From: Symbiobacterium sp.
GTDB taxonomy: Bacteria > Bacillota > Sulfobacillia > DUSP01 > DYEP01
Reading direction: 5' to 3'
Length of the DNA stretch: 34,129 bases
NCBI GenBank assembly: GCA_020725675.1
Contig: DYEP01000137.1
Coordinates: forward strand, 1-34,129
Shown here: positions 1-34,129 of the stretch, piece by piece
Layout: every line of letters starts with the position of its first letter
Position numbering within the stretch: position 1 is the first letter of the stretch
Translations under genes and position numbers: made by a program
Notes under the pieces: model-generated
What the model was told of the DNA's origin: nothing
The model's database searches: none
The model's input: only the letters and a program-made list of their open reading frames with translations

Positions 1-193
1 CAGGGATGAACGATTCGCACTTCTTTACTGATTAGAGCAATTGTATATCTCAAGTGAGCGTTGCTAACCTAGCTCGCTGCGTGAGAACAGGTTTATGAAC
101 GGAACGACATCTAGGAATAGTTCAGCTTCCAGTGCGGCAGGGGGAGTTTGCCTTGGGAAGAACTGATACGGGCGGCGCGAGGGGGTTAGTGTC
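1..193. other. Left edge, no gene seen
   Basis: I see no convincing coding frame here; all three forward frames carry early stops and the reverse frame that crosses it is an unremarkable shadow. A purine-rich GAGGGGG stretch near 179-185 serves as the ribosome binding site of the following helicase gene. Any upstream CRISPR array, cas6 or adaptation genes would lie further left, outside the window. Confidence 0.5.
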
Positions 194-2674
194 TTGCAGG
201 TGGTAAATGCTCCTCCCAAATTAGCCACTGACTGCCCCGAAGAGCTGCTTAGTCTCTTTCGGGCTGTCATTGGGTCTCAGCAGGCACAACCTTTTGAGCA
301 CCAGGCAAAAGCCTGGGAGAGCATACTTGGCGGAAACAGAGTGTATCTCATTGCAGGGACGGCTTCAGGGAAAAGCCTTGCTGTTTTGATCCCGCTCATT
401 TACCAGGCAAAAGTAGACCCGCTACGCCGGATAGCGCTCCTTTATCCGACCCGTGCATTGTTAGAAGACCAGGCTACTGTCGTTCTACGCATAGCAGAGT
501 TGTGCGGACTCAGGGGTGAGGTATCTTACATCATCGGTGGAATGAAACGAACAGAGGTTCTTCATGCCCTTACCCACCGAATCATATTAGCTACTCCAGA
601 CGCGCTTTACTGGTTCTTCCGAAAGACAAGCAAGTACTCAGCACTTCTAATGTACTCGCTGACTTTTATTACCGACTTTTTGCTTGATGAGGCGCATCTT
701 ATGGGAGGACTCTCAGCCAGCAACCTCCGACATTTCCTGGAGAAGATAGCCTTCTTTCGGGAGAAGTACTTGAACTACCCTGCTGCTAGATTACACGTTC
801 TGACTGCAACACCGACGCCTTCGTCAAACCTCTTGGTGGAAGGTGTAAGCCCCATCCACGGCCGATCAAAGGTAGGCACAGTGGATTTCTCGGTAAGGTT
901 GCTCCGGGACAGAGGATCCATTGAGTTCTGGGAAACAGAGATTAACGAACAGCGGAAAGAGGGGTTTCGCCGCCTTATTGTGGTATTGAACTCCGCCCGA
1001 AAGGCGCATCAGATCTTTGACCGTACGCGCGAACATGTCATAGGATTACCTGATCTCCCTGGGGGGAGAGCACCCTTCGCTGTTCTTCTTGATAGCATTA
1101 GAGAGTTTATCACAGGAGGCTCCGCTGAGCAGAAAGATATTTTGCTTTCATTTCTTGATACGAAGAAGGCCCCAGTCTCAAAGGTAATCAAAGCAGCGGG
1201 GAGCCTAGAATGGACTATGGATGATTGGGATGTAGTACTCGAACAAGCTGGGGTCGACGTACCGAGCATTGATAGATGCGTACTGGAACGGCTGGAAAGT
1301 ATTGAGGGCGTAAACAATGCTGAAACTTGGGCTGCTTTATGGAAGGATCTCCGAGACGTCTTCGCACCAGAAGTTCTGAGTTCGCTAAAGACTGCATGGG
1401 AACACCATCTCGTTAGGCCAGGAGCAGAGCTCCTGATTAGGATACCGGATATAGTTTCAAATCAGGCTGTCTCAGAATGGGAACGAGTATTGACCACAGC
1501 TAATATAGAAGGACGTTCTCTAAAGGAGTGGCGACGCCAGATTGCTGAGCATGTCACACACCCATATATCAGGTTCTGGGATACCACACCAATGTTCCTG
1601 TATACTGGAGGAATGAGTTCGAACGATAGGGACGGTATGATCTCCTGTTTCAACAGTGACGCTTTTGAGCAGGCGATCATGGTTTCCACACAGGCAGTTG
1701 AAGCGGGCGTGGATTTTGATGCGGACTGTCTTCTTACTGAAGAATCCGATGCAAGCGCCATTCTTCAGCGCTTCGGAAGAGTAGGACGCAGAAATGCAAC
1801 AGGTACCTCGGCCCGGGTGATATTGTTCACGAGCGGTAATACGCTCGGAAGGCTTAGAGACGCTCTTTCAGAAGTTATGCAGCGGGAGGATTTCTCTCGG
1901 GTAATTGCTGAGTGCTGCAAAAACCGCGGTTTTCTGGGAAATAGTGAATATGTTGATGCCATGCACGCCGAGATCTTCCGTCAGATTGGGGTTTCTGGCC
2001 GGTCCTGGGTTAGATCTTTACCGTTTACAGAAAGAGTCATGCGCGATTCTAGAATCAAATGGGCGTACGGCTTGAGGGGGATAGGGGCTTCTGTCCAACT
2101 AAGCAGCGGAGTTATGCGAGAAGCTCTGAGCGTCCTTCCGTTGATCAATAATAAAGAGCTGATAGCTGCCGAATCGCCGTTTGTACTGGCATATGCTGAA
2201 GTTGACTTTGATACTATTGCTTGCAGGAAATGGTCTGGAAGGATCGTGGTTGACAATAGGAGCCAGTTTAATGCACTTGTAGCTGTCGCGGAGTGCTCGA
2301 CTGATGGTGTGTGGTCAGCATATGACAAAAGTTCGATCCCCTCAGAGATACTAAAGAACGGGGTCTTGCTTTGCTACGGCGGCCTTCCACTTCTGAGAGA
2401 CCTTCGCGATGGATGGGAGAGTATTGGACGATTGGAGCGTGTCTCTGACAGGAACGGCAAGTGGCTTTCGCTTCCCGAGCAGTGGTATCTTCTAATTCTG
2501 GACGCGGGTACTACAATGTCAGAACAGGTATTAGAACTGGCAAATGCCTGCGAGTCAGAGGTAGAAATGCTGGGCGGTCATGGAGGCCATGGAAGCACAC
2601 CGTGGACTTACATATTAGACAAGGGGGCAGGCGCGTGCGTCGAGATCTACCGCAGGGCACGGGAACAGACGTAA
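194..2674 (+). CDS. cas3: Cas3' helicase of a type I-D-like CRISPR-Cas system
   Basis: An 826-residue superfamily 2 helicase without an HD nuclease domain. It should be recruited to DNA-bound Cascade and unwind the target for degradation. Visible motifs: a Q-motif-like HQ at 36-37, Walker A AGTASGKS at 54-61, a PTRAL block near 85-89, DEAH at 165-168, TATPTPSS (motif III) after about residue 200, and QRFGRVGRR (motif VI) from 525. A long region between about 300 and 480 has no motif I recognise. The TTG start at 194 is chosen because GAGGGGG lies 8 bases upstream; GTG at 200 is an alternative. The next gene starts inside its 3' end. Assignment to I-D rests on the following cas10d-csc2-csc1 genes and on the stand-alone helicase form, which is normal for that subtype. 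Confidence 0.85.
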   Translation: MQVVNAPPKLATDCPEELLSLFRAVIGSQQAQPFEHQAKAWESILGGNRVYLIAGTASGKSLAVLIPLIYQAKVDPLRRIALLYPTRALLEDQATVVLRIAELCGLRGEVSYIIGGMKRTEVLHALTHRIILATPDALYWFFRKTSKYSALLMYSLTFITDFLLDEAHLMGGLSASNLRHFLEKIAFFREKYLNYPAARLHVLTATPTPSSNLLVEGVSPIHGRSKVGTVDFSVRLLRDRGSIEFWETEINEQRKEGFRRLIVVLNSARKAHQIFDRTREHVIGLPDLPGGRAPFAVLLDSIREFITGGSAEQKDILLSFLDTKKAPVSKVIKAAGSLEWTMDDWDVVLEQAGVDVPSIDRCVLERLESIEGVNNAETWAALWKDLRDVFAPEVLSSLKTAWEHHLVRPGAELLIRIPDIVSNQAVSEWERVLTTANIEGRSLKEWRRQIAEHVTHPYIRFWDTTPMFLYTGGMSSNDRDGMISCFNSDAFEQAIMVSTQAVEAGVDFDADCLLTEESDASAILQRFGRVGRRNATGTSARVILFTSGNTLGRLRDALSEVMQREDFSRVIAECCKNRGFLGNSEYVDAMHAEIFRQIGVSGRSWVRSLPFTERVMRDSRIKWAYGLRGIGASVQLSSGVMREALSVLPLINNKELIAAESPFVLAYAEVDFDTIACRKWSGRIVVDNRSQFNALVAVAECSTDGVWSAYDKSSIPSEILKNGVLLCYGGLPLLRDLRDGWESIGRLERVSDRNGKWLSLPEQWYLLILDAGTTMSEQVLELANACESEVEMLGGHGGHGSTPWTYILDKGAGACVEIYRRAREQT

Positions 2675-3348
2675 CACTGTTGCAGAGGTTTTCGTCCCTA
2701 CTGGCCAAGAGTGACGGAACAACGCTGCTAGAACATGCTGCTTCGGTATGCGAGGATTGCGCACGCCTGTGTCGCCTCGTTCCAGGGTACCGCCGCGAGG
2801 ACATTCGCAACCTTCTGGTGGCAAGCTTCATACACGATGTGGGCAAGATGTCACCAACCTTTCAAGACATCCTAAGAGGTAAATCAGACAGAAGAATCAA
2901 GCATGAGGCACATTCTCTTGATTATTACAGGGAGGTGGAGGATAGTGCTTCGGATATATGTAGATTCATTTCTGACTGTTCCGGGGAGGATTGTACCGGG
3001 GAATTGTGCTGGGAGGACATCTGGGGTTTCGTAGTAAGCCATCATGGATTGTTGACTCTGGTTAGGCGAGGGGAGCAGCTGCAAGCTACGCGCGATTGGA
3101 CAGGCTTACGTCCAGAAGATGAAGCCATAACACTGGCAGATCTCCTTTGGAGATATTACCCTCTTGGGGGCGCAGTTATACTTTCTGACTTGATAGACTC
3201 AGCATCCAGGGCAGGCTATCATTCGATCCGTAAAGCTTTATGGGAAGCGACTTCTCTAGAAGGAGTGAAGACAGCACTGGAGGAGGTGGCCACTCCATAC
3301 ATCTCACCTGTGACTCAAGACCTGTTGGAACTACTGCTTATAGGATAG
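2635..3348 (+). CDS. cas3'': HD-domain nuclease, Cas3''-like (detached HD of Cas10d)
   Basis: A 237-residue HD-superfamily protein. Metal-binding residues fit the Cas HD nuclease pattern: H34 in a LEHA motif, H67-D68 in FIHDVGK, a KHEAHS histidine pair near residue 90, and H136-H137 in a SHHG motif. In type I systems this domain cuts single-stranded DNA exposed by the helicase. The frame stays open upstream to 2461, but that part overlaps the helicase and looks low quality. I chose GTG at 2635 because AAGGGGG lies about 8 bases before it; TTG at 2680 is possible. In canonical type I-D the HD domain is the N-terminus of Cas10d; here it is its own gene directly before the Cas10d core. The stop TAG is inside the next gene's ribosome binding site. 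Confidence 0.8.
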   Translation: MRRDLPQGTGTDVTLLQRFSSLLAKSDGTTLLEHAASVCEDCARLCRLVPGYRREDIRNLLVASFIHDVGKMSPTFQDILRGKSDRRIKHEAHSLDYYREVEDSASDICRFISDCSGEDCTGELCWEDIWGFVVSHHGLLTLVRRGEQLQATRDWTGLRPEDEAITLADLLWRYYPLGGAVILSDLIDSASRAGYHSIRKALWEATSLEGVKTALEEVATPYISPVTQDLLELLLIG

Positions 3349-3355
3349 GAGGTGA
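3347..3355 (+). promoter_or_regulatory. Strong ribosome binding site for cas10d core
   Basis: AGGAGGTGA overlaps the stop codon of the HD nuclease gene and lies 6 bases before ATG 3362. It decides that start over the in-frame TTG at 3359. It also argues that the split between the HD gene and the Cas10d core is a real gene boundary and not a sequencing frameshift. Confidence 0.75.
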
Positions 3356-3361
3356 GCATTG

Positions 3362-5221
3362 ATGAGTTTCTTCAGAGAAGCCCTGAGCGAATTCCTGAGT
3401 AGGGACTGTCCTGTCAGTTGCACCGAAAATGCGATTCTGCAGGCTATAGTGGCGAAAGTGCACTATGCAGAATGGGGAACTGGGAAGAATCGGTTGGTAC
3501 TGATACGTTTGAGCAGACCAGTGCAAATGAGAGATGAAGTTTTCCTGGGCAATCTCTTGCTGAACAGCTTTTTGGGACGGACTGCGGCTGTTGGACTGGA
3601 GAACGCAGCAGGTCCGGGACGCTGCCTTAACTTGGCAAGTGATATTGAATCCTACTTTTACCTGGTGCGTACCGACAAGAGCCTGGACGAGCTGGCGGCA
3701 GCAGCAAAGGAAGCCTGGCTTGCTTCTCTTCCCAGTCTTTATTTCGACATGCCTGATCAAAAAAGAGGCCTCTTTGGAAGCCTGGTGAATAGACTTAACA
3801 GTTACAGGGCCAGCTTTATCCAACCCTTTCCTCTCATGGTAGTCCCAAAAGCATGGGCGAGACGTATGGAGATGGAAGTCAGACGGTATCTCATGAAAGC
3901 GATCCAGGCGGAGTGGCCGGATAGCGTGGCGAATATTCTGGCAAACATCGCCTTCTTCTACGGGACAGACGGATACGAGGTGCAAAGTCCGGTCGAATTC
4001 CTTGTGCGGTTGGTGACGCGTCACTCGATCCTTAATGGGCCAGACCTGGCAAGGGCGGTAAACCTTCCTGATGGCTACGATTTCTCTGGTTCAGGCGCGA
4101 AGGATTTGATTGCAAAATTGATAAAAGAAAACGCGTTCTACGCAGATGAGATGGGCCGGATGCTCACAGAGTTGTTGCAGGCTTTTGGGAAGAGTATCGA
4201 CTCCGGTTCACTTGATTGGCTAATGCCATATCACACTAGAAAGGGGACGATGCTTGATCTTCCCCCAGAAGAGGTACTCGATGAAGTTTTGCGCGATACG
4301 GTGATTGGTGGGCGTGTATGCTCCGCCTCCAGTCTGAGTTCGTCTCATCTTTGCAGGATGTGTGGTATTCGGGAGGCTCGACTCGAAGGCGCAACTATCA
4401 TTAGCAACGATTCGTTTACACGTTTTCACAACCAGGAGATTCACGGGAAAGACGGTAGACTGTGCATAACTTGCGCGCTGTGTGCTTACCTTCACATCGG
4501 ATTAACAGGCACTGCTACTCCTGTTAAAGGCCCTGTCCCAAAGAGAGAGAATGTTGTTTTCTTCTACTCGGATCTATCACTCAAAGAACTACTGGATCTC
4601 AAAGACAGGATCGCGGAAGAAATCGAGAGGTGGCAGACTTCGAAATCCGTTTCTTCAGAAGGCGAGAGTCCTCTGCAGAAGGCGGCCAGGGCTAGCAGGT
4701 TGGAAAGGGAACTTGAGGCTATTCTCAAAGGAACGGATGTAAGTCAAGTTCACATCTTCCCTCTTGGAATCGGTGCCAGCCCACTGAACGTTATACTGCT
4801 GCCGGAGAGTTTCTATCTTGAGTCCAAGAGGTTCCAAAAGAGCCGCTATGTTGTATCTCACATTCTTCTCTGGCTGCGTGAGCATTTAGGAGCCAATAGT
4901 AGTCTGTTCTTCAACTCACTTCCTGACCTCAGCCGCTGGGGTCTGGATTCGTCCCAACTGATGGTTGTAAACGGGTCGCCTATCGACCCAGAGTCTGAGT
5001 ACAATCGGCTCGAGTACTTAAGGGAAATTGTATGGTCGCTTAGCAGACACCGAATTAAGGAGGGGCTTAAGTACCGGATGGTAGTGGCGGAGAGGATGGA
5101 GCAAGACCCGTTCGGTACGTTTTCGCACCTGATCAGGGAGAATCTTGATTCTTTAAGTATAAGCGCGGCAGCTGATGTATGTAACAAGCTCTATGCTTTG
5201 AGGGAGGTGTTATCTGGATGA
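3362..5221 (+). CDS. cas10d: Cas10d (Csc3)-like large subunit lacking the HD domain
   Basis: A 619-residue protein at the position of the type I-D large subunit, which recognises the PAM and stabilises the Cascade. The clearest feature is a Cys cluster: CRMCG at 331-335 and CITCALC at 368-374, matching the zinc-finger region of Cas10-family proteins. There is no GGDD cyclase motif, as expected for Cas10d, whose palm domains are degenerate. No HD motif is present at the N-terminus; the preceding gene supplies it. From memory, Cas10d proteins run to roughly 900-1000 residues or more, so this one is short at both ends. It overlaps the next gene by ATGA at 5218-5221, which implies coupled translation. 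Identification rests mainly on the Cys cluster and on csc2/csc1 downstream, not on strong sequence recall. Confidence 0.65.
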   Translation: MSFFREALSEFLSRDCPVSCTENAILQAIVAKVHYAEWGTGKNRLVLIRLSRPVQMRDEVFLGNLLLNSFLGRTAAVGLENAAGPGRCLNLASDIESYFYLVRTDKSLDELAAAAKEAWLASLPSLYFDMPDQKRGLFGSLVNRLNSYRASFIQPFPLMVVPKAWARRMEMEVRRYLMKAIQAEWPDSVANILANIAFFYGTDGYEVQSPVEFLVRLVTRHSILNGPDLARAVNLPDGYDFSGSGAKDLIAKLIKENAFYADEMGRMLTELLQAFGKSIDSGSLDWLMPYHTRKGTMLDLPPEEVLDEVLRDTVIGGRVCSASSLSSSHLCRMCGIREARLEGATIISNDSFTRFHNQEIHGKDGRLCITCALCAYLHIGLTGTATPVKGPVPKRENVVFFYSDLSLKELLDLKDRIAEEIERWQTSKSVSSEGESPLQKAARASRLERELEAILKGTDVSQVHIFPLGIGASPLNVILLPESFYLESKRFQKSRYVVSHILLWLREHLGANSSLFFNSLPDLSRWGLDSSQLMVVNGSPIDPESEYNRLEYLREIVWSLSRHRIKEGLKYRMVVAERMEQDPFGTFSHLIRENLDSLSISAAADVCNKLYALREVLSG

Positions 5222-5811
5222 ATCCTGACAGGATAGACGCATTGGTAGATCACCTTTGCATGGTGCTAGACGCCATGGGTGAGATTCCGCTATCCCTTCG
5301 AGAGGCACGCGCACATCAGTTTGAAAAATACCCGAGAGAACTCCTAGCTAGCCTCGAGAAGCACGGAGGAGACCCACAACTGGCGCTGCCCGAGTGGTTG
5401 ACCCGGATACAGAGACTGATGCTGAATCCGAAGGACAAAGAGTACGGTGGTTTACAGATAGCGAACGTGCTCCAGGAGACGGAGAGGCTAAGAGGATTTA
5501 TATCAGAGAATTTTCCTCACTTCGACCGGGAGACGTTGAGGCATCTTCGGGCCAGCCTGTTGGCTAGAGTGCTTGCCACAATGGCAAATTGCTGGGAGCT
5601 GGCAAGAGCTTACTCATATTCCGATACGGGTGCTTCTGATAAGTTTACACCTGAGAGCATTAATAGGGATTTTGCCCGCAGCGTGATGGAGGAGCTACAA
5701 CGTATCCCTGAGTCACGTCGCAACGCTATCCTGGAACTAGCCAAGAAACACGTGCTCTTCCATATCCCTTACTACCGGGCATTTACGAAAGAAGGGAGAG
5801 GAGAAAATTGA
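5218..5811 (+). CDS. Small helical protein, candidate stand-alone Cas11d
   Basis: A 197-residue protein with no motif I can name. It appears almost all alpha-helical: charged and leucine-rich stretches, few glycines, no Cys cluster, no membrane segment, no signal peptide. Its place between the Cas10d core and Csc2, and its ATGA overlap with cas10d, make a Cascade small subunit (Cas11) the best guess. In known type I-D systems the small subunit is made from an internal start within the 3' part of cas10d; here the Cas10d core is short and a separate gene of fitting size follows, so this could be that C-terminal segment as its own gene. The function is inferred from position, size and helical character only. 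Confidence 0.5.
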   Translation: MNPDRIDALVDHLCMVLDAMGEIPLSLREARAHQFEKYPRELLASLEKHGGDPQLALPEWLTRIQRLMLNPKDKEYGGLQIANVLQETERLRGFISENFPHFDRETLRHLRASLLARVLATMANCWELARAYSYSDTGASDKFTPESINRDFARSVMEELQRIPESRRNAILELAKKHVLFHIPYYRAFTKEGRGEN

Positions 5812-6737
5812 AGACACTCGAATCTGCTCTGTCGCCCATTGCAAAGGTATTAGTACCCTCGGGCGCCAAGGGAAAGAACAAGGGTACACTACCGCCTGTA
5901 TTTAGCAGAAATGTAGTAACCATTGTCTCATTGAAAACGGTCACGACGCGCTTCTTACCTGTCAGTCACGAAGGCTTTTCTAATGAAACCTATGTGGATA
6001 AAGTAGACTTGCTAGGAACCAAGAGAGCGGAGTTCATCGCCCGTAAGCAAAAGGGTATAGAACGGAGGGCTCACATGAGCCTCTTTAGAGAGATGCTGGA
6101 AGCCAAGGGCTTGAAATGGGAACAGGCCTTTGAGGACAAGTTCGGGCGACCATGCGTAATCCCCGGGAGCCTCTGTGTCACTTGCTGGAATTGTTCGCTG
6201 TTTGGAGCGCTAGAGGCCGGAAAAGGCGGTACGTTCGCCAGAGTAAGGTACTTTGATACCTGGACGTTCCAATCTGCTGATGACTGTGTGGCGTCAGCTA
6301 CTTCGGAAGAAGGCCTCGGAATTGGAAATACCGTCAGTGAAGACCTGGCTCAGGCGAGAGGTGCCGATTCGTATCACCTTTACGAGTATGTGAAAGCAGG
6401 GAGCACATTTCCAGTAATTACAGTTCTGGAGTCACCAACGGCTCTAGATGTAGCAGGTATCATTATGGCCATACAACGTGCTGACGTTCATGGGTACGGG
6501 AAGTACTCTGCAAACCACGGCAAGTTTAGTACTGAGTTTGTGGCCGTAGCCGCCGGGATGCCGCGCTTTTCCGTTTTGGACCTACTAGAAGCTGGTGACC
6601 CGTCCGAGGTAAGAGCAAAGATTTCGAGTCACTCACTGGACTTTGAAACAGACAACGTTGTGATTGGGCATGACAAGATCACCGCTTTGGGCAATGCCCT
6701 TCCTGGTCTTTTTGATGAGTACTGGAGCCAGCTGTAG
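5808..6737 (+). CDS. csc2: Csc2 (Cas7d) backbone subunit, type I-D-like
   Basis: A 309-residue protein matching Csc2, the Cas7 subunit that polymerises along the crRNA spacer. Supporting features are a CVTCWNCSLFGAL block near residues 122-134, typical of the Cys-containing insertion before a LFG motif in Cas7-type proteins, and a YHLYEYVKAGSTFP stretch near 195-208 like the conserved Csc2 core. The TTG start at 5808 is preceded by AGAGGAG at about the right distance and overlaps the previous stop (TTGA), so translation is probably coupled. Csc2 followed directly by Csc1 is the diagnostic gene pair of type I-D. No truncation is evident. Confidence 0.7.
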   Translation: MKTLESALSPIAKVLVPSGAKGKNKGTLPPVFSRNVVTIVSLKTVTTRFLPVSHEGFSNETYVDKVDLLGTKRAEFIARKQKGIERRAHMSLFREMLEAKGLKWEQAFEDKFGRPCVIPGSLCVTCWNCSLFGALEAGKGGTFARVRYFDTWTFQSADDCVASATSEEGLGIGNTVSEDLAQARGADSYHLYEYVKAGSTFPVITVLESPTALDVAGIIMAIQRADVHGYGKYSANHGKFSTEFVAVAAGMPRFSVLDLLEAGDPSEVRAKISSHSLDFETDNVVIGHDKITALGNALPGLFDEYWSQL

Positions 6738-6753
6738 AACGGGGCGATGAGAC

Positions 6754-7500
6754 ATGAATGTTCGAAGACTGGTCTTCCGTGTCTGCGGGTACTTGACTTT
6801 GGTTCAAAGCGACTTCGGAACGGAATACAGGACATACCAGTTCATATCTTCTGAAGCTCTGTACGCCTCCTTAACTCGCGGTGCCACACGGCGTTTTGGC
6901 AGAATAGAAGCAGATATGAACCGCGACTTCCATCAGTGGTATGAGGTCAGCAGTTACCCCGTGTGGTTTCTTCCGGGTATCTTTGACGGACCGCCAAAAC
7001 GTGAAGAACACGTGTTTAATGTTGTAGATGAGCTTACTCCGTCCACAAGCGAGTATAGCAGCGTTTCAGCAAAGGGGTGGAAAGTGTCAAAGAGAACCAG
7101 CCTGCCGACATATGGGCTTATAGAGTCCATTAAGCCTGGTCAGGTATTTTCTACGGTCGGTCTGGGTGAAAAGAGACTGCTCGAGGGATTTGAAAAGGGT
7201 CAGACTTTCCTGTTAGGGAAAAAGAGGGTGATGATTCAACTCATGCACCTATCTTGCGTCGGAGAACTCCGGCCGGGTGCAGGGGAAGATGAATGCTGGC
7301 CAATACCGGTAAGACCTGATAGCCTCCGGCGGTTTACCTCGTATACAGTCCACTATGCGACTCCAGAATTCCTGATTGCCAGCGGGAAGGGGGAGGGGCT
7401 TCTATCTGCTTCAGTACTGTTAGAGGATAAAGAAGGGGCGATAGCCATTCCCGAATGGTGGCTTGAGGGGCTCACCTGGTTGAGGCAGAAGACGGGTTGA
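6754..7500 (+). CDS. csc1: Csc1 (Cas5d) subunit, type I-D-like
   Basis: A 248-residue protein that fits Csc1, the Cas5-type subunit that holds the 5' handle of the crRNA. It opens with a beta-strand-rich stretch (RLVFRVCGYLTLV) typical of RAMP folds, has a YGLIESIKPGQVF block and a FLLGKKR motif at about 150-157, which fits the Csc1 pattern of a glycine-containing strand near the middle of the protein. It starts with ATG 16 bases after csc2 and is the last intact gene of module 1. In canonical I-D loci the next gene would be cas6; only a possible remnant follows here. Confidence 0.68.
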   Translation: MNVRRLVFRVCGYLTLVQSDFGTEYRTYQFISSEALYASLTRGATRRFGRIEADMNRDFHQWYEVSSYPVWFLPGIFDGPPKREEHVFNVVDELTPSTSEYSSVSAKGWKVSKRTSLPTYGLIESIKPGQVFSTVGLGEKRLLEGFEKGQTFLLGKKRVMIQLMHLSCVGELRPGAGEDECWPIPVRPDSLRRFTSYTVHYATPEFLIASGKGEGLLSASVLLEDKEGAIAIPEWWLEGLTWLRQKTG

Positions 7501-7962
7501 TTGCGAGCACCAATCTGCCGGATGAGATGGTCACTCCTTTGCTGGGTGGAGTACTGGAGATCCAAACAGGGTCCCGATACTGCTCTTACTTTGCCATGTC
7601 GGGATTGGTAATCAGTCAGTGACGTATTGCCTTAGAGTCTCAATGCTGCCACTGGCTAAACTGTCTATGCCGTCCTTGAGTAAAGTAGTGTCCAGTATCC
7701 GCGAAACGGGGACTGAACTTATCTGGCTGTGCGTTGGCTGGATTATCGTTTCCACGAATCCGCGGAGAGTGGGTACCTGTCAGCGCTAATTGTACATCTG
7801 CGTAGTACGGGCTCTCACACCTGACGCGGGTGTGGTAAGCTATGGTAAACATGCAGGAATTTCCTAGTGTATGACGAAACTGGAATGATGGTACCTCATC
7901 CCAATCTGTAACTTCATCCCGTTGGCAATTGTTTGGCAGTTGGTCAGGAAGGGTGGGGAATA
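7501..7962. other. Gap between modules 1 and 2
   Basis: Apart from the possible cas6 tail there is no supportable gene. A 48-codon frame from ATG 7643 to TAA 7789 continues the remnant frame and looks like noise. No repeated units that would indicate a CRISPR array are present. I could not find a well-spaced -35/-10 pair, so the promoter of module 2 is unidentified. The purine-rich AGGAAGGGTGGGG at about 7947-7958 serves as the ribosome binding region of cas10. Confidence 0.5.
7526..7645 (+). pseudogene. Possible remnant of a cas6 3' end
   Basis: In frame 2, between a stop at 7523-7525 and about 7645, the translation reads GHSFAGW, then a DPNRVPILLLL stretch, then CHVGIGNQSVTYCLRV. This resembles the end of Cas6 endoribonucleases: a F.G strand, a block of leucines, and a glycine-rich G-x-G...TY-G-L-G finish. 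Here two of the expected glycines are replaced (YCLR) and no start codon or upstream domain remains. The spot is exactly where type I-D loci carry cas6. A second short frame, TTG 7497 to TGA 7622 (41 codons), overlaps the csc1 stop by TTGA but resembles nothing I know. I treat the remnant as a hypothesis based on pattern only. Confidence 0.33.
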
Positions 7963-10377
7963 GTGGACATACTTGAATACAGGACTGTTGTGCTGGCAGG
8001 GTTGTTGCATGACATTGGGAAGTTCCTTCAGCGAGGGGACTATGGGTCAATGCAGGTTCAGGGTAAGCACCCTGCCGTGTCTCAGGTCTTCGTTGACGCT
8101 CATAGAGAATTCTTCTCCAAGGTGGTCGATCCGGAGTTACTGGCGTCACTAGTGAAGAGACACCATGAAGGATCGGGCTTCCCCGAAGAGTTTCACCCAG
8201 CTGCTGCTACTGGCCGTGAGCGCACGCTCGCGTTTCTGATCAGTCGGGCCGACAATTATTCGTCGGCGGAGCGGGGGCACGGGGGCATCCGCCGGTCATT
8301 CCGTACTACTGCCCTGGCTAGCATCTTTTCTGAAATGGAGCTTCACTGCAAGGCTCCTCATACCAAGAGCTACTATTTGCCCACACCGCTTCAGCCAGAG
8401 AAGGCCTTCCCAGTTGAACAGTCCGACGTAGACCCAGTGGTACTAACCAACCATATCCGCAGTTTCGGTGAGGAGATGACAGCACTGAAAGAATGCAAGA
8501 TCTCCGTATTTGACACACTGTACTCACTGATACTGTCTTTGCTTGAGAAATATACGTGGTGTGTTCCAAGCAGCACTCAGAGCCCTACCCCAGATGTTTC
8601 TCTTTACGATCACCTGCGGACAACCAGTGCTATTGCAGCAGCACTGTACCAGTATCATGAAGAGAAAGGCTGGGATGAGACGACCATAAGAGACGATACT
8701 CTACTGAAGCTGCGGCTCATGGTGGGTGATTTTACAGGGATTCAGAAGTATATTTTCGGCATTTCTTCCACTGGGCCAGGAAGAGTCGCAAAACGGCTGA
8801 GGGCGAGGTCGTTCTATGTTAGCGCTCTCCTTGGTGCGATTGCCGACAGCATATTGGACGCACTGGATCTTCCTCCGGTCAACTGCGTCATGTGTTCTGG
8901 CGGTCGATTCTATCTTCTACTACCAAACACTGATAAGGCGCGGGATGTTGTGAAACAGAAGCAGAGAGACATCGAGGCATGGCTCTTGAAAACATACGAA
9001 GGACGAATTGCTTTGGCCATGGGCGACATAGCGTTCTGCGGTTCGGAAATGGAGCAATTTGGAGAGATACTGTACGAGGCAGATTGTGAGTTAGATCGAG
9101 CCAAAGCAAGACCGTTTTCGCAGGTCTTAACAGATGGCGAGAATTGGGACATAACTAAGTTTCAAATGTCTCTTGCTCCCCGAAGTCATGCTTGCCCGGG
9201 GTGTGGCCAAAGGCTAGCGACAGGTGACGCAGAGCTATGCACTGAGTGCTCGCGTGACCGTGATCTGGGGAGCCGTCTAGCCAATGCGCGCTACCTTGGT
9301 TTTTATAAGAATGAAAGGCTCAAAGACACCTTTGAATTATGTCCAGGTGTTTACCTGGGCGTATACAAGGAGAAGCCTCTTGCTCTGGGATCCCCTTATA
9401 AGGTAATAAAAATAAACGACACTAATCTGTCGGACCTTTACGGTTTGCCTGCCTCAACAGAGTTTATTGCCAATTACGTACCAACTTTCTCTGAACAGCC
9501 ATGCACCGGGTGCAAAGGTTGCCCAGACAGAGAATTAGCCAGCCCTGGCCAACCGAAATTCTTCGATTGCTTGGCCTATCGTGCGAAGGGCAAGGCTTAC
9601 CTAGCATGTATTAAGGCGGATGTGGATAACCTTGGTAATCTGTTTGTCAACGGTCTGCGACGTGAAGAAGGCAAAGAGGTTGTCAGTATTTCGAGGCTAT
9701 CCACCTTCAGCAGAATGCTTAACTTGTTCTTTGGCGGGGTAATCAATTCAATGATTCAAAACGATTACCCCAACTGCTATACCGTCTATTCTGGAGGCGA
9801 CGACCTGTTGCTCGTGGGTCCTTGGGACGAAGTATTGAACGTGGCAGAAAAAGTGCGTTCCGAGTTCTGCCGGTTTACAGGCAGCAACCAAAACTTGACG
9901 ATATCCGCAGGTATAAGTTTATTCAAACCACGGTTCCCGGTTTCTAAAGCCATTGAGGTTGCGGCTGAGAACCTTGAGAAAGCCAAGAGGCAGGCATCGC
10001 AGGATCCATCCAAGAACCGAATATGTGTCTTTAAGGAGCGGATGGCATGGGGTGACTATAGTTCGTTGCATGAACGAGCCAAGAAACTGGAGACGTGGGT
10101 TAATGCAGGTGTGACCAATACGGGTTTTATTCACAGGCTTCACCGGTATGCTGATCTGTACCGACGCTACAGGGATGATGGAATGCTGGATGGCTTGAAG
10201 TTCCTCGCGCTGCTTTGCTACGACATCTCCCGGAATATGCCAAGACGAGACGATCCCAGCGAGGAAAAGAGATCCCTGAGGTCTTGGGTGGAATCCCTTA
10301 TGAACCTGGAGTCGAAAGACCTGAAGCATCTTGCCTTTTTAACGACATATGCCCTGACTGCGACCAGGCCGGGCTAA
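7963..10377 (+). CDS. cas10: Cas10/Csm1, type III-A large subunit with HD and GGDD
   Basis: An 804-residue Cas10 that should carry both activities of type III effectors: target-activated single-stranded DNA cleavage by the HD domain and cyclic oligoadenylate synthesis by the palm domain. Visible are H16-D17 in LLHDIGK, an RHHEGSG motif near 68, a degenerate first palm (CSGGRFYLLL), a zinc finger CPGC at 411-414 with CTEC at 426-429, a second Cys group C514/C517/C520, and GGDD at 611-614 in a YSGGDD context. Both catalytic motifs are intact. GTG 7963 is chosen over an upstream TTG at 7933 because a G-rich ribosome binding region precedes it and the HD motif starts close after it. It is followed by csm2 17 bases downstream. 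Confidence 0.92.
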   Translation: MDILEYRTVVLAGLLHDIGKFLQRGDYGSMQVQGKHPAVSQVFVDAHREFFSKVVDPELLASLVKRHHEGSGFPEEFHPAAATGRERTLAFLISRADNYSSAERGHGGIRRSFRTTALASIFSEMELHCKAPHTKSYYLPTPLQPEKAFPVEQSDVDPVVLTNHIRSFGEEMTALKECKISVFDTLYSLILSLLEKYTWCVPSSTQSPTPDVSLYDHLRTTSAIAAALYQYHEEKGWDETTIRDDTLLKLRLMVGDFTGIQKYIFGISSTGPGRVAKRLRARSFYVSALLGAIADSILDALDLPPVNCVMCSGGRFYLLLPNTDKARDVVKQKQRDIEAWLLKTYEGRIALAMGDIAFCGSEMEQFGEILYEADCELDRAKARPFSQVLTDGENWDITKFQMSLAPRSHACPGCGQRLATGDAELCTECSRDRDLGSRLANARYLGFYKNERLKDTFELCPGVYLGVYKEKPLALGSPYKVIKINDTNLSDLYGLPASTEFIANYVPTFSEQPCTGCKGCPDRELASPGQPKFFDCLAYRAKGKAYLACIKADVDNLGNLFVNGLRREEGKEVVSISRLSTFSRMLNLFFGGVINSMIQNDYPNCYTVYSGGDDLLLVGPWDEVLNVAEKVRSEFCRFTGSNQNLTISAGISLFKPRFPVSKAIEVAAENLEKAKRQASQDPSKNRICVFKERMAWGDYSSLHERAKKLETWVNAGVTNTGFIHRLHRYADLYRRYRDDGMLDGLKFLALLCYDISRNMPRRDDPSEEKRSLRSWVESLMNLESKDLKHLAFLTTYALTATRPG

Positions 10378-10393
10378 GGGAGGAGAGATCAGG

Positions 10394-10828
10394 ATGACGT
10401 ATGGCGGCAGACCACGTCCGAATAATCCAACATTCTCGTTGCCTAGGAACTACCTTGAAGGAGGGTATTTTGCTCCTGATGGCCACATCAAGACAGAGTT
10501 GCTTACTGATGTGGCCCAACAGGTAGCTCAGGCTTTCGGAAGAGACCTGAGCAACAGTCAGTTTCGACGGTTCTTTGACCATGCGAAGGCAGTTGAGCAA
10601 AGGCTGGACTTGGTCAACAACTGGCGCGCTGTGGAGGGGGACGTCAAGAAGCTTGTTGCTTTTGCTGCTGAAGCTAAGGCAAAGAAGAAGGTTCCTTCGG
10701 TCTTCTTTGACTTTATTGAAAAGAACGTCTCTCATACGAATGACGAGAAGAGCTTTCGACGAGGGTTCCTTGAGCACATTCAGGCAGTCTTAGCCTTCCA
10801 CGCGTACAACAACCCAAGGAGAAACTAA
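10394..10828 (+). CDS. csm2: Csm2 small subunit
   Basis: A 144-residue, mostly helical protein that matches Csm2, the small (Cas11-type) subunit lining the type III-A complex. The LSNSQFRRFFDHAK stretch near residues 55-68 is the characteristic Csm2 motif, in which an L-T/S-x-S-Q-x-R-x-F pattern is usual. An extended N-terminus of about 45 residues with several prolines precedes it. The start ATG follows GGGAGGAG by about 8 bases. It sits between cas10 and csm3, the standard gene order. Confidence 0.88.
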   Translation: MTYGGRPRPNNPTFSLPRNYLEGGYFAPDGHIKTELLTDVAQQVAQAFGRDLSNSQFRRFFDHAKAVEQRLDLVNNWRAVEGDVKKLVAFAAEAKAKKKVPSVFFDFIEKNVSHTNDEKSFRRGFLEHIQAVLAFHAYNNPRRN

Positions 10829-10845
10829 GAGGGGGAAAAGCTGAC

Positions 10846-11502
10846 ATGGTGTTGAAGGAATTCCGAACTATCAGAGGAGTATTGGTCTGCAAGACCGGCC
10901 TTCATATTGGCGCAGGCAAGGACACCATTGAAATTGGTGGGGTCGATGCCCCAATCGTAAAGCACCCGATCACACAGGAACCTTACATACCGGGCTCGTC
11001 ACTAAAAGGCCGAATGAGGTCGTTGCTTGAGAAGAGATTAAATAAATTCAGTGATCGGGATCCCCATGAACCATGTAATTGCGGACGTAAGGATTGCATT
11101 GTTTGTAAACTGTTTGGCGCACACAAGAAGCCTTCATCAGAAGTGGCACCAACCCGGGTGATTGTTCGTGATGCCTACCTAACGAAGGAAACCCGTGAGC
11201 AGTTTCAGAAAATGCTAACGGAGAAAGGCAAGTCCTTTCTTGAGATTAAGGCAGAGAACATGGTTGATCGTCAGACAGGGGTTGCTACGAATCCCCGTTT
11301 CATTGAGCGGATTCCTGCAGGTGCAGCCTTCAACTTCGAAATTGTCATCCAGGTATTCGACAACGACAACAGCGAGGAACTCGAAAGCAAGGTGAAGGAG
11401 TGCCTGTCTTTGGTCGAGCAGACATACCTTGGAGGCTCGGGAAGTCGAGGTTACGGGCAGGTTGGGTTCACGTTGGAACCTACAGCGGTGGTGCGGTTTT
11501 GA
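10846..11502 (+). CDS. csm3: Csm3 (Cas7) backbone and RNA-cleaving subunit
   Basis: A 218-residue Csm3. The N-terminal LHIGAGKDTIEIGGVD block ends with D34 followed by APIVKHP, the position of the aspartate that in known Csm3 proteins cleaves the bound target RNA every six nucleotides. Next comes YIPGSSLKGRMRSLLE, the hallmark of Csm3/RAMP proteins. A CNCGRKDCIVCKLFG segment near 83-97 is the usual zinc-binding region. The C-terminus has the glycine-rich GGSGSRGYGQV loop. The catalytic aspartate is present, so target RNA cleavage should be intact. Its TGA overlaps the ATG of csm4. Confidence 0.93.
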   Translation: MVLKEFRTIRGVLVCKTGLHIGAGKDTIEIGGVDAPIVKHPITQEPYIPGSSLKGRMRSLLEKRLNKFSDRDPHEPCNCGRKDCIVCKLFGAHKKPSSEVAPTRVIVRDAYLTKETREQFQKMLTEKGKSFLEIKAENMVDRQTGVATNPRFIERIPAGAAFNFEIVIQVFDNDNSEELESKVKECLSLVEQTYLGGSGSRGYGQVGFTLEPTAVVRF

Positions 11503-12437
11503 TGAACCTATACCAGGTCAAGATTTGTCCAACATCCGATTACCAGACGCGGTGGAAGGCCTATCAACTATTCGGAGCTATGTGCTGGGCGATAAGCTGC
11601 TCTGAAGGAACTGATGCCCTGGGTGACTTCCTGAGCATGTATATCGCCGGGACCCCTCCGATCGTGTTATCTAACGGTTTCCCGGGAGACCTTCTGCCCC
11701 GCCCACATATACCCCAACCAAGATTGCCAAGGCGACTGCCGAAAGCAGACGCGGTCAGGCTCATGGCCACTTACAAAGACTCAAAACGGATTTCCCTACT
11801 GAATCTGGAGGAATTTAACTCTTTAGTATCCGGTGAACCAGTGAGTTTGCACCGACCGGACTGTGTGCCCGAAGTGGAAGTAGTGGTATACCACAACCAG
11901 ATCGATCGAGTCACCGGCAGTTCCTTAGGTGAGAGTGGACTATATCCGCAGATATCTTCCTTTCTCGCGCACCCTTCGGGATACATTTCCATATACGCCC
12001 TTATCGCGCCGGATTGGTTGGAGAGATTCACCCGCTGGCTTCAAATCGCAGGAGAAGTAGGCATTGGCGGCAGGAAGTCGACGGGGAAAGGCAGATTTAC
12101 TGTGAAGTGTATAAGGGAGTTTAATGGATTTCGGAAACCGAAAGAAGCGAACGCATATGTTGCACTTTCGGACTATGTGCCGGCGAGTGGGGATCCGAGC
12201 AAGGGGTTCTACCGGATTGCCACTGTATATGGCCGCATAGGTGGGCGTCTTGCAAGCGATGGCAGTGTATTCAAGTCTCCCGTTTTCACCTTAACAGCCG
12301 GTTCGGTAATGCTGGTAGAGGGCAATATCCGCCCCTATTATGGCCGTGTGGTGCCCGGGGTTTCTCCAAGCCACCCCCAGGTTTTCCACTATGGCCTTAC
12401 GCCAGCCGTCCCGGCGACTATCGGGGGGACAATGTGA
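11502..12437 (+). CDS. csm4: Csm4 (Cas5-type) subunit
   Basis: A 311-residue protein that fits Csm4, which caps the 5' end of the crRNA and contacts Cas10. Features seen: an N-terminal YQLFGAMCWAI helix, a HNQIDRVTG block near residues 130-138, the GIGGRKSTGKGRF glycine-rich loop near 190-202, and a C-terminal AGSV...HYGL region. The frame is open upstream to 11400, but the start at ATG 11502 is preferred since it overlaps the csm3 stop by one base (TGATG) and the residues before it are simply csm3 in another frame. A Csm5 gene, normally next, is missing. Confidence 0.85.
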   Translation: MNLYQVKICPTSDYQTRWKAYQLFGAMCWAISCSEGTDALGDFLSMYIAGTPPIVLSNGFPGDLLPRPHIPQPRLPRRLPKADAVRLMATYKDSKRISLLNLEEFNSLVSGEPVSLHRPDCVPEVEVVVYHNQIDRVTGSSLGESGLYPQISSFLAHPSGYISIYALIAPDWLERFTRWLQIAGEVGIGGRKSTGKGRFTVKCIREFNGFRKPKEANAYVALSDYVPASGDPSKGFYRIATVYGRIGGRLASDGSVFKSPVFTLTAGSVMLVEGNIRPYYGRVVPGVSPSHPQVFHYGLTPAVPATIGGTM

Positions 12438-13615
12438 TGGTGCCTTTGATTGGTCCTTCAGGAAACGCGATATCGTCACAACCGTTACTAGTGATATCAA
12501 CAGTTGGAACGAGTCTTCTTACTAAACAACTGAGACTGCACGACAATACTGACGGGTGGGATAAACGTATTCTTGACACTGCGAATTTGACTCGGCCGGA
12601 GATTGATCCAGAAACAAAGGCTAAGATTGATGAGTTAGCCGAGAGGGCTTTATCGGATCTTAAGGCTGCGGACGTAGGGCGAAGGAGGCAGTTGAGTGCT
12701 GAACTCAACGGGTTATATGGCATCTATAACGGAAATTTGGCCGGTTCTTCAAGGGATATGCATTTCCTTCAGGCGACAGATACATATCAGGGGCGAATGA
12801 CGGCAGAAGTCTTACGCGAATTCCTAAGAACTGAAGGCGTTACGGCAGACACCTATATACCGCCACGATTGTCGACTGTGGACACAGAGGCGTTCGAGCA
12901 TGGTATCAAAGAACTGATCCGATGGTGCGATGAGTGTATCCCGGGTTATAAGGACAGGGGCTACCAGGTGGTCTTCAACCTAGTGGGAGGTTTTAAAGCG
13001 GTACACTCTTATATGCACACTATTGGAATGTTCTATGCCGACCGAATTACCTACATTTTTGAGGGCTCCAACTCTTTGGTAAACATACCGCGTTTGCCTG
13101 TCAGAATAGAAGACGAGGCTTTACTCCCATATGCCACTTACCTGCTGATGATGGAAAAGGGTTATTTGTGCCCTGTTAGCTACTTGGAAGGCATTTCTGA
13201 GGTAGTAATAGACTCGGATGGTTCCCATGCGTTCCTCTCTAGCTGGGGTCAACTGCTGCTGGCCCAACTGAAGAGAAAGAAGGCCCTGTCAGAAAGACTA
13301 TTGGAGTTCCCGTATCTAGACTATGCCGAATCATTCAAAGAAGACTTTCGCAGAGCCGAGGTCGGCGATCGCATTCGTCTGCAGGAGACGCTTGCAAAAG
13401 TCTCCAAACTCCTGTCAGAACATCATGGTAGTCTTTCAGGGCTGAGAAGCGACCCGGGACTACAATATGAGGATCTAGTTAACAGCAGGCATGGCGGCAG
13501 ACCTATTGGCCACTTTCGCATCAATGATAGCATGCGTGCTACCTGTGTTAGTGTGCCTCGAGGATCACTCTTACTCAGGCGGTTTGGACCTCACTCAATC
13601 ATTGAAAGGCCATAA
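12437..13615 (+). CDS. CARF-RelE effector, Cami1-like, in place of Csm6
   Basis: A 392-residue protein with an N-terminal CARF domain of the APE2256-like type: VISTVGTS at 19-26 forms the first ligand-binding loop, and VVFNLVGGFKAV at 178-189 the second, followed by a YIFEGS strand and NIPRLPV. A middle region of about 230-290 looks like a winged helix. The last 100 residues resemble a RelE/HigB mRNA interferase: an amphipathic helical segment, then basic strands with GHFRIN (R361), R367 and a terminal FGPHSIIER (H386, R391). Proteins with this architecture (Cami1) are activated by cyclic tetra-adenylate from Cas10 and cleave mRNA on ribosomes. ATG 12437 has GGGGGG 8 bases upstream and overlaps the csm4 stop. 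The RelE call is from pattern, the CARF call is firm. Confidence 0.75.
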   Translation: MVPLIGPSGNAISSQPLLVISTVGTSLLTKQLRLHDNTDGWDKRILDTANLTRPEIDPETKAKIDELAERALSDLKAADVGRRRQLSAELNGLYGIYNGNLAGSSRDMHFLQATDTYQGRMTAEVLREFLRTEGVTADTYIPPRLSTVDTEAFEHGIKELIRWCDECIPGYKDRGYQVVFNLVGGFKAVHSYMHTIGMFYADRITYIFEGSNSLVNIPRLPVRIEDEALLPYATYLLMMEKGYLCPVSYLEGISEVVIDSDGSHAFLSSWGQLLLAQLKRKKALSERLLEFPYLDYAESFKEDFRRAEVGDRIRLQETLAKVSKLLSEHHGSLSGLRSDPGLQYEDLVNSRHGGRPIGHFRINDSMRATCVSVPRGSLLLRRFGPHSIIERP

Positions 13616-13737
13616 ATCATTATCACGCCGTCAGATGATGCCGGAGTGATAGTTTAGTATCATCCTATAGGTATCTGGCATAATCGGTCGCGGTAAATTG
13701 AGGCGCTGAAAACGGACACTGAAGGAGGTGGGTCAAT
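13616..13737 (+). promoter_or_regulatory. Gap between modules 2 and 3 with hairpin and weak promoter signals
   Basis: An imperfect hairpin (TATCAC at 13621-13626 with GTGATA at 13646-13651 and some inner pairs) could end the module 2 transcript, although no T-tract follows. CATAAT at 13679-13684 is a possible -10 box, but nothing close to TTGACA lies 16-18 bases before it. AAGGAGGTG at 13722-13730 is a near-perfect ribosome binding site for the next gene. Confidence 0.35.
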
Positions 13738-15198
13738 CTGAAATTTACTGGTCATCCGCTATTCGATGTCGGGTTGGCGACTATGGTTGCATTTGCAGGT
13801 AAACGAGACCCTGCTGAACTCACAGGTGAAGACCTCGATCGTATAGCGAAGTATATGGAAGAGAACTACGTGGTCGATCCGCTTAAGTCTTTTCTCACTG
13901 TTGCGTTTCCCAACTCAGGTTTTACAAACCCAGCGTACACAAACTCGCCCGAGAAGCGAGTGCTCTATGCGAAAAAAGTGCTCCAGGCCTACAAGGACGA
14001 AGCCCCCCGGCAGGCACGGCGCTGTGTCTTTACGGGCAAATCCACCCTTGGTGCATCATTAGATCTTGACGGCAATCTGGAGCCGGGCCGTGCCTTCCGA
14101 CAGCACATACCCATGCTCACTGGTGTTGGTGTTATCAATTTTTTCCCTGATGGTGATGCTGGATTACCGATATCTGGCGAGGCGCTGCTTGCAATTCAAG
14201 CGCTTCCGCTGGGATGTGCGAAGGCTGAAGGTAAGCTACTTGCAGTACACTGTGACGATCCGGGTCTTATGATAGGCTTCGCTAAGCAGTTCCTGGAGAA
14301 TAACCGGAAGGTGATTCACACAGCCCAGTTGGCCGGTGAGAAGAAACTCCCGGAGGCTCCACATCGAACCACTACTCTATTGATCGATCAGCTACTCAGG
14401 CTCGAAAAAGAAAGGGCGTACGCAGCCGCTGAGCGCCCTGTCTCTATCAGTGCGTATCATCTCAGCAACAGCGGCCAGGGGGCCTCGATCGCCATCTATC
14501 ACCTTCCTATGGAAGTAACTGGGTTCCTGATTGCAGCTGTCAACTCCAAGTACCGAGACGATTGGAGCAAGCTCACGGCTCGTGGATGGGAAATATCAAG
14601 AGGGAAAAAGCGCGGAGGTGACGACGAGTTTCAGCCTCGGTTCAATGTCTTGTATGACGACTTATTCAGTCTACCCGAGGGCTCTCACAGGTTTATCCGC
14701 AGGTACTTCCTGCGAGTACCCGAACGGACCAAGCTGCCAGGCGATCCCAGGTCCACCTACTCGATGCGAAACGAGGCCGACCTAATATCATGGGGTTTGA
14801 CTGAACTCTTTCTCAGGAAGGTGGTGTCAATGGATAAGCAACGCATAGAACAAATTCGTACTTTGGGAGAAAACTTGGCCCACTACGTGATCGGAGAAAA
14901 TGATCGTCGATTCTTTCACACGTTCCTCACTGCGCCTCGGTACGACGTGCTAAGGGCGGCCATGATACGGGCAAGTCTCAACCTCGTCAAGCAAGGCAAG
15001 GAACCACTGGTCAGGTTTGATCCGTTCATTGAGGTATTCGAGGAAGGCGAGGATCTGCCGTATTCCGACTGGCGCCTTGCGCGAGATCTGGTTCTGATAA
15101 GGATGATCGAGTGCCTTTATGATGAGAAATGGTTACAGGCAAACGAAGAAGTCCTGCCTGATGAAGGTGCAGAGGTAATCTCTGAACTCACAAGCTGA
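13738..15198 (+). CDS. cas8: Cas8 large subunit (Cst1-like), probable CTG start
   Basis: A 486-residue Cas8-type protein, the PAM-recognising large subunit of a type I-B-like Cascade of the Cst (Tneap) lineage. The N-terminal FTGHPLFDVGLATMVAFAG matches the conserved opening of Cst1-type Cas8. That segment is only included if translation starts at CTG 13738, which lies 7 bases after AAGGAGGTG; the next usable codons, TTG 13774 and ATG 13783, are 43 and 52 bases away and would delete it. Cst1 proteins typically carry paired CXXC motifs; here only one Cys remains at that region (RRCVFTGKS), so the zinc site seems lost. The C-terminus is helical and acidic. The gene is followed 25 bases later by cas7. 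Confidence 0.78.
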   Translation: MKFTGHPLFDVGLATMVAFAGKRDPAELTGEDLDRIAKYMEENYVVDPLKSFLTVAFPNSGFTNPAYTNSPEKRVLYAKKVLQAYKDEAPRQARRCVFTGKSTLGASLDLDGNLEPGRAFRQHIPMLTGVGVINFFPDGDAGLPISGEALLAIQALPLGCAKAEGKLLAVHCDDPGLMIGFAKQFLENNRKVIHTAQLAGEKKLPEAPHRTTTLLIDQLLRLEKERAYAAAERPVSISAYHLSNSGQGASIAIYHLPMEVTGFLIAAVNSKYRDDWSKLTARGWEISRGKKRGGDDEFQPRFNVLYDDLFSLPEGSHRFIRRYFLRVPERTKLPGDPRSTYSMRNEADLISWGLTELFLRKVVSMDKQRIEQIRTLGENLAHYVIGENDRRFFHTFLTAPRYDVLRAAMIRASLNLVKQGKEPLVRFDPFIEVFEEGEDLPYSDWRLARDLVLIRMIECLYDEKWLQANEEVLPDEGAEVISELTS

Positions 15199-15223
15199 CT
15201 ATTTCAGGAAGCGAGGGATCAAG

Positions 15224-16306
15224 ATGGCATTTGTCACAGGTACAATAGTGATCGATGCTCCGGCCTCCGCATTAAACAACCTTGGTAAGATAGAAGGCGC
15301 GATGACGGATAACAGCACAGGAGTAAAGCATATCAAGACGCGGGAGGGCGCGTATCCCTATGTATCTGCGCAAGCATTCCGATTCTGGTTGCGCCAGACC
15401 TTAGAGAACGGCCCCTGGGGTTGGAAGAGCGCTCCCATTTTCAGAGAGCAGAAAATCGCCTATACCGACGCAAACCCGCTGGAGTGGTGGGATGACGATC
15501 TGTTCGGTTACATGCGAGCTCCGTCCACCAAGGCTTCTGCGGTCAAGGCACGCGAAGAGGATCAAACAAGAGCGAACGAGACACCCGTTTCTGAAACGCT
15601 CACCCGCGTATCCCCTTTCAGGGTAAGTACACTGGTCTCCATTGCCCCTGTCGCGCTGGTGAACGATTTTGGTGTGATGGCCCGTCATGAGGGGGACCCG
15701 GTGCCGCACGAGCACCAGTTCTATCGCACGACTTTGACTGGGCTGATTTCTCTTGATCTTGGTGCTGCAGGGACGTTCACGTACCAGAAGAGGACAGGCT
15801 ATCTGAATCTGGATCAAATCCGTATCGACCGAGCAAAGAAGGCTCAGCTTGAGGAACTGTCTGAGAAGAAAGCTTACAGGCTCCCATTAAAGGAGCGCAT
15901 GACGAGAATAAGTGCACTTCTTCAGGGGCTTGCAGTAGTATGCGGCGGGGCAAAACAGAGCCTTCACTACACCGATGTCAGCCCCGATATATTGGCGATT
16001 GCCGTGACACGCTCCGGAAACCACATACTCAGTCACATATTTGGCGCGGACAATAAGGGGAAGCTGACCCTGAAATTGGATGCACTGGAGGAAGTATTCC
16101 AGGTATTCGGAGACGATCTTCTTTCGCCGGTGTACTTTGGTTGGGTGAAGGGATACATGGACGAACAAAGAAGCACTCTAGAACGCTTCGCGTCTGAGAA
16201 CCCTGGTGCAGAATCGTGGAAAGGGCGTATCATAGTGACTCATCCGGTCAAGGCAGTAAACGCACTGTGCGAGGAACTCTCGGCCAACCCGAACTGGCTT
16301 GAGTGA
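15224..16306 (+). CDS. cas7: Cas7 (Cst2/DevR family)
   Basis: A 360-residue Cas7 of the Cst2/DevR family, the crRNA-binding backbone of type I-B Cascade. Typical elements: the N-terminal strand VTGTIVIDAPASALNN, the REGAYPYVSAQAFRFWLR block at about 40-57 (the conserved KTREG-YPYVSSQA-R-WLR pattern), a DLFGYM motif near 92, a SPFRVSTLVSI strand near 130, and HQFYRT near 167. No residue loss or frameshift is visible. The start ATG has GAGGGAT upstream. It stands between cas8 and cas5 in the standard order. Confidence 0.9.
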   Translation: MAFVTGTIVIDAPASALNNLGKIEGAMTDNSTGVKHIKTREGAYPYVSAQAFRFWLRQTLENGPWGWKSAPIFREQKIAYTDANPLEWWDDDLFGYMRAPSTKASAVKAREEDQTRANETPVSETLTRVSPFRVSTLVSIAPVALVNDFGVMARHEGDPVPHEHQFYRTTLTGLISLDLGAAGTFTYQKRTGYLNLDQIRIDRAKKAQLEELSEKKAYRLPLKERMTRISALLQGLAVVCGGAKQSLHYTDVSPDILAIAVTRSGNHILSHIFGADNKGKLTLKLDALEEVFQVFGDDLLSPVYFGWVKGYMDEQRSTLERFASENPGAESWKGRIIVTHPVKAVNALCEELSANPNWLE

Positions 16307-16318
16307 GGCGATGGGGGC

Positions 16319-17023
16319 ATGAAGGTACTGAAGGTAGTGGCCGAAGGGACTGTGACGTCTTTCCGATACCCACATTTTATGATCGGTGTACAACCGACGT
16401 ACGAGATGCCACCGCCCGCTACACTTTATGGGCACATCTGCAGCAGTCTCGGAGAATGGTTCGATCCGGCGGGAGTGAAATTCGCTATTCACTTTACCTA
16501 TCAGAGCAAGTTCGAGGACGTGGAACACACTCACGTTATCGAGGGAAAGACTCAGTCAGGGAACATCAACCCGTACATAAGAGGGTTGCTGTTCCGACCC
16601 AGGTTGGTGTTATATCTAAATAAGCCTGAATGGGTCGACGCATTTCGTTATCCCAAGTACCCTGTAGCACTCGGCCGTTCACAGGATCTGTTCTCCTACC
16701 GGAGTGTAGAAATAGTTGACCTGATTCGAGGCACAAATGCCTACTTTGAACAGACGTTGGTGCCTTATGAACTGGTAAGGCATACATCCAGGGGCGTTGC
16801 TCTTCTAATGCCGCGATACCTTCGGTATGAGGAGGGTCGGTTTCCTGAGTTTGAGAGATATGTCATGTTGCGCACACGAGTACACTTCAGTGATCTGTTA
16901 GACATAACTGGGAGTCCGCTGGATTTTTGGCTGGATCCCACGTCCAACGCTGTAGAGGGAGATTACCTCGGGCTGTTTTTCCATGGGTGGGTTGAAGATG
17001 GAGAAGCCCAACTTATGGCTTGA
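16319..17023 (+). CDS. cas5: Cas5 (Cas5t-type)
   Basis: A 234-residue Cas5. The N-terminal segment, with a basic strand then FRYPHFMIGVQPTYEMPPPATLYGH-type sequence near residues 16-40, is the classic Cas5 block in which a proline-rich turn leads into a T-x-x-G helix. A YPVALGRSQDL motif near 115-125 matches the conserved G-R-S/R-D-L of the family. Cas5 binds the 5' handle of the crRNA. Unlike Cas5d of type I-C there is no sign that it processes crRNA itself. ATG 16319 lies 12 bases after cas7. Its 3' end overlaps the Cas3 start. Confidence 0.88.
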   Translation: MKVLKVVAEGTVTSFRYPHFMIGVQPTYEMPPPATLYGHICSSLGEWFDPAGVKFAIHFTYQSKFEDVEHTHVIEGKTQSGNINPYIRGLLFRPRLVLYLNKPEWVDAFRYPKYPVALGRSQDLFSYRSVEIVDLIRGTNAYFEQTLVPYELVRHTSRGVALLMPRYLRYEEGRFPEFERYVMLRTRVHFSDLLDITGSPLDFWLDPTSNAVEGDYLGLFFHGWVEDGEAQLMA

Positions 17024-19346
17024 ATCAGTTGAGTGTATTTGGGCGAAGAGCCCGCACAAGCACGGCGGCACAGGTGAATCGCTCGGTGCTCACACGTGGA
17101 GAGTCCTGTTAAACCTTAAGTCTTTGGCGCTCTTGAAGCCGTGGCTCCCGGAGTTGATAGGCTATCCTTCGCTTTGGCACGTCCTTTTCTGGGCTGCGTT
17201 TTTCCACGACTGGGGGAAGATCGCAGAGGGCTTCCAACATAGCCTGCACGGAGGAGGTGCCTGGAGGCACAGGCATGAGGTACTATCTGTGCTGTTTGTC
17301 GATTGGCTAAAAGGCTTGCTAGAAAAAGACGAAGAACTGGCGGTTGTAACAGCGATCATTTCTCATCATCGCGACGCTGACGAGTTGTCTGAGCTTTACC
17401 CACTGGGGCTTGTGGATGAAGACGATGACCCGATTCGAGATCTGGTTAGCCAGATAAATGATACGGACCTGCAAATACTTTGGCAGTGGTTTAGCCAAAT
17501 AGCAAAAGGTTGGGTTTGCCAACTGGGGTTTGATGCCTTCGGCGTGAGGTACCCTACCCACTTCCCCACTGGTGAACCCCAGGCTATTAGGGACGGCGCT
17601 CTACCTTCGATCAACAGGATGATGAAGGCCTACCTGCAGACGGCCAAAGACCTAAAGCAAGGAAGGAAACCTGACTTCGTACGGCAAGGGATTGTTTTGA
17701 GAGGCTGCCTGATCTTGAGCGATCATGCGGCCTCCGCCCATATCGGGGAGTTTAAAGGACTGACGATTTCGCGATCCGGGATTCTCACATCGCTGGGATT
17801 GGACCGGAGGGGTATCTACAGCCACCAGAGAGAGGCCATGGACGTTAACGGGTCTGCGCTACTTATAGCGCCCACCGGAAGTGGGAAGACGGAAGCCGCG
17901 CTGCTGTGGGCGGCAAACTTAAGAGAGACCAGAAACATTCAGCGCCTGTTCTACACTCTGCCCTACCAGGCCAGCATGAATGCGATGTACCAGCGCCTGA
18001 ACGCCCTGCTCCCAGGCCAGGTCGGGTTGCTCCACAGCCGGAGCGCGCTGGCTTTGTACCGGAGCCTGATGGAAGAAGAGTCAGACAGAGCAAAGGCCAC
18101 CCAGTGTGCTCAAGCGAGACACGACATGTCCCGGCTGCATTGCTACGCAGTACAAGTATTCAGCCCGTACCAGATGCTAAAGGCCGCATATCAGATTAAG
18201 GGATATGAGGCGGCGCTGGTTGATTATGCGGGGGCAGCCTTCATTATGGATGAGATCCATGCCTATGAGCCGCGCCGTCTCGCCATGATACTCGAATTTG
18301 CATCATTCCTAAAGCAGCAGTTTGGAGCACACTTCTTGATTATGTCTGCCACGATGGCTCAGGTGATTCGCAGCCGCGTCATGGAAGCACTTGGCCAGCC
18401 CGTTACGATTACCGCGTCTCAACCGCTGTTTGCCAGCTTCAGTCGCCACAGGGTACAAGTCTTGGATGGTGACATCCTGAGTGATATGGGGCTTGGGCGG
18501 ATTCGCGAGGCATTTCTAAGTGGTCTCTCAGTGCTGGTGACCTGCAACACTGTACGCAGGGCACAGGACGTTTACAATCTATTGCGGCAAGAATATGATG
18601 CAAAATCAATCATTCTTGTTCATGGACGGTTTTGCGGACGAGACCGTTTGCAAAAGGAACAGGAAATCATTGAAGCCACTGGCGTAAACAGTCCTGACAG
18701 GCGTCCAGTGATTGTGGTATCTACGCAAGTAGTCGAGGTAAGTCTCAACATAGATCTTGATGTCATATTCTCGGATCCGGCTCCTCTTGAGGCTCTGATT
18801 CAGCGGTTTGGACGAATCAACAGAGCCCGGCGCCTCAAGCATGCTTCTGTATACGTTTTCTCAGAGCCGATTGATTCAAATCAAGTATACTCGCCGGAGA
18901 TGATGGATAGAGCTGTTAACATACTACGTAGAATAAACGGGCTGGCCCTGGATGAAGGACAGGTGAGCAGTTGGCTTGATGAAGTCTACTCTGGCGACTT
19001 GCTTGAGGAATGGCAGAGTCAGTATGAGAAGGCGGCGGATGAGTTTCGAACCATCTTCTTGGCCAACCTGACGCCTTTCCACAGTGATGCCGCTCTTGAA
19101 GAGTCTTTCGACAGGCTGTTTGACGGTACTGAAGTACTCCCGCTTGCGCTCGAAAAAGAGTACAACTCTCTGAAAGCATCCAGCAGGCTTGAGGCTTCCC
19201 AACTGCTCGTACCGGTCTCATATGGTCTCTTGAACAGGTTAAAAAGGGACGGCCTAGTAATATCTCGGACCGGCGAATGGCCCAAAGTGGTGAATGTACA
19301 CTACAGCAGTGAATTTGGGCTTGAGCCCGGCAGCAAAAAACCTTAG
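16998..19346 (+). CDS. cas3: Cas3 HD nuclease-helicase of the type I-B-like module
   Basis: A 782-residue Cas3 with both domains. HD part: H32 in LGAHTWR, H70-D71 in FFHDWGK, RHRHE around 90, and ISHH near 119. Helicase part: Walker A APTGSGKT, a PYQASMN block, DEIH in IMDEIHAY, SATM (motif III), QVVEVSLNID (motif V) and QRFGRINRARR (motif VI). It should be recruited by the Cas8-Cas7-Cas5 Cascade to nick and degrade the target. ATG 16998, with GGGTGGG 6 bases upstream, is preferred over ATG 16983. It overlaps cas5 by 26 bases. No adaptation gene or array follows it; the next gene is on the other strand. Confidence 0.95.
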   Translation: MEKPNLWLESVECIWAKSPHKHGGTGESLGAHTWRVLLNLKSLALLKPWLPELIGYPSLWHVLFWAAFFHDWGKIAEGFQHSLHGGGAWRHRHEVLSVLFVDWLKGLLEKDEELAVVTAIISHHRDADELSELYPLGLVDEDDDPIRDLVSQINDTDLQILWQWFSQIAKGWVCQLGFDAFGVRYPTHFPTGEPQAIRDGALPSINRMMKAYLQTAKDLKQGRKPDFVRQGIVLRGCLILSDHAASAHIGEFKGLTISRSGILTSLGLDRRGIYSHQREAMDVNGSALLIAPTGSGKTEAALLWAANLRETRNIQRLFYTLPYQASMNAMYQRLNALLPGQVGLLHSRSALALYRSLMEEESDRAKATQCAQARHDMSRLHCYAVQVFSPYQMLKAAYQIKGYEAALVDYAGAAFIMDEIHAYEPRRLAMILEFASFLKQQFGAHFLIMSATMAQVIRSRVMEALGQPVTITASQPLFASFSRHRVQVLDGDILSDMGLGRIREAFLSGLSVLVTCNTVRRAQDVYNLLRQEYDAKSIILVHGRFCGRDRLQKEQEIIEATGVNSPDRRPVIVVSTQVVEVSLNIDLDVIFSDPAPLEALIQRFGRINRARRLKHASVYVFSEPIDSNQVYSPEMMDRAVNILRRINGLALDEGQVSSWLDEVYSGDLLEEWQSQYEKAADEFRTIFLANLTPFHSDAALEESFDRLFDGTEVLPLALEKEYNSLKASSRLEASQLLVPVSYGLLNRLKRDGLVISRTGEWPKVVNVHYSSEFGLEPGSKKP

Positions 19347-19448
19347 CTTGCATGGTGTGCCCACACGAGGCTGACCACAAACCTACCCACAGAAGTGCTG
19401 CCAGATGTCGGCCATCCCTTGCGATGGTTCCCATGAGGCTGCATGCCG

Positions 19449-19898
19449 TTATTCTTGCTTTTCCTTTTCACACGGATGGTCTTTTGCATCACCGTGGCAT
19501 TCCTTGACTTGCTCTGGACTGCACTTTTCCGGGCGCTCTTTCAGCCTTTCAGGCCGCTTACAGCAGCAAGTACACACGGCGGTTTCCCTCCTTGCAAGAT
19601 CTCTTTCGGTACATTCTTCCATCCTGCTACATACAGAAATATCCGGTCGTGGTGTGGTTGCCAGCTGTGAGAGGAAATCTGCGATCCTGTGCAGGGCACT
19701 TCTCTCTACCACGTAGTGAGTCCAGTAGCCGCGCTTCTCTCCACGCACCAGCCCTGCTCTTCTTAACAGCTGCAAGTGTTGAGAAGCTGCGGCGGGGGAT
19801 ATACCGATGCGGTTTGCCAGGGCGCCCACACAGAAGTCGTGATGGAGAAGCAAGCAGACGATTTGAAGACGTGTTTCATCTGCCAGCACTTGTAGCAT
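19449..19898 (-). CDS. ArsR-family repressor with Cys-rich C-terminal tail
   Basis: A 149-residue ArsR/SmtB-type winged-helix regulator that should release DNA on binding metal or arsenite. The opening LQVLADETRLQIVCLLL and the helix-turn-helix AASQHLQLLRRAGLV are typical. After residue about 95 comes an unusual tail with ten Cys, including VCTCCC. ArsR proteins of about 100 residues normally end before this. The start is ATG 19898, preceded by AGGAGG 11 bases away. The frame stays open to 20015, but a sigma-70-like promoter lies inside that extension, so the longer forms cannot come from that transcript. An arsenate reductase is encoded 1.2 kb away, which supports a role in arsenic response. 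Confidence 0.82.
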   Translation of the reverse strand: MLQVLADETRLQIVCLLLHHDFCVGALANRIGISPAAASQHLQLLRRAGLVRGEKRGYWTHYVVERSALHRIADFLSQLATTPRPDISVCSRMEECTERDLARRETAVCTCCCKRPERLKERPEKCSPEQVKECHGDAKDHPCEKEKQE

Positions 19899-19964
19899 TG
19901 TTGAAGGCTCCTCCTGACTAATCACGCCGAGACCACCAAACCATTTAAGCAATAACTTAATTAA

Positions 19965-19993
19965 ATTGTACATATCTAAGATGGCCGAGTCAA
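19965..19993 (-). promoter_or_regulatory. Promoter of the arsR-type gene
   Basis: On the minus strand TTGACT (19993-19988) and TACAAT (19970-19965) are 17 bases apart, close to the sigma-70/sigma-A consensus. An AT-rich TTAATTAA palindrome immediately downstream of the -10 box, at about the transcription start, is a natural place for an autoregulatory ArsR operator. Confidence 0.65.
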
Positions 19994-20037
19994 GATCTCT
20001 GACCGGGTTTGGCATTCTCTCAGAGGACTTGTAGTTC

Positions 20038-20066
20038 AGCCGGGGCTGTTTTGGGGAATCCCGGCT
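20038..20066. other. Inverted repeat of unknown role
   Basis: AGCCGGG (20038-20044) and CCCGGCT (20060-20066) are perfect 7-base arms around a 15-base loop. It lies between the arsR-type promoter and the end of the Spy-like gene. No T-tract follows on either strand. Confidence 0.35.
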
Positions 20067-20164
20067 GCCGGAGCTGTACGCAAAGGCTCAGCATATTTAC
20101 ATGGCGCGGACCGCATCCCTGTGTGAGTCTTCATCGAGGAACCGGGGGTTCTTGAAAGCGAGGA

Positions 20165-20189
20165 AGAGGGAGGGGTAGCCCCTCCCTCT
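20165..20189 (-). terminator. Hairpin after the Spy-like gene, probable terminator
   Basis: Perfect 11-base arms (20165-20175 and 20179-20189) enclose a 3-base loop, starting 15 bases after the stop of the Spy-like gene. On the minus strand it is followed by TTCCTCGCTTTC, a modest T-rich tail. The arms are purine-rich on one side and pyrimidine-rich on the other. Confidence 0.6.
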
Positions 20190-20203
20190 CCCTCGGTTGA
20201 TGC

Positions 20204-20698
20204 TCAGAGGGATCCTGTTGTGGTCATGCCTGGCCTGGAGCTGCGCTCAAACATCGGTCCGCCCCGCTTGACGCGTGCATGATGTGAAGCGCATGCCTGG
20301 TTGAGCATTTCCAGCTGCTCCTCCGTTAGCACCGAGTTTCTCGTCTCAATCATTTTCTTCTGGACCTGGTTCATCTGCTCCCTGAGCGCAACGATTTCTG
20401 CCCGGAGCGCCTCGGCAGCTTCGGTGTCAGGTTCTTTTTGCCATCTGATGTTCCTGAGCTCAAACATCTTTCGGAACAAGGCATCCCTGATGCTGCTTAG
20501 CTTTTCAAACGCGCTGTTATGGATCTGCTGTAACTTGCTTACCTGTTCATCACTGAGGTTCAAGCCATTGACCACGCAATCTTCGGCATTTTGCATTTTG
20601 TCTCCTCGGCCAAACCCTCCCCAGGGAGCTGCCAAGGCAAGGCCTGTAACTCCAAGAACCATCACCGACACCAACCCGAAAACCAACAGTTTCCGCAT
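20204..20698 (-). CDS. Spy/CpxP-like periplasmic LTXXQ protein
   Basis: A 164-residue exported protein. Residues 1-23 form a signal peptide (basic MRK, hydrophobic core, ALA-A cleavage site). Two LTXXQ-type motifs follow: LSDEQ near residue 48 and LTEEQ near 126, flanking long amphipathic helices, as in the Spy/CpxP/CnrX-like family of extracytoplasmic chaperones and metal or stress sensors. The C-terminal tail is basic with HH and no anchor. AGGAG lies about 10 bases before the ATG. Its neighbours, an ArsR-type repressor and arsenate reductase, suggest a metal stress role, which is inference only. Confidence 0.75.
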   Translation of the reverse strand: MRKLLVFGLVSVMVLGVTGLALAAPWGGFGRGDKMQNAEDCVVNGLNLSDEQVSKLQQIHNSAFEKLSSIRDALFRKMFELRNIRWQKEPDTEAAEALRAEIVALREQMNQVQKKMIETRNSVLTEEQLEMLNQACASHHARVKRGGPMFERSSRPGMTTTGSL

Positions 20699-21102
20699 TG
20701 TTCAAGCACTCCTTTCGAAATTGTATTCTCGCCATGCATCCTGGTATAACGGATCTGTAACGATCTACCACCTTCCCCGGTTTCGGTCTTTCGTGTCCTG
20801 CCATATCCAATTCTACCCGCAGACTTTAACCATTGTTTGGCCAGTCCTTAACGAAAAATCAAACGTTCTGTCTCTATTGCTTAAACGAGTGATGAAATGG
20901 ACAAGGCGTGACAGGTGTCGGGAAGACTATATTGACAGCACCGGTCTGCATATGGTTTGCTGCAGATATAAGGATCACCGGGATGGAACAGGAAGCGACC
21001 CGGAAACTCGCGTGTGCGGTCCTAGCACATAGAAGGGCGTGGATGCGATAGATACTGTCATCTCAACCGAACAGCGAGTGACAAAACCGAAAGTGGAGGG
21101 TG
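20699..21102. other. Divergent intergenic region between Spy-like gene and arsC
   Basis: No gene is supportable; the forward frame crossing it is mostly antisense to the Spy-like gene. TTGACA at 20932-20937 is a perfect -35 box without a matching -10 box at 16-18 bases. A perfect inverted repeat TCTGCA/TGCAGA (20945-20950 and 20961-20966, 10-base loop) sits just downstream and could be an operator. TACAAT on the minus strand about 30 bases before the Spy-like start is a possible -10 box. Confidence 0.4.
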
Positions 21103-21549
21103 ATGCAGTTGGGCAAAAAACGAATCATGTTCTTGTGTACCGGAAATTCGTGCAGAAGCCAGATGGCAGAAGGCTACATGAAGATGTTTGCGCCAGATTG
21201 GGAGGTATGGAGTGCTGGCATCCGCCCTGTGGGCGTAAACCCGAGGGCCGTATCAGTCATGCTGGAAGATGGGGTAGACATTTCCACACATACATCGGAT
21301 CCACTGGATCCTGACTTGCTTTCCCGCATGGACGTGGTGGTTACCTTGTGCGGAGATGCCGAAGAGACTTGCCCGCTGACGCCTCCTGGGGTAAGAAGAA
21401 TCCACTGGCCGCTGCCGGATCCTGCCAGGGCAGAAGGGACTGAGGATGATATCGTATCGGAATTCCGCAAGGTGAGAGACGAGATCAGGCGCAGGGTACT
21501 GGAGTTCATCGAGGCGAACCGCGAGACAGTGGGAAAATCGCCGTCTTAG
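21103..21549 (+). CDS. arsC: Arsenate reductase, thioredoxin-coupled type
   Basis: A 148-residue protein of the low-molecular-weight phosphatase fold. It reduces arsenate to arsenite through a Cys relay. The P-loop [15 protein letters not shown] (C-X5-R) carries the nucleophilic Cys, and the [10 protein letters not shown] segment provides the two Cys of the relay (C-X6-C, matching the Cys82/Cys89 pair of the Staphylococcus-type enzyme), so it is arsenate reductase rather than a plain tyrosine phosphatase. The start is ATG 21103, though GGAGG is only 3 bases before it; TTG 21109 has better spacing and would remove two residues. No arsenite exporter (ArsB or Acr3) is in the window. Confidence 0.88.
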
Positions 21550-21803
21550 AGTATTCTGCTGAATATTAAAGGTGTAACCGATCTTTGTATTATCCGACAA
21601 AAGATTTGCATTAAAATTAGAACCATCACCAGGGGAATTTGCTCCAAAGGGATAGAAAAATGTGGTAGGCAGGGGTATGTTTACTTCCGAACTGGACGAC
21701 TCTTACTGTGTGCCACTGGACAGGAGGCGGAGCGGTCCTTCCGGGCTTGGATTTTCTATTGTGTCGTGTTACCGGCGCAGACACCCAAGAGAGGATGGGA
21801 ACG

Positions 21804-23009
21804 ATGATCGACTTTGAGTTAACAGAAGAGCACCTGATGGTCGAGAAGATGGTCCGCGATTTTGCGGCGAAGGAAGTAGCCCCTTATATCGCCCAGCTTG
21901 ACCGGGAACACAGGTTTGACAGGTCCATTCTCGACAAAATGGCTGACCTTGGACTCTTAGGTATTTGTATCCCTGAAAAGTATGGGGGGAGTGGGTTTGA
22001 CTACGTGAGCCTGGGTCTTGCATGTGAGGAGCTGGAGTTTGTCGACACATCCCTTCGCGTGATCATGTCGGTTCACGTTGGACTTACGTGCATGACCCTG
22101 GCCGCGTGGGCTACTGAGGAGCAAAAGCGAAAGTACCTTGTGCCGCTGGCGAAGGGCGAAAGAATCGGCTGTTTTGGTTTGACAGAACCCAACGCAGGTA
22201 GCGACGCTGTGGCCATCCAGTCCACTGCGGTGAAAAAGGGCGATCACTATGTCCTCAATGGAGAGAAGATGTGGATATCCCTTGCCGACGTGGCTGATGT
22301 GTTCTTGGTATTTGCCTGGACGGATCAGGAGAAGAAGAAGCGCCGGGACCACTCTGGCATGTCTGCGTTTATCCTTCAACGCGGAATGCCGGGGCTCACT
22401 ACTGCCACGATACACGGAAAATTGGGCATACGCGCTGGAAATACGGGTTCCTTCTCCATGAACGATGTTGAGGTACCGGCTGAGAACCGTATCGGGAACG
22501 AAGGAGAGGGGTTTAAGATCGCAATGTTCGGGCTGGACCAGGGGAGGTTCACCGTGGCCGCGGGAGCGACCGGGCTGGTCAGGGCGTGTCTTGAAGCATC
22601 GAAAAGCTATGCTCTTTCCCGATATGCATTCAATAGGCCCATAGCAGAGTTCCAGCTGGTGAAGGAAATGATAGCGAACATGGTTGCGGGGTATGAGACT
22701 TCAAGGCTGCTTTGGATGAGGGCTGCGTGGCTGAAGAATAAGGGGATCCGTAATACCAGGGAGACGGCCCTTGCCAAGTGGGTGGCATGCGATGCGTCCG
22801 AACGCGCTGCATCTGACGCAGTTCAAATCCATGGCGCTTACGGGTACTCCGATGAGTATCCTGTTGAGCGATTCTACCGCAACTGCAAAGCAGCAGTCAT
22901 TTATGAGGGTTCAAGGGAGATCCAAAAGCTTATGCAGGCAGACTATGCCCTCGGATTTAGGCAGGACAAGCAACTCCGTGTAACACTACCGCCGTGGCCT
23001 TTTGAGTAG
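21804..23009 (+). CDS. Acyl-CoA dehydrogenase, short-chain type
   Basis: A 401-residue FAD flavoprotein that oxidises acyl-CoA to enoyl-CoA and passes electrons to electron transfer flavoprotein. It shows the family signature GCFGLTEPNAGSDA near 120-133, the GEKMWIS strand, the RIGNEGEGF loop, the SYALSRYAFNRPIAEFQ helix, and the catalytic-base region VIYEGSREIQ near 370, where Glu is placed as in butyryl-CoA dehydrogenases. ATG 21804 is chosen because GAGG lies 9 bases upstream and it begins the family's usual MIDFELTEE. The 254-base region before it holds AT-rich sequence but no promoter I can assert. A strong terminator follows. No etfAB is nearby. Confidence 0.93.
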   Translation: MIDFELTEEHLMVEKMVRDFAAKEVAPYIAQLDREHRFDRSILDKMADLGLLGICIPEKYGGSGFDYVSLGLACEELEFVDTSLRVIMSVHVGLTCMTLAAWATEEQKRKYLVPLAKGERIGCFGLTEPNAGSDAVAIQSTAVKKGDHYVLNGEKMWISLADVADVFLVFAWTDQEKKKRRDHSGMSAFILQRGMPGLTTATIHGKLGIRAGNTGSFSMNDVEVPAENRIGNEGEGFKIAMFGLDQGRFTVAAGATGLVRACLEASKSYALSRYAFNRPIAEFQLVKEMIANMVAGYETSRLLWMRAAWLKNKGIRNTRETALAKWVACDASERAASDAVQIHGAYGYSDEYPVERFYRNCKAAVIYEGSREIQKLMQADYALGFRQDKQLRVTLPPWPFE

Positions 23010-23041
23010 ATGAGCGGTCGTTATGCGATGCTTGGGAGAGT

Positions 23042-23094
23042 GCCGAGCCTCCCGGGGAGAATGTCCCGGAGGCCCGGCTTTCTGTTTTTGTTTC
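23042..23094 (+). terminator. Rho-independent terminator after the acyl-CoA dehydrogenase gene
   Basis: A GC-rich hairpin: GCCGAGCCTCC at 23042-23052 pairs with GGAGGCCCGGC at 23068-23078 with one mismatch, and is followed by TTTCTGTTTTTGTTT. The convergent cooS gene ends at 23096 directly behind it. Confidence 0.85.
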
Positions 23095-23095
23095 A

Positions 23096-24994
23096 TCAAA
23101 TACCTAGTGCACTGCGTTTTGCATCGATGTGTGCAATCATAATGGATGCGGCCTTCACCGGGTCTTCTTCTACAAGTACCTTACCGCCCAAGAGGTTTTC
23201 AATATCCTCTGTAAGGACCTTTGTGACAAGCTCGCTGCCTGTTACCGGAGGTACAGGACCGATGTGGGTGAGGAGCCCGAAAGATACTGCGAAGATCCCG
23301 TCGGCCACTGCCTTTTGCTCCAGGTACTCAGGGGCAGACGCAGCTACCGGCAGCTGGCTGGGATCTACGCCCAGGCTGTCAGCGATGGCCGTTACAGCCG
23401 CCCCAATGCGCCCGATATCTACACACGACCCAAAGTTCAGCACAGGCGGGATACCCAAAGCCTTGCAGACATCTCCCAGTTTCTCCCCGCATACATCGGT
23501 AGATGCCGGATCCATAAGACTCTCGATTTGTGCTCCGCTGCTTGTACAACCTGCGCTGATAACGAGCACGTTATTCTTCAAGAACTCCCTCATAATGGTA
23601 AGGCTCTTGAAGTCATGACCGTTTCGGTTGTTTGTACACCCGACTACCGCAGCGATGCCCCGGACCGAGCCGGTCTTTATCGCATCAAGCAGCGGATCGA
23701 GGCTGCCTCCCAGCGCTTTGAGGATGGATTCAATTCCAAACCCAGCTACGACTCGTGCTCTGTGAGAGGGAACATATACGTTCTCTGGGACGCGGTGCTT
23801 GAATGCATCAATGGCCATCCTGACAAGCTGAACTGCCTGGTCGGCTACCTTCTCAGGATCGTAGTCCACGTGGTCCTTAACACCGTCCATTCGGACGATA
23901 CGGTCTACGCTTACAAGTCTTGTATGGAATTGGTCCGCTGCGAGTTTAAGACCGGGAATGGAGCAGTTCATATCCATCATTACCAGGTCCACGGCGCCAG
24001 TTGCCACGTAGTATTCTTGCATCATCCAGTTACCAAGCTGACCTGCAAAACCACTTGCGCTGGAAGCGGAACGCTGCATGAGTTCCTGACCTGTACACAT
24101 TGAACCATACACCTTAATGCCCGAAGCACCGGCTTCCCTGGCAAGAGCAAGGAGTTCGGGTTTCTGGCTGGCCCAAATGACTGCAGAGGCCATCAATGGC
24201 ACATGACCGTGGGCCACGATGTTCACTGTTTCAGGGTCTATAATACCGAGGTCAGCTTCGCTTTCGACTAATGCAGGAGACCCCAGAAGGATGTCCTGAA
24301 CAGTAATGGTACCTACAAGTCCCATGTAACCGGTGGCAAGAGAGAGCCTTATCGCTGTGAGCAGGAGATCTGTCGGGTCGGTGTTTATGTTCGTCATGGA
24401 CTTGGTTAGTGCGTCCCGGATTTCAGAGAGCACACCACCGGGCATGACCCCTAGTGCTTCCCACGCCTTCTTTCGGGACGCGGGAGCGAATACGTCAACC
24501 AGTAGCAGCCGCTCGTCGCTGCCCTTACGCAGTTCAGAGAGTATTGCGCTTGATAGCGCCTCCGCGAGCTGTTCATTCGATTTGCTGCTGTCAAGGCCGA
24601 TGAGGCTGGCCACTTCTCGCAGCTTACGCGGGTCACCGATCCTGAACGGGGTCTGGCCTTGGGCGGTTGCTTTCAAGGTCTTTGCCAACTCTTCGAGGTG
24701 ATGCGCATACGCTGCAGCGCCGTGAACTGCGAGGCGGACCAGGTTCCTGGCCACTATGGTGTCGGCCGTGGCGCCGCATATACCCGTGTCGGAGTGTGGA
24801 CTGATACGACACGGACCGTGGCTGCACAGCTGGCAGCACAACCCCTGCAGACCAAAACCGCATTGGGGCTGCTGGGCTTCCCAACGATCAAAGACAGTGG
24901 TGATGCCCAGATTCCGAGTACGCTCATACATTTCGTTGGTACTTTTGTGTGCTGAGTAGCACGGTGAAGATGCACATGTGTGGCAGATGTTCAT
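23096..24994 (-). CDS. cooS: Carbon monoxide dehydrogenase catalytic subunit CooS
   Basis: A 632-residue Ni-Fe-S CODH that interconverts CO and CO2. Cluster ligands are visible: C45 and C53 (cluster D), C54, C57, C62 and C73 (cluster B), and for the Ni-containing C cluster the AHGH histidine, the Cys of SMCTGQE, DMNC, VGCTN, AGCTSS and FGSC. The catalytic lysine region EQKAV is kept. ATG 24994 is chosen since GGGAGGG lies about 9 bases upstream and the length then equals the usual size of about 636; the frame stays open to ATG 25045. No cooF, cooC, acs or hydrogenase gene is within reach, so this is a solitary CooS. A CRP/FNR-type palindrome lies 139 bases upstream. Confidence 0.95.
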   Translation of the reverse strand: MNICHTCASSPCYSAHKSTNEMYERTRNLGITTVFDRWEAQQPQCGFGLQGLCCQLCSHGPCRISPHSDTGICGATADTIVARNLVRLAVHGAAAYAHHLEELAKTLKATAQGQTPFRIGDPRKLREVASLIGLDSSKSNEQLAEALSSAILSELRKGSDERLLLVDVFAPASRKKAWEALGVMPGGVLSEIRDALTKSMTNINTDPTDLLLTAIRLSLATGYMGLVGTITVQDILLGSPALVESEADLGIIDPETVNIVAHGHVPLMASAVIWASQKPELLALAREAGASGIKVYGSMCTGQELMQRSASSASGFAGQLGNWMMQEYYVATGAVDLVMMDMNCSIPGLKLAADQFHTRLVSVDRIVRMDGVKDHVDYDPEKVADQAVQLVRMAIDAFKHRVPENVYVPSHRARVVAGFGIESILKALGGSLDPLLDAIKTGSVRGIAAVVGCTNNRNGHDFKSLTIMREFLKNNVLVISAGCTSSGAQIESLMDPASTDVCGEKLGDVCKALGIPPVLNFGSCVDIGRIGAAVTAIADSLGVDPSQLPVAASAPEYLEQKAVADGIFAVSFGLLTHIGPVPPVTGSELVTKVLTEDIENLLGGKVLVEEDPVKAASIMIAHIDAKRSALGI

Positions 24995-25132
24995 GCTAGT
25001 ACGACCCTCCCAGGCTAGTGAAGTGGTAATATGTGTGATACTCATGAAAAGCGCGGTGTGAACAAGGCACCTCCTTTACATGCGGCGCTTTGGAATACGA
25101 CTATTTTAATGATAAATACATACAGCATTATT

Positions 25133-25152
25133 ATAGTGATAATAATCACTAT
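25133..25152. promoter_or_regulatory. CRP/FNR-type palindrome upstream of cooS
   Basis: ATAGTGAT-AATA-ATCACTAT is a perfect 8+4+8 palindrome. Read as TGA-N6-TCA it has the geometry of CRP/FNR-family sites, the family that includes the CO sensor CooA. On the cooS strand, TATCAT at 25114-25109 could be a -10 box that would place the site near -41 (class II activator position). It also lies 195 bases before fabK. Confidence 0.5.
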
Positions 25153-25256
25153 GCGTCAAGTACAAACTTTCCTCGATGAAACAAGAGCCCACTTCCCGGA
25201 CAAACACTTGGGAGAATCGCGACCGTGCCGAGCTGCCAGCTTCACAATAGGGCTGT

Positions 25257-25285
25257 TTGTGACCATGCCATGGGGTTGGTCACAA
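25257..25285. promoter_or_regulatory. Inverted repeat upstream of fabK
   Basis: TTGTGACC (25257-25264) and GGTCACAA (25278-25285) are perfect arms with a 13-base spacer; the half-site centres are 21 bases apart, two helical turns. It ends 61 bases before the fabK start and is a candidate operator. It does not resemble the FapR or FabT sites I know. Confidence 0.4.
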
Positions 25286-25346
25286 GGAATCATGTTTGAA
25301 GTAGCGAAATGTCGACATTATGAAAAGTAACGGGAGTTGTGACAGA

Positions 25347-26309
25347 ATGAGTTTCAGGACACGTCTTTGCGATTTGCTGGACATCGAGTACCCAGTAATT
25401 CAAGGAGGAATGGCATGGCTCGCCACTTCCTCGCTCGCTGCCGCCGTTTCAGAGGCCGGAGGGCTAGGGGTGGTCGGTGCGGGTAATGCCCCGCCGGAGG
25501 TGGTGCAGAAGGAAATCAGGGAAGTGAAAGAGCGTACAGCCCGTCCATTCGGGGTCAACGTGATGCTGCTGTCTCCGTACGTGAAAGAAGTGATGGAGGT
25601 AGTGTTGAGGGAAAGGGTACCCGTAGTGACGACTGGCGCAGGTAACCCTGGCATATACCTTCCTGCACTTAAAGAGGTGGGCTGCAAGGTAATCCCGGTT
25701 GTACCAGGCGTATCATTGGCCAGGAGGCTTGAGAGGCAGGGAGTGGATGCAGTGATCGCGGAGGGGACAGAATCAGGTGGACACATAGGGGAGACCTCCA
25801 CGATGGCGCTGGTACCCCAGGTAGTTGATGCGGTACGAATCCCGGTCATCGCCGCTGGCGGCATTGCAGACGGTCGTGGTATCGTGGCTGCGCTAGCTTT
25901 AGGTGCATCGGGTGTACAGATGGGCACGCGCTTTGTAGTTTCAAAAGAGTGCCCTGCCCATCCGAATTACAAAGCGATGATCATAAAAGCGGGTGATCAC
26001 GACACCGTAGTTACCGGCCGAGTCACAGGACACCCGGTGCGCGTGATAAAGAACAGACTGGCCCGGGAAATGCTACGTCTTGAAGCTGAAGGCATCTCTG
26101 CTGAGGAATTCGAAAAGCTCGGAACTGGCAAGTACCCGCTGGCTGCCATCCATGGCGATGTGGAACAAGGATCTGTATTGAGCGGTCAAATCGCCGGGAT
26201 GATAAAGGCGGAAGAGAGTGTGGCGAACATCTTCTCTGACCTTGTGCGCGATGTGGAGAAGACGCTCAAGGAGCTAGCGCTGTTTTTAGATGGACAAAGG
26301 GAGCGCTAA
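25347..26309 (+). CDS. fabK: FabK-type FMN-dependent enoyl-ACP reductase
   Basis: A 320-residue TIM-barrel FMN enzyme of the nitronate monooxygenase/FabK superfamily. It carries the FabK-like opening TRLCDLLDIEYPVIQGGMAW, the EGTESGGHIGETSTMALVPQ segment with the catalytic-region His, and the phosphate-binding PVIAAGGIADGRG and GVQMGTRFV motifs. These favour FabK, which reduces enoyl-ACP at the end of each fatty acid elongation cycle, over nitronate monooxygenase, although the two are hard to separate by eye. ATG 25347 is used since GGGAG lies about 11 bases upstream; the frame begins at 25320. It is not within a fab cluster. Its TAA stop is in the loop of the following hairpin. Confidence 0.82.
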   Translation: MSFRTRLCDLLDIEYPVIQGGMAWLATSSLAAAVSEAGGLGVVGAGNAPPEVVQKEIREVKERTARPFGVNVMLLSPYVKEVMEVVLRERVPVVTTGAGNPGIYLPALKEVGCKVIPVVPGVSLARRLERQGVDAVIAEGTESGGHIGETSTMALVPQVVDAVRIPVIAAGGIADGRGIVAALALGASGVQMGTRFVVSKECPAHPNYKAMIIKAGDHDTVVTGRVTGHPVRVIKNRLAREMLRLEAEGISAEEFEKLGTGKYPLAAIHGDVEQGSVLSGQIAGMIKAEESVANIFSDLVRDVEKTLKELALFLDGQRER

Positions 26310-26322
26310 AATGGCGCTCCCT
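26298..26322. terminator. Hairpin between convergent fabK and the 26343 gene
   Basis: AGGGAGCGC (26298-26306) and GCGCTCCCT (26314-26322) form perfect 9-base arms around a 7-base loop that contains the fabK stop codon. The minus-strand exit reads TTTGTCC and the plus-strand exit has no T-run, so it may terminate weakly in both directions. Confidence 0.55.
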
Positions 26323-26342
26323 ACAACACAGTCATCATCTTT

Positions 26343-27608
26343 CTATTTGCAGTGCAGGTTAAGCGCGGGAATGACAGCCAACCCCTTCTCCGTAAGTGCC
26401 CTGGCTGTCCGGTTTACTGCCTGGTGCTTATCCATGTAGTTGTTCTCCAAAAGCGGCATAAGCCCTCTGTCTATTACTTCTTGCTTTGGAATGAAGTAAT
26501 CGAGGATGTCGGAGGGGTGCTCCCGCGTAGCCTCTACCTCAGGCGACCCGCCCTCATGTTTTGCGCTGATGTTTTTCACTGTTGCAGCCAGATCCAGCAG
26601 TTCTTCCGTCCTGTCGTACGGCTGCCTTACAATGCTCTTGTAGGCTTCTACGATGTGGTGCTCAAAGCGTACGTTATCCTCAAAACCGAGACGATTTCTA
26701 ATAGTATCGCAAAGCCGGATTGTATCATTGTTGACTGAATTGGAGAAGTTCAAACCTATGAGAGGTGTGACGCCCTCAGCAGAAAACAGCTTGGCCGCCA
26801 GGAGGTTCAGCATTACTGTATACGGGTTGTCCATTCCCATAAAGACAGATGCCTTGAACTCGATGCCTACGCCGAGCTTCCGAAGCAGAAAGCCAAGTAG
26901 AAGTGTCCCCGGGTTTATATTTAACACCTGGCGTACCCCGTATTGCGTGTGATAATACAGGTATTCTTCAACCCATTTGAGCGGGTAGCCGTTGGGCTGC
27001 CCGGGGCCGCCGAAATAGCCGGTGATAGTATCCGGCCCTCCAAGGTGTACGTTGGCGCCGTCGGTACCCTTGGTGTCCAGGGTCTCTACCACTGTCGCTC
27101 CTATGACCTGCATGGCAGCATGTACCGCCAAAAGGTCACCGTCCGCTTCCTGCTCCTTCATGAATCTCACCCGAATGAACCTCCCCGGCATCAATTCTCG
27201 GTTGGCCAGCGCATGTCTGGCCTCCTTAATGAGCCAAGGGAAATACTGTAGCGCGCTGATCTCCAGGGTGACCGCTCTTGCATGATCGAAATGTACTTGG
27301 TGGATCCTATCTCCCAGCACCATTTCTTGATAAGTGCGAAGCGGCACGAAAGACCCGCTCGATGCCTGTTCCTGAAGCCAGAGGATATCATCGAGGTATG
27401 GAGACTTCTGCTCCTTCAACATGTCGAGCCGGGTTGCAAGCTGCCCTGCGAGTTCAGCCTTCTTGTTGATCTTGTCCACACCGCCAAATCGCTCCACTAC
27501 CTCAAAGAGGGCGTTTACCACGGGGTTTTCAGGGTCCAGCAAGAAGCCGTTGATCTCGTCCAGGATACTCTCGCTGATCTTCAGCCGGGCTCTCAATCCC
27601 TCGTACAC
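26343..27608 (-). CDS. Conserved-looking protein of unknown function, about 421 residues
   Basis: I do not recognise the family. GTG 27608 is chosen since AGGAGG lies 9 bases upstream; the frame is open to GTG 27674 with poorer signals. It has no signal peptide, membrane segment or Cys cluster (only two Cys). Conspicuous stretches are DTKGTDGANVHLGGPDT near 190-206, GYFGGPGQPNGYPLKW next to it, LNINPGTLLLGFLLRKLGVG near 245, and IGLNFSNSVNNDTI near 305. Alternating hydrophobic strands with glycine turns would suit an alpha/beta barrel enzyme. It is divergent from cdaR and could be part of the same acid-metabolism regulon, which is only a positional guess. Confidence 0.8.
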   Translation of the reverse strand: MYEGLRARLKISESILDEINGFLLDPENPVVNALFEVVERFGGVDKINKKAELAGQLATRLDMLKEQKSPYLDDILWLQEQASSGSFVPLRTYQEMVLGDRIHQVHFDHARAVTLEISALQYFPWLIKEARHALANRELMPGRFIRVRFMKEQEADGDLLAVHAAMQVIGATVVETLDTKGTDGANVHLGGPDTITGYFGGPGQPNGYPLKWVEEYLYYHTQYGVRQVLNINPGTLLLGFLLRKLGVGIEFKASVFMGMDNPYTVMLNLLAAKLFSAEGVTPLIGLNFSNSVNNDTIRLCDTIRNRLGFEDNVRFEHHIVEAYKSIVRQPYDRTEELLDLAATVKNISAKHEGGSPEVEATREHPSDILDYFIPKQEVIDRGLMPLLENNYMDKHQAVNRTARALTEKGLAVIPALNLHCK

Positions 27609-27990
27609 AGTGGGTTGCCTCCTGACATCAAGATTTCCGGATCCACCCGCACTTCGTCGAACGGGTATCTCCACAATTAACTTCGCTCCCGGTATGCAGT
27701 TTTCCTTGCCCCTTCATTACCCATACTTTTCGTTCACGGAGGAATTGAGGTGCAACGAACGAAAATACGGATAAAGCAGGGTCTGAGCGTGTACGGCCGC
27801 GTACTCTGTCGTGGCACGTCAGCGGCCGTCTGATGGTCTGACAGTTGGTTAGCACCTGGTGCGTCCGGAAGCCTGGCATCAGAAACAGCTGATTACACAC
27901 AATGCCATCACGATGCGCGAGGCTTGCCACTGTAAACGTGCTTTGCTCATTTTATGTAAATCAAGGCCGAACACTAGGAGGTATCTTCAA
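27609..27990. other. Divergent intergenic region before cdaR
   Basis: No gene is supportable. It contains the inverted repeat listed separately at 27727-27765 and AGGAGGT at about 27976-27982, the ribosome binding site of cdaR. A TTGCCA near 27926 followed by AT-rich ATTTTATGTAAAT may hold the cdaR promoter, but the spacing is not clean. Confidence 0.4.
27727..27765. promoter_or_regulatory. Spaced inverted repeat, candidate operator between divergent genes
   Basis: TTTTCGTTC (27727-27735) and GAACGAAAA (27757-27765) are perfect 9-base arms with 21 bases between them. Half-site centres are 30 bases apart, about three helical turns, so both face the same side of the DNA. It lies between the unknown gene and cdaR and could be the site of CdaR or another regulator. 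Confidence 0.45.
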
Positions 27991-29148
27991 GTGAACATTG
28001 TGAGAGAATTGGCGGCGCCAATCGTCGAGCGCACAATGGCTGTGGTTGGCTATAACATTAACATCATGAACCGGAGCGGGATCATCGTTGCTTCCGGGGA
28101 TAGCGAGCGCATCGGTACTTTTCACCAGGGCGCGGCAATGGTATTGAAAACAGACAAGCCGCTCTTAATTGGCCCTTCGGAAGTAGACAAATTCCCGGGG
28201 GCGCGCCCGGGCGTAAACCTGCCTATCAGGTTTCGTGAGCAAACAGTGGGAGTGGTGGGGATCACCGGCCACCCCGACACCGTTGGTCCTTATGGGGAAC
28301 TGGTGCGAGTGATGGTAGAGCTCATGCTCGAACGGGCGTACTACTCTGAACACATAGCGCTGGAAAAGAGGGCGCGTGACCACCTGCTACGTGGACTAAT
28401 CTCGGGACAGCCGCTCAAAGTGCTGGAACAGCAGGCGGCCATGCTTGGCTTTGACCTTAGCATCCAGAGGCGCGCGGTGGTGGTGGACGTAGTGAGGTTC
28501 AAGGAACACGTCAGAAAGATGGTGGAGGATACCCAAAAGGGCGAGCTGGAAGTGCAGAGGCTAAAAGAGCGGATCCTCGATACTATTTCCGAGATCTGGA
28601 GGCCTGTGAAGCAGTCCATATCAGGCATGGCAGGCGCGGACCGCTTTGTGGTACTTGATCCGTCCGGACACAGCGAAGTGTACCAGTTGATCAGCAAGTT
28701 GATTACGCGACTGCGGAAGGACCTGGATGTCCAGATAGTTGTTGGTGTGGGCGATTGTGGGCATGACCTTTCGGTATCATATGCGCACGCGATGAAGGCG
28801 CTTGAAGCCTCAAAACGTCTGAACCTCCCAAGTCCCGCTTTTTTTGAAGAACTTGGGGCCGTTTCCGTGTTCGAGGACTTGCCCGTTCATGCCAGAGAGA
28901 CTCTAATCCGCCAGGTACTGGGGCCACTTGCTCAGGACGAGTACAGGCATTTCCTGAAGACAGTGCAAGTATACCTTGAATGTGACTTGAATATGGCAAA
29001 GACTGCAGAGAGATTGTATGTGCACAGAAATACGGTCCGGTATCGGCTAAGGCATATCCAAAAGCTCATCGGTAAAGACCTGCAACGAGTGAAACACGCG
29101 TCTGAGGTCTGGCTTGCGCTTCAGATTCACACTTACTTTGCAGGCTAG
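27991..29148 (+). CDS. cdaR: CdaR-family transcriptional activator of glycerate/sugar diacid use
   Basis: A 385-residue regulator, the same length as I recall for CdaR of Escherichia coli. Domains in order: an N-terminal sugar-diacid recognition domain (about 1-135, with the GIIVASGD and PGVNLPIRF blocks), a degenerate GGDEF-like middle region, and a PucR-type C-terminal helix-turn-helix (NMAKTAERLYVHRNTVRYRL, about 332-351). CdaR proteins activate genes for glycerate, glucarate and galactarate use. GTG 27991 has AGGAGGT 8 bases upstream, which rules out the longer frame from 27859. It directly precedes glycerate kinase and a GntP permease, which supports control of that pair. Confidence 0.9.
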   Translation: MNIVRELAAPIVERTMAVVGYNINIMNRSGIIVASGDSERIGTFHQGAAMVLKTDKPLLIGPSEVDKFPGARPGVNLPIRFREQTVGVVGITGHPDTVGPYGELVRVMVELMLERAYYSEHIALEKRARDHLLRGLISGQPLKVLEQQAAMLGFDLSIQRRAVVVDVVRFKEHVRKMVEDTQKGELEVQRLKERILDTISEIWRPVKQSISGMAGADRFVVLDPSGHSEVYQLISKLITRLRKDLDVQIVVGVGDCGHDLSVSYAHAMKALEASKRLNLPSPAFFEELGAVSVFEDLPVHARETLIRQVLGPLAQDEYRHFLKTVQVYLECDLNMAKTAERLYVHRNTVRYRLRHIQKLIGKDLQRVKHASEVWLALQIHTYFAG

Positions 29149-29276
29149 CGCCTGTAACTTTGTACACTGTGCACAAAAGGGCGCGGTTCATCCGATTGCA
29201 TATTTGACCACTGGATCAAAGGTGAGCGCCATCACGTTTGCAGAATTTAAAGATAAAGAAATGGAGGGTGGTCGGA

Positions 29277-30452
29277 TTGAAAATCGTTGTGGCTCCCGAT
29301 TCATTCAAAGAGAGTCTGACCTCACAAGAGGTATGCGAGTGTATTGTCCAGGGAATACGACGCGTGTTTCCCGGGGCAGAGATCGTGACCATCCCCATGT
29401 CTGACGGCGGTGAAGGGCTTGTCGATACCCTGGTTGCGGCGACTGGGGGGAAGCTGCAGCAGTCGGAGGTTACTGGCCCGCTCGGAGAGAAAGTGACAGC
29501 GGTTTGGGGCATACTCGGAGACGGTGCTACGGCTGTGATCGAAATGGCTAAGGCCTCGGGGCTTTCCCTGGTCCCACCAGCGCGCCGTAACCCTTCGTAC
29601 ACCACCACCCGCGGCACCGGAGAGCTGATCAGGCACGCGCTGGACCAGGGCTGTACCAGGCTTGTGGTCGGCATCGGGGGCAGCGCTACCAATGATGGCG
29701 GAGCGGGCATGGCGCGGGCGCTGGGCGTGCGTTTCTTTGATAGGGAAGGCGAGGAGTTGCCCGAAGGGGGGATTTATCTCTCCGAGCTTCACTCGGTGGA
29801 CGTTTCCGGACTTGATCCAAGGCTGTCAGGCGTCCGGGTGGAAGTGGCGTGCGATGTGAAAAATCCGCTCTGTGGGCCAAATGGAGCGTCATATGTATAT
29901 GGCCCCCAGAAAGGGGCCGATCCTGACATGGTAAAAAGGCTTGACGAAGCGCTCACGAACTATGCCAGCGTGCTTGAGTGTCTGCTCGGCAGGGACATAT
30001 CCTGCGTCCCCGGGAGCGGTGCAGCAGGAGGTCTAGGCGCCGGGCTGCTGGCGTTCCTCAGAGCCGAGCTGGTATCAGGAGTGGAACTTGTGCTTGATAA
30101 GGTCCGGTTTGACGACGCACTTACAGCGGCGGCCCTGGTTATTACTGGCGAGGGGAAGATCGACGGGCAGACGATTTACGGGAAGGTCCCGCTTGGTGTC
30201 GCAAGAAGAGCTGCAAAGGCAAACGTGCCCGTGATCGCCATTGGCGGAGCGGTGACTCCAGAGGCAGACGCACTGTACAGCGAGGGCGTGTGGGCGCTCA
30301 TGCCGTCAGTAGCGTGGCCGATGGATCTCGCTGTTGCGCTTGGCAATGCCAGACAGCACCTGATCTCTGCTTCTGAGCGTGCGTGTAGATTAGTGCGAAT
30401 CGGTATGGCACTGGAGGTGATGCCTGCGCTGGGAAATTTGCCGGTATCCTAG
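29277..30452 (+). CDS. Glycerate kinase, GlxK/GarK family
   Basis: A 391-residue glycerate kinase that phosphorylates D-glycerate with ATP (the GarK/GlxK family makes 2-phosphoglycerate), feeding it into glycolysis. Signatures: KIVVAPDSFKESLTSQE at the start, PMSDGGEGLVDTL near 40-52, GIGGSATNDGGAGMA near 130-144, PGSGAAGGLGAG near 245 and TGEGKIDGQTIYGKVPLGVA near 288-307. The TTG start at 29277 is supported by GGAGGGTGG about 7 bases upstream; longer versions from 29238 would include that site. It lies between cdaR and a GntP-type permease, forming a glycerate uptake and activation unit. The symbol (glxK or garK) is left open. Confidence 0.93.
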   Translation: MKIVVAPDSFKESLTSQEVCECIVQGIRRVFPGAEIVTIPMSDGGEGLVDTLVAATGGKLQQSEVTGPLGEKVTAVWGILGDGATAVIEMAKASGLSLVPPARRNPSYTTTRGTGELIRHALDQGCTRLVVGIGGSATNDGGAGMARALGVRFFDREGEELPEGGIYLSELHSVDVSGLDPRLSGVRVEVACDVKNPLCGPNGASYVYGPQKGADPDMVKRLDEALTNYASVLECLLGRDISCVPGSGAAGGLGAGLLAFLRAELVSGVELVLDKVRFDDALTAAALVITGEGKIDGQTIYGKVPLGVARRAAKANVPVIAIGGAVTPEADALYSEGVWALMPSVAWPMDLAVALGNARQHLISASERACRLVRIGMALEVMPALGNLPVS

Positions 30453-30478
30453 GATAAAGCCGAAAGGGGAGAGAGCAA

Positions 30479-31822
30479 ATGGTACAGGGTCCAATGCTCA
30501 TTGTCATTCTTGTTGCTGCCATTGTACTAATCGTCCTTCTCACAGCCAAGGCCAAACTTCATCCGTTTGTCACGCTATTACTTGTCGCCTACGGCGTCGG
30601 AATCGCCTCGGGTCTGCCGACTAAGGACATTATCTCGGCAATCACCGGGGGATTCGGTAGCACACTTGGTTCCATCGGGATCGTCATCGCATGCGGAACG
30701 ATCATCGGCTTCCTACTGGAAAAGAGCGGAGCCGCACTGGTCATGGCAAATACCATTCTGAGGATTGTTGGGGAAGCGCGCTCAGCCCTCGCTATGGGCA
30801 TCACTGGCGCTGTCGTATCCATTCCGGTGTTCTGTGACTCGGGTTTCGTCATTTTATCTCCGCTGAACAGATCTCTTGCTGAGCGCTCAGAGAAATCGCT
30901 TGCAGTATTCGCAGTAGCGCTCAGTATGGGGCTTTATTCAACGCACGTATTCGTGCCTCCGACCCCTGGACCCATCGCGGCTGCAGGCAACCTGAGCGCG
31001 GATCTGGGGACCGTGATCCTTCTTGGACTTCTTGTTTCTATCCCGACAGTCATCGCAGGTTATATCTACGCCAACTACATGGGCTCAAAAATACAAATTG
31101 AACCCAAACCAGAAGCTACTTTTGACGAGATCACAAAGACCTTTGGCCGCCTGCCGTCAGTCGGGCGCTCGTTCGCACCTTTGCTCACACCGGTAGTGCT
31201 CATTGCCTTGAAGTCCGTGGCCGACTACCCATCCAAGCCTCTAGGCGCCGGCTCTTTTGCCGCATTGCTCAGTTTCCTTGGTCATCCGGTCACTGCGCTC
31301 TTAATAGGTGTATTCCTCGCATTCTTCACCTTCCCGAAGGTCACGGAGGACGTGCGCGGCAGCTGGGTGAACGAAGGGATTAAGAACGCGGGCATCATCA
31401 TACTGATCACTGGGGCTGGCGGCGCTCTCGGAAGCGTGCTGCGAGCGACGCCCATTGCTTCTTATCTCGGTGAGTCGCTAAGCGCGCTGAAGATGGGAGT
31501 ATTCGTACCATTTATCGTTGCGGCTGCCCTGAAGACCGCACAGGGGTCATCCACGGTATCGCTGATCACCACATCAGCGCTGATGGCCCCGCTGCTACCT
31601 GCGCTCGGACTGGCCTCACCCATGGGGGCTGCGCTCACCGTACTGGCAATAGGGGCGGGTTCGATGACCGTCTCCCACGCGAACGACAGCTACTTTTGGG
31701 TTGTGGCACAGCTGTCTGATATGGATGTTACACAGGCGTACAAGCTCCAGACCGTGGGCAGCCTCGTTACCGGTATCGTGGGTATCATAGTGGTGTTCCT
31801 TCTTAGCCTGTTCCTCGCTTAA
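30479..31822 (+). CDS. GntP-family gluconate/glycerate permease
   Basis: A 447-residue integral membrane carrier of the gluconate:H+ symporter family, with roughly 12-14 hydrophobic segments. Family features include AKLHPFVTLLLVAYGVGIASG near the N-terminus, the GFGSTLGSIGIVIACGTIIG block, SIPVFCDSGFVILSPL near 120, FVPPTPGPIAAA near 160 and the C-terminal GSMTVSHANDSYFWVV. The co-located glycerate kinase and CdaR suggest that glycerate or a related acid is the substrate. ATG 30479 follows AAAGGGGAGAG by about 7 bases and 26 bases after the kinase stop. Confidence 0.93.
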   Translation: MVQGPMLIVILVAAIVLIVLLTAKAKLHPFVTLLLVAYGVGIASGLPTKDIISAITGGFGSTLGSIGIVIACGTIIGFLLEKSGAALVMANTILRIVGEARSALAMGITGAVVSIPVFCDSGFVILSPLNRSLAERSEKSLAVFAVALSMGLYSTHVFVPPTPGPIAAAGNLSADLGTVILLGLLVSIPTVIAGYIYANYMGSKIQIEPKPEATFDEITKTFGRLPSVGRSFAPLLTPVVLIALKSVADYPSKPLGAGSFAALLSFLGHPVTALLIGVFLAFFTFPKVTEDVRGSWVNEGIKNAGIIILITGAGGALGSVLRATPIASYLGESLSALKMGVFVPFIVAAALKTAQGSSTVSLITTSALMAPLLPALGLASPMGAALTVLAIGAGSMTVSHANDSYFWVVAQLSDMDVTQAYKLQTVGSLVTGIVGIIVVFLLSLFLA

Positions 31823-31835
31823 ACCCAGGTCGCAA

Positions 31836-31866
31836 AAGACGGGGGGGGGGGCAGCCCTCCCGTCTT
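31836..31866 (+). terminator. Hairpin after the permease gene
   Basis: AAGACGGG (31836-31843) pairs with CCCGTCTT (31859-31866). A run of 11 G sits in the left arm and loop (31841-31851). No T-tract follows beyond TTCCGTTGT, so termination strength is uncertain. Confidence 0.5.
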
Positions 31867-32000
31867 CCGTTGTGCGCAGTGGTGAAACACAGTGAAGACA
31901 AAGACAAGAGCCGTGTTACAAGATACGGCTGAACCGGGAGGGGTCGGCGTAGTTGGCAGATGGGTCAAACTCGCAGTGGGTTTTGGACTGAAAAACTCAC

Positions 32001-32097
32001 AGGGCGCCTGGTAACACTGAGCGCCCTTGATAATGCCGCCTCGGCTTATGCATGGTCCGGTAGGGACAGCGCCGTGCTGAGGCCTCAGCGCTGCCCC
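32001..32097 (-). terminator. Two hairpins after the chemotaxis gene
   Basis: GGGACAGCGC (32063-32072) and GCGCTGCCCC (32088-32097) pair with one mismatch; the loop contains the palindrome TGAGGCCTCA. It starts 10 bases after the stop of the chemoreceptor gene on the minus strand. A second hairpin, AGGGCGC/GCGCCCT (32001-32007 and 32021-32027), lies further on. Neither has a clear T-tract, so the terminator role is likely but not certain. Confidence 0.4.
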
Positions 32098-32106
32098 GCG
32101 GGTTTA

Positions 32107-33972
32107 TTACAGGCGGAACGCCTGGACTATGTTCCTGAGCGCCTGTGCCATCTGCGCAAGGGAACGGGCGGAGTCAGCCATCTCTTCGACAGAAGCTGCG
32201 ATCTCCTCGGCGGAAGCAGAAACCTCTTCTATGGAAGCAGCGTTTCGCTCGCTTGCCCGGGCGATCTCATCTACAGAACTTGTAGTTTGAGAACTGGACG
32301 CAGCCATCTGCTCCGCTGCTGCCGAGTTTTCTTCTACCACTGACGCGGCTGCGCCTACCGCTGTCTGCAATGCCCGTGCAGCAGTTCTTATCTCTTCGAT
32401 GGCGGATCGTACCCGCTCAAATTGGCTTTCTGCCTCGCTTACCGTGGAGACTATTCGTCCGAGGAGGTCATTGGTCTCGGTTGCGGCTGCCATGCCCTCT
32501 CTGGCGGCTGATGCACCGTCGTGTACCGCCTTCATGGCTGCTTCCATGCTCCGCCTGATATCGCCGATGAGAGCGGCGATCTCTTTTGTAGATCTGCCGG
32601 ACTTCTCAGCCAGTTTTCTCACCTCATCGGCTACTACTGCGAAACCGCGACCGTGTTCGCCAGCCCGGGCAGCCTCTATCGCAGCGTTCAACGCCAGCAA
32701 ATTGGTCTGTTCGGCGATATCGTCTATTACCTGGACGATCTCTGCGATCTTCTCTGAACGCGAGGCCAACTCGGACATGCTGTTGCTGATCCGTTGGCTG
32801 GTGTCGTTAATGAGCTTCATGCGCTCCATGGTCCTGTCGGCCGCTTGCCTACCTACTGCCGCTGCCTGGCTCGCCCTGCCTGAGGCTTCAGCGAGGCCCT
32901 TTGAACAAATCTCGACTTCATCCACTGCTTTGCCCATTGTGACTGAAGTAGCCGAGGCTCCGGCGAGACTGTGTGCCTGCTGCTGTGCGCCCTGTGCTAC
33001 CTGCTCGATTACACCGGCCAGCCGTTCCAGTGCGACAGAAGATTGCCGGGCGGATTCAGCCTGGCTTGCGGTTTCTCGGGCCACGTCCTGTACGGTCATG
33101 GACATTTGTTCGACTGCGCTGGACACCTGAGCTGCTCCATTGGACAACTGTTCAGAGGCAGCTGCAACTTGCTGGGCGGACTCGAAAGCTTGAGACACCA
33201 CTTGTCTTAAATTGGCAACCATCTTAGCGAACGCCCGTGTCAGCTGGCCTACCTCATCATTTGACCGGGAAATCGGTACCTGTACATCCAGATCCCTGTT
33301 TGCCACACGGTCGACGACTACTGCCAGTTTGGCCAGCCGATTTGAGGTCCGTGCGGAGACGTAAAGCCCTATAAGCAGCGCAACCGCAGCGCTCAAGATG
33401 GTCACTGCGAGCGCACTCCTCTGCGCCTGCCTGGCAGACAGAAGCGTGGCATCGACGGTCTTGCGCATGTGCCTTTCCTGACTGTCAGTGAGGTCCCGCA
33501 GTTCCCGAGCAAAGCTGTTGCGGAGCACTGAGTATTGTTTCTTGTAAAGGTCAAGCGCTTCTTCTTGATTCTCACTGGCGAACTGGATCATCCGCCGTTC
33601 GAGCGACACCAGCTGTGAGTGCAGAGAACTCATGGATGAGTATACAAGTAGGTCCTCCTCGTCGCGCGCGCAGGTCTCGGCTTTTCTAAGATTGTTTTCG
33701 AGCAGCGCGCCCATGGAGCTATACACGGACAGATCCCGGTCGCTTCTTGGGTCTATGAGAATACCCCTGACTGCATCGGCTACACTGACTTCCTGGTACT
33801 TGATCTCCTGTGCGAGCAAGAGGTTAGCAAAGTCCTCCTCAAACAGTTTCGAGAGTGTGGATGCCTGACGTGAAAGGCCTGTGTAGAGGATCCAGTTACC
33901 TATCGCCATCGCGGTGATGGCTATGAGAAAAGCGCAAAGAAGCAGCACCCTTATGCTTTTTAGATGACGCAT
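32107..33972 (-). CDS. Methyl-accepting chemotaxis protein
   Basis: A 621-residue membrane chemoreceptor. Order of parts: short cytoplasmic basic start, TM1 at about 8-29, an extracytoplasmic helical sensor of about 155 residues that fits a four-helix-bundle domain, TM2 at about 187-207, a HAMP linker (about 208-260, [19 protein letters not shown]), and a long coiled-coil signalling domain with the hairpin tip [18 protein letters not shown] near 420-437, where CheA and CheW bind. Repeated Ala/Glu/Gln/Ser-rich heptads flank it. There is no C-terminal pentapeptide for tethering CheR. The ligand is not predictable. G-rich GGGGGGCGGG lies just before ATG 33972. No other chemotaxis gene is in the window. 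Confidence 0.95.
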
Positions 33973-34129
33973 TTTCCCGCCCCCCGGTTGTTTGTTAGCA
34001 GATGCCCCTATCTCCGGTATCGAAGTTCATGTGGAGATACTTAAGAGCATGGAGGCGGATCGCAGCGGAACTCAAAGGATCAAAAACGCGGGTTGGGCGC
34101 AGGTGAGAGTACGGACCGCAGGGAGGAAG
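33973..34129. other. Right edge, no gene seen
   Basis: No coding frame is supportable. The part next to 33973 holds the G-rich ribosome binding region of the chemoreceptor gene on the minus strand. Its promoter was not identified. Confidence 0.4.

Follow-up and report, generated by a model that had tools for sequence, protein, structure and literature searches.

The three class 1 CRISPR effector modules that follow each other in tandem in this genome are most probably served in trans by a single processing and adaptation cassette and share its CRISPR RNAs (crRNAs), a reading derived from sequence comparison to which we assign a probability of roughly 70%. The window, i.e., the whole stretch of DNA that was analysed, is the complete contig C111 with a length of 34,129 bases, and belongs to a genome of 2.56 Mb that is 99% complete and assembled into 253 contigs. 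Within about 19 kb it carries a I-D-like operon (194-7500), a III-A-like operon (7933-13615), and a I-B operon (13774-19346), all on the forward strand; the modules are where the preliminary description had placed them. Neighboring genes within a module are separated by −41 to 25 nt and the modules themselves by gaps of 432 and 158 nt. The individual features are as follows:

194-2674, forward strand: cas3' helicase (PADLOC Cas3, 7e-131; Pfam DEAD and Cas3-like_C_2; Walker A and DEAH motifs)
2461-3348 (ORF), forward strand: cas3'' HD nuclease, encoded separately (Pfam Cas3_HD)
3359-5221, forward strand: cas10d large subunit without HD domain (PADLOC Cas10_Id, 2e-70)
5218-5811, forward strand: cas11d small subunit as a separate gene (PADLOC Cas11d, 3e-17)
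5808-6737, forward strand: cas7d/csc2 (NCBIfam TIGR03157, 43.1 bits, cut-off 38)
6754-7500, forward strand: cas5d/csc1 (PADLOC Cas5d, 7e-48)
7699-7717, forward strand: CRISPR repeat relic (19/19 match to nt 17-35 of the repeat on contigs C17 and C212)
7933-10377, forward strand: csm1/cas10 with HD and GGDD motifs (TIGR02578, 624 bits, cut-off 170; GGDD at residue 621)
10394-10828, forward strand: csm2 (Pfam Csm2_III-A and TIGR01870, both above cut-off)
10846-11502, forward strand: csm3 with the catalytic Asp34 present (TIGR02582, 231 bits, cut-off 90)
about 11505-12437 (ORF opens at 11400), forward strand: csm4 (TIGR01903, 90.8 bits, cut-off 55)
12434-13615, forward strand: CARF-RelE (Cami1-like) ancillary ribonuclease (PADLOC CARF_RelE, 6e-116)
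13774-15198, forward strand: cas8b1 (PADLOC Cas8b, 3e-184; TIGR01908 above cut-off)
15224-16306, forward strand: cas7 (Cst2/DevR; TIGR02585, 159.7 bits, cut-off 72.75)
16319-17023, forward strand: cas5b (PADLOC Cas5b, 7e-56; TIGR01895, 85 bits, slightly under the cut-off of 96.7)
16983-19346, forward strand: cas3 with HD and helicase domains (PADLOC Cas3b, 2e-194; TIGR01587 and TIGR01596 above cut-off)

All effector reading frames are open and the checked catalytic motifs are intact, with Walker A and DEAH/DEIH motifs in both helicases (cas3' and the I-B cas3) and the HD motif in cas3'', csm1, and the I-B cas3. No cas1, cas2, cas4, or cas6 was found among the scanned ORFs of the window and no CRISPR array in its sequence, so that the earlier claim to this effect holds for the genes but has to be qualified for the array by the trace at 7699-7717. 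Since the window is an entire contig and the assembly breaks off 193 nt upstream of cas3', the absence of such neighbors "nearby" is partly a product of this break. On the other side, an ArsR-family regulator (19449-20015, reverse strand) lies 3' of the I-B cas3 on the opposite strand and matches PADLOC Csa3 over its HTH region, while the window genes further downstream are ordinary metabolic ones.

The first module (cas3', cas3'' [HD], cas10d, cas11d, csc2, and csc1, in this order) contains two hallmarks of type I-D, a Csc2/Cas7d above the curated cut-off and a Cas10d-type large subunit. The latter gave no PDB match by sequence, and the sole significant structure match of its AlphaFold2 model (mean pLDDT 76) was the large subunit of type I-D Cascade in 7SBA (E 3.8e-6). 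Canonical I-D systems have the HD nuclease fused to Cas10d and produce Cas11d from an internal start (PMC10212523). Module 1 resembles them in its separate cas3', Cas10d-like large subunit, csc2, and csc1 but differs in that the HD nuclease and cas11d (5218-5811) are each genes of their own, and we therefore file it as a I-D-like variant and not as canonical I-D. Pfam detected no HD domain in cas10d, and the HD nuclease is a gene of its own in the relatives of this module as well. The true start of cas3'' is probably near 2680, beside the stop of cas3', and its residues H22, H55-D56, H78, H124-H125, and D173 are invariant in 8 homologues.

Searches recovered this split-HD variant from 5 of the 398 other genomes in a phylum sample and, partly overlapping with these, at 10 loci in named genomes when a Cas10d alignment was used as query (a single sequence retrieved none). 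Its hosts include Rubrobacter taiwanensis, Anaerolineae, a Chloroflexi MAG, and an uncultured archaeon. Type III genes adjoin some of these loci (L043, L048, and L051). In R. taiwanensis (L044, 9583-12411), Cas10d and Cas11d of the variant apparently form one fused frame of 942 amino acids.

Module 2 (csm1, csm2, csm3, csm4, and CARF-RelE) is classified as III-A by a csm1 with the cyclase motif GGDD together with csm2, csm3, and csm4, all of them NCBIfam equivalogs over their cut-offs. No csm5 is present in the locus, and a genome-wide search for the RAMP family returned only csm3 and, weakly, csm4. The slot expected for csm5 is occupied by the CARF-RelE gene, whose CARF part matches solved proteins of the APE2256 family. 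The same absence was observed for the closest relatives of Csm1 in two other genomes, G177 (42% identity) and G092 (39%), which encode csm1-4 together with a CARF-HEPN gene. In each of these two genomes, one locus unites III-A with a homologous I-B module and a single cas6/cas1-2-4-csa1 cassette; csm5 is present in the more distant III-A loci L064 and L066. Module 3 consists of cas8b1, cas7 (Cst2), cas5, and cas3 in this order, the gene set of type I-B. The preliminary description of complete-looking effector sets does not hold for III-A, which lacks csm5.

The genes for crRNA processing and spacer acquisition were found on a different contig, C90 (13,436 bases), which encodes in this order cas6, an addB-like and an addA-like gene, cas1, cas2, cas4, and csa1, followed by a CRISPR leader. 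Genome-wide, it carries the only match to Cas1 (PF01867) and the only match to Cas6 (PF10040), a result that covers these two families. The last 437 bases of C90 are 74% identical to a stretch of contig C17 that reaches the first array repeat, and because C17 runs on from this leader into an array, we conclude that C90 ends at the leader/array junction. A short ORF at the end of C90 had been considered as a transposase but was rejected, its sequence being that of the CRISPR leader. The earlier proposal that the modules share an array and a Cas6 located beyond the window is supported by these results, and the arrangement that would speak for independent systems, i.e., a cas6 and an array for each module, was not seen in the genome-wide search.

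The AddB-like and AddA-like helicase-nucleases (L005, C90, 5283-10417) sit between cas6 and cas1 as part of one overlapping operon, with most neighbors from addB to cas4 overlapping, and score far below the NCBIfam cut-offs for AddA. In relatives, their slot holds I-D effector genes, and only AddA was found within 1.5 kb in the neighborhoods of AddB homologues. Enzymes of the AddAB type feed spacer acquisition in other bacteria, and it is possible that the pair on C90 is dedicated to this task.

A single 37-nt repeat ending in ACTGAAAG is found on C17, in an array of 5 repeats that extends up to the contig end, and on C212 with 3 repeats, all of them ATAGCAATGCTCTGACCCGCGAAACGGGGACTGAAAG or differing from it by at most 2 nt. 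These arrays were recognized with a pattern derived from the repeats of relatives (a loose GTT pattern was uninformative), and six spacers had no exact match in viral contigs, so that no protospacers were found. A C-terminal remnant of csa1 and the full leader precede the array on C17 (L040, about 9567-10051 in locus coordinates), and this csa1-leader-array end is apparently a duplicate of the one on C90. Most loci of the I-D variant have a cas6 plus cas1-2-4-csa1 set homologous to that of C90 and 37-nt repeats of the same type; such a homologous cassette accompanies the variant in five other genomes. The repeats of I-D and I-B/III-A relatives share the 3' part GGGGAYTGAAA, save for one position in one genome. 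Since homologous cassettes with the same repeat type are paired in relatives either with the I-D variant or with I-B plus III-A, one shared cassette is the best reading for this genome. The trees of cas1, cas6, csa1, and cas4 interleave I-D and I-B/III-A loci with weak support and do not indicate with which of the two kinds of module the C90 cassette came.

The trace of an array in the first inter-module gap has the same orientation as csm1, which starts about 215 nt further downstream, and corresponds to the 3' half of the repeat, covering the stem-loop together with the greater part of the 3' handle, which is altered to ACTGAACT instead of ACTGAAAG. No such match is expected by chance (0 expected), and none of 100 shuffled windows produced one even with 3 mismatches. 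In G177, csm1 is preceded at a distance of 186 nt by a full array with the same orientation, and an ordinary array at this same place makes an array remnant the simplest explanation of the relic. That it instead acts as a CreA-like guide or as a Cas6 site regulating the III-A operon appears improbable to us: the match does include the stem-loop and most of the handle, and the CreTA guide RNA is made by degenerate ectopic repeats (PMC9458426), but apart from this one ectopic relic with its altered handle no clear second repeat was seen, and a CreA-type target search gave no convincing target, with best seed matches of 9-10 nt at chance level. An analogous arrangement that lends this alternative some credit is found in G376 (L024, 9626-9727), where cas6 is directly preceded by a pair of degenerate repeat-like sites, spaced by about 77 nt, that resemble a minimal, CreA-like CRISPR outside an array. 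A candidate for a second relic in the other gap (13616-13773; AAACGGACACTGAAGG) was discarded because its score did not exceed that of shuffled sequence.

If one cassette serves all three modules, the single Cas6 of C90 would cut the array transcripts of C17, C212, and C90, and Cas1-Cas2-Cas4-Csa1 would add spacers behind the leader common to C90 and C17. The resulting crRNAs, all with the 5' handle ACUGAAAG, could then be loaded by all three complexes. In the probable division of labor, the two type I complexes would target DNA, and III-A would detect transcripts, make cyclic oligoadenylate, and thereby activate CARF-RelE, a kind of enzyme that in the Cami1 family cleaves ribosome-bound mRNA (PMC11229360). 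This III-A/CARF-RelE arm may cover escape from the DNA-targeting arms.

What speaks against sharing is that cas6 and the arrays are not on the contig that carries the modules. There is also a second source of guides, because contig C40 (L012, 4-303) starts with five copies of a different, I-C-like repeat (GTCGCGCCCCACGCGGGCGCGTGAGTTGAAAC) beside housekeeping genes, the only array matched by the repeat patterns TTGAAAY/TTGMRAV. It could thus be that only one or two modules (e.g., I-B and III-A) use crRNAs of the C90 type while I-D draws on C40 or on an unassembled array, in line with relatives in which I-B and III-A share a cassette and I-D usually stands alone. We consider such specialization unlikely, given that the I-D loci of relatives use repeats of the C17 type and not I-C-like ones and that one Cas6 (PF10040) was found. 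Still less probable is a decaying accumulation of modules that were gathered by horizontal transfer and no longer have a cas6, adaptation genes, or arrays of their own, with at least one module non-functional. The array relic, the csa1 remnant on C17, and the missing csm5 would all fit such decay, but the effector ORFs with their motifs are intact, as described above, and the loss of csm5 is common to intact relatives. With a shared cassette as the preferred reading, the picture is one of a conserved processing and adaptation cassette with exchanged effectors, three of which have been collected in this genome.

The effector complexes of Pyrococcus furiosus share crRNAs. As in our case, this organism has three class 1 effectors per cell, two targeting DNA and one of type III, namely I-A Csa, I-B Cst, and III-B Cmr (PMC7192623), whereas here I-D takes the place of I-A and III-A that of III-B, and the effector contig has neither cas6 nor adaptation genes. 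Sulfolobus solfataricus likewise encodes three surveillance complexes per genome (I-A, III-A, and III-B; PMC4041471) but differs in its five Cas6 paralogues and two families of repeats, compared to the one Cas6 (PF10040) and the single main family of repeats found here. In Marinomonas mediterranea, a III-B complex uses I-F crRNAs and backs up the I-F system against phage escape (PMC5576922), but arrays and repeats there are separate for the two systems, whereas one repeat type fits all modules in the genome studied here. Sharing among multiple effectors is already known from Pyrococcus and Sulfolobus, and what is unusual is the presence of two variant modules, both of which recur elsewhere.

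A more far-reaching idea, which we offer as speculative, is a modular plug-in CRISPR in which one Cas6/repeat/adaptation cassette would drive three effectors with different mechanisms, and in which a dedicated AddAB-like helicase-nuclease in the adaptation operon would feed in DNA fragments. One of these effectors would be the split-HD I-D variant, which resembles an intermediate between I-D, where the nuclease sits on Cas10d, and other type I systems, where it accompanies the helicase. This variant occurs in Bacillota, Rubrobacter, Chloroflexota, and an archaeon and is relevant to how the nuclease moved from large subunit to helicase during the evolution of type I systems, and the clade of csm5-less III-A modules is relevant to the question of how complexes are capped and crRNA 3' ends are set without Csm5. 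Since the I-D-like and I-B modules and the RNA-sensing III-A module may read the same guides in this organism, it could give access to the rules of guide sharing and back-up in one genetic background.

Follow-up and report, generated by a model that had tools for sequence, protein, structure and literature searches.

The window (the whole stretch of DNA analysed, 34,129 nucleotides) probably carries the whole interference module of a distinct and widespread I-D-type CRISPR-Cas lineage, in which the composite Cas10d is made as separate proteins working by the mechanism proposed below. Three open, consecutive genes on the + strand, encoding an HD protein, a core and a small protein, lie between cas3' and cas7d/cas5d (Table 1). 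As originally predicted, the three genes are separate, intact and translationally coupled, and their products sum to 1053 residues, matching the claimed total of about 1050 and close to a full Cas10d (canonical proteins: 975 to about 1158 aa). The ribosome binding site or ATGA overlap claimed for each boundary was present at the core and small-protein starts, but the HD start was less sure than the prediction had it: no Shine-Dalgarno sequence precedes GTG 2635, so the HD product is given as 222-237 aa. The overlap between the small gene and cas7d is TTGA. The cas3' product scored only below the cut-off of the type I-D cas3' model TIGR03158, and Pfam and NCBIfam searches returned no match for cas5d. 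No array, cas6 or cas1 was present in the window; cas6 and cas1 sit on another contig.

Table 1. Genes and translation signals of the operon, in window positions.
Feature	Positions	Strand	Product	Matches and signals
cas3' helicase	194..2674	+	826 aa	DEAD/Helicase_C, without HD; Pfam DEAD 1.8e-19, Cas3-like_C_2 1.5e-11; PADLOC PDLC01533 Cas3 7e-131
cas3'', predicted stand-alone HD nuclease	2635..3348	+	237 aa (GTG 2635) or 222 aa (TTG 2680)	PADLOC PDLC01254 Cas3 7e-13; Pfam Cas3_HD 1.5e-6; NCBIfam TIGR01596 4.9e-8
Core translation start region	3345..3364	+		Strong Shine-Dalgarno aggaggtg 5' of ATG 3362 (aggaggtgagcattg followed by ATG)
cas10d core, predicted HD-less and Cas11-less	3362..5221	+	619 aa	PADLOC PDLC01506 Cas10_Id 1.8e-70; fold match
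Core/small junction	5200..5221	+		gggaggtg upstream; ATGA stop/start overlap
cas11d, putative stand-alone small subunit	5218..5811	+	197 aa, all-helical	PADLOC PDLC01499 Cas11d 2.6e-17
cas7d/csc2 backbone subunit	5808..6737	+	309 aa	NCBIfam TIGR03157 43.1 bits (cut-off 38); Pfam Csc2 37.1 (cut-off 25.5)
cas5d/csc1-type subunit	6754..7500	+	248 aa	PADLOC PDLC01497 Cas5d, CAS-I-D, 6.7e-48

Relatives were found in genome contigs by a Cas7d alignment search; a first contig scan using the core alone gave no match. The lineage was carried by 19 genomes from six phyla of bacteria and archaea, the operon occurring in Bacillota, Chloroflexota, Actinomycetota, Poribacteria, Thermodesulfobacteriota and Methanothrix-type archaea. 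The core and the small protein were encoded separately in 17 of the 19 genomes (the window and 16 relatives), and the same split is thus found in relatives. The HD gene stood apart from the core in all 13 genomes in which it was seen, an HD-core fusion never being observed. One locus (L031), whose cas7d is preceded by no recognisable core or small gene, was left out of these counts. No core relatives were found on plasmids and no Cas7d relatives in viral contigs. In complete relatives, cas6, cas1-cas2-cas4-csa1 and arrays of 19 to over 40 repeats adjoined the operon. The identical gene order in independent genomes indicates that the arrangement reflects neither chance nor a frameshift, in agreement with the earlier claim that no frameshift artefact was involved.

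The AlphaFold2 model of the core (pLDDT 80, pTM 0.83) comprised a Cyclase/RRM-like domain, a zinc finger, a degenerate palm and a thumb. Its sole significant Foldseek match in the PDB was the type I-D Cas10d 7sba_I (E=7e-5, prob 1.00), and the next matches were weak and included type III Cas10 (Csm1). The zinc finger motif CxxC...CxxC (C331/C334/C368/C371) was present in 16/16 cores, its cysteines invariant, and no conserved GGDD was found in the cores. The core ends 78-112 residues past the last palm strand, and the S. islandicus Cas10d thumb measures 96 residues; since the core stops after the thumb, it has no Cas11 domain, and the full Cas11-like C-terminus considered beforehand as evidence against a three-way split is absent. 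An hhalign comparison of the core C-terminus with the small protein likewise gave no hidden Cas11 copy. Profile searches, including Pfam, PADLOC and NCBIfam, gave no Cas8 match to the core, and PADLOC PDLC01506 (Cas10_Id, 670 positions) matched 13/13 scanned cores. Judged by its modelled fold, the 619-residue protein is an HD-less Cas10d, the role first proposed for it.

The HD gene had been taken for the Cas10d HD domain, an assignment that its active site, best profiles and coupling to cas3' overturned. The motif residues H34, H67-D68, H90, H136-H137 and D185 were invariant in 12 homologues and follow the Cas3-like order H-HD-H-HH-D. They make up the full two-metal Cas3 site, part of which canonical Cas10d lacks: equivalents of H90 and H136-H137 were missing from 7 canonical Cas10d sequences, and S. 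islandicus Cas10d likewise has no counterparts (PMC7689449). Cas3-HD profiles matched 6/6 HD members, while a Cas10d profile matched 1/6, weakly; hhalign against canonical Cas10d gave a trace (E 0.0065, prob 6), and the HD profile had no PDB match at E 0.01. The HD gene overlapped cas3' in most loci and, in the one locus where cas3' is relocated (L029), adjoined the relocated cas3'. On these sequence features, the HD protein is best described as a stand-alone Cas3'' and not a cut-off Cas10d HD.

The small protein was modelled with helices throughout (AlphaFold2, pLDDT 87), and no significant fold match was found in the PDB; among the matches listed, 7sba_I alone was an effector subunit of type I or III (prob 0.38, TM 0.40, E 6; aligned part not given). 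Neither the core nor the small protein showed detectable sequence similarity to seven canonical Cas10d and the fused-type Cas10d of the same phylum, an hhalign match to canonical Cas10d, or a PDB match by sequence (single sequences and alignments). PADLOC PDLC01499 (Cas11d, 185 positions) matched 16/16 scanned small homologues. The PADLOC core and small profiles seem to be built from this very clade, so these labels are not independent. The small-subunit role claimed for the 197-residue protein fits its location in the place of Cas11d and two natural core-small fusions (L019 and L020, from Rubrobacter and Poribacteria), in which it forms the C-terminus of the core and keeps its own Shine-Dalgarno sequence and ATG within the fused gene, as in canonical I-D. 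We infer a Cas11 fold for it. The internal start is kept only in these two fused genes; the window and 16 relatives have their own cas11d gene. A locus of canonical type, L056 (genome G356), encodes a 901 aa Cas10d and a separate 155 aa cas11d, the latter matching canonical Cas10d positions 908-1053 (E 7e-29).

Among the closest known systems, canonical type I-D (Synechocystis pSYSA, S. islandicus) shares with the operon a Cas3' helicase that lacks HD and is separate from the nuclease, a Csc2-type Cas7 (above the TIGR03157 cut-off and Pfam Csc2 gathering), a Csc1-type Cas5 and a large subunit of Cas10d fold with a degenerate palm and CxxC-CxxC zinc finger; the order cas3'-cas10d-cas7d-cas5d is that of Synechocystis. 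In contrast to canonical I-D, the HD is not fused to the Cas10d N-terminus and bears a two-metal rather than a one-metal site, Cas11d comes from its own gene instead of internal initiation in cas10d, the adaptation module of the lineage includes csa1, and the core and small protein are not detectably similar in sequence to canonical Cas10d. Type I-A also has separate cas3' and cas3'' and an adaptation module with cas4 and csa1, but the operon lacks Cas8a and I-A type Cas7/Cas5, its large subunit having the Cas10d fold. Type III-A/B shares the own Cas11 gene, the Cas10-fold large subunit and the weak fold matches to Csm1; here, however, there is no conserved GGDD, the HD is unpermuted and off Cas10, and a Cas3' helicase is present. 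L056 shares the stand-alone cas11d, whereas its HD is still on Cas10d and its Cas10d and Cas11d are cyanobacterial-type by sequence. With PDLC01506 and PDLC01499, both labelled CAS-I-D, a small subunit of I-D standing alone had already been given a name by the PADLOC curators, as a profile label only; we found no papers on the arrangement, on the Cas3''-type HD or on the fusions.

In the proposed mechanism, Cas7d (Csc2) would form the crRNA backbone and several copies of Cas11d from its own gene would line the belly, while Cas5d (Csc1), together with the HD-less Cas10d, would recognise the PAM and cap the crRNA 5' end. Once an R-loop has formed, the separately made Cas3'' nuclease and Cas3' helicase would be recruited, most likely paired with each other, and would nick the displaced strand and break down the target. 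With cas11d a gene of its own, two start sites would set the Cas10d:Cas11d ratio, making an internal start in cas10d unnecessary. Alternatively, the three proteins might re-form a canonical Cas10d, with Cas3'' docked permanently at the HD position of the core and Cas3' recruited alone, so that the split has no functional consequence. The genes follow one another as cas3'-HD-core-small, just as the domains of Cas10d do from N- to C-terminus, and in S. islandicus the HD of Cas10d is itself of hybrid character, between Cas3 and a stand-alone Cas3'' (PMC7689449); however, the two-metal site missing from canonical Cas10d and the HD gene's attachment to cas3' by overlap and in L029 make this alternative conceivable but unlikely. 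That the small gene encodes an unrelated helical accessory protein would agree with its lack of sequence similarity to Cas11d and of a significant fold match, but it is all-helical, rightly placed, always beside the core and fused to the core C-terminus in two relatives, and a core without a Cas11 domain needs one; we consider this very improbable. That the genes are pieces left by the decay of a Cas10d, or the product of a frameshift in assembly, might be suspected because the draft genome consists of 253 contigs and the window holds no array, but boundaries and start signals are alike in 17 genomes, closed genome G128 included, and active-site residues and zinc cysteines are invariant. Conservation already refutes this explanation, and its chance is close to nil.

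The word "split" in the original prediction stands for the separate parts but not for a direction of evolution. Inside the clade, fusion looks derived, the fused core-small state being nested and rare. The Cas7d branch that separates the clade from canonical I-D is so long that change relative to canonical I-D could not be polarised. A derived lineage, in which a canonical fused Cas10d broke up and its HD was replaced by Cas3'', is compatible with the proposed mechanism and finds a precedent in L056, an independent cas11d separation in a canonical-type locus which shows that separation happens; set against the nested, rare fused state and the unpolarised branch, it is a serious possibility that falls somewhat short of probable. 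More doubtful is that the lineage keeps the pre-fusion state of I-D, with ancestrally separate Cas3', Cas3'', Cas10-type core and Cas11, and that canonical Cas10d arose by successive fusions of core to Cas11, with the internal start kept, and of HD to core. If this reading is true, one such step would have been repeated in the fusions of Rubrobacter and Poribacteria.

By published definition, type I-D has an HD-Cas10d-Cas11 fusion and internal translation of Cas11d (PMC10212523, PMC7689449), a rule broken by a conserved lineage without any of these fusions. A natural three-part Cas10d allows its parts to be purified one by one, and the evolutionary steps proposed from III through I-D to I become testable. 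In genome editing, an internal-start problem has been reported when I-D is transferred to eukaryotes (PMC10212523); a cas11d that is separate by nature removes it. The fused relatives with a kept internal start indicate how two genes can become one that hides a second product, and the arrangement, conserved in bacteria and archaea, shows how composite proteins join or come apart.

The I-D-like operon of the window is followed by type III-A and type I-B modules, forming a tandem of three interference modules (window positions 194-19346). Start signals were found in the window sequence at the core gene and the small gene, and the start of the HD gene carries a 15-codon uncertainty. In the III-A module, csm5 was apparently absent (10846-13615) and the CARF-RelE gene came directly after csm4. 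No array, cas1 or cas6 was found within the window; the sole cas1 found in this genome, and a cas6 match, lay on another contig, C90, together with cas2, cas4 and csa1. The adaptation operon there (L037, 4240-13158) runs cas6, a 794-aa protein with a C-terminal Cas4-like nuclease, a 949-aa UvrD-like helicase, cas1, cas2, cas4 and csa1; the overlapping helicase and nuclease genes form a pair similar to AddB/AddA.

Genes and interference modules in the window
Feature	Coordinates	Strand	Assignment
cas3'	194-2674	+	helicase by family searches
HD gene	2635 or 2680 to 3348	+	Cas3-type HD by family searches
core, 619 codons	3362-5221	+	PADLOC PDLC01506, labelled CAS-I-D
small, 197 codons	5218-5811	+	PADLOC PDLC01499, labelled CAS-I-D
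cas7d	5808-6737	+	Csc2, above curated cut-offs
cas5d	6754-7500	+	PADLOC PDLC01497, labelled CAS-I-D
type III-A module	7933-13615		cas10, csm2, csm3, csm4, CARF-RelE
type I-B module	13774-19346		cas8b, cas7b, cas5b, cas3

The original prediction was a Cas10d split into three genes, with the HD protein as its nuclease domain. The results showed that H34, H67-D68, H90, H136-H137 and D185 (window numbering) were kept in all 12 homologues examined, the motif pattern of the window's own type I-B Cas3, whereas the third and fourth HD motifs were absent from seven of seven canonical Cas10d proteins. These second-metal ligands are likewise reported as absent from S. islandicus Cas10d (PMC7689449). In profile comparisons, all six HD members matched Cas3-HD models and one of the six matched a Cas10d model, weakly. 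The HD gene overlaps the cas3' end in most loci, and in a rearranged locus (L029, 7179-18417; core-small-cas7d-cas5d, then cas1-cas2-cas4-csa1, then cas3'-HD) it sits beside the relocated cas3', away from the core. With full Cas3 motifs, Cas3-HD profile matches and cas3' linkage, its assignment as the Cas10d HD domain was not borne out; judged by sequence, the protein is a stand-alone Cas3''. In L018, an in-frame TAG lies within the KHE motif region of the HD gene (6441-7208), the remaining operon being intact.

Sequence similarity between the core and canonical Cas10d was not detectable with hhalign. An AlphaFold2 model of the core built from 13 sequences (pLDDT 80, pTM 0.83) had one significant PDB match, Cas10d of the Synechocystis type I-D Cascade (7sba_I; E 7.1e-5, prob 1.00, TM 0.42 by query length), and weaker CRISPR matches to type III Cas10. 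S. islandicus Cas10d comprises HD (1-186), Cyclase/RRM (187-425), zinc finger (426-490), Palm (491-623), Thumb (624-719) and Cas11 (720-847) regions (PMC7689449). The core model runs from strands with a helical insertion through zinc cysteines 331/334/368/371 and a palm-like part to about residue 541, ending in four helices. In 16 of 16 cores, 78-112 residues followed the last palm strand, with a mode of 96, the thumb length of S. islandicus Cas10d, and the small protein showed no similarity to the C-terminus of the core. As predicted, the 619-residue protein thus lacks a Cas11-like C-terminus; on sequence and model, there is no room in it for a Cas11 domain.

The small protein was modelled as all-helical (pLDDT 87), and Foldseek gave no significant PDB match. 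The sole type I/III effector structure among its matches was again 7sba_I, with the list's highest probability (0.38) but a weak E of 6. The genetic evidence for its identity as Cas11d is stronger than this fold match. In two loci, L019 (Rubrobacter taiwanensis, 942 aa) and L020 (a Poribacteria contig), core lacks its stop codon and runs on into small as a single frame, in which the Shine-Dalgarno sequence and the in-frame ATG of small are kept (caggaggtgaatggc and caggaggcgaatcca, each followed by ATG). These internal starts closely resemble the small starts of split relatives, such as caggaggtggaataac before ATG in L018. The fused layout is that of canonical I-D, where Cas11d is translated from a start within cas10d (residues 830-975 of Synechocystis Cas10d). 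The Cas5d open frame of R. taiwanensis (L019, 10996-12288) has 430 aa, a long extension over the usual 250 aa.

A PDLC01506 profile search recovered the same operon in five further genomes of the phylum, and a Cas7d alignment search retrieved 17 named loci spanning Bacillota, Chloroflexota, Actinomycetota (R. taiwanensis), Poribacteria, Thermodesulfobacteriota and Methanothrix-type archaea. Both sets plus the window, minus three shared contigs and L031, which has no core, gave 19 genomes. By HMM annotation, core and small were separate in 17 of these and fused in two, confirming the predicted split in relatives; HD was seen in 13 genomes, never fused to the core, and none was found within about 7 kb upstream in L025 and L032. 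Relatives' loci carried cas6, cas1, cas2, cas4 and csa1, with 19 to more than 40 repeats per array, indicating complete adaptive loci. One PDLC01506 genome is a closed chromosome (2,939,057 bp), which we take to be Thermacetogenium phaeum. The genome paper of that species describes one doubtfully classified cas operon, I-A, with cas3 seemingly missing (PMC3551663); it is probably the I-D variant found here (L011), which cas3' and cas3'' adjoin.

Both the Cas7d tree and a tree built from four concatenated proteins placed the two fused loci in one well-supported subclade nested among split relatives, so the fusion is most simply derived there, once or twice. Bacillota also hold fused canonical-type I-D. 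In one canonical-type locus (L056, 5567-8712), cas11d became separate independently of the split lineage: its 901-aa Cas10d ends in a short stub similar to Cas11 helix 1, and a 155-aa gene matches canonical Cas10d positions 908-1053 (7e-29). The Cas7d branch between canonical and split lineages is very long (about 10 changes per column), too long to show whether the fused or the split state came first.

Reviews and structural papers describe I-D with HD-Cas10d-Cas11 fused and without a cas11 gene (PMC10212523, PMC7689449), and the main-text passages found in the 2025 classification do not mention the present arrangement (PMC12669027). Curators have already placed core and small under I-D, as PADLOC profiles. 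The operon shares with I-D its Csc2, a Csc1-type Cas5, a Cas3' encoded separately and a large subunit of Cas10d fold. Its HD, however, is unfused and does not have the one-metal site, and its Cas11d is not made by internal initiation; it therefore represents an I-D-type variant lineage, not canonical I-D. In its complex, Cas7d would form the backbone, with Cas5d and an HD-less Cas10d at the 5' end and several separately translated Cas11d copies along the belly. Under the recruitment we favour, Cas3'-Cas3'' would join after R-loop formation, in contrast to the canonical system with its HD as an integral part of Cas10d. Cas3'' might instead be docked on the core as a fixed part, which we consider less likely. 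The split lineage, known here from genes and models, would be an I-D-type variant that works like I-D.
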